A stretch of DNA of 64,000 nucleotides, from positions 372,001 through 436,000 of the forward strand of contig BROG01000393.1 in assembly GCA_030159075.1 (NCBI GenBank). The letters run 5' to 3'. A program made the position numbers and the translations under genes. The notes under the pieces are model-generated. The model was not told where the DNA came from. It saw only the letters and a list, made by a program, of their open reading frames with translations, and did not search any database. This DNA is from Atrina japonica (Eukaryota; Mollusca; Bivalvia; Pterioida; Pinnidae). Shown one piece after another: positions 1 through 64,000 of the stretch; position 1 is the first letter of the stretch; each line of letters starts with the position of its first letter.

Positions 1-3000
1 GGTACATTCAGTCCCGCCAGCGAACCGCCGGCCATTGCGAATATTCTAGGGGGCGGATGATTAGATTGTGAAGAAGTAGGGATATCCGTTGTTGAAGTCG
101 ATTCTTGTCCGTTAATTTGCTGTCCTATGGTATTATCTGCACCTGATCCACCATGTTTACCAGCAACTCCACTTCCGGCTCTTTTGTTCCCAAATTTTAA
201 GAATAATTCATTTCTTTCTCTCAAACCATTTCCGCTCGATATTACAGTGCCTGGTTGAATGAAAATATTGTGATCAGGATTAAAGTTTAGTTTCGATAAA
301 TGAGCATCTATCCAACGAATGCTTTCAGAATCTGGACTACTTAATTCTGAATGATGACTAAGAAATATGTTGTCTTTACTTGGCTTTGGAGGCGTTGATG
401 TAGATGATGGTGTTGACAGAGGCGTTGTTGTAATATAGTTCATATCTGCAGGTGACGGAGCCAGGTTTTGAATCATCTGAGTATTAGAATCTTGGGACTG
501 ACGGAGATTGACATTCATAGTATGATCCGAATTATGTGCAGTGCTGGATTGGCTTGTGCCATCATAGGTAGATTGGACTAGTGGTTGAGATGAAGTATGT
601 CGAGCTAATGGTGTTGTATGCCCTGCGGTATACTCGTTTTTACTAGTTACTCTAGAATCTACAACCCTTCCGCCATGCCTGTTTGTAATTTCTCCATTCA
701 CTTTGTCAGTCATCAGTTGATTCGTAGTAGAATATAAATGTTGCTGAGCCGTTGCATCTGTAATCTTGCCGGAAGTTCCTGTTCTACTGTTGGTGACCAC
801 TGGGTGCGCTACACCAGTAGTTAATTCCGTTTTAGCCATCAACTCGGTGTGGTGATATGGATTTGTTCTTGTTGTATAAAGGTTGGTGGTAGAATCTACT
901 GTACCTCTGGAATGTTGGAAACCAGGAGTGGTGCCTTCTGTTCCAGTATAAGTCGTTGAATAAGTATTTACTGAACCAGATGTATATGGCATTTTGTTAC
1001 TTGTTGCACTGTCTGTTCTTTGGTAGTGTGTAGAAACTTCCCCGGTTATTGCGTTAGAGGTATATCCGTTACTTGCGGTTGTGTCTCCAGAGTAGGTTGT
1101 AGAAATCTCTTTACCTGTGGTGCCAGCTTCATGTTGGTAAGGGGACGTTGAACCTTCTTTGTTTGTGTATATATCGGAAATCCTATTACCGTTTGTTCCT
1201 GTTGTGTGTGGAACATTGTGACCACCAGAAGTCGTGCCTTCTGTACTATGGTGAATGGAAGCCTTTTGGTAGACTGGGACTTTGTTAGAATCCATATATT
1301 CAGTAGGGGTCGTACTTTCCATTCTAGAGTACGTAGAAGCTCCCCCTATCGGTACTGAATCAGTATTATACGTCGCAGATTGATCACCAGATATAACAGC
1401 CTTATTTGTTTGGATGGATGTAGATATATCTCTACTCGTGATTCTATTATCAGGAGTATGACTAAGGGCAGTACCTCCAGTTTCAATGTAGGCAGTAGAT
1501 ACCTCGTAATTTGCCCGATCAGTGCTGTATGCCAATGGCTTATAACTATCAGTTGTAACTTGATTTTGGAGATATGAATCAGAAGCAAGCCTGTTTGCAG
1601 ATTTCGGTGAATAAACTGTAGTGCGATCAATATGTCTCGCGGCTTTTGTTCCGAGATTCGGAGTAGTTTTACCCGAGTCTGCAACTGTGGTTTTATATGT
1701 ATTAAAGTGGCCGACTGTTTCAGTAGCATCTTTTCTATTGTTTGTGTTTCTAGTTTTAGGGGTGTTGACAGACGTAATACCTTTCGTTTCACGGAAGTTG
1801 GCTCTAACTCCTATGTCCGTAGAATCTGCGTGATATACAACAGTGTGGTCAGAATGTTTCATTTCTTGAGGTGTATGAGAGACAGTGGTTACTTCAGAAT
1901 CTACTGAGCCTTTGTTGTTTGGAATAGTGTGTTCACCATACGTAGAACTGTCTATATTGGAAACTCTTCCTTCCTGTCCACCGTTTATGTTTGAGTCTAC
2001 AATATTCCCAAAGGAAGAAGTTGTCCCTGTTTCCTTATAATTAAAATGTTCAATAGTTTTACCTGTTTCTGTATGATTATCAAACATTGTACCTTCAGTA
2101 CTAGGATTTGAAGTAGAATCTCTTATATCCGGTTCATTAGTATTGTAAACAGTTATACCACCGGAAGTTGTACCACGGGAAGTAGAGGCGCCTGTTACAA
2201 GAGGAGTAGAAGAGTGTCTCCTGTCGGATTCTCCAATGTTATACTGAGAAATATTTTTATTTATTTCTTTATCAGCGTAAGAAACGGTGACTGCTGGATT
2301 AGTCTCGTATTGAAAGATATTACTGTCAAGGGTGGTACCTTCAGTTCTGCGGTAAGAACTAATATGATATGTATCTTTGGTTCCTTCTGTTCTAGGGTAA
2401 GTACCAGACTGTCCTGTGTTTGCTATTGTACTTTGTGTGTCCGTGGTACCTTCAGTTCTGAGGTAAGTATCAGACTGTCCTGTATTTGTTGTTGTTCTTT
2501 GCGTGTCCGTGGTTCCCTCTGTTGTAGGGTAAGTATCAGACTGTCCTGTATTTGTTGTTGTACTTTTTGTGTCCGTGGTACCTTCAGTTCTGAGGTAAGT
2601 ATCAGACTGTCCTGTATTTGCTGTTGTTCTTTGCGTGTCCGTGGTTCCCTCTGTTGTAGGGTAAGTATCAGACTGTCCTGTGTTTGTTGTTGTACTTTGT
2701 GTGTCCGTGGTACCTTCAGTTCTGAGGTAAGTATCAGACTGTCCTGTATTTGCTGTTGTTCTTTGTGTGTCCGTGGTTCCCTCTGTTGTAGGGTAAGTAT
2801 CAGACTGTCCTGTGTTTGTTGTTGTACTTTGTGTGTTAGGGTAAGAACTTAAGTGGCTTATTTTTACTGTAGTTATTTCTGTTTGAGGGTCCGAACTAGA
2901 ATGGGTTGTGCCTGTTCTCGTACCATCTGTTTTAGAGTATTGGCTAGAGCGGCTTGTTTCTGCTGTTGTACGTTCTGTTGCAGTATCAGAACTGGACTGG

Positions 3001-6000
3001 CTTGAGAACTTCGTCGTACCTTCTGTTCTATGGTGAAAGCTGGAGTGTCCAATGCCCGATGTATCTTTTGTTCTAGGGTAAGTAATAAAATTATTTTTGC
3101 TCGTTGTCGTACCCTCTTCTCTAGGGTAAGCACTAGATTGACTTGTAACTGCTGTTGTACCTTCAGTTGAAGGATACGACCTTAAATGGCCCGTGTTTAC
3201 TGTCGTGGGTTCCGTTCTATCGTGAGAACCAGAGTGTCTCGTTTCTACTGCCGTACCTTGTGTTCTAGGGTGTGAACTTGATTGCGTTGTGTCTGCTGTA
3301 GTACGCTCTATTTTAGAATATACAGAATGCCCCGTTTCTGTTGTCGTATATTCAGATTTGGGATAAGAACTTGGCTGAATTGTATCTGCTGTCGCACTTT
3401 CTGTTCTAGGATAAGTACTAGAAAGGGTTGCGTTTGATGTCAGAGCCTCTGTTCTAGAGTTAGAATTAGCATGCCCTATATCTAGTCCTCTATTACTATA
3501 CTGAACAAGACGTATGGTGGTACTGTGTGTCATTGGGTTGACACTCGTGGCTTCTGTTGTAACTGTTTTATATGTAACTGTGTGATGACTTGATGTTGAA
3601 CTTTCAGGTCTGGGATAAGTAGAGTACATTCCGTCTTCTGTTACTCTTGTATAAACATCTGAAGCTCCGTAATCAGTCGAGCCAGTGTTATACGTGACTG
3701 GCTGACCACCCGATGTAGTACTATCACCGGAAGTAGTACTTTTAGATTCATGGCTGATTGTTGTCACCTCTTTGTCAGTTTTACCCGATGTATTTACGCC
3801 TGTTTGGTAACCTGAAGTCAAATCGGCTGTGTCTGATGATGGAGTCATGTTTTCTGCTGTAACTGAGTTATGTAGAATGGTTCCGACACCTAGTGACCTC
3901 ATACCTACGACGTCTGTTTTCTTTCCGGTATTGTGGCCGCTTGTGTTGTCTATACTACCTGTGGTGACCACGACATTTGACAGATCATTTATTTCCATGA
4001 TTCCGCCAGTTTCTGGGGTCATGTAACCGTTCCCCTCTTTTGTATTTGATGTAAGCCTGTTGTCGACAACATTGTTTGATGCAAGCCCGTCGTATGTATT
4101 TAGGACACCATTATTATCTATGACATTTAGATTTGCTGTATCGATGCCACTGTCAGGGGTCTCATGCCGAAGATGTCGTGACTGGGATCGTCTGGCAGAT
4201 GTGTCAATATCATGTTCTCCGGGATATATTCCGTTTGTTGTTTTTGTTGTGTTTCCAATGAGTTGTTCAACGACATAACTATTAGATTTATCCTCTTGGT
4301 TAGTTGTCCCACGGCTTAAAATCAAATTTGAATTCAAGTTACTAAGTCCAGATGTTGGACTTATGTAGTCAATGGTTGGCTTTGTGTCAGACGTTGGGCT
4401 AATGTAGTCAATGGTAGGATTTGTGTCAGGTTGATGTTCAAAATTAACACTCTTTTCAGGTTCCCTATCAGCTTTAGTATTAAACTTTATATCAGCCATG
4501 ACATCTAAACTGTTTACTCTCACGGCAGATGTTGGTAAAAGCAAAGTGTGATGTATATATGGGATATCCGGTCCATTTAGTATATGCGTACTACTCCCAG
4601 TATCCATGGGGATTTCGATTGGGTATCCAGCATTACCTCCTATTGTATTATCTACCTTTCCGTTATAGTTCACTGAGTGTTTGTTGACGTTGTTATATAT
4701 ATTCGCATTTTCAGAGAAGACATTTCCGGCTGAGATATCATTTTGTCTGGGATAGTTATTACTAAGTATATGGTCGGTAGCCGTGTTTTGTTTTGCCAGA
4801 TTTTGGTCCACTGTGTCTGGTTCATAGTTGTTACCTAAATTATAATTTGGTGCCGTATTGTGTTTTGTCAGATGTTGATTCATTGTTTTCTTGGGTGTTT
4901 GTATATACGATACACCCCTCAGCAGATTTCCCGACGTCTGATGACTGTCTTGATATGATTTTGATGTAATGGTATCTCTGCTGACAGGTGTTGTCTGCTG
5001 ACGATTGTTCGTAGACGAGTTAGGTACTAACAAGCCAGATATATTCTGTCGTGCTTTCAATATATCACTTCTCGCGACATACGTCATACTGGTGCCAGGG
5101 AGAATAACATCCATTATACCTACAGAATCTTTGTTACGTGTCTTGGAAACATTATATGTGTCTTTATTTGTGTCAGAGGGAATCGTGTGACTTGGGTTTG
5201 GTCTAGAACTCTCAGTTGTGACGTCATTGATTTCACGAGCTTCATTGAGAGTCGTCTGTGGCTCTGTTTTATAGCCGATCGTGGATCTTTCTTTTACTTC
5301 AGTAGCATATCGTTCCGTTACTGAATATGCTGAAACTGAGTTACTTTCTGAATCATTCTGGAAGTCATATGGTTTTTCCGTTTGCTTTCTTGGAGAGCTT
5401 GCAAACGGATCTGTTTTTCCTGCATATCCGTCCGGAATATTAACAGCAGCATAAGGAGTTGTTTGCGAGACAACAACAGAGTTCGTGTCAGATACTTCAG
5501 AAATACTTTGTGATGTAACTGGAGTTTTATCTGTCATTTCTCTTTGATATATCATGTTTTGACTAGCTGACTCGGAAGACCGTTGGCTTGTTCCGGTCGC
5601 TCCCATGGTAGAACTGGACACATCTGGTGTATAATTGACTTGACCGGTCACTCCGTATATTTCCGTGGTATCCCTATTTGTGAAATTTGGGAACGATCCT
5701 TGCCTTCCTGTATTTCCTTGATCTCCAAGTGAAGATAGGGGAGTGTCTAACTTCTGATCCGCTCTTGAAGAATTTCTACTGAATGCTTCACCATTGTGTA
5801 TAGATATCGGTGTATATCCATCCGGAATATTAACAGCAGCATAAGGAATTGTTTCCGAGGCAACGGTGTTCATGTCAGATACTTCAGAAATACTTTGTGA
5901 TGTAGTTCTATCTGCCATATCACTTTGGTTTATCATATAGACATTTTGGGAACGTGACTCAGAAGATCGTTGACTTGTTCCAGTCACTCCCATGGTAGAA

Positions 6001-9000
6001 CTGGATATTCCTGGTGTGTAAGTGACTTGACCAGTCACTCCGTCATATATTTCCGTGGCATTCATATCCTTGTAATTGGGCATCGACCCTTTCGTTCCTG
6101 TATTTCCCTGTTCTCCAAGTGAAGATAGGGGCGTGTCTACCTTCTGGTCTGTTCTTTCACCGAATGCGCCGCCATTTTGTATAAATGTCGGTGTAGTTGG
6201 CGTATCCAAAGGCACAGCATGTGTCTTATCTTTATTTAACTGTCTATTATGCTGGCCTGTATCCATGCCAATATTTCCATCTGTGGACGACGCCATATTA
6301 TATACTGTTTCAATGGTACTTAGCTTTGGATACAAATCCACTGCTGGTATATTTTCTCCAGTAGGTATATACACAGGGATTCCTATGTGACTGTGATCCT
6401 CTTTTATATGGCTCGGCGTTTGGGCATTATTCTTGACATTTTGGTCATGGATTATACCTGTCATCGTGTTGGAATTTTCAATACTTTTTATTGTGGTTGT
6501 TTCGGAATTTTGAAGAAAAACGGGATAACCAGTCTGACCTGAAACTGATTGTCTTTGAGATTCAACTCCCTCTTTGATAGTCTGCTTAGGTCCATGTTGT
6601 GTGTTATAGTCTTTCCAGATATGTTTTCCAGCAGTCGTAGATTTCTCCGCACCTGTCATGTATACCGTTATGTCGTTTTCTGAATTTCCACTATTTGCAT
6701 TTTTCTGTCTTTCAAGATTTGGATTATTGTATATGTGTGTCAAAAGTGTAGTAACTTCTTTTCCATTTTGCCTCTGATTTACATAAGCTGATGATTCCAA
6801 TGCACTATTTAAAGGTAAGTCTGGGTCAGAGAACGTTTTCTCAACCGAAAACGTACTTGCTGGTGTTACAGTGTCTGCTACGGGCATACCGTTTTGCATT
6901 GGACCGTGGTAAGTAGATATTTTGACGTCTTGGTTTGTTCCTTGTGACCTGAATCCAGTATTAGACATGGTATCGATATTGCCTTTGTTGTTTTGATTGT
7001 GATAATCTGTTTTACCTGTCACATAGGGTTCTGTGGTGGCAATAAAATTCATTGTGGAGTCTGTACCCATCGCTTCACCATATGTGCTGGTAGAACCGTT
7101 TGGAATTTTGGTCACGTTATTCGTAGACTTTGTAATCGATTCTATTCGAGCGCCGCTTACTAATGGCCGTGCGGCATTTATATATTTTATATCAGTTCTA
7201 ATTGGACCACTGCTGGACGTATCCTGTTGTAGAGAACCAGGTGGCATTTGTTTTGTCCCAGTAAATTTGTCGGTAAATGCTTCTTGATTCTTATTTGGTG
7301 TAGGATATGTAACAATGTTTTCATTTGTATTTTTAATTATTGGGTCCTTCTGCAAGTCGGAGGCCTGTACTTCCCCAGTCCTCAAACCTCCTAAAAGTCG
7401 CTGATTTCCGTTAAAAGATGTTCTGTGTCGAGGTATATTTCCCGGGGCCCCGGGATTTCTATTTGTGTTCACATGATCTGATAAAAGAGGTGTCTGTTGT
7501 GATGTTAGAATGGACGATCTCATCAAGGTGTCAAGAAGTATATTGTTTTGTTCTTTGCGTCCAAAATTAAATGCCATTGCCCTGTATGGACGGACAATAC
7601 CATTATTCAATAAATTTGAAGAGTGATTTTGTGAGGCCATCAACCTCTGCCCATTTGTGTCATATATATTATTCTCATTTGCCGTAATTCCAAGTGGTAT
7701 GCTGGGTAAGTTCATATCAACTGTTGATGTTTGCCTTGTGACACTGTTATGTACATTGTGTTCCTCCGCTACATTTGTACCTGGATAAGCATCGTTGTAT
7801 CCCAAGTCCTTATTTGTTGTTAGGGTACTGTGCCTTTGTTTATGACTAATGCTATTTTGAGAGTCATATTCAGCGTTCCTCACGTTCGAACGTCTTGCCT
7901 GCGCACTGTTTCTATCTGAAATGTCCGATATCATACCTTTTGCAGTATGGTCAATGCTATACTGATGTTTAGACGCTGCCGAACTTAAAGGCGAGTTTTG
8001 GGCTGTCATCTCATTCGTCCTACGCGGTGGCAAGTTTACCATTTTAAATATATTCCCACCGCCTTGTAATTTTGCGTTTAGTAAATGTTTTGGCGGATCC
8101 CTTTCATGAGGTTCCGGGGGTTTGTAACTAAATGATTGTTCTGCATTATTTTGATTAAACGTGAACTTTCTAGGTGATGAAGGATCGTAGTTGATTTTGT
8201 TTACAATTGGTTTTGCATCACCACTTCTATAATATTTCGGTGCTGACGAACCTGCAGCATAGTTTGATGTATTTTCAGAATTCAGTACTCCAGTATTTTG
8301 AGTTTTCCCTATATTTCGATTCTTCAGTAAGTATGGCGGTTGGCCTATGTTATTGTCATTTCTATTGCCGCTAGTGCTAGTGTCAAGAGATGTTTGTACA
8401 CCACCATCTACTCGTGAAGTATGCTCTGTGTATGCTTGGCCTTTATTTCCATCCTTTCGGAAATCCACAGATATACCGCCTGACGTTCTAATATTTGAAT
8501 ATGCTTGTTGCTCGTGACTGGAACTTTGAACTACTGGCTGTGTTTGCATAGCAATACCTTCGTTTTGATTATGGTAATGCATTTGTTGTGTATTTGAGAC
8601 CATGTTATGAGATGTATTATGTTCATTACTCAGTACACGTTTCCCCCTGTTACTATCCTTTGATATATGATGGCTGTCTCCAAATGCTGAAGTTGGTTTA
8701 TGCTGAACATTTACACCATTACTTACAATATGGGTGAGACGTTCACCGGTGATGGTGTTATGGTTTCCTTGGGAATTCTTATACTGGTCAGCATTTGGTT
8801 GTTGAGCAGCATTCGTCTTTTGTGTAATTTGAGAGGATCCCGTTTGTCCTCTACCTCCCGAATGAAAAGAATGGAGCTTGTGACCAGTGCCTTCAATATT
8901 GGTGTCAGGATTATATTTCAGATGATCAATGTTGTTTTTAATATCACTCTGTGAACTTACAGGTTGTTCATTAGTGATAACGGACGTTTGACTTGTGCCG

Positions 9001-12000
9001 GCTTCCTGTTGAGTATTTCTATTACTGATCTCCTGTCGAGACCCTATTATATGTAACTGCTGTCCTAATCCACTATTTTGTAAACTGGTAGAATATGTCT
9101 GTTCATTGGGATCAAATGAAGTTTGTGAATGTATTCTTCCGACTTGTGTATCAGGAGTACTTGGGTTTTGACCTGTTGTCTCAGGAGGTGATGTTTTTAA
9201 TTTTGTAGGTTTATTTAATCTTCCGAGATTTGCTTCATGAGAATATGTCAATGTATCTTGTTTTTCCTGTTGCGCAGCACTGGTGATTATTTGTTGACTG
9301 AAGTCTCCAAATTCAGGTTTAGGAGGGTACTGTGCATTAGACTGAATATCTACAGAATTTGATCGTTGGTTAGTATCTGTAATTTGTGCATCCTGAGATA
9401 ATGTTTGCTGACCAATCTGTTCATTTTGAACACCGTTATGATACTGTTCAGTCCCTGCAGTGTGAGTACCGGAGATATCTATTCCGTTATTGAAACTCTG
9501 TATACCGGTGGAATCGGATTTGTGAGCAGAAGCTACAGGCTGTGTACCCGACGAATACACTTGTTTATCAGTAGATCCGTTTGATGTATCTACAGCGGTT
9601 GACGCTTTTCCATTGATTTCTTCTTGACCATCTTGAAAATAAGTTTGTTGTCCGATATGTTCATTTCCCGTATTTGTAATTTCTTGTCCTATGACTCGGG
9701 GTTCTAAATCGGGTGAATACAACTGTGGGTCAGTGCTTCTGTTATGAGGGTTTGTTTGTTGTATAGTTTCTGCAGTCTGTACGTCGGCGGAATATTGTAA
9801 TTGATTTTTTGTTTGGATTTTACTTTTCAATTGTACATCTGATAAATACTGTTGTTGATTAGCGCCCTCTATGTACGTATTAGTTTGGGTATTTGCTACA
9901 TTGTTAGGATATTGTTGTTGGTTAGCGCCCTCTGTGTTTGTATTAGGAGAGTATTCCTGTCCTCCAGTTTGGGTATGTCCGACAATGTTAGGAGATTGTT
10001 GCTGATTAGTGCCGTCTATGTACGTATTAGGAGAGTTTTCCTTACGTTCAGTTTGAGTATCGGCTACATTGTTAGGAGACTGTTCTTGAATAGCGCCCTC
10101 TTGATATGTATTAGGAGAGTATTCTTTACCCTCAGTTTGTGTACCGGCTACGTTGTTAAAAGATTGTTGTTTATAAGCACCCTCTATGTATGTATTAGGT
10201 TGGGTATCGACCATATTGCTAGGATATTGTTGTTGATTAGCGCCCTCTATGGTTGTATTAGGAGGGTATTGTTGTCCTGCAGTTTGGGTATTTGCCACAT
10301 TGTTAGGATGCTGTTGATGATTAGCGCCCTCTATGTTCGTATTGGGAGAGTTTTCCTTACCCTCAGTCTGGGTATCGGCTACATTGTTACTGTATTGTTG
10401 TTGATTAGCGCCCTCTATGTTCGTATTAAGAGAGTATTTCTGTCTTCCAGTTTGGCTATCTGCCACATTGTTAGGAGATTGTTGTTTAGCGCCCTTTATG
10501 TTTATATTCAGAGAGTGAACCTGTTCTCCAGTTTTTGTATCTGCTACAATTTTAGGGTGTTGTTGATTAGCGCCCTCTATGTATGTATTAGTTTGGGCAT
10601 CGACCACATTGTTGGGGTAGTGTTGATGATTCTCGCTCTCTCTGTTTGTCTTAGGAGAGTGAACCTGTCCTCCTGTTTGGGCATCGGCCACATTGTTAGG
10701 GTATTGTTTTAGATTAGCGACCTCTATGTTTGTATTAGTTTTGGTATTTCCTACATTATTAAGAGATTGTTGTTGATAAGCGCCCTCTATGTTTGTATCA
10801 GTTTGGGTATTTCCTACATTAGTAAGAGATTGTTGTTGATTAGCGCCCTCTATGTTTATATTTAGAGAGTGAACCTGTCCTCCAGTTTTTGTATCTGCTA
10901 CAATGTTAGGGTGTTGCTGATTAGCGCCCTCTGTGTATGTATTAGTTTGAGTATCGGCCACATTGTTAGGATACTGTTGTTGATCAGCGCCCTCTATGTT
11001 TGTATTAGGGGAGTATTTCTTACCCTCAGTTTGGGTATCGGCTATATTGTTAGGATATTGTTGTTGATTAGCGCCCTCTATGTTTGTATTAGGAGAGTAT
11101 TCCTGTCCTCCAGTTTGGGTATCTGCTACACTGTTAGGAGATTGTTGTGGATTAGCGCCCTCTATGTATGTACTAGTTTGGGTATTTGCCACATTAGTTT
11201 GGGTATCTGCCATATTGTTAGGATATTGTATTTTATTAGCGCCCTCTTTGTTGGTATTAGGGGAGTTTTTATCTTGATCTATGACTAAAGATTTTGCGGC
11301 AATATCAACCTGCTGACCTTTAAAACCATTTTGAACGTTTCCATATGTTTGTCGACCATTATTTAAATCAGAGAGATAGTTTTGACTAGTTTCGCCATTA
11401 TTTCTAATACCTGGGGGATATTCATATTGCGTATTGTTTGACATTTCTTGTTGATTCCTTCCTTCTGACTGCACATCTGAAGTGTATTCGGGTAGATTTC
11501 GTCCTTCTACTTTCGTATTTGTTGTATATGATTTTTTATCAATGTTTTTATGTTGAGTACCTTCAGACCTAAGCCGAGTAAGGCCTTCCGGTACAACTGG
11601 AGGAATAATGTCTCCATGTTGTGTATTGTCAGACATCACTTGTTGATGTGATCTTCCTGACTCTGTATTTACAGGATGTTGTGTATTGTCAGACATTACT
11701 TGTTGATGTGATCTTCCTGACTCTGTATTTACAGGATGTTGTGTATTGTCAGACATTACTTGTTGATGTGATCTTCCTGACTCTGTATTTACAGGATGTT
11801 GTGTATTGTCAGACATTATTTGTTGATGTGATCTTCCTGACTCTGTATTTACAGGATGTTGTGTATTGTCAGACATTACTTGTTGATGTGATCTTCCTGA
11901 CTCTGTATTTACAGGGTACCGTGTATTGTCAGACATTATTTGTTGATGTGATCTTCCTGACTCTGTATTTACAGGATGTTGTGTATTGTCAGATATTATT

Positions 12001-15000
12001 TGTTGATGTGATCTTCCTGACTCTGTATTTACAGGAAGTTGTGTATTGTCAGACATGACTTGTTGATGTGATCTTCCTAACTCTGTATTTACAGGATGTT
12101 GTGTATTGTCAGACATGACTTGTTGATGTGATCTTCCTGACTCTGTATTTAGAGGATGTTGTGTATTGTCAGACATGACTTGTTGATGTGATCTTCCTGA
12201 CTCTGTATTTACAGAAAGTTGTGTATTGTCAGACATGACTTGTTGATGTGATCTTCCTGACTCTGTATTTACAGGATGTTGTGTATTGTCAGACATTAGT
12301 TGTTGATGTGATCTTCCTGACTCTGTATTTACAGGAAGTTGTGTATTGTCAGACATTAGTTGTTGATGTGATCTTCCTGACTCTGTATTTACAGGATGTT
12401 GTGTATGGTCAGACATTAGTTGTTGATGTGATCTTCCTGACTCTGTATTTACAGGATGTTGTGTATTGTCAGACATTAGTTGTTGATGTGATCTTCCTGA
12501 CTCTGTATTTACTGGAAGTTGTGTATTGTCAGACATTAGTTGTTGATGTGATCTTCCTGACTCTGTATTTACAGGAAGTTGTGTATTGTCAGACATTAGT
12601 TGTTGATGTGATCTTCCTGACTCTGTATTTACAGGATGTTGTGTATTGTCAGACATTAGTTGTTGATGTGATCTTCCTGACTCTGTATTTACAGGATGTT
12701 GTGTATTGTCAGACATTATTTGTTGATGTGATCTTCCTGACTCTGTATTAACAGCGTACTGTGTATTGTCAGACATGAGTTGTTGATGTGAACTTCCTGA
12801 CTCTGTATTTACAGGAATTTGTGGTTGATTTGTTCCCTCGAATTGTGTATCTGTCGTATATGTTGTTCGACCAATGTTTTTATTTTGAGTGCCATCTGAG
12901 GTTTGTTGGCTGATGTCTCCTGGTTGCCCGTTAGGAGAATTATGCGTATCACGAGTGTAACCTTGTTGACTAATGGCTCCTGTTTGTGAGTTAGGAGAAT
13001 TATGTGTATCATGAGAGTGACCTTGTCGATTCACGTTTCCTGTTTGTGAGTTAGGAGAATTATGCATTTTTTGAGAATGAACTTGTCGACTCACGTTTCC
13101 TGGTTGCGCGTTAGGAGAATTATGCATATCATGAGAGTGATCTTGTCGACTGACGTCTCCTGTTTGTGAGTTACGAGAATTATGTGCATCATGAGTGTAA
13201 CCTTGTTCACTGATGGCTCCTGTTTGTGAGGTAGGAGTAGTACGGGTATCATGAGAGTAACCTTGTCGACTTTCCTCCCCGGGTTGCGCATCTCTAATGT
13301 ACTGTTGATCACCACCGCGGCTTTGAGATCCGGGAACATGATCAATCATATTTTGATATCTAACATCCTGAGTTGCCTCTTTATTTCTCTGTACATTAGT
13401 AGGGTATCGTGACTGTTTGCCGTCACTATTGTGAGCTGTTTGAGAGTATGTGTGATCAGCAGCATCCTTTCCATGCACATTTCCCTCTGTAGACGGTACA
13501 TCTGTAGTACTTCCAGATTGAGCGTATGACGGTTGATCGATATTTGTCGTTTGTGTACTTTGTATGTAGGTCTGTTTACTCAGACCTTCTGTTTGTGCAT
13601 TAATGTTTTGATCTGTACTTTGAAACTGCATACCAGGGGAGTATGACTGCTTATTTCTGACTCCAATACGTGTCTCTTGTGAGTATGCTTGCGAGCCAAG
13701 CTCCCCTACCTGTTCATTCAGGGAAATTTGTTGTTGACTTGTCCTTCCATTGGTTGCTCCTGTTGTGTATTCCTGTTGATTTAAGACCTCATTCTGTTTA
13801 GTTGGAGAATGTGGCTGCTTGGTATCGACTTCAGATGGCTGATCTGAAGACGTTACTTGAGGATGTGTTCTGGTAAAATGTGGTTGTTCACCTACATCTC
13901 TGTGTGCAATCTTATTAGAAGAGTGTTGTTGTTGATTCGATACACTTTTCAAATTTCCCGATTGTTGGTGAATTCCACTACTGCGTGTCTCAGGAACGTT
14001 TGACTGCGTTCTTACACTTTCTGATTCTACGCTAGGAAGTTGAGATTGTCGACCGCCGCCTGGTTCATGAGCATCAGAGGTATGTGCCTCTGAATTTGTA
14101 ACTCCAGTTTGAGTATCGATCAAATATTGTTGATGGCTTTCTCCTTCAGATCGTGAAACAGTATTTCGCCCGTTTGGATTGAGAATCGTTTGATCGGCTT
14201 CTGTATTTTTGGATTGTATAGATGTCTCTGAATTAGTAATTCCGGATTGATAATTGAGAGGATATTGCTGTCCGCCTCCTCCAGATTGTGTAGCGGTATT
14301 TTGTTGATTTTCAATGTTCGTCGGTCGATCTTCTCTTGTATGTTTGGGTAGCATACTTGACTGATCAGTAACATACTGTTTTTCGTGTTGATTCGAGGCT
14401 CCGTTAAGAATACCAGGACTTTTCGTATTAGAAGTATTAGACATCGTTAAAGTACTTCCTTGTTCCATGCCGGAAAATTGAGATTGAGACTGCTCATTAA
14501 TGAGTTTGTTATTAACGTCACGACTCTCTGATATAGCGGGATCCGACCTAGAATTAGTATGGTATTGCTGATGTCGGCCCGCGTTGGACTGTGAAGCAGT
14601 GTTGGGTACATTTTGTGTGTGCGTCTGTTGATCTGCTGATGTTTTGAGTACATTATATGACTGGTTTACAGTATGTTGGTTCATTTGTTGACTTGAATCT
14701 TCCATAAGACTTGCCGAACTTAGTGCAATACCGCTACCTTGTGTATCAGGATAAATCGAATGCTTTGTTGTACTTTCTGAGCCCATTCCAAGAGATTTAG
14801 TCTCTTGACTATTACGTGTGTTATGAACTCCTGGACCATGTGGCTCTGTAGAGGTGGCATCTGTTTTGGAATTTAGACGATTTTGATTATGTATATCTCC
14901 TCCTGATTGAGTGTTTGCCTGTTGAATTTCTTTTGTGTTTTGGGCTTTTATATCTGCTTGCTGATTTGTGGCACCATTAAGAGTCCCAGCTTGTTGAACC

Positions 15001-18000
15001 GTACCACTACCCTTTATATCGGAATAATACGTCTGATCACCAGTGTTCTGTGGCTCTGTACCTAGTGATTGACTCTGTCCTGTGTTTGTTGCTGTGTTTG
15101 TGTCCTGGGTAACGTGGCTAGGTCTCTCTGTCCCAGTTTGAGCATTTTCAAGATTTTTTTTGTTTCCGTCACTTCCGGTCTGAATACTAGATTCGATACC
15201 CTGTTGATTTTGTGTGTATATATCGTGATGGGATCCTGTGGGCTTGGATTCTACATTTTTCTGTTCAACATTTGCAGTACTCGTAGAGTATTTCTGATCT
15301 GTAATCACATCTTTGTTTGGACCATTAGAATACGTAGCACTAGTGCTACTTTCTCTCTTATAAGTTTCCTGAACGTAACCTCTATTTTGTGTATTAGTGG
15401 AATATGGTTGGTGGCTAGCTTCTCCAGTTTGTGAGAATTTAGAAACATTTATTTCCTGTCTTGCTCCAGTAATTTGCACATTTGGAGAGTACGTACTATT
15501 ATTGTCTGCATTCCAGACATTGGAGTTGTACATATCGTTACCCTTCTCTGTAGGTCCTGTACCTGGTGAATTTATTCCTTGTACTTGACCATCCATATAA
15601 TGTGTATCATTGTAACGTTGTTTAGAGTATGATAGATTTACTGTTTTATGTCCTGTGCCATCCCTAGACTGAATACGTGCTTGTCTGTCATTCATTATAA
15701 AAGAGGAAGAAGGATCGGCGGCGGAGGAACCCATGTCTGTATTTTCCAATAATTTATTGCTAACGTCAGGGGAATAAGATGGTTTTTCCTTGCCTTTGGT
15801 TTCTACTTGTTTATAGTAAGGTTCCTGAACTGAGGTTTTGATCTGTCCATCTAGAGGGTTATTCATTTGGTTATTAGCTTTGGGTGTAACATATGTTTCT
15901 TCGACTGTATCAGGAGCATCTTTCGAAGAATGTTGACCAGCCTGTCTGTTTTGTTCGATTGTGGAATATTTCTTTTGACTCATGTCAGTAATCCGAACAT
16001 TAGACCCGACTGTGTTCGACTGGTTTGCTGGATTATACGATTGTTCTGCAGTATTTTGCACCACTGAGGTATACGTTTGTTGATCTTTAGCCCCACCATT
16101 TCCAAAAGAAGAAAATGATTGCTGATCTGTTCCTTTATCTGTATCTTGCAAACTTGTCTGTTGTTCATTGACCGAGGTGTCTACATTAGAAGAAAATGCC
16201 TGTTGCTTTATATTTCCGGTATGTGTGTCTTGTGTATCTTTCTGTTGAGCAGTATCTACTCCATAACCTTCCCCGGATAACTGCGTGTTTTGTGAGTTCG
16301 TCGTTGTTGCTTGTCCACCGATTTGTTGTTTATCTGCATACATGCCTGTACCTTCGGTTGTTAATTGGTATGAAATACTTCCTGCCTCAGCCTCGTTTGC
16401 GAGGTAAGATGCCGTTACAGTATCCGCCACTTCCGGTTGTCTGTAATGTGGCTCAATCTGAGTAGACGGAGTTGTAATAACATTTTCCTCGGCGACCACA
16501 GTGCTTGAACCTCTCCCTGATCCAGTGTTTCCACCTGCGTCTGCATCACGACCTCCATATCTGATTGATCTATCTGAATTTCGATAGGCTAAGGTGACCG
16601 TCCTCCTGCCAGAGCCATTTTCGTTTACGGAACTTTGTGTAGATGTAGACCTGAATTGTGAAGCTCTGTTACTGGGAGTCGAATATGACAATGAAACTAT
16701 TCTACGTCCATTACTGTCATATCGAATTCTTTGTTGTCTGTTGCTCGTTGTAGTTTCAAACTTTGGAGTACTTTTTCTTCGGTATGATAAGGTGACTCTC
16801 TTTCTACCGGAATCCGTAGATTCATTTGCATTTGTTGTACTTTGGGTTGTTGATGATGGGTATCGTGAGCCTCTGTTACTTGGAGTAGAGTAGGAAAGCT
16901 TGACTACTCTACGTCCTGTTCCGTGATTGTTTGACATGCTAGTTATTCTATTGGTCTCACTAGAAATTGACGGTTTCTTCACAGTGCCTGACTGCTGTGT
17001 AGAACTAATGTCATTGTACTCAGAATTCCCATTTTGTTTTACCAGAGAATTTGAGTTCTGGTATGACAAATTGGCTGTCCTTTTGCCAGACACAGTGGTG
17101 ATGTACTGTGAACCACTTGACATGGTGGTGCCCTCTGTGGCTGTATACTGCGATTGTTTGTTACTTGGAGTTGAATATGAAAGTTGAACTACTTTACGTC
17201 CTGTTCCGTGTTCGAGTTGACTTCTTGAATTTCTATCATTACTTGAACTTGGATAAGACAACTCCTGTCCAGTTTCGGACTGTTCATAGCCTACATTTTG
17301 TGAACCTGTCTTTGTGACAGAGCCTGTCTTTGAACTATTTGACATTGTGGATCTATGGGTAGTTTGGAATTTAGATTCTTTGTTATTTTGAGTCGAATAC
17401 GAAAGTGTGGTTATTCTGCTTCCCATCTCCTGGTCATATTGGCTACCAATTTGGGAGTCTTTTGAAGAATATTTCTTTATGTCTGGCACCATGGAACGCA
17501 TTTTGCTATCGGATTCCGAAGTGCTGTATTGTGGGCTTTGTCTGGGTACTGATAAATTTCCAGAATTTTTAGTGTTAGAATTTTGATACAGTGTTTCTTT
17601 GACACTTTCTGAAATATTTTCATTTTGCTTAATTGAATGGTTTTCAACAAGTTTGCTTGAGAGAGATGATTGAGTGTCGGTATCTGGTTGCAAAGATCCC
17701 GTGTTCCTATATTTATGAATACTAATTCCTTTCTCTTGTTGTGCTTTTGTAACATATTGTTGCGTCTTCGACGAAAAGTCATATTCTGGTGTCGTAGACG
17801 GGTATTCCGTATTTGGATGTTTTCGTAAATTCGACAAGGTAACCATTCTACGACCACGCCCATTCGGCTTTAATGTATCTTGTGCCGTTGTAGCAGTTAT
17901 ACCAGTATCCCTCGGTGCACTACCTTTGTTGGTGGATTCAATGTTTTCGTGCAATGTTGGCGGTTCCTTGTTGCGTCTAGGAACATTCCCGTCAATTATA

Positions 18001-21000
18001 GCACTGGAATTGTCACTTTGGGATGGTGAAGAAGCATTTGGGATGTTTTTATCAACATGAGAATTGGTCTCAGAATTTATTTTTTCTTTTTTTAAAACTT
18101 TTCTCTGGTGGTGCGGAGATCCACGTATTTGTTCTAAATTCAGATTTGATTTTTGTGACACATTTTCTGGAAACATATCTTGTTGTGGGCGGGAAGACGT
18201 TGAACGTTCTCCTATTTTGTCTATTAAACCATTGGTATTTTCCCTTTCCGATGTACTAAATTCCCGTAGCTCAGCTAAAAATGGTTTTGATGGATTTGTT
18301 ACCTGTGGATTTGGTTTCGGTTTAATTTCTTTTTTATCCATCATTAGCAATCGCTCCTCTTCGTTTATGTAATATGGCTCAGCACTTGTAAACTGTGTGC
18401 TTTCGAATAGTGTTGGGTTGTGCTCTATGGCATGTGTTGGTGTTGGTGGGGTGTAGTTTATTTCATGATTATGCTGAACTTCCGGAACACTTTCACTTCT
18501 AATCGTCGGATTGTTACGTGATCCACGTTCGTGGAATGCCATGATTTTCTCGGTCAGAAGGATGTCGGCGAGTTCAGTTTGGTTTTGTGCTAATGCCGCT
18601 TGTATGGGATCATTTTCTCTCTGTTGCTGAGAATTAATGGATCCATTGGTATGACTGGTTTGACCCAAACTGTTCACATCACTACTAGGTAATTTTGAGT
18701 TTCGATTGATTGTACCGACATTGTTAGATTCTATATGTTGGTTCACCTTTTTAGAATGTGTACCTACATTATTTTGTGATCTAGTGTTGTCGCTAGTGGC
18801 AGTTTGGCTTCTCTGTGTGTTCATTGCCTTTTTATTTTCTGTATTCTCAATAGTTCTAATCTCACGTCCATTTGAAACAGTATTAACCTCGTTAGCTGTG
18901 TGTATAATATTTTGATTATGATTTTCCGGTGATTGTTGCTGCACATTTTCAGTTGTACTTACTGTGCCGCTGTTGAGATGTCCGTTTGAGTGTACGTTCG
19001 ATTCGTTGTTCATGTTCTGCAACTGGCTATTTTCCTTTACATACGTTGTTTTATCTTGACCAACATTTCCGGAGTTACCAAATATATTCACTGAGTTGCT
19101 TTGAACGTCATTGGGTTTTTGCTTTTCCATTTCACCTTTACTTCCTCTACCGCTGTTGACATCACCATGTGAGTGTAGATTAGTTTCACTGTTCGTTTGT
19201 TTAATCTGGACAACTCCATGGGTAGAATGTTGTGAAACTTTGCCTTTTGTCTTTTGGATTGAATTACCTTCTTGGCCTTTAATAATTCCAGAATTTAATT
19301 CTTTATGCTGAAGTTCTCCATTTTCTGCTTTATTTAGATTTTGTCTTGCATTTATAGGGACGTGTGTGAGCTCCATAGTCCTTTCTGATTGTATAGCGGT
19401 GTTAGGTTGCATCTGATGTAATGACGAACCACTAGCAGCGTTACTTTGTGTTTCATATTGGGTTGTTGTTTGATCATTTGCTTTCATTGTACTGGCTGAC
19501 GGAGTTTCATTATCATGTCCAACAACCAAATTGGAACCACTTGTATGGTGGATCGCTGCATCTGTAGTTGTATGTTGTATTGTATTTCCTAGTTCTTTCT
19601 GTTGATCCGTGTTCTGTAGTCCGTTTAAGTTTATATTTATCCGATGTTCTACGACTTCTTTGTTTTCGGAACCTTTCTTTATTGGTCCAGATTTCCCCAG
19701 ATCCGAGGGAGTAGTAAGATATATATTTGCATTAGCTTCGGAATTCGAATCTGTGTGATGATGACCGGATGATCGTATTTGTCCGGAAGTAGAGGTATCC
19801 ATTATCTGGTTAGGTGTGTGTGTGCTTCTTCCGTTTGAGGTATTCTCGATAACGGGATCTAGTTTTTTATTACTCTGTTGTAACGCTGGCAGATTGTCTG
19901 GATGTTGTACCATATGGTTCGCATGAACTGTTGAATTATCCTGTTTTGTTACTGTATCCGTCCCCTTCTGTGTATGATGATATTTGTTATCAGTATGTTG
20001 ATAGTGGTCCATTGTGTTTCCTGACGGAATGTTGTCCATTCCATTGCTGGATGATTGTCCCATTTGGTTTGTATTGTCTTGTGTTATTGTATCAAAGTTT
20101 CCATTGTTAGTTGTAACTCTATTTGACAAATGATTAAAGCTATTTTGTTGCGCACTGTGTGGCTTTCCATGCGAAACGGAATTATGTGTTTCGGTGGTAC
20201 GAACTTCGGGTGAAGAATGATGCGAACCAACAACAGTACCATCATTTCCGGTGTATTGAGTAGACACGCCATAATTTACCGATTCCTGAACAAAACGGAC
20301 ACCCGTAACCGGATTAATGAAATGAGACGTGATTTTCTGAATCAATTGACCATTTGGACCTTGTTCACTTGATACATTTGTTCTTTCCAGTATCATCGGT
20401 CCCATTTCGGTATGGACGTATTGTACATGTGTATTAATAGCGGAATTATGTGTTTCGGTGGTACGAACTTCCGGTGAAGAATGGTGCAAACCAACAACAG
20501 TGCCATCATTTCCGGTGTGTTGGGTAGACTCGCCATAATTTACCATTTCCTGAACAAAACGGACACCCGTTACCGGATTAATGAAATGAGACGTGGTTTT
20601 ATGAATCAATTGACCATTTGGACCTTTTTCACTTGATACATTTGTTCTTTCCAGTATCATTGGTCCCATTTCGGTATGTACGTATTGTACATGTGTGTTA
20701 TTAGCGTCTGGACTTTTTGACCCAGTATTTTCATCTGTCTGCCTGAACTGCATTGAAGACTGGAAGCCAACATTATCTTGCTTGATCTGACTTTGTAGAT
20801 TTTGAACATTTCCTCTAAAGCTATTATCATGCATTTGTTTTATTTCTGAATTTGGAATGGATGGTTGAGTGTTGGACATCGTATGAGTGCTTTCGTGCGA
20901 AATCATATGTTCTGGGTTCCCAGGTTGTCCCCGTAAGGTTTGAACATTGTGGAAATTGTTCATTTCATTACTCATTGGTGTGTTGTCTGTTTGATGTGTA

Positions 21001-22190
21001 TTAACAAACTGATTAGGCACGTTACCTCTAACACCTACTGCATTATGAATTATAGGCCCCCCAGCCGGGCCATTCATAGATTCGAGTACACCATTAACGC
21101 CATGAATATGATGTGGGTAAGAATTCCCCAATAATTGTCCACTGATAGGCATCCCTGTACCACCTACTTGCATAACCGTAGGTTGTGGAAACATAATATT
21201 ATTTGGATTTTGTGGTTGATGTGGTGAAATCTGAGCATTGTTTTCCACTATTTTTTCATTATTGTGTCTCATAACAGGTTGTCCGTCTATGATCGTTTGC
21301 CTACCAGTCTCTCCGCTTCCTGGGGTAGGTACCTCGGGTGCTCCACTTGAAACGATACGTTTCTCGTTTGTATGTTCATGGACCGAGACTTGATTTTGTT
21401 TGGACATCGCGGACGTTTCAGCATTATGTATGTGTCCGTTGTTTTGTAGACTTGGATTTGTTGGATAATTAATGTTCTGATGATTTGTATGAGTAATACC
21501 ATGTGAGCGACCATCTCCAATAGAATGGTCTATATGCTGCATACCACCATTTACATTTGCGATTCTTTGACTGATACCACCTCTGTTTGTAACCGTTATA
21601 AAGGGTGGTATTCCTGTCCCGGCGGTAGGCATAGTTATATGTGCATTTGTGTTCAGTATGGCTGTTGGGTGCATAGGAATATGGATTGTTGGAGGAATCC
21701 CCTGTATATTGTTTGCGCCAATAGGGATTATATTGTTATGCGGATGAACCTGTAGAGGATGTTGCCCATTTGCGATCATTTGATTGGTTGTCGATGTCTG
21801 CATGTTGCCCCTGTTTTCAAACATCGCAGTTTTCTCGGGTGTGTTTAAACCAATATTTGCAGCATTTTGCGATGCCATCGAATGAGCCTCTCCATTTCTG
21901 TGGTTTTCGGTGTTTTGTGTATTTGAATGAATCGTTCGGTGCATTACATTATGAACATCTGTAACTTGCTGGCTTGGTCCATTTCTCTGATTGACTGTAA
22001 TGATAGGCGATATCCCTGGTCTGTTAGGAACAACATTAGCATGGTGGTTGTTGTTCATCATCGCTGTAGGCTGCATCGCAATATGGTGGAATGACTGAGG
22101 AATACCCTCATTGTTCAAATCATTATTTGGTATATTACTTTGTTGATACTTATTATATTTATTAAATATTATATTATTTATAATATACTT
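1..22190 (-). CDS. Giant repetitive exon (partial), about 7,396 open codons running off the left edge
   Basis: One minus-strand frame (codons whose lowest coordinate is divisible by 3) is open from just after a TAA at 22191-22193 to base 1. I translated stretches along its whole length and met no stop. The protein is dominated by N, S, T, Q, G, H, with Tyr recurring in motifs such as QQQYP and QSDTY; I saw no Cys. Repeats follow one another: 120-residue units at the start, an 88-residue duplication, basic GRRxVxLSYSTPSN motifs, two different 20-residue arrays, a 28-residue array and a 22-residue array. All periods are multiples of three. It looks like a disordered or fibrous extracellular protein (matrix, byssus or mucin-like are guesses). 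Its first repeat matches the end of exon C, so it is probably the same gene. The first Met is at about 22070, but the real start is probably a splice acceptor. The end lies outside the window. Confidence 0.8.
2390..2850 (-). repeat. 66-bp in-frame tandem array (22 residues), about seven copies
   Basis: Two alternating versions, PTTEGTTDTQ and LRTEGTTDTQ, each continue RTTTNTGQSDTY or a close variant. The alternation suggests an older two-unit (132-base) duplication step. Thr-rich context. Confidence 0.9.
4368..4432 (-). repeat. Short in-frame duplication, motif PTIDYISPTSDT
   Basis: Two adjacent copies encoding TIDYISPTSDTKP and TIDYISPTSG within the giant exon. Confidence 0.7.
5425..6180 (-). 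repeat. Direct repeat of about 390 bp in the giant exon
   Basis: Two blocks, about 5425-5814 and 5815-6180, share YAAVNIPDGY, then the segments around TSEVSDT and SSTMGVTGTSQRSSES, with moderate divergence. The frame is kept. Confidence 0.75.
9850..11290 (-). repeat. In-frame array of about 28-residue units, degenerate
   Basis: Units read approximately NTNIEGANQQQYPNNVADTQ followed by TGGQEYSP. Shorter units lack the second part. About 17-18 units occur with many substitutions. The plus-strand open frame across the array is a shadow. Confidence 0.9.
11641..12840 (-). repeat. 60-bp in-frame tandem array, 20 near-identical copies
   Basis: Twenty consecutive 60-base units encode NTESGRSHQQVMSDNTQHPV with few substitutions (V/I/L in QQxMSD, HP/LP/RY near the end). 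Edge copies diverge more. The high identity indicates recent expansion or homogenisation inside the giant exon. Long plus-strand open frames here are shadows of the array. Confidence 0.97.
12907..13290 (-). repeat. 60-bp in-frame tandem array (20 residues), about six copies
   Basis: The unit encodes roughly NSQTGNVSRQGHSHDTHNSP with clear divergence between copies. It directly adjoins the 20-copy array at lower coordinates and has the same period but a different sequence. Confidence 0.85.
16570..17860 (-). repeat. Recurrent basic motif GRRxVxLSYSTPSN, about eight copies
   Basis: The giant exon repeatedly shows G-R/K-R/K-x-V-x-L-S-Y-S-T-P-S-N, for example GRRVVKLSYSTPSN, GRKVVQLSYSTPSN, GRRIVSLSYSTPSN, GRKRVTLSYRRKST and GRRTVTLAYRNSDR. 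One outlier, GHKTVNLSYSKQRY, lies near 15650. Spacing is irregular, so these are dispersed motifs rather than a tandem array. The basic, beta-prone core contrasts with the neutral N/Q/S/T background. Confidence 0.8.
20177..20704 (-). repeat. 264-bp in-frame tandem duplication (88 residues)
   Basis: Two copies with period 264, at 20177-20440 and 20441-20704. They share HVQYVHTEMGPMILERTNVS and SHFINPVTGVRFVQE. This segment is less low-complexity than its surroundings and might fold. Only scattered substitutions separate the copies. Confidence 0.9.
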
Positions 22191-22730
22191 TTAATTAAAT
22201 TAAAGAATTCAATATTTGACTTCCACATAATTATTCCTCATTACACCTTGCTCGCGCGTGTTCATATCATTACTAGTAGATAATGCCTCTGCATTTCTTT
22301 GAGTCTGCATATCTGCTGCTCCATTGGGATCTACATTCTCGGGTATTTCAGAATGAGATACTGTATTTTGTGAAGATATGGAAAAATCATTGTTATTTCG
22401 AAGATTTTCGTTGTTTTGTTGCCCAGCGTTTGTTGGGGAATTGATATTTTGATGCGCCATGTTGGCCACACCATCTGAATGACTATTGCTCACCGATTGA
22501 ATCGCAGGAGGCATTCCGTTTTGGAAGTTCGTGCCTTGATTTATCGGTCCATTTCTGCGATTAACATTTATGAAAGGTGGCAACCAAGTCCCTGGGGCAA
22601 CCATATTTATCTGTTGATGTGTATTCAGTAATGCTGTTGGTTGCATTGGGATATTCGGTGGAATGTTCCCTCCGTGGTTAATTGTTGCAATGCCTAAATT
22701 ATTCTCTTGATTGACGTGCACTATTCCAGT
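21400..22730 (-). repeat. Roughly 120-residue repeats (three copies) spanning the exon C / giant exon break
   Basis: Three related blocks read IPMQPTALLN...PPFINVNRRNGP, then IAMQPTAMMN...PIITVNQRNGP, then IPMHPTAILN...PPFITVTNRGG. The first is in exon C (about 22550-22660); the second and third are in the giant exon (about 21990-22080 and 21590-21690). Homology extends beyond these cores. It shows that the two open stretches share an origin. Confidence 0.8.
22141..22208 (-). other. AT-rich interruption with in-frame stops; candidate small intron
   Basis: About 90% A+T, unlike the coding sequence on both sides. It separates two long open stretches in the same frame: TGA at 22209-22211, TAA at 22191-22193. 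Possible minus-strand boundaries are a donor TAT|GTGGAA (22226) or GAA|GTCAAA (22220) with an acceptor AATAAG|TATCAA (22149) or CCTCAG|TCATTCC (22095). All are phase 0 but weak. The polypyrimidine tract is poor, so a true end of gene cannot be ruled out. Confidence 0.5.
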
Positions 22731-25207
22731 GGGGACTACAGACATGTGCATATTCATTGGCGACATTCCGCTTCCCATGTTTATACCGGGTGCAGCTATA
22801 TTGATATGCGGCTGGACATTCCTCAATTCAGTGGGGATCGGAGGCACTGACATTCCTCCAACTCCCCGCATTGGTCCGGTAAATGTGTTGCTATGGGAAT
22901 TGGTATCTGTCATATGGGGAATTTCTGGCACGTGACTTCCGGCGTTTATTCCAGAGGATGTTAAAGTATTCTTCATAGAGTTTATGTTCGCATTTATTGC
23001 CGGATTATCATGATGCATATTTATATGTTGTATTGTATTTCCAGCATTGTTTAGCAGATTCCTATTTATGACAGCTCCTTGGCTAACTGCATTAAACTCT
23101 CCCTGTCCAGAATTTACCAATACCTTTGTAGCATCTACTACAGTGTCTAGATCGGGTCCAACAATTGTTGTAGAAAATGGCTGACGATTGCTGTTTAACG
23201 GCATGTGTGGATTTACACTTCCGGTTAAACTTTCGCTGTTAGGTAAACTGGGTTCTGGTATAACTAGTGGTGGTGGATCAATTCCTAGATGAGATTCCGT
23301 TGGAATGGGTTCACCACCCACAATTTTATTTTCCATGGTTCCGGGAGTATTTTGAAATCCAGGATTGACACCTGTGTTATGGTTTATACCGTGAAACTGG
23401 TCGTGATGTATTGTGCGGGTTCCACTAGGATTATTGACATGCACATGGGCGTGATGTATTGTGCCGGTTCCACTAGGATTATCGACATGCACATGGGTGT
23501 GATGTATTGTGCCGGTTCCACTAGGATTATTGACATGCACATGGGTGTGATCATGTGATGGCATTCCTGTTTGCAAAACACCATTACCTCCATCAACATG
23601 AATGTTATCTCCGGCAAAATGTGTCTGTGCATGCATATTTTGTTTCATTGAATTACTGAAATCCATATTATTAGTGTTCTGTCCTTCAGGTACATACCCC
23701 TCTACAAGTTGTCCATTCCCATTGTGAAATGCATGCAACTGTCCTCTTGTCTCCATTGACCTACCATAACTCCCGTTCTTTCCGTTATTGTTGTAGTTAT
23801 CACTGTTGCCTGTAGTTTTATTATACGTGGAAAATGATTGGTGTTGCATTGTGCCCCCCTTTCCTTTATATTGGCCATTTGTATGATTAACATTACTTAC
23901 GTTTACCTCAGGTCCAGATGGATTGCTTTTCTTCTTGACAGATTTATCCTTCGTATTTGCATATTTAAAATGTTGTTGACCTTCATTGGTTTTGTGACCG
24001 GGATATGGGGACGGATGTGTGGATTCACTAAACATATTAAAATCAGTTCTTACTGACGCACCAGAGACTTCGTGCTTAGCAGGTCCTTCTACCCCTACAT
24101 TTCGGTTTTCATTTAAGTGTGTTGTTCTGTGATGAGAGATAGTCGTCGCTCCAACAGATGGATGTTGATTTCTTAAATCGGTTTGTGAACGAGCTTCTAA
24201 GGTAGAATCCATTATATGTGATTGAGATATGGATCCTCCGGGGTGTGACATAGACATTGAATTCGACCCCATTGACTGTGTATGTGAGACCGAAAATGAC
24301 CCTGTCCCTTGCTGTTCAGATATAGAAGATGACCTCGTTGCATGAGAATGTGACCTTAAAGACGATCCAGATGTGTGTGGATTAAATGATGGAGATGACC
24401 CTGCTGTGTGTGAAAATGATGACGATGACTGTATTGTTTGTGACGATGAAGGTGGTCCTGTACCTCGAATATGAGATGACACTTCTGTTAAATGTGACTG
24501 ATGTTGGTTTACATGGGCAGGATTGCCAGTGGCGTCAAGCGATGAGATATGGGAATTAACACTTTGAGTATTTTGTTGATGATGCACAGTTCCACTGCCT
24601 TGTCCTCCAGCAGTATGTTGTTCAGTATGAAATGCTGTCGAATGCACAGTACCAGAGTGGTCTATATTATGTGTTTGACCTCGGTTTATATGTGTAACGT
24701 GAGACATTACAGACGGCTCATGGACAGGTACGTGGGATTGGATGTCTCTCATATTGTGGCGATTATTGTGGCCACTGTTTGTGCTAACGGTAGAGTGGAT
24801 GTTTTGCACGTAACCTGTATGTGACTTTGCTGAAGTCTGTACATCCGGGTTTGTGTTGGTAAAACTATTCATTGACTGATGTGTTTGTCCGTTTATTTGT
24901 CCAATACCTATTTGGGCTTCAGTGAGACTTTGAGGATGTGGACTATTTGCAGTGTTGCCGTTGTGAGTGTTTGTCGAAACTTGTTCTTGTTGTGTTGAAG
25001 TCTGACGTTGATATCCAGGTGGGAAGAACATACTTTGATCTTGGAAATTCATTTGATGAAAGTTATTCATACCTAGATTGGCCTGTCTTCTGACACGATG
25101 TTTATATGTTCTCTTCTTGTTCTCAAATACTCTTTCATCCAAAATAGAAATATCAGCACAGTTGATAAACGTTTCTCTTTCCAAACAATCCGGACAATCT
25201 TTGTTTT
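22209..25207 (-). CDS. Exon C of giant gene: end of AA15 domain, furin-type site, start of repetitive tail
   Basis: The acceptor is TTTATTTACAG|AAAACAAAG. Joined to exon B in phase 1 it reads WKFTV-ENKDCPDCLERETFINCADISI; CADISI is the usual end of an AA15 domain (residue about 217). It is followed by a basic stretch ending RVRR|QANLG (residue 236), a furin-type consensus. About 960 residues of N/S/T/G/H/Q-rich, apparently Cys-free sequence follow, with short Ser/His repeats, e.g. HVHVNNPSGTGTIHHT three times. The frame stops at TGA 22209-22211. The true exon end may be a donor a little upstream (candidates CAAG|GTGTAA at 22247 or TAT|GTGGAA at 22226), leading into the next long exon, which is in the same frame. 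The open frame also extends upstream past 25207 to 25307, but that stretch is intron. Confidence 0.85.
23402..23556 (-). repeat. 48-bp in-frame repeat (16 residues), three copies
   Basis: Within exon C. The unit encodes approximately THVHVNNPSGTGTIHH, with changes D/N, A/T and R/G between copies. The period of 48 keeps the frame. Confidence 0.9.
25083..25097 (-). other. Furin-type cleavage site RVRR|Q
   Basis: The codons CGT GTC AGA AGA CAG give R-V-R-R-Q, which fits the R-X-R/K-R rule for proprotein convertases. It sits 19 residues after the end of the AA15-like domain and just before the low-complexity tail, in a basic context (ENKKRTYKH). Cutting here would release the tail from the folded head. 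This is a motif match only. Confidence 0.5.
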
Positions 25208-25320
25208 CTGTAAATAAAAACAATAGTAATTTGATGGAGTAAGTATGTAATATACAATCACATACCAAAGTGTAAATCATTATGTCCAGGATACAATATA
25301 CTTTCATATACGATATAAAA

Positions 25321-25408
25321 CTGGTGAATATTGGACAAACACGGACCTATGAAAATCCAGAAGTAGGATCAGGTGCCATGGACGTCACAACCGCCGTGAG
25401 TTAAAGTT
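25321..25408 (-). mobile_element. Type-I RT element 3' end, short fragment
   Basis: Keeps GGACAAACACGGACCT, GATCAGGTGCCATGGA and CCGCCGTGAGT, with a deletion between the last two. It lies just upstream of exon C in the intron. Confidence 0.6.
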
Positions 25409-25997
25409 ATTATTAATATACGTTATCATTATTAGGTGTTTTTTTTTCGTCAATAAAATATTTACATGACCCGTGACCTTAGTCCCTGCGAAATGGATGA
25501 AGCTTATGATCCCCGGATAACGGAATTCTCAATTAATATTAAATATTACCATTAATTGGGTTGAGAATAAAGTGTACTATTTATATTTAGATTACAAATT
25601 TATTTGGAATGATACATGGAGCTAATTTGTATCTATGATATACGATACAACATAACATGGGTCAGTTTACGCTCAGAAACCGTGTGTACAAGAGTAACTA
25701 AAGTGAATTTTAATTTACCGTAAATACAAGAGTAACAAAGTGAATTTTTATTTACCGTAAGTACAAGAGTAACTAAAGTGAATTTTAATTTACCGCGCAT
25801 TGATTTTCCACATGTCGAATTTGAAAAAAAGTTGCAGTTACTCATGTAGGCAGAAGATAGGAAATGTTAGGATTAAAGTCATTCCGGCTGCTGATTGTCA
25901 AGGGCATGTTTGTATGCCAAGTTATGCCATAAACTGGAATACTGTATAACGCATATTGCTGAACCAGTATTGGCCAATCGAAACACATTATATAACG

Positions 25998-26028
<31 letters not shown>

Positions 26029-27003
26029 TCACCCCGATAACCCCGCATAACGCCACTATTTCTTGAAGGAGAGATTTCCTCCCATATAATCCCCCGTTAT
26101 TACCCCAAGACCGACATAACGCCATCCGCCGTCGATTCTCCCGTACAAATGGTAATTTATACCATGTTAATTCCCTCGACCGTATCGCCAGACCAGGTGA
26201 AAATAGCAGCTGTTAGTAAAACTGCTAGACGACGATAGGTTGTTTTCGTTATACTACGGTTGCAAAGGGAAAATACTTGAATATCACGTGCCATAAACTT
26301 GTATCCGGTTGTATGAACAAAGTGTAGTAGTCTGACGGGGACCAGCTTACGAGTGTCACAATTTTCAAATCTAGCTTCCGTGAGAGTTGGGGAAAATCGA
26401 CACGTCGTGTGCTTACAAAGCAATTATTACACGTCAAGAAATAGTTATGAGTAGATGTGATATATAGACTTAAAACCTTTGTATTACCGGCCTGTCAAAG
26501 AGTCATTTAAACAAAAAAACAGTTAACATTAGAAATGTTTCAGGGTTATTATTAGAAACAGATCTAGATTTTCCGACCGTCGCACATGTACTCCCTACAT
26601 GTTTTGGACGGTTTAGTTTTGGCCATTTTAATAGGATGGCCAAATTATCCAAGTTTAAACAATTAACAAAATATCCAAATTACTATTGTGTGTTGTAATC
26701 ACGATATGATATACAACAGGGATTAAAGATATGGCATGATGAAAACGATTATACCTCGAAAATAGTAAACCTCGATATATTGCCAAACCCGTTATACGAC
26801 CGAAAACAAAAGCTGGCGGCATATCGGGGCTTAACATAATGAGACGCTAAACGTTCGTTTCTCTGTCATACGACATCCGATACTAATAGATTGACTTAAG
26901 ATAAAGTAAACACCTTGTTAAAGCTGTATATTGTACATTGGACCTTTAGCAGGGTAGTTGTCTGCAGAAAATGGAACACGAAATTATGACGTATCTAGAA
27001 ATG
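25409..27003. other. AT-rich intron sequence, no gene seen
   Basis: Holds the 45-bp repeat and a TA array. Short minus-strand open frames at 25.6-26.8 kb have no recognisable content or splice logic. Confidence 0.6.
25684..25798. repeat. Tandem repeat of about 45 bp, three copies
   Basis: Unit contains GTACAAGAGTAACTAAAGTG then AATTTTAATTTACCG. Confidence 0.8.
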
Positions 27004-27030
27004 TTATAATACCAAAGTTATAATGCTCAA
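27004..27030 (-). mobile_element. Retrozyme fragment ending at the predicted cleavage site
   Basis: Carries TAATACCAAAGTTATAATG then CTCAA, and leaves the consensus at or within two bases of the predicted hammerhead cut. Confidence 0.5.
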
Positions 27031-27344
27031 GAGTTTCTTAATTCATAATATTATGCTAAAATATGTTGAACTAGGTCACGTATTTTAATTTAACGTGGTA
27101 TAATTCTATTGTGTTGTTGTCTAGCAGACAATAATTCATTCACGATAAGATGAATGGACGTATGACAGGAAAGGTGTTCTTATTTTAGTATGTATAACCA
27201 TTTTAGTCAATTATAGGCTTACATGCCTGCGGGTTGTTGATCTGTTACACATATTATTTATTCAGCCGGTAACTTTATGTATTAATTTGTATCTTGCACA
27301 TTAAAAGGTCATATCAATTCTTCAAACCTATAACGGATTCATTA

Positions 27345-27381
<37 letters not shown>

Positions 27382-27691
27382 TGTTCATAACATATACCAT
27401 TAACTAGGTGTGTGGAGTTTGTCAATATTGATCAAAATTTGACTCGATTGAATATTACAATATGCATATATATAAAACACAACCGTGCACCAGAACCTGA
27501 TCATGCCGATATGGTAAGGTGCTTGTGCCGAGATGACATCTCAATATTTTATAATAGATTTATATTATATAAATCGTTACCTGGAAAATAGGACAGTTAC
27601 GGAGACCTTTTACGGATATTGTGTAAATTGGGTTCAGGTAACACGTAGTTGTGACATTTGACATTTTAAGAGAACAGACTTACAAACTTCA

Positions 27692-27852
27692 GTCGGCGGG
27701 TGTGACCGGTCGACAGGGGATGCTTACTCCTCCATGGCACCTGATCCCACCTCTTGGTTTCCAGAGGTCCGTGTTTGTCCATTTTTACCGGATTTGTATC
27801 TATGTCCTGGACATCCTATTGATTTATACTTTGGTATCTGAGATTTTTATAT
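27692..27852 (+). mobile_element. Type-I RT element 3' end
   Basis: About 160 bases from CGGCGGGTGTGACCGG to TTTGGTATCTGAGATTTTT, near consensus. Confidence 0.8.
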
Positions 27853-27917
27853 TTGAATTAAATCGACAATGACAGTTGTGTGGTCAATTAAAGAAATCAA
27901 ACTGAGAAACAGGTTTT

Positions 27918-28450
27918 GATGACAAACGCAACGATTTCGGCTTTTCCATCGTAAATGTTCCACAGTTATATCCCACAATCACCCGAATATGTTTATATTT
28001 CACAAATGATCCGATATGCCAGTGCATTTTCAACATATCACCATTTCATATACAGAAGTAGTCTACTCACTGACAAATTATTGACACAATGATATCGAAA
28101 ACCGCGTTTGATGTCAACGTTCCACAAATTTTACGGTCGATACAATACTTTTGTTTGCGATTACTCTGTTTCACTAAGTGAAATGTTGAGTTCAATGTTC
28201 GATAGCGGTTGTTAAGACGTCTGTACCAATTTTGACGAGGATTCGTTCCTCACTTGCTTCATTTGGATCTTACTGTGGACTCACGGCGGGTGTGACCGGT
28301 CAACAGGGGATGCTTACTCCTCCATGGCACATGATTCCACCTATTGATTTCCAGAGGTCTGTGTTTGTCCAATTTTTACCAGATTTGTATCTATATTCTG
28401 GATATTTACACCCTAAATATTTATATATATTTGGTATCTGAGATTTTTAA
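27918..28450 (+). mobile_element. Type-I RT element, 5'-truncated copy
   Basis: Runs from the KRNDFGFSIV-like segment through the KLLTQ.YRKPRLMSTF-like segment to the 3' end at 28285-28450. Confidence 0.75.
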
Positions 28451-28603
28451 AACATATTTTCCAAATCTGCAATGATAAAAAGAATGGTCACCTTAAGAAA
28501 TTATACATAAAAACTTGTTTTTTTATATAAATCTACAATGCAAAACGTGTGGGCAATTCATGGATACACTCCTCACGTGTTTCATTGGACTTGACTGTAG
28601 ACT

Positions 28604-28756
28604 CACGGCGGGTGTGACCGGTCGACAGGGGATGCTTACTCCTCCATGGCACCTGATCTCTGGTTTCCAGAGGTCCGTGTTTGTTCATTTTTACCGGATT
28701 TGTATCTATGTCCTGGACATTCTTTTGAATAATACTTTGGTATCTGAGATTTTTTT
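28604..28756 (+). mobile_element. Type-I RT element 3' end
   Basis: Same element end, with a small deletion in the CCTGATCCCACCTCTTGG segment. Confidence 0.8.
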
Positions 28757-30019
28757 ATATTCTTAAAGTTGTCAATAGATGTGTATTTGAAAACATTAGC
28801 GTTATAGAATAACATAACTTTAATGATTGATGAGTAACTTATTAGTTTGTTTTTTGTCTTCTTGATGAATTTATTATACTGTAAACGTGGAAATATACGC
28901 GTGGGTGTAATTTACGCTATGCAGAATTATTAGCGTACCAGCCTCACAGTTGTCTAACAAAGGACAGTTGCTGATATCCCGTAAAACGAAAACCCTCGCG
29001 AATGGTTTGCATACGAAAATCGCATAAATAACAACACGCACAAATATCAATGTTAACAGTAGTAGTCGTAGATCACTGGCAGTTCCCTAGCCTCGCGAGC
29101 TGACATTAGTGTTATAATGGTAGGTTATATAGGTTATATATGGAGAATATTTTGTGACGTCACCGTACTTGTGATAAAGTATATGTAGAATGTCAAGTTA
29201 ACAAAAAATTTAGAAAAAAAACCCCACGAATTTGTTATTTTTAATTTCGCAAAATTTTTATTACACTAAACCACCCATATCTATTACCTGACCAAGTGAC
29301 AATTTAAAAGGTCGTCTACAATTTGTCCTACAATAATTTTCGATAGAACCAATCACAATCGAATACGAAGCTTGTATCCATTGCACTTTGATACGGACAA
29401 CTGATAGTATATTCCGAGATCGGATAGTTGATTACTCGATCGTTTTGGATAAGTTTAAAAATATATTAAATTAACTTGTAACCCTTTTGTTTTGAAACTT
29501 GATATGTTTATTGAATAATACATCTTTGATTGAAAACAAAATCATGATGGATCGATCTACCGTTCTTGAAATGATTCTGATGTCTGTAAAATTTTGCGAT
29601 GTAATCTTAACAAAATCAAGAAGAAATTTTGATATAACATGTTTGACAGTTCCTCGTTATTGATAATCGATTGACTGTGTGTTATTTTTATAAAATGGTT
29701 AATTACACAACTGTTACGTTAGTCACAACGTTTTTATAATGAAATCTTAAATTTAACTTTTTGATATAAATGATAAATGAACATGACAGGACTTCCTTAA
29801 TCGAATCGATCAATTAATGTTTAACAAGCCTGTCAGTTTTCTTTGTCATTGTCTGTGTCGCTAACGAAATACTTGAGTGCAATATTTTTCAATCGGTTTC
29901 GTGTAGCCTTTTGAAAACGGAAGTAAACATACAGATCAAAATATAAAAACCACGTTGTAGTTAGATGAAATAATATATATCAATAGTAATGACAGGTGGA
30001 AAATGAGTCACAAAGTTTA
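28757..30019. other. AT-rich intron sequence, nothing recognised
   Basis: No frame of interest and no clear repeat apart from short fragments. Confidence 0.6.
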
Positions 30020-30155
30020 ACGAAGAAGTCCATTAGAATACGACAGATTAAAATATAAAAACCGGTCCCAACACGAAGAACAATTGGGAATCACTAACGC
30101 AATGAGACCAGGTGTTCAGAAGGGGTAAGCTACTCTTACCAGCATGCCACGCAAA
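30020..30155 (-). mobile_element. Type-II RT element 3' fragment
   Basis: Shares TCCATTAGAATACGACA, CACGAAGAACAATTG and GAGACCAGGTGTTC with the copies at 43600-47200. Confidence 0.6.
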
Positions 30156-30354
30156 ATAAATAATAACAAATGGAAATACAATTATGACGAAATATCATTA
30201 ATCAATTAATCTTTGTTTAACATGGTTGCCAGCAAGAGGCATGTATGGTGGATGCAAGGACATTGATACTCATTATAAATAGAAATCAGTTTTATAGAGC
30301 ATTGGAATGACTGGTCGCTTGAGATTAAATATTCTAAAATGTATATATATATAT

Positions 30355-30605
30355 ATAAAATGTCAGATACCAAAGTATAAATCAATAGAATGTCCAAGGC
30401 ATAGATACAAATCCGGTAAAAATGGACAAACACGGACCTCTGGAAACCAAGAGGTGGGATCAGGTGCCATGGAGGAGTAAGCATCCCCTGTCGACCGGTC
30501 ACACCCGCCGTGTGTCCACAGTCAAGTCCAATGAAATACGTGAGGAGTGTATCTTCGTCACAATTGGTACAGACGTCTCAACAACCGCCAACGAAAAGAG
30601 AAGAT
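30355..30605 (-). mobile_element. Type-I RT element 3' end
   Basis: Complete 3' end (30355-30515) plus some upstream sequence including ACAGACGTCTCAACAACCGC. A plus-strand open frame here is antisense. Confidence 0.8.
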
Positions 30606-31089
30606 TATGTGACTTATTGGTAGATGCTCTCTACACTATGTGTCAATCAATGAAAACTTAAGCAGCATATTGTTTATGTATCAAGTACAGGTTTACGTAA
30701 TTACGAAAATTACCTTTCGTCATTGTACATGAGGTTAAAATAGCGACATAAATCGCGCTGATATCATTGGCTATAGGTAAAGTGTGTAATAATATGTCTT
30801 CATGTTTGTTATAGTAAATATCGATATTTACAATACTGTAGATATAACACCAAAGTTATTAAATACTGTATGAATGTGGTATGAGACCTGACTAAATTCC
30901 AAACCCTAATGTATTATCAATCAGTCTAAGAATTCCCACAGTAAAATAGTGAATATCATAGTGTTTGCTTTAAAAACAACAGTAACATTTATAGGAAATA
31001 TCCGCTTGGTTTACAGTATTCCGATGATATCTTATGATGTTTTGGATCGGGGCTTTTATCGGCGTGCGTGTTTAGTTACTTCAAACAAT

Positions 31090-32085
31090 GTGGTTTTTTA
31101 GCTCTGAACTGAAGGCTCACGTGAGCTTTTTTGATGACCTTTTGTCCGTCTTCTGTCTGTCCGTTACCTTTTCACATTTTCGACTTCTTCTCCTAAACCC
31201 CTGTAGGGATTTTAATGAAACTTTACAGTAAGCAAGTACTGAAAGTCTTCTACCAGGTTTTTGAATTACGGCCAGATCGGCCTCGAGGTGGATCTAGGGC
31301 GGGGAAAATAGGTCTCAGGGGTTACCCCTCTTTAAATTTTTTCCTTCGGAACTGCTGCATGGATTGAAAAACTAATTGTAACTGCATAATATATATAAGA
31401 TGTATGATTCAAGTTTGTTAATTTTGTAGAACGGAAAATAAATATTTAGACGCCTTTTGACGTCTTTTTAGACTTTGTAATTTTCATTCATTTTTGTATG
31501 ATATCTTTGATTTTCTCCCCTTTTATGTATTATGATGCATTCATTTTATGTGTTTTACCTGTTGTTTGGTAGATAAATGCTTTCCTGAAAAAAAAATCGT
31601 TGACATTTAATTTTTTTAATTTGGTATGAACTTTTCAAGACTGCAAAAATGAAGGGGTTTATTTTCACCCTATCAGCTTCTTTTTCAAAACCATTGAAGA
31701 TATTGTTATGAAATTTTATAGAAAGTAACCGCTCAAAATCCTCTATCAAGTTAATCACTTCGGCCAGATCGGCCCAGGAGTGGATCCAGGGTGGGGCAAA
31801 AGAGGCCTCAGGGGGTACACCTCTTTGAAAATCTTCTTCTCTAAAACTGTTACTTGCGTCTGAGTGATCTACATGGATGTATGGTTCAATTTCATTGTTA
31901 CTTGCGTCTGAGTGATCTACATGGATGTATGATTCAATTGCATGTGTTTGGAATACATTGGAAAATTCATTTTTGACATGTTTTTACATCTTTCCCGGCT
32001 TTTTCATTTTCATTCATTTTTAAGTCTCCTATACTTCCAAGGAGTGTTATTATTTATCCCATATTTTGTAAGATACCAACACAGT

Positions 32086-32120
<35 letters not shown>
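31090..32120. mobile_element. Molluscan-type dispersed repeat (non-autonomous transposon-like)
   Basis: Begins GAAGGCTCACGTGAGCTTTT, has the TTTTGTCCGTCTTCTGTCTG block and two internal GGCCAGATCGGCC...AGGTGGATC copies (about 31270 and 31755), and ends CAGGTGAGCGATATGGCCCA then TAGGCCTCTTG. These end sequences are typical of a very common dispersed repeat in bivalve and gastropod genomes. A 51-base tandem duplication lies at about 31850-31945. Confidence 0.65.
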
Positions 32121-32121
<1 letters not shown>

Positions 32122-32916
32122 TTCCCCTCTGTACAGTAATTAACTACTTCAAAATGACAATAACACTAATAATAACTAAAACAAAAGACGAGAATTGTGA
32201 CTGTAAATATCAAGATCATTTTACCTAAAAAATGTCTAAAACAAAAGATGAGATCTACTAACAATTAAATGGCTTTATGATAAAGCAAATTGTCGAATAA
32301 AAATGAAAATTAATGTGTACGCAAGGAACAACTGGGCGTGAGAAATTAACTTCACAATTTCATCAGAAGTTGGTAAAAATAATAAAAAGTTAACGTCAGA
32401 AGATGTGTAAAAAATGTCATTCATCAAAGGCTTAATGCTTAATAAATCTTAACAATGAGATATTGATTAAGATTACAAGTACAAATTTTATGAGAAGAAA
32501 GCTGTTTATAAAATCAAAGTTTAAACATTTATTATTAATTTTGAGCTGCTTAATATATAATATAATGTGAGTAGTACGTCAAAAGTAGATCAATTGCCAA
32601 CCTTCGAAAGGGTTGCATTGAATTGTACTCTCCGATATCCAGTGCATATATTCCAGTGCATAAAAATCGACAACAGGAAAACCCATACTTAACAATAATA
32701 CAAATGACATCAACATAAAAAACAATGTTCTTCAATAACTCCTTCAAAATGTAAAATTACGGGTTGATATTCAAATTCATTTGCAACGACGTTACCATTT
32801 ACAGGGTCGAGTATTTAAAATAAATGTTAAAATATCCAGGGGTAGTAACCAAATAAAAAAGATATAGTTTTTCAAAATGGGGACGTTTTCATATTAACAA
32901 TTATGATATAATTGTG
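32121..32916. other. AT-rich intron sequence, nothing recognised
   Basis: A-rich, with no coding or repeat signature I can name. Confidence 0.55.
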
Positions 32917-33072
32917 TTTATGAAAAAGGTATGAGAGAAAAATACACTTTCATATGCTGTCATTAGATATACGTTCAATCCACCCTCGGGGTCACAAAAT
33001 CCCGGGGTTTCACAGCATTTTGTGACCCCTCGGGGGACTAAGCGTATATCTAATGACAACATATGAAAGGGT

Positions 33073-33161
<89 letters not shown>

Positions 33162-33207
33162 GAAATCACGTCTTTCATAAGCATTTTATCATCTCATACC
33201 TTTTCTA
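32917..33207. mobile_element. Smaller foldback element with a TA array in one arm
   Basis: Outer arms AAAAAGGTATGAGA / TCTCATACCTTTT and inner arms CTTTCATATG.TGTCATTAGA / TCTAATGACA..ATATGAAAG pair. The centre also pairs (CCCTCGGGGTCACAAAAT / ATTTTGTGACCCCTCGGGGG). The array 33078-33159 sits between the inner and outer right arms. Confidence 0.75.
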
Positions 33208-33537
33208 GGGAATTATAAGCAACTGTTTGATGCATTTGACTGTGGACTGAAGCTATTGTGAGCGGTTTATACGTTTTTCTTCTTGGTACTTAATCCCGCT
33301 ATTGGTGGTTCAAAGGGTCAACTCATCAAGTCATAACCAAAAACACAAGTATAGGCGAAAATAAATAGTTTACCCGAAACACTACAATTTATGAAAGTGA
33401 AATTATAAATGATAATTTGTTTTACTGTCTTGACGTCCTTTAAACCTTTAATCAAAACATTATCGCTATGAAGTCTCTCATCTCTAACCATCTGAAGTAT
33501 GGTGACGTCATATCATAACACATGAATTACTATAAAA

Positions 33538-34160
33538 AGTCTCAGATACCAAAGTATAAATCAATAGAATGTCCAGGACATAGATACAAATCCGGTAAAA
33601 ATGGACAAACACGGACCTCTGGAAACCAAGAGGTGGGATCAGGTGCCATGGAGGAGTAAGCATCCCATGTCCACCGGTCACACCCGCCGTGAGTCCACAG
33701 TCAAGTCCAATGAAATACGTGAGTAGTGAATCCTCGTCACAATTGGTACAGACGTCTCAACAACCGCCAACGAAAAGGCGACTCAACATTTCTCACAGTG
33801 TAATCGCAAACAAGACTATTATACCAACCATAAAATTTGCGGAACATTGACATTAAACGCGGTTTTCGATATCCCTGTGTCAATAATTTGTCAGTGAGCA
33901 ATTTACCTCTGTATTAGAAATCTTCATATGTTGTACGCGCCCTGGCATATCGGATCATTTGTGAAATATAAACTTCATGTGCGGGTGACTGAGGGATATT
34001 ATTCTTAAATGTGGAAAATTTACGATGGGAAAGCCGAAGTCATCGCGTTTGTCGTATAGATTAGTTGCCAATTTCCCGTCTGTGTCTATATTAAGTAAAA
34101 TGTCTAAGTATAAAGCGTGTGTGCTTGATTTTGTTGTATCTTTAATTTCTAGTACAAGAT
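33538..34160 (-). mobile_element. Type-I RT element, 5'-truncated copy
   Basis: The full 3' end at 33538-33700 is preceded (minus strand) by RT C-terminal coding with KLLT.GYRKPRLMSMFRKFYG and, further up, LYDKRDDFGFPIV and LEIKDTT. Confidence 0.8.
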
Positions 34161-34254
34161 GAAAGGGAGACAGATCAGCGTGGTATAATTACCGGAGTGG
34201 AGATAACGTACGATGATATTTGAACTAGCAATCAAATAAAAAAACAATAGCCAA

Positions 34255-34440
34255 TCACAGAGAAGAGTGAGAAACATAGCGATCAGTAGATAAACAAAGC
34301 GAGTAGAAGATCACATTAGTGGAAACAGATAGTGAATATTGGACCCATACAACTAGTAACATACATATAACAGTGGTCCGACAATAAAAAGCGGACGGAT
34401 CCTGTGAGGTAGTGGACGAAGACAGTCAACAGTCTTGGGG
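34255..34440. repeat. Degenerate minisatellite, left block
   Basis: Loose repeats of AGTGGAAACAGATAGTGAAT- and GATCAGTAGATAAACAAAGC-like words, resumed at 35435 on the far side of the RT insertions. Confidence 0.55.
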
Positions 34441-34519
34441 TACATTTTTCTGTCAATCTTACAGATATGATGAATCTTAATATTTCAAATACAATAGATG
34501 AAATAAAAAAATTAAGTCT

Positions 34520-34672
34520 TGGTCTAGACGTCTTCTAAGTACACTTGGTAGAATTACTGTTAAATCAATAATGCTTCCAAAACTTACTGATCTATTTATG
34601 TCCCTTCCAAATCCCAGTAATAATTCAATTATGTTCTGTTTATGTGACAAATTTTTGCATAATGTATTTTTT
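34520..34672 (+). mobile_element. LINE reverse-transcriptase C-terminal fragment
   Basis: The plus frame reads WSRRLLSTLGRITVKSIMLP then KLTDLFMSLPNPSNNSI, matching the conserved region after the RT domain of LINEs (W..R.LT.lGk..v.KS...pk..yl). It is only about 50 residues long. Confidence 0.75.
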
Positions 34673-34727
34673 ATTAATGCATTATCGTTAATTCTATTGA
34701 TTGTTTTGTTTTTCTGTATTTATTCAT

Positions 34728-35300
34728 GCGAATGGAAAGGACGGTAAACTTCTCTCCTCCCTTTATGACAAACGCGACGATTTCAACTTCCATATCACGA
34801 ACTTACCATTTCTAAGTAGTAATATTCCATCTTCTCCTGCCTATGATGCTTTCATTTCACAACTTATATGTTATACCAGAGCATACTCTTCTTATGGATG
34901 TTTTATTCTAAGAGCAAAACAACTAGCCAATAAACTACCTACACAAGCTCACGTTGTTGAACGCTAGAAATCGTCGTTTAAGAAGTTTTATGGTCGATAC
35001 GGATATCTTGTTAAACATTATGAGGTCCCCTATCAATGATATTAGATAGTATTTGGAGAACGGCCGCCACAGATAGTGACTCCCTTTCGCCAATCGTGCT
35101 TTTCACCGAACTTGACCTTTTCACCGAATTTGACCTGTTCATCGTACTAGAAAGGTTTCCATGGAACATTTCGGACGGGAGTGGCATGCCAGCAGAAGAC
35201 GCTGACTCCTTCCGGACACCTGGTCCTATCCCGTTTGAGATTCGCAATTGTTCTATGTGTTCTAAAGGACTTGAGCTTTGAGTTTTGATTGGTGCTTCCA
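34728..35300 (+). mobile_element. Type-II RT element, 5'-truncated copy
   Basis: Encodes LYDKRDDFNFHITNLPFLSS and SPAYDAFISQLICYTRAYSS, then the noncoding 3' part with the GMPAEDADSF-like segment. It lies inside a degenerate minisatellite found on both sides. Confidence 0.7.
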
Positions 35301-35371
35301 CATTTTTACTTTGTTACAATGTATTATATGTATTGTGAATTGTAAACGTGTTTTTGTACTTGTGATTCGCT

Positions 35372-35372
35372 G

Positions 35373-35432
<60 letters not shown>
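35372..35432. repeat. TAA microsatellite
   Basis: About 20 units of AAT/TAA, just after the type-II RT copy. Confidence 0.95.
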
Positions 35433-35433
<1 letters not shown>

Positions 35434-35434
35434 A

Positions 35435-35700
35435 AGACAGTGAACAGTTGGCAAACAAAGCCAGCAGTAGATAACCACAGTGGAAACTGACAGTGAACAA
35501 TGGACACATACAGATTACAGTGGTCAGTGGTCAAACAGTGAAAAGCTGACAAACACAGTGAGGTAGTAGAGGTAGTCAGGGAACGATTGGCAAACAAAAT
35601 AAGCATTAGATAATTGTAGTGGGCACATACAGCGAACAAAGTGCACAGGGTAACAACTGGCAGAAAGTGGGCCAAAAACGAACTGAGAAAAGCAGGACTA
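35435..35700. repeat. Degenerate minisatellite, right block
   Basis: Same words as the block at 34255 (AGTGGAAACTGACAGTGAAC, CAGTAGATAACCACAG). The LINE and RT fragments seem to have been inserted into this array. Confidence 0.55.
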
Positions 35701-35850
35701 TCTGATAACACTAGCGTATTCAAATCCTGTACACCTGTCAACACCGTACATAAAACAACTAAAAGCATTGAAGCATCTCAGTTTTTCTGCTATTAAATGG
35801 CGTTTCTGGTTAATAAAGGAAATAATAATTATAACAAAAAAGTAACTTAC

Positions 35851-36223
35851 CAACAGTGAATTTCCATCTAAGAATACACTGATCACATGTCACTCCTTTT
35901 GGGAGACTAACGTTTAATGTTATATTCTTATCTTCACCTCGGCTTCCATGAAATAAATCAGCAATCTCCTGGATCGTTAACTGTTTAGAATCGGAACACT
36001 CCTTTGAGGAATGACTGGACACTGTTTTATCCATACACAGAAACAACTCCATAACACCCGAGTGTCTTGAAGATAATACAGAACTGACTTGGATGACAGA
36101 TCCTGATTTATAAATTTGGGAAACATGAAATACTGAGAAAATTCCCCCACTTTCATGGTCACGTGGTCCGTCCCAGGCGTCACCACATAATCCACATTTG
36201 CCGCCATTCTTCCCCCACTGACG
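35851..36223 (-). CDS. Exon B of giant AA15-LPMO-like gene: domain core
   Basis: 373 bases, 124 codons plus one base. The acceptor is a good one (TTTTTTCAG|CGTCAG) and the donor is G|GTAAGT. Phase 0 in matches exon A and phase 1 out matches exon C. The protein starts RQWGKNGGKCGLCGDAWDGP, the hallmark of AA15 LPMOs, which cut chitin or cellulose with copper when active. The central His of the family (usual context ANHxGYFEF) is kept as SSRHSGVMELFLC, residue about 125 of the joined protein. The later VTCDQCILRWKFTV matches the family's CxQCvlqWkY motif. All Cys pairs expected in this section appear present. Function is inferred from family resemblance. Catalysis is doubtful because exon A lacks the first His. 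Confidence 0.9.
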
Positions 36224-36539
36224 CTGAAAAAATTGAGTCTTGGTTACAAATTGTTACTATGTAGAACAAACGCAAATCAAATGAACTGTTTCGATACCTG
36301 ATGTCTCATTGTGTTAAATATAGACAAATTCACGATACCCCATATTCTGTGTACACTACAAAAAAATGAAGCTAAAATAAGATAACGGTGTACGAAAGAT
36401 CACCAGCATTTGATATTAAATTTATTAACCGCATTCCTTTAGAAGCCAGTTATAACGTTATAAGAAGCATGGATACCTAAGTATTAATATTTAGGATGTC
36501 CAGAAGACAAAGTACAAATCTGGTGAAGGCACTTACTAT

Positions 36540-36715
36540 ATTCTTAGATTTTTTTTCGACAGGAGTCAGAACATATTGGGGTCAAAAGCTTAATCCTCCA
36601 TGGCACGTGATCCCACCTCCAAATTCCCAGACGTCCGTGTTTGTCCATTATTCACCAGATTTGTATATGTATCCTGGACATCCAGAAGATTTATACTTTG
36701 GTAGATATATCTGAG
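36540..36715 (+). mobile_element. Type-I RT element 3' end, divergent
   Basis: Keeps CTCCATGGCACGTGATCCCA, CCGTGTTTGTCCAT and TATACTTTGGTA with many changes between; an older copy. Confidence 0.65.
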
Positions 36716-36849
36716 ATTTTATATTGTCATACAATCTTTTCAGTTCAATGTTCAGAAGGTATAGTACTATTAAGATACATTGGCATATGTTGATCGATAC
36801 ATGAGTCTGAAGTATTTCATACGAGGGGTGGCAGGCTCGGGCAGATTTG

Positions 36850-37420
36850 ACAGGTCACATCTCGGAGTAATTTTATTCAATTCAGCTCATGCAACAACCG
36901 AAAATTAAACATGTACTTACTGTGGAGATATTTCTAATCCATCCAAGTATATAATTTTAAATGTCAACACTTTAAATTAGGTTTTTTCGGTCGTAAAACT
37001 TTGGTGACAACGTTTTGTTTAGAAATCCCACCATCTTGGAAATCGAGAAAATTGGCATGCGCACGAAGTGGAAAAAATTTATAGTCTGTTTCTGGATAAA
37101 CATTTTAACGTTTGTATAATGTTATTCCTATATACAAAATGTTGAAGAAGTTAATTAGAAGCGAACTATACCGACCTGCACTGGCCATTTTTGTCTATGC
37201 GCATGCCCATTATCTCAATTTCAAAGATGGTGGGGTTTATAAAAAAACTTTGTGATCGGAGTTATATGATCAACAGAACATAATTTAAGGTGTTGACTTC
37301 TAAAATCATATACATGGATGGATTAAAAAATATCTCCATAGTAAGTACATGTTTAATTTAAATAGATGCACGGGTTGAATTGAAGAAATAGCTCCGAGAT
37401 GAGACCAGTCAAGGGATGGA
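36850..37420. mobile_element. Foldback element with long inverted arms (about 240 bp each)
   Basis: The left arm (CATCTCGGAGTAATTTTATT ... ACATGTACTTACTGTGGAGA ... ATCCCACCATCTTGGAAATC) is repeated as reverse complement on the right (GATGGTGGGGTTT ... CATAGTAAGTACATGTTTAA ... GCTCCGAGATG). The spacer is short and no protein is encoded, as expected for a non-autonomous DNA element or a hairpin from a duplicated inversion. Confidence 0.75.
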
Positions 37421-37503
37421 CTGCAACAAAGAAGGAGACAGAAAAATAAAAATAGTAAAAAACCTTCTTCATTGCAGCTGTAACTACTGAGGCCATAGAC
37501 AAG

Positions 37504-37505
<2 letters not shown>

Positions 37506-37544
<39 letters not shown>

Positions 37545-37550
37545 TGTGTT
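37506..37550. repeat. TG microsatellite
   Basis: Uninterrupted TG then TTTGTGTG. Other short TG or TA arrays lie at 26000-26026, 27349-27381, 43306-43349 and 46790-46870. Confidence 0.95.
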
Positions 37551-37669
37551 TCTTTGTCAAGATAAAGGAAACCCAGATTCGTTAGGACGACATTCAAAAT
37601 AGAAGTCCCATGTTACTGAAGTGTTACTGTTAAAATCCCTTATTGTAGTGACATAGTCTATAGCACCCG

Positions 37670-37860
37670 TGAACATTCGTGATGCTGATTTTATTGTTTT
37701 ACGCGCTACACATTTTCAATTATATGCTTTCGGCCAAGTTACAAGAGGAGAGGACATGTTTACAATGTAGAGGGGAGGGGAAAACTAGAAGTAAACTGGC
37801 AAACCTCAATACAATAACAGCTTAAGTTCTTACACTGATCAAAGGTGACTTCCTTCGTCG
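37670..37860. mobile_element. SINE-like repeat, diverged copy
   Basis: Shares TTTTACGCGCTACACATTTT, GAAGTAAACTGGCAAACCTC and CAGCTTAAGTTCTTACACTG with the copy at 40960. Confidence 0.45.
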
Positions 37861-38649
37861 TATAAAGCGCGATGTATAACCACTTTGTCATTGATGATTC
37901 CATATAGCAGGTAATGAAACCATTAAATTGAACTGTGTTAGCTAGACGTAAACTTAAACCAAGGGGAAATATATTGCAAAAAGGTTTGAAAAAAGATATT
38001 TTTCTCGCCTGGGACAGGCTGTAATGAAAGGTCATAACCCTGTAATATTTGAGTTTTATGTGGTGATTGTACGGCAGATACACCGATTTGCAGTATTATG
38101 TCAAGTCTAGATCAGATTCAAATGTAGATTTATAGCATCTGTGACAAATTAGTTCTGTCATTTCTAACAACACATCCCTTAACTTGGCAAGGGATATTAT
38201 ATTGTCAAGAATTATATAATTTTCGTAAATTATATTACTGTCTAACTAATCTCTGAAAAACATGTAATAAAATTAAAATTAAATATAAATCACTTACTTA
38301 AAGCTGTCATTGAAACTTTTAAACAAGTTTTGAATTCGAAAAAAAAATTTATAATGCTTTTGAAACACCCCCGATTTATTGTTTCACAGGCAGACATTTT
38401 TGTTAAATGTTATCAACAGATATTGGCTCGCTATTCCGCTATAAAAGGCGAGGCCACAGAACAAACGTTATTTCACAGCTGTACTCCTAAAGCGGAACAA
38501 TGGACAGATGACATGTAGTCAAAACATACACTGTACTAAAATCATAAACAATCCACATTTATTTTTACATCAAAGACTTCAATAAAGACACGTAATAAAT
38601 AGATTTTATAATTACATGTAGTTATAAATTCATTATCTTGGTATGTAAA

Positions 38650-38785
38650 AAAATTCAGATACCAAAGTATAAATTAATGGAATGTCCAGGACATAGATAC
38701 AAATCCGGTAAAAATGGACAAACACGGACCTCTGGAAACCAAGAGGTGGGATCAGGTGCCATGGGGGAGTAAGCATCCCATGTAA
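38650..38785 (-). mobile_element. Type-I RT element 3' end, truncated
   Basis: Consensus from the CAGATACCAAAGTATAAAT end up to GGAGTAAGCATCCCATGT. Confidence 0.8.
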
Positions 38786-39940
38786 AATGAAATTCACTTT
38801 GAACGTAAAAATAAATAAAATCCTACCAGTAATCTGCACCCTTTCGTTATGTTTACATAGCGTCACACATTCTGGTGAACTTGGTAAAGTGAGCAGTCGG
38901 GTCGCTCACACTTGACCAATGACATGGTACTCCTTCTCATATTTTTACAAAGATGACATCAAATAAACGTTGTAAGAGACATAGCTTTGAAACATTGCTA
39001 TAAAATTATTCGAAATAGATGCAAGTTGCCCTGTAAAACGAGCCAAGTGTTCAAATATATATTTTCGTGTTGACCGTGGTCGGATTTGTGCTTGATTCGC
39101 TATTACGGAAGTGAGGACATTCATATCATAACAGGTGGTCTGAGCTCCTGTTTGTTTATAATTTTACGATTTTCTCATAGGGAATGTGGAATTATGTTTG
39201 ATATTCTTTGTTGATATCAATATTTATTTTCGGAGTGCAGGTGAATTATACTCAAACTTCATTACTTCACACGTTTGTTCTATGCGACAGTAGTTAGGAA
39301 ATGGCGACTGATTTTGCAAACTCGCCTTCTATAATTGTGGTGGGAGTTTTTTTCTATCCAGAAAACTAGAACTGAACACATATGGCTACCAATGGAATTA
39401 ATACATTGTGTATGTTTCAAAACTATATTATTATTTTATTATTTGATTAAATTGGTTTGTTTATAAAGTTGAGATGACAGCTTTAAGTAGTGGTATATAC
39501 AACGTATGTCAGAAATAACATGTCAACTTATTTGACACTTAGTGTAAGTTTCTTTAATTCACACATTTCTTTTCGTAAGTCAAACGACGACAGTGTCAAT
39601 GTATAATAAAATCAAAATTATTGCTTTAATTTAATTTGCTTTAATATTGTTCCTTTAAGAATTTACACTTTTTTTAATGTTGGACGTCTGCTGTTGATTT
39701 CTACATATGTCTGCTACGTTTCAACCCAACTGCAACGTGGTGTTTATGCTTTAATTATGTCTTAAAATTATATGCTTAAAATCCATATGCCAGGCGCCTG
39801 AAGAAAAAATACTTAATCATAACGTTTGGACGTATTAAATCTTACCTAAATCTGAAACGGGAACCTCTTGCTTGCCTGTCGAACATTTTGTCAATAAACC
39901 TCTGCGAGAGATTGTATGATGGATATGTATACATTAAAAC
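38786..39940. other. Intron sequence, nothing recognised
   Basis: AT-rich between an RT 3' end and exon A. Confidence 0.55.
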
Positions 39941-39985
39941 CACTGTTCAGATCGAGAGGATCAAAAGAAATTTCACATGACCTAC

Positions 39986-40198
39986 CTCAATTCCTCCGCA
40001 GTTTAAATTCCCATCATTTTCGTTCACTGCTGTCGGATAGCCATGTCGCCAAAGACTTCCTCGAGGAATTGGATACAGCAAACGTGCGAAATCAGTAGAC
40101 AATGTTAAGTCCACACTCGAAAGTATCACGAAAAATAGAACCTGTTTAAACTTATCACCTCCGTAACGAAAATACATAGCTGCCGAAAAACAGGACAA
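39986..40198 (-). CDS. Exon A of giant AA15-LPMO-like gene: signal peptide and domain N-terminus
   Basis: First coding exon, 71 codons. Residues about 20-34 (VLFFVILSSVDLTLS) form the hydrophobic core of a signal peptide, so the product should be secreted. The mature part starts near TDFARLLYPIPRGSLWRHGY and runs to NLNCGGIE, matching the start of AA15 lytic polysaccharide monooxygenases (family pattern HGRL..PPSR..MWR.GF...CGGF). In that alignment Phe sits where the copper-binding N-terminal His should be. The exon ends in phase 0 at GAG|GTAGGT. Its partner is exon B at 36223, across a 3.8 kb intron. The start is uncertain: a second Met at residue 8 gives a more usual signal peptide of about 27 residues, and an upstream untranslated exon cannot be excluded. 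A paralogous exon with the same donor position lies at 62408 on the other strand. Confidence 0.85.
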
Positions 40199-40959
40199 AC
40201 GTTAGCATCACACGGAAGACATGTTGAAATCTCTGATATCAGAAACAATTTACATTCAACATGAAATTGTCGTTCTCTTCAATCTGTGTAATACAAAATA
40301 AATGTTAATTATATGTTAAATGCTATTTCTACAAGTTCCTACAAATTGAACATTGACATTATTTATGGCACCTTACACTACACCGACGCAGTATGACTTC
40401 ACATGTGTACATTCAAGTATTAATAATAATTATTCCATGCATTCCCCATAATCACTCACTTATCAATATATAAGAGACTGATTGACATAATTTTTTCATT
40501 TCTTATAATTATGTTGCTAGGTGCTGTTTGACTTATTTCTTCTTTTTATTTTACAAAACACTTTACTTTACAAACAATAAGTACAAACAATGATATGCCT
40601 TTATTATAAAAAATTAAAAATTAATGTCGTAATTCATTATGCTGTCTTGAGAAAGATTAAGAATAGATCACCTTAAGACGCAATGAATGACAATTCAGTT
40701 TTAATAGATATGGTAATTAATGTCTTAAAAGAGATTTGACTTCAAATATTGATGTACGGAATATACACATGAATAAGAATATACATACACTTTGTTCTAA
40801 TGTTTTCATTCATTAAAATTTTCATGGTTACAAAGTTTACTTAAGTGAAATTCTTATTGTAACAAAATTCGTCACATTCTTTTTAGATATGTCTGTTCTT
40901 AAGCTGAGCATATTATTTTACTGATCTTTTTTTGTACTTTTTTTAATTTTAAATTTTGA
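40199..40959. other. 5' flank of the giant gene
   Basis: AT-rich. It should contain the promoter and any 5' untranslated exon of the minus-strand gene. I see no convincing TATA box or initiator. Confidence 0.4.
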
Positions 40960-41165
40960 ATAGTGTTTTACGCCACACAATTTTCCAATTATATGGTGGT
41001 GCCCAGTTTTAAATGGTGGAGGAGAGAACCCGGTTATCCAAGAAGAGACCACCGGCCAACCAGAAGTAAACTGGCAAACTTTCTCACAAAAATCAGCTTA
41101 GGTTCTAGCGGGACTCGAACATGCCCTACACTGACAAGAAGTAAGAGACTTTATGATCTAAAGGT
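40960..41165. mobile_element. SINE-like repeat
   Basis: Contains GTTTTACGCCACACAATTTT, GGTGGAGGAGAGAACCCGG and AGAAGTAAACTGGCAAACTT, resembling the central domain of bivalve SINEs. On the minus strand GTTCGAGTC matches a pol III B box. Confidence 0.5.
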
Positions 41166-42289
41166 CCAACAAAACACCTTAATGAAAATATGTATTGAGA
41201 AATGTAAATGGAAGGAAGTGCTGATTGCGGTATTGTAGTTATGGTTTATTTATTATGCTGATTATTTCAGATCTGTATTTTAACTTTAAAACATGGATCG
41301 AGTTTCGATTCGCTGCGGATTACCGTGTATACTACAAGAACACAAGTATGTTCTTTTCGGTGTTTAGTTCCGCGTTCGTTCATGGTGTCTTATGCTATTT
41401 ATACTTTGATGAAATTCCTCTAATAATATGGCTTCAATTAGGTATCTGTCCCTGAATAAATCATATCTAAATATTTTATTCATTTTTGTTCTGACATTTG
41501 ACCTTTAAGTGAAAACACTGACAATATAGTTATTAACTTAAACAAAGAAAAGCATTGGGATGGTAGTATTTATTAATGATAAACAGAAATATGTCACACA
41601 ATAGATGTGGTCTTAAACAATTAATTATTTTTTTAAGACGTAATAAATACAATTGGTGTTTCCGCTTTTCTGGCTAGTACATGTTAGTACATGCGTTAGC
41701 ATATACATGTTGTAATGCTTTTAGAATCATCTACATAAAGATGTGGGCGGGACAATTAGTACAATGTATAGTAGGCTTGGACCTCCACTACTGAGTGGTC
41801 CGGCGATCGTGATTGAAATAATGAATTCCTCACTTCCAGTCCGTACAGGGTCGAATAACTAAAAACTAAGACGGAATATTAGGATGCAAGATGTTTTGAA
41901 AACGAAGTTACTAGCTGGTGATAAATATCAAAATATCAAAATAGATCGCTGATATAGATAAAACATACGTAGGGTATTTCCATCTGTTTGAAAATATAGG
42001 TGTTGAGAAAATGGTATTTAAGGGATAAAGCGGCTACGTTGTATTTACCTAATTAAATAAAAGGTTGGTATATTATTATGTAAAACGTCAATTTTAAATA
42101 CAAAATTTATAAATTCAGATGTTTTCATATGTTTACAAAATATATGTATTTTTGGCTTATTACATAGAGCTAGCATTACAAATGTAAATGAATACTTTAA
42201 CAGTCCATCTGATGTAAGTCAGATGTGTATGGTTAATCAGTACTCTGTAAGATAAGTAGGAAAATAAATATCATAGGTATCTTATTCTG
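41166..42289. other. Intergenic, nothing recognised
   Basis: AT-rich. A 76-codon plus frame at 41225 has no recognisable similarity. Confidence 0.55.
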
Positions 42290-43300
42290 TACTATCCTAA
42301 TTAGAGAGTCATGTACACTTCTAGTTATGTAAACTATTAGTTATGTACACTTCTAGTTATGTACACTTCTAGTTATTAACATTATTAGTACACTAGTCAA
42401 GTAGTTATACACTTAAAAAGTCATGTACACTTCGGTACACCAAAGTACACTTCCAGTTATAAATCAATGTCCAGGACACTTAGATACAAAGTCAGGTACA
42501 AAATGGACTAAACACGGACCTCTGGTACACTTCAAGAGGTGGGATCAGGTGCCATGGATATGAGTAAGTATCCCTTACACTTCTAGTCCGGTACACACTA
42601 GCCATGAGTCCAGTCAGTCAAATACACCATATTAAGATTTCCTTATGTACACTTCTATAGCCTTTATATGTATTATGTACACTTAAAGATATGCATGGGA
42701 GAATGAACGCAGACATTGTGTGGTCGGGAAATTTCTCATGTAAAAGGAGGACAGAAAACTTGAGAGAGAGAGAGAGAGAGAGATGAGAGAGAGACAGAGA
42801 GAGACTTCTAGAGAGACTGAGAGAGAGAGACTGACAGAGAGAGAGACAGAGAGACAGATACACATGGGACTTCATCGAAGTAAACATCTTGTCTAGAAAC
42901 TTTGTTGGCGTCATTATACTACATAGTAATTAAAGAATATTCTTGAAACAAATATGAGATTTAACTCGTAGCGCACCTTAACTAATTTTTATTTGAATAT
43001 GAATTACTTATAACTCATGTACACTTCTAGTTATGTAACTTCTAGTCACGAACTTCAGCGGCCACCGTACAAAAATACATTAAATGTTAGCTATGTTTAC
43101 GTAAAATCCGCACATGTGTACACACCATCTGGATAAAATCATACACTAGTACACTTCTGATGGTGTGCTTATGTTTAGTACACTGAATTATCTAACTTCT
43201 TTCCTTGTTTACTCTAAATCACCACACCTAGGTAACCTCTACACTGGGTGATGCCCTTGGATCTACTGGCATGTACACTGTGTTATGTGTTTGTGTGTAC

Positions 43301-43350
<50 letters not shown>

Positions 43351-43480
43351 TTGTTTAAATATACACACATACTTACACATACATTCTTATACAAATTATT
43401 AGTATATAAAAATACTCATAACGTAAGTCAATAGATGTCCAGGACAGAGATACAAATCCTAAAAATGAACGTACCTGTAT
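42290..43480. repeat. Scrambled region with interspersed TGTACACTTCTAGT words
   Basis: The word or pieces of it recur more than a dozen times at irregular spacing, inside a degraded RT 3' end, inside a GA microsatellite (42762-42855) and inside ordinary sequence. This is neither a normal tandem array nor a known element. Confidence 0.6.
42440..42610 (-). mobile_element. Type-I RT element 3' end, disrupted by short foreign words
   Basis: Recognisable as the same element (CACGGACCTCTGG, AGAGGTGGGATCAGGTGCCA), but interrupted several times by pieces of TACACTTCTAGT. See the finding on 42290-43480. Confidence 0.65.
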
Positions 43481-43559
43481 ACACAAATATATCCTATAGC
43501 TATGATAATCATATTAATTATATATACACATATATACAAATATTTACATTTACTTCAAA

Positions 43560-44300
43560 GTAAAAAATGGACAATCAAAACTCACATCAGAATACGACAA
43601 ATTAAATAATATGTAATATGGTCTCGCACACGAAGAACAATTGCGAATCTCAAACGAAACAGGATAGAACCGGCTATGTCCGTAAAATCCGCACAGGAGT
43701 CAGCGTCTCTCTGGGAGCATGTTTACTAAATCCTTTTTGCAAATGTTGCACTGGGGAAACTGGCTCACGTGTGTGTGTGCAGTGAAAAGGTCCAGTTCGA
43801 TGAAAAGGTCAAACTCGGTGAAAAGGTCAAATTCGGTGAAAAGGTCAAAAGGTGTAGATATAACAAAGGTCTCAAAACGAAGAACATTTGCGAATTCCAA
43901 ACGGGATGAGACCAGTCGTCCGGAAGGAGTCAGCCATTGTCAGCACGCCACATTCACTGCAAATGTTCCGTGGAAAAACAAACTATCTAGTCAAATTCGG
44001 TGAAAAAAAGGTCTAGATCGATGAAAAGGAAAGAAAAGGTCAAACTCGGTTCGGTGTAGTGAAAAGGTACGAAGATATCTAGATCGATGGAAAGGTCAAA
44101 TTCGGTGGTGAAAAGGTAGATATAAAGCGGTCTCAAAATGCAGAACAATTGCGAATCCCAAACAGGATAGGACCAGTTGTCCACAGGGAGTCAGCGTCGT
44201 CTGCCAACAAGCCACATCCGTCGCAAATGTTACAGGAAACCTCTCGAGTTCAGTGAAAAGGTCAGGTTTGGTGAAGTTTTCATCAGTTAACATACACCCG
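43560..44300 (-). mobile_element. Cluster of type-II RT element 3' fragments
   Basis: At least three consecutive copies of the AACAATTGCGAATC ... GCCACATCCGTCGCAAATGT segment. They are separated by arrays of a roughly 16-base unit, GTGAAAAGGTCAAATTCG-like. Confidence 0.65.
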
Positions 44301-44584
44301 TCGTATAACAGACAGCCATGTATTTTAGACTGTATATATTTCTAACATATATGTGCTATGCTTTCAACACACTGGTCAAAAGTAAACGTGTATCTATGTA
44401 AAAGAAACATATTTAAAAGTATACCTCTCCAAACTTTGGACTGATTTTATCATTCTGAAAACCAGTATCCATTTCAGTGATACTTATTGACATGGATTCG
44501 TAATCAATATGTTAATTTAGATATTTTAACCCATCATTTCCTCAAATGTATTGGACCATTTCAAATACTATACTATGGCGTTAA

Positions 44585-44975
44585 GAATGTCTACTACTCA
44601 CTGGCAAATTATTGACACAGGGATGTCGAAAACCGCGTTTGATGTCAGCGTTCCGCAGGTTTTAAGGTCGGTATAATAGTCTTGTTTGCGATTACTCTGT
44701 TTCACTGAGTGAAATGTTGAGTTGCCTTTTCGTTGGCGGTTGTTGAGACGTCTATACCGATTGTGTCGAGGGTTCGTTCCTCGCGTGTTTCATTTTAGTT
44801 TGGCTGTTGATTCGCGGCGGGTGTGACCGGTCGACAGGGGATGCTTGCTCCTCCATGGCGCCTGGTCCTACCTCTTGGTTTCCAGAGGTCCGTGTTTGTC
44901 CATTTTTTACCGGATTTGTACCTATATCCTGGACATCCTAGTGATTTATACCTTGGTATGCGAGACTTCTTATAT
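44585..44975 (+). mobile_element. Type-I RT element, 5'-truncated copy
   Basis: RT C-terminal remnant (TGKLLTQGCRKPRLMSAFRR-like) plus the complete conserved 3' end. Confidence 0.75.
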
Positions 44976-45769
44976 CATATAAAATATTACAAAAGGGTTA
45001 ACTGATTTTCCGTATTAATTTCATTATGTGCAAGACTGTTCATTATGTAATATTTAAATGATTTAAGGGAATACACTTAAATATAAAAATGACAGTAGTC
45101 CTCTATGAACCTCTGTACATTTCTAATTTGTCTAGTATACACGTATTAAACTAGATAGCGGATATAAATTATCACATCTTTTGACAAATAATATAATAAG
45201 CGAGCGATAATAATTTGTACATTATTTAAACTACTACTCACAGTCATTTGTCGTTAAGGGACGTGTATATGTATCGTCAATTTAATGTATATATAATGGT
45301 CTATTAAGAAGGAAGCATAATTTATCATCAGATCGCCCAGGTATAAAGGGAAACAACTCCTACATTGCTGTTGTCAAAAACCTAATTGTATCCACATGAG
45401 AATAAATGTTGGAAATGGTTGATGTATGATCCAATCCAAATACACTGATATTTGCCATCACCAAATACTGAAATACTAATATAAACAGAAAGAAAACAAG
45501 AATATTTTTCTATTGATGTTTCATATATACCTTTGATTTTTATTAGTATTTTCCAGTTTGTCTCTGTAAATCAGAGATGCTTTTTTGCGTACATTCCGGA
45601 AGGTACCTTATGTCGAACAGTTGTGTAATACCGAATGTTTGTAAATGTTCGTCCACCTAAATTAAAGGTGCATCAGCTTTGTTAACCGTAACAAATATCT
45701 TAATATTGTTCTAATTTTACTGCTCGTGCTTGACGTACAATAAAATGTAAAATTGAAGAAGTACCAATC
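44976..45769. other. Intergenic, nothing recognised
   Basis: AT-rich sequence between RT fragments. Confidence 0.55.
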
Positions 45770-46115
45770 AATAATCAAAACTCAAGTCCATCATAACACG
45801 ACGAATTAGATGTGTAAATGGTCTCAACATCAAGAACAATTAAGAATACCACACGGGATAAGACCAGGTGTCCGGAAGGAGTCAGCGTCTTCTGCTGACA
45901 TGCCACACCCGTCGCAAATGTTCCATGGAAACTTTTCTAATTCGATAGACGGATCAAATTCGATAAAAAGGTCAAGTTTGGTGATGAGGTCAAGTTCGGT
46001 AAAAAAGCATGATTGGTGAAACGGAGTCACTGTCTGTGGCCGTGATCCAGAATACTATTTAATATCTCTGAGAGGGGGACCTCATAATGTTTAACAAAAT
46101 CCGCGTATCGACCTT
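45770..46115 (-). mobile_element. Type-II RT element 3' fragment
   Basis: Contains the CDGCGMSAEDADSFRTPG-coding relic and the adjacent ATCTCTGAGAGGGGGACCTC segment. It is nearly the same sequence as 46906-47240. Confidence 0.7.
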
Positions 46116-46169
46116 AAGAGCTATACATGGGTATTAAAATTTTATATTCCTATATATTTTGTGAAAGTA

Positions 46170-46400
46170 AAAATGGAGAAGTACCAGTGGATTATCGAAA
46201 CTCCAAGTCTATTAGAATACGACAAAGTAGAGATAAAATGGTCTCAGCATGAAGAACAATTGCGAATCCATAAGGAAATAAGACCGGAGGGAGTTAGTGC
46301 CCTCTGCTGGCATAACACACCTGTCGCAAATGTTACATAGAAACCTCTCCACCTCATTGAAAAGGTTAAGTTCGGTGAAAATGTCATCAGTTAATTTTAG
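46170..46400 (-). mobile_element. Type-II RT element 3' fragment
   Basis: Shares GAGAAGTACCAGTGGATTAT, GAAGAACAATTGCGAATCC and GTCGCAAATGTTACATAGAA with its neighbours. Confidence 0.65.
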
Positions 46401-46905
46401 ATCTGATTAGTGAAAATGAATCCCTGATGTATATTTCCTAAAGAAATACATTCAAATAGAACAAATTTGGTTAAAATGTGTCGTATCAAATCAAATGATT
46501 TATTTCTGGCAAATATTTCAATTTGAATATATATATATATATACAACACCGAAATGCTCCTTACCAATTTCCGATATAAAGACAACAAAAATGCAATTCA
46601 AACCTTATCTGTGCGTAATACCGAAGACAGTAAAATAGGTTTCGATAGTTTTAACATACAACTTGTGCAGTTTGGATACAAGTTGTCTGCCTTCCACTAT
46701 ATATGCGTGTTGATCGTATAGTAAATAAGTCCCCCCCCTCTCTAAACATACTCTTCTGCAGTCTCTGGATCTCTCTTCTCTGCCTTCTCACTATCTCTCT
46801 CTCTCTCTGTGTATGTATATGTGTGTATGTGTGTGGTGTGTCTGTGTGTGTATGTGTGTATGTGTGTGTTTACAAAGGTGAGATAATTAAAATATTAGTA
46901 AAACT

Positions 46906-48410
46906 GAAGAAGTACCAATCAATAATCAAAAAAACTCAAGTCCATTATTACACGACGAATTAGATGTGCAAAACATGAAGAACAATTATGAATCCTAAAC
47001 GGGATAAGACCAGGTGTCCGGAAGGAGTCAGCGTCTTCTGCTGACATGCCACACCCGTCGCAAATGTTCCATGGAAACCTTTCTAGTTCGATGAATGGGT
47101 AAAATTCGATAAAAAGGTCAAGTTTGGTGATGAGGTCAAGTTCGGTGAAAAGCATGATTGGTGAAACGGAGTCACCCTCTGTGGCTGTGATCCAGAATAC
47201 TATCTAATATCTCTGAGAGGGGGGACTTCATAATGTTTCACAAGATCCCCGTATCGACCATAAACCTCTTAAACGATGACTCCAAGCGTTCAATAACGTA
47301 ACCTTGTGTAAGTAGTTTATTGGCTAGTCGTTTAGCTCTCAGAATAAAACTTCATAAAAAAATAAGAAGAGCATGCCCTGGCATAACGTATAAGTTGTGA
47401 AAGAAAACGCCATAGGCAGGAGAAGATGGAATATTACTACTTAGAAACGGGAGGTTTGTGATATGGAAATTGAAATCGTCTCGTTTGTCATGGAGGAATG
47501 TGTGAAGTTGATCGTCTTTTCCAATCGACAGAAGTAAATCTAGGTAGGAAGCAGATGTGTTGCTCTCTGTCGTCTCATTGATCTCTAGCTCAACAGGATA
47601 CATCTGGCCGAGGTAATTCTGAAATTCTGAATTATTTATGGACAGAACATCGTCGATATACCTCTAAGTAAAATTGAACCGAGATGCTAACTGTTTGATT
47701 CCTTTGGAGAGCAGAGACTGTATTCCGCTTCATATGAATACAAAAATATGTCAGTCAAGAGAGGTGCACATTCGGTACCCATTGGATTGCCGACAATCTG
47801 TTGGAAAACGCTTCCCGCAAACCATGAATATGTTGTCCACTAGAAACCCCAGCATCCTGATAATATTGTCTTCAGTGTACTTGTTATTTGGAATCAGAAT
47901 GTTCATTGACAAAATAACACCAAATATTTATATCTGCGATTTCCATTTTTCTATGCAAAAGAGTTTTTTATAATAGATGTTAATCTGTTATTAAGTTTTT
48001 GATGAGGGATTGTTGTGTAAAGGATCGAAAAATCAAAAGACTTGATGCTTGTAATATGTTTGAAATTTGGAGATTTTAAATGTTCCAACAATTCCTTTGA
48101 ATTCTTTAGGATCCACATCTGATTGACGTCGCTTCCTGACTAGGCCGTTATACAGTACTTCTGAAGACCTTGTTTAATATGTGTTAGAAGTTTGGTAAGC
48201 AAAATAGATAAAGGCTTGGTGGAACACTTAGACGACTCCGCAATGAAGCGGTGTTTATAGGGAATTTTGTGCATCTTCGGAATCCAATAAATATATGGCA
48301 ATTCAAGCTCCGTGTCACTTGTGGGTATTCCAAATGAAGAGAGAACAGATTTATGATTATCTAATATTTCAGAGGTAGAGAAATTGGTTAGATAAATGAA
48401 TCTGGAATTA
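46906..48410 (-). mobile_element. Retroelement with most of an RT domain (type II, Penelope-like suspected), degraded
   Basis: The minus strand yields, in order, LPYIYWIPKMHKIPYKHRFI, FDFSILYTTIPHQKL (RT motif A), VGNPMGTECAPLLTDIFLYS (motif B), RYIDDVLSINNSEF (catalytic YIDD), then YPVELEINETTE and LHDKRDDFNFHITNLPFL. A 3' region containing CDGCGMSAEDADSFRTPG follows in another frame. Frames shift between blocks and a TAG stands just before RYIDD, so this copy is dead. The motifs resemble a widespread invertebrate RT family that I place, with reservation, near Penelope-like elements. Confidence 0.75.
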
Positions 48411-49790
48411 AAAAAAAGACATTTAAAACTGTCGAAAAATAATACCTACATTTTATATTGATATATAGACAAATTGATATAAGTTTTTGTGGAAAGTAAT
48501 TTTGTAAATATATATTTTTATCAGAAATGATAGCATATTTGCCATTGTTATTTATATTTATATTATTGTGCTAATTATTCTGTAGGAAATGTGGTTGAAT
48601 ATGCATTGTTATATGTGTTACCGTGCATTACATAACAGAGTCACAATTGATGTAAATCGGGCAATTTTTACCTTTCTTTGTCATAATACACGTTCACATA
48701 GCAGTCGCTATTCTTAATTATTCAAGAATAGATGTCACATGTCGTTGCAATCTCATTCTAAAATCATTTTCACTTTAAATTGTAAATGTTGAATTCTTTA
48801 TAGCATTATAGTATCACGTTTTACTGAATCCCAGAATAGATTTGTGACAATGGAGAGAAGATATAGATATTTGATGATGTATATAATTGTCCGCACGTTC
48901 TACTGGGTCGCTGCTACCGCTACACGTAGACCATACGGTATACACAAACAGATGTTAGTATGTCGGTGTCCGCTGATTCTTCTATACAAAATGATATTTG
49001 TATGTAGAAATGATATTTGTATGTAGAAATGATATTTATCTGTATGTAGAAATATTGTTATAGAGATTCTCACCTACCCCATAAAGATTGTCAATATTTA
49101 CAAAAGTTTTTAAACATATCTTATTCTTAATAATTGGCATGACACAGAATATGCAAAATCATAACAGACAAGGGACTTGAAAAAAACGAATCGCTTGTAT
49201 TGATTCATCTCATGTACATTCTCCAACGTGTACACTCCACCTCACTGTTCACTCCAGAGGGGGGGGGGGTGTTTAAAAAACAAGGATAAGATCAGCCGGC
49301 ATGGAAATTAAGCGTTCACTGGTAACTGGTTACAATGCCGTTAGTTTATGGTCAAAATCGGTTTAAATAGATGACGAGTACCTCCTCTCTTAATCAATAA
49401 AAACTACTATCGTGTAGGTAAAAATATATATCAGTAAAAGAAACTTAGTAATCACAAAGTAATAGTACCGACTGTAAAATTGGCGAACTGTTACATTTAA
49501 ACATGATTCATCATATCTATGTGACAACAAGTAACCAAGGATCGGTTTGCCTTTTTGAATGAAATGATCGTTTTACGACAATCTGACATACCGGATCATT
49601 ATGGAGATATACATGAATGCAAAAATATATTCTAAATTAAGCTTAAATATTTTGTTTCTAGTCTCGTTTTCTTCTGTTATGCTCAATTGATTTATCTAAT
49701 GTTTTACAGATTTCAGAATTATATAAAATCTGGTTCAAAACCTGACTTTCGTACCCAGTTCTGCGAAAACATTCTTTAAATAGACAACAG

Positions 49791-49792
<2 letters not shown>
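48411..49792. other. Intergenic, nothing recognised except a small repeat
   Basis: A 21-base unit GTATGTAGAAATGATATTT is repeated three times at about 48990-49050. A G-run lies at 49259-49270. Confidence 0.55.

Positions 49793-49882
<90 letters not shown>
49793..49882. repeat. TA microsatellite
   Basis: About 90 bases of TA next to an RT element 3' end. Confidence 0.95.
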
Positions 49883-49884
<2 letters not shown>

Positions 49885-49885
49885 C

Positions 49886-50090
49886 ATCTCAGATACCAAA
49901 GTATAAATGTTTAGGATGTCCAGGATATAGATACAAATCTGGTATAAATGGACAAGCACAGACTTCTGGAAACCAAGAGGTGGGTATCAGGTGCCATGGA
50001 GGAGTAAGCATCCCCTGTCGACCCGTCACACCCGCAGTGAGTCCACAGTCAAGTCCAAATGAAATACGTGAGGAACGAATCCTAGTCTGG
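49886..50090 (-). mobile_element. Type-I RT element 3' end
   Basis: Near consensus. It directly follows a long TA microsatellite (49793-49882) at its 3' end. Confidence 0.8.
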
Positions 50091-51253
50091 GATTAATAAG
50101 TGAAAAGCATGTGTCTTTGAGATATGATTTCAGAATTAGCTCAATTTTACCGTTGAATTTATTTTTATATTTGACATTTTCTACAGAAATCGCAGGTAAT
50201 TTTTATTACATGTTAAAAAATTATCTTGAAAAAATACATTAGTTCGTTTTGCTAAGACTTTCACTCGTATAAAAAATAATTTGGGGAAAACCAAAAAAAA
50301 TGTTTTGCATTCTCGCCTTTTTGCAGCTAAAAAAAAAAAAAATATTTTGGGAAAACGAAAACTTATGTCTCGTTGTCTTATCTGGTTTTAACACGGAGAG
50401 GATAACTGTGCATATCAGCATGGAGTGATCTAATACAAACTTACATGGAATGATACACACGAATATTTCAAACATATTTAATTATTCTGATTAGATTAGA
50501 TAATATGATTAGATATGCATGTGCATACATGTATTCAGAGAATTAAAGAATTTTTACAGTAAATTACTTATTTTGAAATGTAATTTGACAATGAATCTTA
50601 GCTTAGTGCAGTGATTTGAGGTATAAAAAGCAAACAAGTACAATGTATACAGTGATCTTTGGTTTAATACAGTAATGTGTGATTATAATGCAGTGTAATA
50701 TAGTGCGTATTACTTTCATGATCTAAAGTCATATACATCATTAAGTAATATACCGTACGTGTACTTATTTTAACGGTATTCGAATATTAGCGTCTTTCGC
50801 ACCTAAGTCATTGCGCTAATTAAAAGATAGCGCTAACATTTCTCCATCCTGTCATTCTGTGTACACGACAAAGCCAATGAAATTAATTGCGCGAATTCAA
50901 GATTGCGCTAAAAAGTCTATACCCCCTGAGAGTGCTAAAATATGATTGCGCTAATTTAAATACACATACAGTACATGCATACATTAGATGCAACATGACG
51001 AGTAAAACAAAAACAATTAACCTTTTTTGAAAAAAAAACCCTGATTGACACGGAAAGAAAATACATAGAAAAACGATATGCGGAGGAACATAAGATGACG
51101 ACCCTTGTTAGGGATCATACTTGATGGAGAATTTTATTTGAGATCTGAGTTGAAATTAAAATCGTACGAGAAATTGTCAAGAAAAATGTTTGATCACTGA
51201 TAAATGCGTAAACGTGATTGATTTCACATGACTATCGACATCGTGGATATTAA
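50091..51253. other. Intergenic, nothing recognised
   Basis: AT-rich with A/T runs. Confidence 0.55.
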
Positions 51254-51282
51254 TATTATAAACATAATACCAAAGTTATAAT

Positions 51283-51326
51283 GCTCAAGACGATCGTTTC
51301 TGTCAATTAGACTTCATCAGTTGAAC
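51283..51326 (-). ncRNA. Hammerhead ribozyme motif, retrozyme unit 1
   Basis: The minus strand reads stem I 5' arm GUUCAA, core CUGAUGA, a small stem-loop (GUC/GAC), GAAAC, a very short stem III (ACGAUCGU) ending in the GUC cleavage triplet, then the stem I 3' arm UUGAGC. Core residues are intact and stem I pairs fully with one G-U wobble. Such short stem III forms are known from retroelement-borne hammerheads, which often work as dimers. The predicted cut lies between 51289 and 51288. Weak point: the first pair of stem II is A-A rather than G-C. Confidence 0.7.
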
Positions 51327-51638
51327 TCCAATTTTAAATATTATAAATTTTCTAAAGTGATAGCACATCAGACAAATCAAAAAAATAAATCTAAACGTAT
51401 ATAATCAAATCAAGTCTAGGAGTAACCACTGTAAAAAGATGGGCTATCCTAGCTTTAGAACAATTTAGAAATTTAAAAAAAAAAAAAGTGCCAAATAGTA
51501 CTTCAGTATAAGATTATCAGCTGGTACCGAAATACAAGGTGCTAGGTTTATGTATACCCTCGGGGACTCAATTGGTCCACCAGCAGTGGCAACGACCTAG
51601 TGGTTATAATATTATAAACATAATACCAAAGTTATGAT

Positions 51639-51682
51639 GGTCAAGATGATCGTTTCTGTCAATAAGACTTCATAGGATGAGC
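51639..51682 (-). ncRNA. Degenerate hammerhead motif, retrozyme unit 2
   Basis: Position matches unit 1, but the core is CCTATGA instead of CTGATGA, the cleavage triplet is AUC, and the stem I arms no longer pair well. It is probably inactive. Confidence 0.6.
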
Positions 51683-52289
51683 TCCAATTTTATGTAGATT
51701 TTCTAAAGTGAAAGTGTTATCAGACAAGGCCAAATAATAAATCTAAACGTCTAAGAGTAACCACTGTAAAAAGATGGGATATCCTAGTTTTAGAAGAATT
51801 TACAAATTTAAATGTGCTATTAGTGCCAAATAGTACTTTAGTATAAGATTATCAGCTGGTACCGAAATACCAGGTACTAGGTTTATGTATACCCTGGGGG
51901 ACTCAAACGGTCCACCAGCAGTGGCAACGACCTAGTGGTTATAAATATTAATTACGGATGAGGTAACGTAATTATTTTGTCATCAAATTTTCTTCGTGTA
52001 TCACTTACTCACGAAGCTGTATCCAGGTGATTCAAATTCAAGTACGTTTCGCCATGAACAGGTTATGTCTGTTCTCAGACAACCAAGATTTTAATTTTTA
52101 CCATACTTTCATAAGAATTTAAAAATAGATCTGCGCACTCCGTGTTTCCCGCGATTAATTAAATAATTAATTGGTATAGAAAATACGACGAAATAATTTA
52201 TCAGAAGATTTCTAAGTATTGTGAAATGCTTACGGAAAATATTAATTATAAACATTACTCCTCGGAATGGAACTTTAAATCCCCTGCTT

Positions 52290-52500
52290 ACATTGATATG
52301 AGTTTCATGGTCGATACGGGATTCTTTTTAAACAAAAAGTCCCCCTCTCAGGAATGTTATATAGTATTCTGGAGCACGCCAATCATACCTAAAACAAACT
52401 GATGAAATTTTCACCGAACTCGAGGTTTCCATGTAATAACTGCGACGGGTGTGGGATGCAAACAGAGGACACGGACTCCTTTCAGACGCCCTCTGTATGT
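52290..52500 (+). mobile_element. Type-II RT element 3' fragment
   Basis: Contains TTCATGGTCGATACGGGATT, CCCCCTCTCAGGAATGTTAT and the CGACGGGTGTGGGATGCAAA relic. Confidence 0.6.
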
Positions 52501-52904
52501 TACAGTATGTTTCTTCTGGAACAGTAAAGTTTGTATTTACTTTGATTTGACAAAATGTAAAAATAGATGAAATAGATTGATTTGAACATGAAATATGCAT
52601 AACATACAAGTACTGCTCTTTAGATAGGACACAAAGTTCCTACATATATGAAAAGTATACAGTAAAAATTGACTTAGCCAGTTTGTCTATTGACAGAGAA
52701 ACTCAAAACCCGAACATATATTGTAAAATTGACATAAAATTTGGTAGCCTGATATGAAAATTTACACAGCGTCAGGTGGTCAAGTTCTATCCAATTACAT
52801 TTTATCAATACCATATGACGTGTGACGTCATTTTAACTATAACCGGTGACGTGTTCAATGAATAACCCATATTGGGACGTAAAACAAGAACAGTGTAGCA
52901 CATT

Positions 52905-53045
52905 TTGCGGCGGGTGTGTCCAGTCAATCGGGGATGCTTATTCCTCCATGATCAATAACACAATAAGTGTAGTACATTTTGCAGAGGGTGTGTCCAATCA
53001 ACAGGGGATGTTTACTCTTCCGTGGTCAATAAAACAAGAGGGTAA
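52905..53045 (+). mobile_element. Type-I RT element 3' end fragments, two in tandem
   Basis: Two short direct copies of the GCGGGTGTGTCCAGTCAATC ... GGGATGCTTATTCC segment. Confidence 0.5.
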
Positions 53046-53769
53046 CAAGTTGGTAAGTATATAAAAGTCATTAAGCGTATTAACTGTATTACATTGCTGT
53101 AACCATTAAAGTCAATAGTATGGGTCACCTGATTAAACAAAATTAGGTTGACCCGTTGTTTCGTATCATCATTATTTTCACAACTTGTACGACATTTATA
53201 ACTCTCATTATTGTCTTTGTGACAGCTGTTGTAAATATCTTCATATTATGGAATGTTTTCCTATTTTATCATATCCAAACCATTTGAAATATTCCAGTGT
53301 TTATTGTATGTACTTTCCCATGGCAGTCGTACCAGACAGTTATAGGACTTTAATCCCTGTACCTACGTGCACATAGGTAAATTTGAATGGAAATGAATAA
53401 GAATTATCCAGCCAGTATTGAGCTATGTTGAAATCATTTTAAATTACAAAAATATTAAAATGTAGTGAAATGTATGTACTGAGTGAATCCGTAAGGCATC
53501 GCTCGAGGATCGTAGTCCTACAATCAGCTTGAATAACACACCATAATCTCAGAATCTTAGTCGAAGAAGTTGTGACACCGTTTTCTACAATCAGTGAAGA
53601 TGACTTACAGAACTATACACAAGACTATTACAGCAGATACTCTAGATAAAGCGTAGATAACGTATAGTTAACGGGATGTATTCTACTCTACAGCACTCGA
53701 TCCCGTCTCTAGATGTATATAGGTCTATACAATTACACTATTAATCAGCTGTGTGTTGAAATTCTAAAA
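53046..53769. other. Intergenic, nothing recognised
   Basis: Short plus frames only, without features. Confidence 0.5.
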
Positions 53770-53915
53770 ATCCCAGATATCAAAGCATCATTCCACAGAA
53801 TTTCCAAGATAGATACACATATCTGGTAAGAAATCGGACAAACCCGGGTCTCTGGAAATCAAGAGGTGGGATCAGGTGCCATGGAGGAGTAAGCATCCCC
53901 TGTTGAAACTGTGAG
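53770..53915 (-). mobile_element. Type-I RT element 3' end
   Basis: Diverged but continuous from CCCAGATATCAAAGCATCAT to GTAAGCATCCCCTGTTGA. Confidence 0.7.
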
Positions 53916-54036
53916 CCTTGTGTATTTTTACTTCCATCAGCAAATTACAAACAATATATCTATGAATACATTATTATTAATTTGATTTCGTTAAAACACT
54001 TTACAGGAAAATAATATGACGAAGAATAATCGACAA

Positions 54037-54145
54037 ACAAAAAGAATACAGAAAACAAAAACAAAAAGAATACAGAAAACAAAAACAAAAAGAATGCAGA
54101 AAACAAAAACAAAAAGAATACAGAACACAAAAACAAAACATCGTT
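54037..54145. repeat. 24-bp A-rich tandem repeat, about four copies
   Basis: Unit AAAAAGAATACAGAAAACAA + AAAC. It produces a spurious Phe-rich open frame on the minus strand. Confidence 0.85.
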
Positions 54146-54204
54146 ATGAATATTGATAAGATTTTGTACAATAACATCAAACAATGCATATTGTTTGCTT
54201 TATT

Positions 54205-54360
54205 TTATGAGTGACTGGTCGACAGGGGATGCTTACTCCTCCATGGCACCTGATCCCACCTCTTGATTTCAAGAGGTCCGTGTTTGTCCATTTTTACTAG
54301 ATTTGTACTTATATCCTGGACACCCATGTGATTTATACCTTGGTATATGAAACTTTTATA
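54205..54360 (+). mobile_element. Type-I RT element 3' end
   Basis: Starts at GACTGGTCGACAGGGGATGC and ends at CCTTGGTATATGAAACTTTT. Opposite orientation to the copy at 53770. Confidence 0.75.
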
Positions 54361-55199
54361 CCTAGCTAAATGTGGCAGTATTTAATAATATCTGTTTACC
54401 TATGTTAAAATACCAATGTCTAAAACGAATGATTTAAAATGTGTGTAGTGTAAGCTGGTTAATGAAAGAAAAATACAGGAGGGTCCGAAGTGAAAGTAAA
54501 ACATGATACTACACTTCATTTATCATAATTGGTAGATATACAGTAACTAATAAAAACATACCAAAGTCTTAAAATCACATTCCGGGAGAAGTAATTGTAA
54601 TATTTGACTTTTATTTAGAAAACCATTCCTAACAGAAGAAAATTCCCAATTTCAAAAACGTCGCCGTATTAATAGGGTTCTTAACGAAAGTCATTGGAAA
54701 GCTGAAATTTCCTTCGGGAAAAATCGTGACATTCCATACAAACAAACCTTACTACGTTACAGATAACTGATTGGCTGACAATTTGAAGAGTAGTAAGGAA
54801 CGTCACATGCTTTGACCGCTTTACCATCAGCCTATCATTGACAGTATCAAATTTTCTTACGGGTATGCTATGGAGTCAGGACAATGTGTACACAAAAGTG
54901 TGTTCCTCGATTTCACGTCTCAGTTATTTGCAGTCATGTTATGATGCCGACGGATTAATGAAAATACCGTATAACGGGTAATTTATTTGCGATTTGACCC
55001 TTCAAAGGTAGCATTTTAATCTTTGTGTTTTCAATTTTTGCGATTCAATTCAAATGCAAAATAAAAAATAAAAAAAGGATACGTACTTCTGTTCATGTTT
55101 CAAATTTATTTCAATATTCTTTTCAAAAAAACATTTCCTGTGCGGGCTCGGTCACTCCGTCTCCATGATTTCAGACAAATGTATACCTCTTGGTGACAT
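54361..55199. other. Intergenic, nothing recognised
   Basis: AT-rich, no repeats I can name. Confidence 0.5.
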
Positions 55200-55570
55200 A
55201 CAATCAATCAATCGGAGTTGATTTAACGTGCGATGTGACTACTCAAAGCCCTTGCCACACGCCGGTGCTACCCCGGTAGCTCCGGAGAGGCTCATTGTGT
55301 TTAACGTGCAACCAAGATGGTATTTGTTACACGTGCTAGCCCCTACGGAGTAGGTTTGAGCTGAGGATCTGGTAGTGGCGTTGGCCGGTTTAGGGTCCTC
55401 TTCTCCCTGGGTTGGGGTAGGCCCTCGTCTCCCGGATGGAAGGGGCATTCTGGTAGATCACCGATCGGCTCCTGTGTGTCTTGTGGCTCTGGTCCGATGC
55501 CTGTGGAGACCCCGGGTCCGAGGTGGGGAGTGAGGCACAGCTGCTAAGTCACAACGGCTATAGAATTTTG
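55200..55570. repeat. GC-rich unidentified insertion, probably a repeat
   Basis: A GC-rich block of about 370 bases in AT-rich DNA, with CCCTTGCCACACGCCGGTGC and AGGTTTGAGCTGAGGATCTG. No long frame makes sense. The sharp composition change suggests a mobile element, but I do not recognise it. Confidence 0.4.
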
Positions 55571-56111
55571 AATTAAGAAGATTTACGGCCACCTAATTTT
55601 TTGACGAACAGTCTAAATAAGATGAAATGACAATATGATAGAAGAAGTGCATTAACCGAATGAAATAACCAAAGTGTTTAACGTGGAGTTGTCCATGCTC
55701 GCACGTCTGAATATCTATAAGAGGTAAACAGAATTATGTGCATGGTGACATTCATTCCGACAATAACCCTAAAGAGTATTTGGCAGTATTCCAACATTAA
55801 TCATCTTTATGTACTTAGAGATGGACATTTTAAATGAAAGTGACCCTGAGCGATGACCTATTGTGTGTCTAAAACTGGTCAGAGTAGTTGTCAAGTTTAT
55901 TTCCACAGCCGACAATAAACAGTGATTAAATCTGTTATGTCAGGTATCAAATTACAGTTACAGAGAAGGTGTATTAGGTAACGATACGTTAATTAGACAC
56001 AATACCTGGCACTCATAGAAATGTCAAACAAAATAACTTTAATTTGAGGCAGAATGTTGGCCTTATGTATGTCCCGTTCAACAAGATTTAAACGAAGCAA
56101 CATAGGCTAAT
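55571..56111. other. Intergenic, nothing recognised
   Basis: Between the GC-rich block and a retrozyme fragment. Confidence 0.5.
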
Positions 56112-56250
56112 ATCATATACATAATACCAAAGTTATAATGCTCAAGACGATCGTTTCTGTCAATTAGACTTCATCAGTTGAGCTCCGACTACAAATGCAT
56201 ACGTATTTTCTAAAGAGAAAGTTGTATCATACAAGGTCAAATAATAAATC
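56112..56250 (-). mobile_element. Partial retrozyme unit
   Basis: Matches the dimer unit from AATACCAAAGTTATAATGCTC through the hammerhead to about AATAATAAATC. It is then replaced by RT sequence at about 56250. Confidence 0.65.
56140..56183 (-). ncRNA. Hammerhead ribozyme motif, best-paired copy
   Basis: Stem I GCUCAA/UUGAGC is perfect. Core CUGAUGA, GAAAC and the GUC triplet are intact. The retrozyme fragment continues to about 56250 and then abuts a plus-strand RT copy. Confidence 0.7.
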
Positions 56251-56915
56251 AATTTTCATACATATGTCAATGCGATATATCCCAGCGAACTAGAAATTAA
56301 AGATACAACAGAATCAAGCACATACGCTTCATACTTAGACATTTTACTTACTATAGACAGAGAAGGGAAATTAACAACTAAGCTATACGACAAACGAGAC
56401 GGTTTCGGCTTTCCCATCGTAATTTTTTCAAATTTATGTAGTAATATCCCACAATCACCCGCATATGGAGTTTATATTTCACAAATTATACGATATGTCA
56501 GGCCGTGTTCAACATGTGAACATTTCATATACCGAGGTAAACTACTCACTGACAAATTATTGACTCATGGATATCGAAAACCGCGTTTAATGTCAATGTT
56601 GCGCAAATATTACGTTTGGTATAATAATCTTGTTTGCGATGTTTCACTGGGTGAAATGTTGAGTTACCTGTTCGATGGCTGTTGTTGAGACGTCTGTACC
56701 AATTATGACGAAGATTCGTTCCACACGTATTTCAGTCTGATTTAACTGTGGACTCATGGCGGGTGTGACTGGTAGCCAGGGGATGCTTACTTCTCCATTG
56801 CACCTGATCCCACCTCTTGATTTCAATAGGTCCGTGTTTGTCTATGTTTTTTACCAGATTTGTACCTATATCCTGGACATCCAAATGATTTATACTTTGG
56901 TATCTGAGATTTTTT
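56250..56915 (+). mobile_element. Type-I RT element, 5'-truncated copy with 3' end
   Basis: Reads LEIKDTTESSTYASYLDILL, then KLYDKRDGFGFPIV, SPAYGVYISQIIRYVRP and KLLTHGYRKPRLMSMLRKYY. The conserved 3' end (GGCGGGTGTGAC... to TTTGGTATCTGAGATTTTT) follows. The copy is broken by stops after the RT portion. Confidence 0.8.
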
Positions 56916-56929
56916 ATATTATTAAATGC

Positions 56930-57597
56930 CAAATTAATTCGGAAACTTATGAATGAAGTCTGCTTCGTATAAATAAAGAACAAGTCAACCAATAAAGGGA
57001 CACAATCGGTTCTCATAGGGATGCCGACGGTTTGTTGCAATACCTGGTTATCGGACATTACAAATGTATTGTCTATTTGAAATTCCAGCATTTTTTTTAG
57101 CAACTTCAATGTATTTATGTGTTGAATCAGTGATATTGGACGAAATTAGTATCATGATAACCAATGCCTAGGTACAATATATTTAAATTTTTGGGTACCA
57201 CTTTTAGTGAAAAACAGCTTTTGATGATGCTAAAATGTCACTCTTTGAATTTCCATCCGGAATTGTAGTGTAAAGAGTAGAAAAATATGCATTGTATGTA
57301 TTGTTACTATAGATTTAAGAAAAATGGTGCGTCTTTAAATTTTCTAAAAACTGTTTAGAATTTTTAAGTATCTATATCTAATTCACACCACTTCTGGAAT
57401 AAACAACTGTACAGTATTGCTGAAGTTTCTCCTTAGCAGCTGTCGGTATTTTGGTAAGATGTGAAAGATGTTTGATGGAACCTTTGCTCTATCCTGCTAT
57501 GTACCTTTGGTTTTGTGAAGATTAGGTTTCCAATATAAATATGTAATTCAGTATCACCTGTAGGTACATCAAACGAGCGTAATACTGATGTAAATGT
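56930..57597 (-). mobile_element. RT element copy, opposite orientation, heavily decayed
   Basis: The minus strand shows LRSFDVPTGDTELHIYIGN upstream and QQTVGIPMRTDCVPLLVDLF (RT motif B region) at about 56990-57060, with many stops. It abuts the plus-strand copy tail to tail. Confidence 0.7.
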
Positions 57598-57840
57598 TAT
57601 AAACATAATACCAAAGTTATATAGCTCAAGACGATCGTTTCTGTCAATTAGACTTCATCAGTTAAGCTCCAATTTCAAAAAGATTTTCTAAAGGGAAAAT
57701 GGTATCGTACAAGGCGAAATAATAAATCTGAATGCATAGACAAATCCGTTAGAGTAACCACTGTAAAATTATTACTATCTTAGCTATTGGGTTTTGAAGA
57801 ATTTCGTCCTTTGAAAGTGGGCTAGTGGGCTACGTATGTA
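57597..57840 (-). mobile_element. Partial retrozyme unit
   Basis: Shares the hammerhead segment and the following AGAGTAACCACTGTAAAA block with the dimer at 51254, then decays. It lies directly against the end of a minus-strand RT copy. Confidence 0.65.
57624..57667 (-). ncRNA. Hammerhead ribozyme motif
   Basis: Same core as the copies at 51283 and 56140. Stem I is GCUUAA/UUGAGC with a G-U wobble. It belongs to a retrozyme-type unit from about 57597 to 57840. Confidence 0.7.
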
Positions 57841-58434
57841 TGAACGAAATGAATAATCAAGAAAAAACAGAAATGTTCCATAGATTTGAAATAGTGAGAG
57901 TTTTTCAAGTTAACGGAAATTCATCGCATTGAAAAACATGACAAGTAGATCAGCGAAACAATTTAATTCAGTATTTCAAAAAACAAGAGCATAGCTGTAA
58001 TACAGTACTGTGATAGAAATCTAAAGATCAATGTCAATCTAATAGTTTTTGTGTAAAAATAATTAAGCATTATTACAAGGCTGTGGTCACGTATATGACA
58101 GTGATTAACTGTTATACAACGTTTATCAAGATATAATGAAGTACTGTTATTTAGGGGAATTAGATATTGATATATCTAGGTAATTAAGCGTTTTATGTAA
58201 AGGTATTGTGGTATAGTATGATAGATATCATAACTGGCGGAGATTCTCCATTTAGCCTTACACCTGAAGTCACCAAACTCAAACTTCGAGCTCAACTGAC
58301 AGCAATATAACAAATAACAACCATCAGCAGATTCAGGAGAAAATATATAGATATGTGTGGAAAGTCAGAATTAGCATGGAGTTACATGGAGGAGTAAGTA
58401 TATCCCAGAGTCAAATTGAAATGAAATAAGTGAA
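57841..58434. other. Intergenic; small RT 3' remnant at its end
   Basis: GGAGTTACATGGAGGAGTAA at about 58378 resembles the type-I RT 3' end (minus orientation). Otherwise nothing. Confidence 0.45.
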
Positions 58435-58765
58435 ATACACACACCCACACCCCCACACACAACACATACAGGCACACACACATACACACACCCACAACCA
58501 CACACACACACATACACACATCACACACACTCAAACACAACACACACACACTCACACTCAGACACACAACACACAAACACACACTCACATACATACACAG
58601 AGAGACAGAGAGAGTGAGAGACACACACACGCACACACTAACACACACACACACTAACAAAAACACACTCACAGACACAGAGAGAGACACATACACACAT
58701 ACAAACACACGCACACACAAACACACACACCTAGACACACAAAAACACAGAGACACACACAGATA
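58435..58765. repeat. CA/GT microsatellite with variants, about 330 bp
   Basis: Long CACACA-rich tract with interspersed CATACA and GAGAGACA. Open frames over it are artefacts. Confidence 0.95.
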
Positions 58766-59039
58766 TATATGTATATATATACTGTGAATAAGTTGAAATT
58801 ATTTCTTATTTGAAAGTACCTTTAGAAATACCATAAATAGTTTGAGCACCATGCTCCAGGCTTTTTTCATCAGTACACTTTATGTATTAATGTGAATGAA
58901 AATATGTCACCTATGTATTAACATACAAGTGTGACAATCAATCATAAAGTCATTCATGTTTATTGCTAACTTTGATTCTGAATTGCTGTACTGTCTTCGT
59001 TGTAATTTTTAATTTTCAGATCAATAGTTCTGTGTTTTG

Positions 59040-59880
59040 TTGTATATGCGTCGTTGTATTTTTGGTATTTCTGATTTCACTATACGTCGTTGTATTTTTG
59101 GTATTTCTGATTTCACTATACATCGTTGTATTTTTGGTATTTCTGATTTCACTACACGTCGTTGTATTTTTGCTATTTCTGATTTCACTGTACGTCGTTG
59201 TATTTTTGCTATTTCCGATTTCACTGTACGTCGTTGTATTTTGGGTATTTCTGATTTCACTATACTTCGTTGTATTTTGGGTATTTCTGATTTCACTAAA
59301 CGTCGTATTTTTTGGTATTTCTGATTTCACTGTACGTCGTTGTATTTTTGGTATTTCTGATTTCACAACACGTTGTTGTATTTTTGATATTTCTGATTTC
59401 ACAACACGTCGTTGTATTTTTGATATTTCTGATTTCACTGTACGTCGTTGTATTTGTGGTATTTCTGATTTCACTATACGTCGTTCTATTTTGGCTATTT
59501 CTGATTTCACTATATGTTGTTGTACTTTTGGTATTTCTGATTTCACTGTACGTCGTTGTATTTTTGGTATTTCTGATTTCACTATACGTCGTTTTATTTT
59601 GCCTATTTCTGATTTCACTATATGTCGTTGTATTTTTGCTATTTCTGATTTCACTATACATCGATTTATTTTCGGTATTTCTGATTTCACTATACGTCGT
59701 TGTATTTTTGGTATTTCTGATTTCAATATAGTATTTTCGCTATTTCTGATTTCACTATACGTTGTTGTGTTTTTTGATATATCTGATTTCACTGTACGTT
59801 GTTGTATTTTTGCTATTTCTGATTTCACTGTACGTCATTGTATTTTTGGTATTTCTGATTTCACTATTTATCATTTCGTT
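59040..59880. repeat. 36-bp minisatellite, about 23 copies
   Basis: The unit is approximately CGTCGTTGTATTTTTGGTAT + TTCTGATTTCACTATA. Because the unit is a multiple of three and lacks stops in several frames, it produces long open frames on both strands (up to about 309 codons), none with any other gene sign. Confidence 0.9.
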
Positions 59881-60616
59881 ATTGACATATAGAGTTATAA
59901 CTGTGTGTTATCTTTTTAATAGTTTTTGTATTCCACTCCACGACGAAAATTCTAGAGTTCCATGTGACAATGATCATAATTATGTTGTAATTATAATTAT
60001 ATAGTTATGTAGTTATGTTATAGTTATGATCATGAATTTGCATTAATCATAATCATGGTTACGTTGTACGTTGTTTTTATAATAATGATTACGTAGTCAT
60101 TATAATCATGAGTACGTCGTCATACATGTAATCATGATTATGTAGTAGTTATAATCATGATTACGTATTCATATCACGATTTTGTAGTTATTATATCATG
60201 TTATCCAATGTTACTGGTTGATTCTGTTATTTAATTTCTACTATTTAATTTAATTTTATTTATCTAAAGATCGGATATAACGAAATCTTAGAACGAAATG
60301 GCGTACTAGCATGTTATAAGATATTGTTTAATGTTTAGTTAACAGGTATTTTTAAGTATTCTTTTGTAAAGGATTGGCAGTTGCTTGTTATTTTCACTTA
60401 GATCTAGTTCGATTCACTCGTTGATAGTCGAGCTTAGTTTTTATTTTTAATTGGTTTTGTCCTGATGAAGGGATAGGTCGTCCCGAAAACTTGACATTTA
60501 TCCGAGTCGTTAGTCATTTTAGTGCTTTATATATATATATATTCTTTGTTTAGGGTCCGTCGGCATATATCCTAAAGGGATCATTCGGCTATTCCGCTGT
60601 TGTTTGTTTTAGGTTG

Positions 60617-60618
<2 letters not shown>
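59881..60618. other. Intergenic with degenerate TAATCATGATTACG repeats
   Basis: 59960-60200 holds loose repeats of TAATCATGATTACGTAGT. A CCTGATGAAGGGATAGGTCG word at about 60461 is discussed in the findings. Confidence 0.5.
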
Positions 60619-60708
<90 letters not shown>

Positions 60709-60749
60709 ACATAATACCAAAGTTATAATGCTCAATATAATATGTTATA

Positions 60750-60829
<80 letters not shown>
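60619..60829. repeat. Two TA microsatellites flanking a retrozyme fragment
   Basis: TA arrays at 60619-60702 and 60755-60829. Confidence 0.95.
60701..60735 (-). mobile_element. Retrozyme fragment ending at the predicted cleavage site, between two TA arrays
   Basis: Matches TATTATAAACATAATACCAA and on through GCTCAA, then stops exactly where the ribozyme would cut. It is embedded between TA microsatellites at 60619-60700 and 60755-60829. Confidence 0.55.
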
Positions 60830-60831
<2 letters not shown>

Positions 60832-61255
60832 TGTCTTATCCATTGATCATTCGGGTTTTCCGTTTATTTTAGGTTAGGTAGATATAGGTCACATCTTATC
60901 CAGGAATCATTGACTTTTCCGTTTGCTTTGGGTTGGGTAGATATAGATGATCTTATCCAGGGATCATTCGGCGTTTCCGTTTGCTATAGGTTGAGTAGGT
61001 ATAGATAATGTCTTATCCCGGGATCATTCGAATTTTCCCTTTGCTTAAGGTTGGGAAGGTATAGAACATGTATTATCCAGGGATCATTTTGTTTATTTTA
61101 GGTTTGCAGTTCTAAATAATGTCTTATCCAGGGATCATTTTGTTTATTTTAGGTTTGCAGTTCTAAATAATGTCTTATCCAGGGATCATTTTGTTTATTT
61201 TAGGTTTGCAATTATAAATAATGTCTTATACAGGGATCATCGTCTATTTTCATTT
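60830..61255. repeat. Degenerate minisatellite, about 57-65 bp unit
   Basis: Repeats of CTTATCCAGGGATCATT followed by GTTTATTTTAGGTTT-like sequence. The last three units (61070-61230) are nearly identical and earlier ones diverged. Confidence 0.8.
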
Positions 61256-62407
61256 GTGTTTTTTTGGTTGATATCATAGTTATTAGATTGTCGATTTTTT
61301 AGTTTTGTTTTGTTTTAGATGAGTTGGTATAGATCAAAGCTTATATACAGGTCATCAAACGGTATTACAGCGTTACGTTTTTTTTATTTTCAAAATCTAT
61401 TTTTCAAGGTATAAAGAAAAATAACGAATTTTGTATAATAGTATTGTTTATTGTTTATTACGTTTTTAGAAATAAAAAACATTAATTAAAATAGAAGACA
61501 CTATTGGATATGATGTCATGTGACGCGTATTTAATTGTGACACAGCCAATAAATATGATTTGAAATAAATAATTCATTATAGATTTAGAATAAATTTTAA
61601 TTACAAAGAGCATAAGTAAATTGAACAGTAAGAAATCACCATTGTCATAAAATGAATGCATATTGTTTTATTTTGGCAAATATATCTCGGTGAACCGAGG
61701 TCAGCTTAGAAGAGTGCGTAATTAGTGGAAATATGGAATCAAAAGAATAATTAGTACGTGACATTACGTAATAATTAATTTTGAAAATTTTATACTGTAT
61801 TTAAATGAAGTCCCCTATTGAGCTACGGACCTGTCAACAGTCATTTACGACACCAAACATCGTGACAAAGATGTCATTATATCATTCTGATTTATTACAG
61901 TTTATTGTGAATTAAGTTTAAAAGTGGTTTCCGATTTTAAGATCATGACTAGATTAGAGGGTCTTAAACAGAATAGATGGTTAAGATCTGGGTTGAAAAA
62001 ATCAATTATATAAACCGTGTTAAATCGATTTTGAATAAGTGTTCATTTACTTATATCGAATTGGATAACAAACCCCTCTGAGAGCCCCCTGAACCGATGT
62101 CATTTCATTGCATATTAATGTATTATGTTATACATCGTCGTGTCTATTGAAAATCTCTAATTTATTTCGAAGAGAAGGGAGGAGGGTCAAAATAATTTCC
62201 CTGAATTTCACAAACAAAGACAAAGTGAAGTTTGTGTAGTCTGGGCGATTGTTGGCATTCGACGGTGATTTGAAAAATATATCGAATACAGTACCATAAA
62301 GGGTGATTAATAATCAACAATTGATTAATTTATAAATTTATTTAAGTTATTTTTCGTATTTTTCATATTTTCGACAATTTCTGACGAAAAGTAACGTTTC
62401 GTTAAAC
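61256..62407. other. 5' flank of the second LPMO-like gene
   Basis: AT-rich, no coding sign. It should contain that gene's promoter, but no clear core element is visible. Confidence 0.4.
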
Positions 62408-62590
62408 ATGATTTCAGCAACTGGGATTTATAAATTAACAATATTGTGTTTATTCCTATTTACGGTGGAAAGAGGTACAGATGCTGCACATCTCATTTAC
62501 CCTGCTCCAAGAGGCGGACTTTGGCGTTACGGAGTTTATGATGCCCCAATGGATACCAGAGATAGGAAACTTAACTGCGGAGGTATCAAG
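62408..62590 (+). CDS. First coding exon of a second, divergent AA15-LPMO-like gene (partial gene)
   Basis: 61 codons beginning MISATGIYKLTILCLFLFTV, a clear signal peptide, followed by AAHLIYPAPRGGLWRYG and ending RKLNCGGIK. The exon closes at AAG|GTAAGA, phase 0, exactly where exon A of the minus-strand gene closes (NCGGIE). The two are paralogues in head-to-head orientation, 22 kb apart. In an ungapped alignment with AA15 enzymes, Ala replaces the copper-binding first His, although a His lies two residues later (AAHL). If the signal peptide were cut after AA, that His would be N-terminal, but the spacing to the conserved Trp would then be two residues short. The next exon is not visible before 64000. 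Whether this gene also has a giant tail is unknown. Confidence 0.85.
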
Positions 62591-63569
62591 GTAAGACATG
62601 AATATATTAGCCACTGAATCCGTTTCCAAACTAATCTAAAAAATAACAAGGAAAAACAAGGAACAAGGATTCGATAAAGACAAGTACAAGTATTTTCTTT
62701 TTACTGTACTTTAATTTTTGCGTCCGTGTTCCATAATGTGGCTAACTGTGATTTCATTGCGATACAAGTATATATTGGGTTTTGTCCTAAAACTTGCGAA
62801 GGAACAGTCACTGCCATTTTATGTCAAAATGAAGAAGTACCAACAAATAATCGGAACTCCACGTTCATTAGAATACGGCAAATTAATTCTTCTCCACTGG
62901 ATCACTTCAAACGGTCGAAATGAGTAGTTCTGTTACAGTAACCCTTTATGGTTATTGAGTCTGAATTACTTTGTGACTCAATTATGGGATTTTAAAATTA
63001 TAAGTACATGCCATACCTTTTAGAAATACCCAAAAATTGATAGATATATTTCTTAGAAAACATTATCCGACTATTAAGTAAAGTTTTGTGATTGATGTCA
63101 TTAAAACTACGCCTGACATTTACAAATATACTAAAACTGCGAAGAGACACACCTTAAACTTTTTGAAGTTTTTTTTATTGGCATATTACATTAATATATA
63201 TGATTTAAGGATATTATGAATCGTTACACTAAAACGTCAGACATTGAAAAATGTACGAAAACCACAAAAATATACCTAAAATTCTTTGGAGTGTGTGTTT
63301 GTGTCACAATAATATTTAAGGCTTTTTGTGAATCGACGCGCTGACAACGTTAGACCAATTTTGTTCGGAGGCGATACAGGCCTGAGAAGAATGCAATTTG
63401 ATACCAAAATATTTCCCTGAATTCGTCCTAGTCCGAATGTGATAAAGTGAAGGATTACACAAATGTAATTGTAGAAATGTTTATAAGAATGAATAAAATA
63501 TCAAAACAGATGCCTTTATATTTGAATACCAACTGCTAATCCGTTTATCATTTGCCTCAAATCTAATAT
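62591..63569 (+). other. Start of the first intron of the second gene
   Basis: Begins GTAAGA. No second AA15 exon (NGGKCGxCGDAW) is found before the right edge. Confidence 0.7.
62825..62900 (-). mobile_element. Short type-II RT element fragment in the first intron of the second gene
   Basis: Shares AATGAAGAAGTACCAACAAA and CATTAGAATACGGCAAATTA with the 3' fragments near 46 kb. Confidence 0.5.
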
Positions 63570-64000
63570 ATCTGCTTCTAACTAGTGTAGTAATACACCT
63601 GCCTCATTACAGCGAAGAAGTACATCTACCTCATCACAGTGAAGAGGTACATCTGCCTCATCACAATGACTAGGTACACCTGCCTCCTGGCAGTGAATAG
63701 GTGTATCTGCCTCACCACAGTCAAGAGGTACACCTGCCTCATCACAGTGTAGTGTTATAGCTGCATCTTCTCAGTGTCGGTATCTTCAAAGTGAAGTAGT
63801 ATACCCATCTCCTCGTAGTGTAGCGGTGAACCTTACCCCCATCCCCAGCAGCGTAGTGTTATAACTTCCTCTTTGCAGTGTAGTGGTGAACCTTACCCCT
63901 CTCAGCGTAGTTTTACAACTACCTTTTTGCAGTGAAGTGGTGAACTTGACACCCACAGCGTAGTGTTATAACTACCTCTTTGCAGTGTTGTACGTCCTTG
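63570..64000. repeat. Degenerate minisatellite reaching the right edge
   Basis: Units of about 27-40 bases around CTGCCTCATCACAGTGAAGA and later GTAGTGTTATAACTACCTCT. It lies in the presumed first intron of the plus-strand gene. Confidence 0.75.

Follow-up and report, generated by a model that had tools for sequence, protein, structure and literature searches.

In PMC5823890, TdAA15A of Thermobia domestica (PDB 5MSZ; PF03067) provides the numbering and roles of the residues compared here: the brace histidines His1 and His91, the axial Tyr184, and the surface tyrosines Tyr24 and Tyr166. Disordered C-terminal regions are familiar in LPMOs; according to PMC8615602 they measure 30 to more than 1,000 residues and include Ser/Thr-rich extensions after the LPMO domain, those of AA15 proteins being cysteine-rich. 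PMC8217771 describes two PF03067 proteins in the shell of Tridacna crocea, Tcr_684209 and Tcr_714405, both with T-rich low-complexity sequence and one also G- and P-rich, and LPMO_10 is among the domains listed where the Magallana gigas mantle transcriptome is set against the shell proteome (PMC11464482). Threonine-rich PF03067 shell proteins and LPMO tails of more than 1,000 residues are already known (PMC8217771, PMC8615602). Another long AA15 tail belongs to the M. gigas protein P0018 ('Chitin-binding type-4 domain-containing protein', 1,476 aa), which came from a relative search that scored the best 7,985 candidates by common words.

Here we describe an AA15 gene of Atrina japonica found in a window of 64,000 nucleotides (C393:372001-436000) of its genome assembly (832 Mb in 2,347 contigs). 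In its predicted product of about 8,945 residues, on a model with a 138-nt intron, an AA15 head is joined by a linker of 8,451 residues without cysteine to two cysteine modules. With TdAA15A it shares the fold signature, ten cysteines, and the second brace histidine, but it lacks His1, Tyr24, and Tyr166, has a shortened loop, and carries about 8,700 additional residues. As in the disordered LPMO regions, a Ser/Thr-rich extension follows the domain; unlike the Cys-enriched AA15 tails described in PMC8615602, the giant linker has no cysteine at all. The Tridacna proteins were compared by description, and the table in PMC8217771 lists no signal peptide for Tcr_684209, in contrast to the signal peptide-like start of the giant. 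P0018 is changed at both brace positions (Gln, Lys), the giant at position 1, and the P0018 tail of 1,246 residues contains 17 Cys and undepleted N-glycosylation sequons, whereas the giant linker is cysteine-free and sequon-depleted.

The original prediction knew of no similar example. This does not hold, given P0018, the Tridacna shell proteins, and further tails of more than 900 residues in the same genome; a molluscan AA15 tail above 1,000 residues, which it proposed to seek, is present in P0018. A search by exon B words for AA15 proteins of 3,025-9,625 residues, a weak negative, yielded 28 candidates and no significant one, and a literature search with subscription journals mostly outside its reach found no description of a giant AA15 fusion.

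Gene structure and the open tail frame

All exons lie on the minus strand. Exon A (39986..40177) begins with an ATG at 40177, encodes the first 64 residues including a hydrophobic, signal peptide-like start, as judged by hydropathy only, and carries Phe30 instead of histidine at brace position 1; its donor reads GTAGGT. Exon B (35851..36223) encodes the AA15 core (GGKCGLCGD...) with the second brace histidine, His118. Exon C (22245..25207) holds, in one frame, the 23 residues that close the match to AA15 (ENKDCPDC...NCADISIL; ENKDCPDCLERETFINCADISIL), a furin-type RVRR motif followed by Gln (residues 226-229; 25086..25097, minus strand), and about 950 first tail residues. Exons A, B, and C have canonical GT/AG edges, join in phases 0 and 1, and yield a continuous AA15 domain, as originally proposed, and the predicted signal peptide and furin-type site were likewise recovered. 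The start had been placed at 40198, where the frame begins with TTG. Since the domain end shares its open frame with the 947 tail residues that precede the chosen end of exon C, that part of the fusion is independent of the splice model. A genome search for a further copy of 21400-25200 found none.

Exon D (1..22106, minus strand) encodes repetitive linker sequence without cysteine and extends left beyond the window. The tail had been predicted to exceed 8,300 residues and to be open at the window edge; the very long open frame is real, but it ends outside the window. Extension to the left, as suggested, located a TAA stop at window coordinate -1201..-1203 (contig 370799-370797; L002:8797-8799), 1.2 kb beyond the edge in neighbouring sequence and preceded by the two cysteine modules. 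On this sequence model an AA15 head is fused to a giant tail, at a size that exceeds earlier description.

Within the window, all 8,315 tail codons are open, where base composition predicts about 504 stops and codon-position composition 289, and the other five frames contain 379 to 729 stops. All 121 ungapped internal repeat pairs detected by BLAST are mutually in frame (121/121). Together, the stop-free codons and the in-frame repeats exclude a chance origin of the tail frame. The pN/pS ratio between repeats, pooled, is 0.62 in the true frame versus 0.91 and 1.12 in the shifted frames. By array, the true-frame values are 0.26-0.58 in four of seven, 1.00 and 1.52 in two, and undefined in one, a mixed picture that we count against our preferred explanation.

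The repeats differ in length and type along the minus strand. Three 16-residue repeats containing histidine (HVHVNNPSGTGTIHHT) lie at 23398..23551 and two 88-residue repeats at 20177..20706; for the latter, a poor-quality single-sequence AlphaFold2 model predicts beta strands at low confidence (mean pLDDT 43.7). Further along are twenty 20-residue repeats of the VNTESGRSHQQLMSDNTQHP type (11616..12823), a region of 28-residue repeats of the NTNIEGANQQQYPNNVADTQTGGQEYSP type (9850..11270), and seven threonine-rich 22-residue repeats (2378..2836). With these tandem arrays and predominantly unfolded scores, the tail has the low-complexity, repetitive sequence of bivalve shell matrix proteins. No Pfam family exceeded its cut-off in the tail, and comparison with the tails of 11 relatives gave no convincing match (best E 2.3).

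The frames of exons C and D are divided by in-frame stops at 22211 and just upstream of 22190. The acceptor originally placed at 22090 is not preceded by AG, and 14 in-frame GT-AG options would join the two exons. We prefer the 138-nt segment 22244-22107 (22107..22244, minus strand; phase 0, with in-frame stops), which is probably a short intron, with weak splice signals and edges that stay open. It is 83% A+T, matched by none of 8,269 coding windows of equal length, and its removal retains, by reading, a repeat beginning GIPQ. A repeat common to the last part of exon C and the first part of exon D scores 216, versus at most 84 in 1,000 shuffles. When the two exons were compared by BLASTP with composition correction off, the best real match had 93.6 bits, and shuffles reached 70.5; because shuffled sequences also scored high, the stricter 1,000-shuffle repeat test was used instead.

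The stops and weak splice signals could also mean that the protein terminates at 22211-22209, with 1,187 residues and a tail of about 960, and that the stretch from 22190 to -1201 belongs to a different gene or is an extension in decay. We regard this as very unlikely: besides the shared repeat and an interrupting segment unlike any coding window, the exon D frame shows sequon depletion (54 versus 159.8 expected) yet has no signal peptide-like or hydrophobic segment among its first 100 residues, and exon D ends in cysteine modules of AA15 type. An independent exon D gene, which the original prediction named as a possible refutation, is thus opposed by the predicted repeat, N-terminal, and module features.

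The AA15 head, its copper brace, and the C-terminal modules

The head matches Pfam LPMO_10 (PF03067) with 52.1 bits against a cut-off of 23 (E 1.7e-13) and PDB 5MSZ with E 4e-31, and all ten 5MSZ cysteine columns are conserved. The predicted AA15-like domain is therefore present, 'LPMO-like' being true for the fold only. The position of His1 is occupied by Phe30, whereas histidine stands there in all 9 relatives that reach this column, of 14 aligned. His91 corresponds to the retained His118. Brace copper is held via the N-terminal histidine, and with His1 lost an active LPMO is unlikely; as His118 is kept, the inferred loss of copper depends on His1 alone. The axial Tyr184 corresponds to Phe202, and because Phe is nearly invariant at this column among the aligned relatives, Phe202 is no sign of lost activity. 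By sequence, with its brace broken, the head is a pseudo-LPMO, probably catalytically dead.

The predicted chitin-binding surface is also altered. Tyr24 is replaced by Glu53, Tyr166 falls inside a deletion, and the loop preceding the last conserved cysteines is shortened; loss of both surface tyrosines and the loop weakens canonical chitin binding and anchoring. Of the earlier idea that the domain serves as a chitin or polysaccharide anchor, the fold thus stands, but with His1 and both tyrosines gone canonical chitin anchoring is not assured. Named relatives of the head come from oysters, scallops, clams, one ant, and, distantly, one green alga, and the highest identities are 36-40%, the ant protein among them. 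The head branch is long (1.98 in the AA15 tree, 2.31 in the exon B tree), and since the giant sits unplaced on it, the domain trees give no count of independent brace losses.

Besides ten cysteines in the head (residues 60-205), the giant has sixteen in two C-terminal modules (8681-8917), for which we found no Pfam match and no good PDB match. By pattern and by eye, without an E-value, these modules follow the C-terminal pattern of short AA15 relatives, WC-xx-NC-x(n)-CP-xxx-C-x-C; the likeness was established by pattern search for P0001, P0006 (Pecten maximus), and P0010, and by eye for P0003 (Ostrea edulis) and the A. japonica loci L014, L015, L016, and L029. These proteins likewise consist of head, linker, and module. 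From the head to the first later cysteine there are 51-139 residues in seven short relatives, and 52-139 in P0003, P0006, P0001, and P0010, compared with 8,451 plus in the giant. The short proteins have brace histidines wherever these can be read, whereas the giant lacks His1. The AA15-type modules tie exon D to an AA15 gene, and on sequence pattern the giant is an ordinary AA15 layout whose linker has grown enormously. The original view of an AA15 domain with an extra tail was right about the fusion; the tail, however, is the linker of the short-relative layout grown to 8,451 residues.

Linker composition and N-glycosylation sites

Across its 8,451 residues the linker has no cysteine, where base composition predicts 88-144 for the part within the window; this fits an oxidising compartment. 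Of 8,265 windows along the tail, 7,089 score as unfolded. N-glycosylation sequons (N, not P, S or T), with expectations from local shuffles, are threefold fewer than expected in the linker (58 versus 181.9; z -11.0; 0/1,000 shuffles as low), whereas the mirror motif is near expectation (184 versus 181.4). Within the window, both exons are depleted (exon C, 4 versus 19.5; exon D, 54 versus 159.8), and removal of the main tandem arrays from exon D leaves 50 versus 127.6. The oligosaccharyltransferase passes over NP[ST] and favours NxT. In the window part, NxT is more avoided (19 versus 91.5) than NxS (39 versus 87.8), NP[ST] is not depleted (12 versus 9.3), and motifs in which Q, G, H or D replaces N are not avoided. 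Most simply, this depletion reflects a translated linker frame whose product passes through the ER, with selection against N-glycans on it, and it would thereby independently back translation of the frame. The structural rather than enzymatic extracellular role and the secretion proposed originally also gain support, both as predictions from sequence.

Thr and Ser each make up 12% of the linker, and threonine-rich repeats lie toward the C-terminal end, as might be found in a mucin-like glycoprotein forming a hydrated coat. Mucins, however, are defined by a Pro/Thr/Ser-dominated tandem domain, and the linker does not have one: Pro, Thr, and Ser together reach only about 29%. N-glycan sites are avoided and no Pfam family was recognised in the tail. 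We therefore consider a mucin quite improbable.

AA15 loci of the genome and a proposed role of the giant protein

A second AA15 gene lies head-to-head with the giant, 22 kb away. Its first exon (62408..62590, plus strand; 61 residues, phase-0 donor GTAAGA) is inside the window, and the later exons (81983-82349 and 85689-92167, plus strand) lie to the right of it, in L005 and L006. The predicted protein of 2,342 residues has the same three-exon head as the giant, both brace histidines changed (Ala and Ser), and no C-terminal modules. At the position of the giant's RVRR it reads VRRKRQ, and the tail after VRRKR comprises 2,126 Gln-rich residues without cysteine and with few sequons (7 versus 24.9 expected).

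A genome scan with PF03067 found 23 exon-B places, including the giant and missing this paralogue, so that the genome holds at least 24 AA15 loci. At the second brace position, 17 of the 23 places have His, the giant among them, and six differ (L013 Lys, L024 Ile, L025 Ala or Asn, L026 Glu, L028 Gln, L030 Met; readings made with P0001 rows left out). Position 1 can be read in six of the 22 loci besides the giant, with His in L012, L017, L018, and L020, Asn in L013, and Ser in L026. Tail length was counted within a single frame, from the CADI motif onward and with later exons uncounted. Among loci with a changed brace, the tails measure 8,734 (giant), 2,258 (L030), 2,136 (paralogue), 1,055 (L026, followed by a 2,432-residue stretch in another frame that was not joined), 928 (L028), 188 (L024), and 80 residues (L013). 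Where the second position is His, the longer tails are 1,039 (L023), 580 (L012), 272 (L017), and 254 residues (L014), and the others 153 (L011), 150 (L027), 136 (L029), 131 (L008), 121 (L020), 80 (L015), and 68 (L016). Tails of more than 900 residues besides that of the giant thus occur in the paralogue, L030, L028, L023, and L026.

Such tails are found at 5 of 7 brace-changed loci versus 1 of 11 others (Fisher p 0.013, Mann-Whitney p 0.035), for loci that are not independent and with His1 read in few of the His-at-second-position group. The count omits L025, L009 (no end exon in reach), L010 (masked), L018, L021, and L022; with L025, which has 40 residues to the first stop, it becomes 5 of 8 (Fisher p 0.041, Mann-Whitney p 0.15). 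Additional sequence was covered at all changed loci (>=10 kb each) versus 10 of 16 others (5-10 kb each). The association of brace loss with long tails is fragile, a lead rather than proof. Sequons are strongly depleted in L030 (7 versus 38.2) and more weakly in L012 (4 versus 10.5). The depletion is absent from L026 (33 versus 31.6 and 70 versus 62.6) and P0018 (15 versus 15.9), and weak or absent across L028, L026, L023, and P0015-P0018; it is not general among long AA15 tails.

These loci bear on whether the giant could be an active, tethered LPMO, with copper held by His118 and another ligand and the enzyme retained in the matrix by its tail. His118 is indeed retained, and loci of the same genome with the second brace His also have tails, of up to 1,039 residues in L023. 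Against this stand the absence of His at position 1, the loss of Tyr24 and Tyr166, and the tendency of long tails toward brace-changed loci, which is weaker with L025 counted. We judge such activity highly improbable.

Our preferred explanation, to which we assign a probability of roughly 0.6, is that a single gene codes for a secreted protein of about 8,945 residues, with a probably dead AA15 head, a disordered linker, and two modules, which would act as a matrix polymer. The DNA sequence itself shows that head and tail are fused, that the frame is open, that the brace is broken, that cysteine modules close the protein, and that sites are depleted. The molecule would be an extracellular matrix polymer of the mantle, in shell, periostracum, ligament or byssus. 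Its folded ends may bind polysaccharide or other matrix parts, and the bare linker chain, with a contour length of about 3 micrometres at 0.36 nm per residue, would span or fill the space between them. By analogy, PF03067 proteins found in shell lend support to placing the giant in shell matrix, and it is perhaps localised there.

The furin-type site may release the linker from the head during secretion. Such cleavage would separate head and tail, which we count against the preferred explanation. It is conceivable, though somewhat unlikely, that the AA15 head serves only in secretion or folding and that cleavage after RVRR frees linker and modules as the working molecule, with no anchoring by the head. 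This would agree with RVRR-Gln lying soon past the domain and VRRKRQ at the same place in the paralogue, with the long, fast-evolving head branch, and with the loss of active-site and surface residues. However, the head has kept its ten cysteines and fold signature, and the motif from which cleavage is predicted is short.

The matrix-polymer explanation may extend beyond this gene. Tentatively, and at somewhat below even odds, which the inclusion of L025 lowers slightly, bivalves would have a class of dead AA15 proteins repeatedly recruited as folded ends of giant cysteine-free polymers, with linker growth accompanying brace loss and some linkers selected to be N-glycan-free; the giant would be its extreme member, with a head-to-head partner. 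The size and repeats of such proteins may cause gene predictors to cut or miss them. Sequon depletion offers a test from sequence that can mark giant low-complexity frames as truly secreted. The locus gives candidate matrix proteins for work on mollusc biomineralisation and byssus, and it suggests that a chitin-breakdown enzyme family has been turned into a structural part.

A head-to-head AA15 gene

A second AA15 gene lies head-to-head with the giant gene, on the plus strand, with exons at 62408-62590, 81983-82349 and 85689-92167, the last two in the sequence to the right of the window (L005 and L006). It has kept neither histidine of the copper brace, and its tail of 2,126 residues is Gln-rich and cysteine-free.

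Repeats and a dispersed linker motif

Judged by eye alone, fragments resembling a reverse-transcriptase element (RYIDDVLSINN...) occur at 47352-47663 and 48140-48445 (minus strand) and at 56248-56688 (plus strand), and, to the right of the window, at 70908-71594 and 79679-80666. A tandem array of about 23 copies of a 36-bp unit (59045-59867) resembles a satellite; on both strands, several of its frames are open. Within exon D, the main linker exon of the giant, a motif resembling G-[RHK]-[RK]-x-V-x-L-S-Y (LSYSTPSNR) recurs seven times, dispersed over protein residues ~2808-3336, and may be a short beta or self-association element.

AA15 loci elsewhere in the genome

Three AA15 genes (L028, L026 and L017) cluster within 50 kb on contig C203; one has both brace histidines and two are changed. 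The AA15-like gene of L026 and L031 (C203:404269-417670, minus strand) carries Ser/Glu at these positions. Its Asn-rich tail of 1,055 residues is followed, inside the same repeat, by 2,432 residues in a different frame, which may reflect an assembly error, an allele or decay; its N-glycosylation sequons show no depletion. The AA15-like gene of L030 and L034 (C263:727020-740373, minus strand) has Met as its second brace residue and a cysteine-free tail of 2,258 residues with 7 sequons versus 38.2 expected. The AA15 gene of L023 and L040 (C8:1072736-1081038, plus strand) retains His at the second position, and its tail of 1,039 residues is 25% Asp with long Asp runs, resembling acidic biomineralisation proteins.
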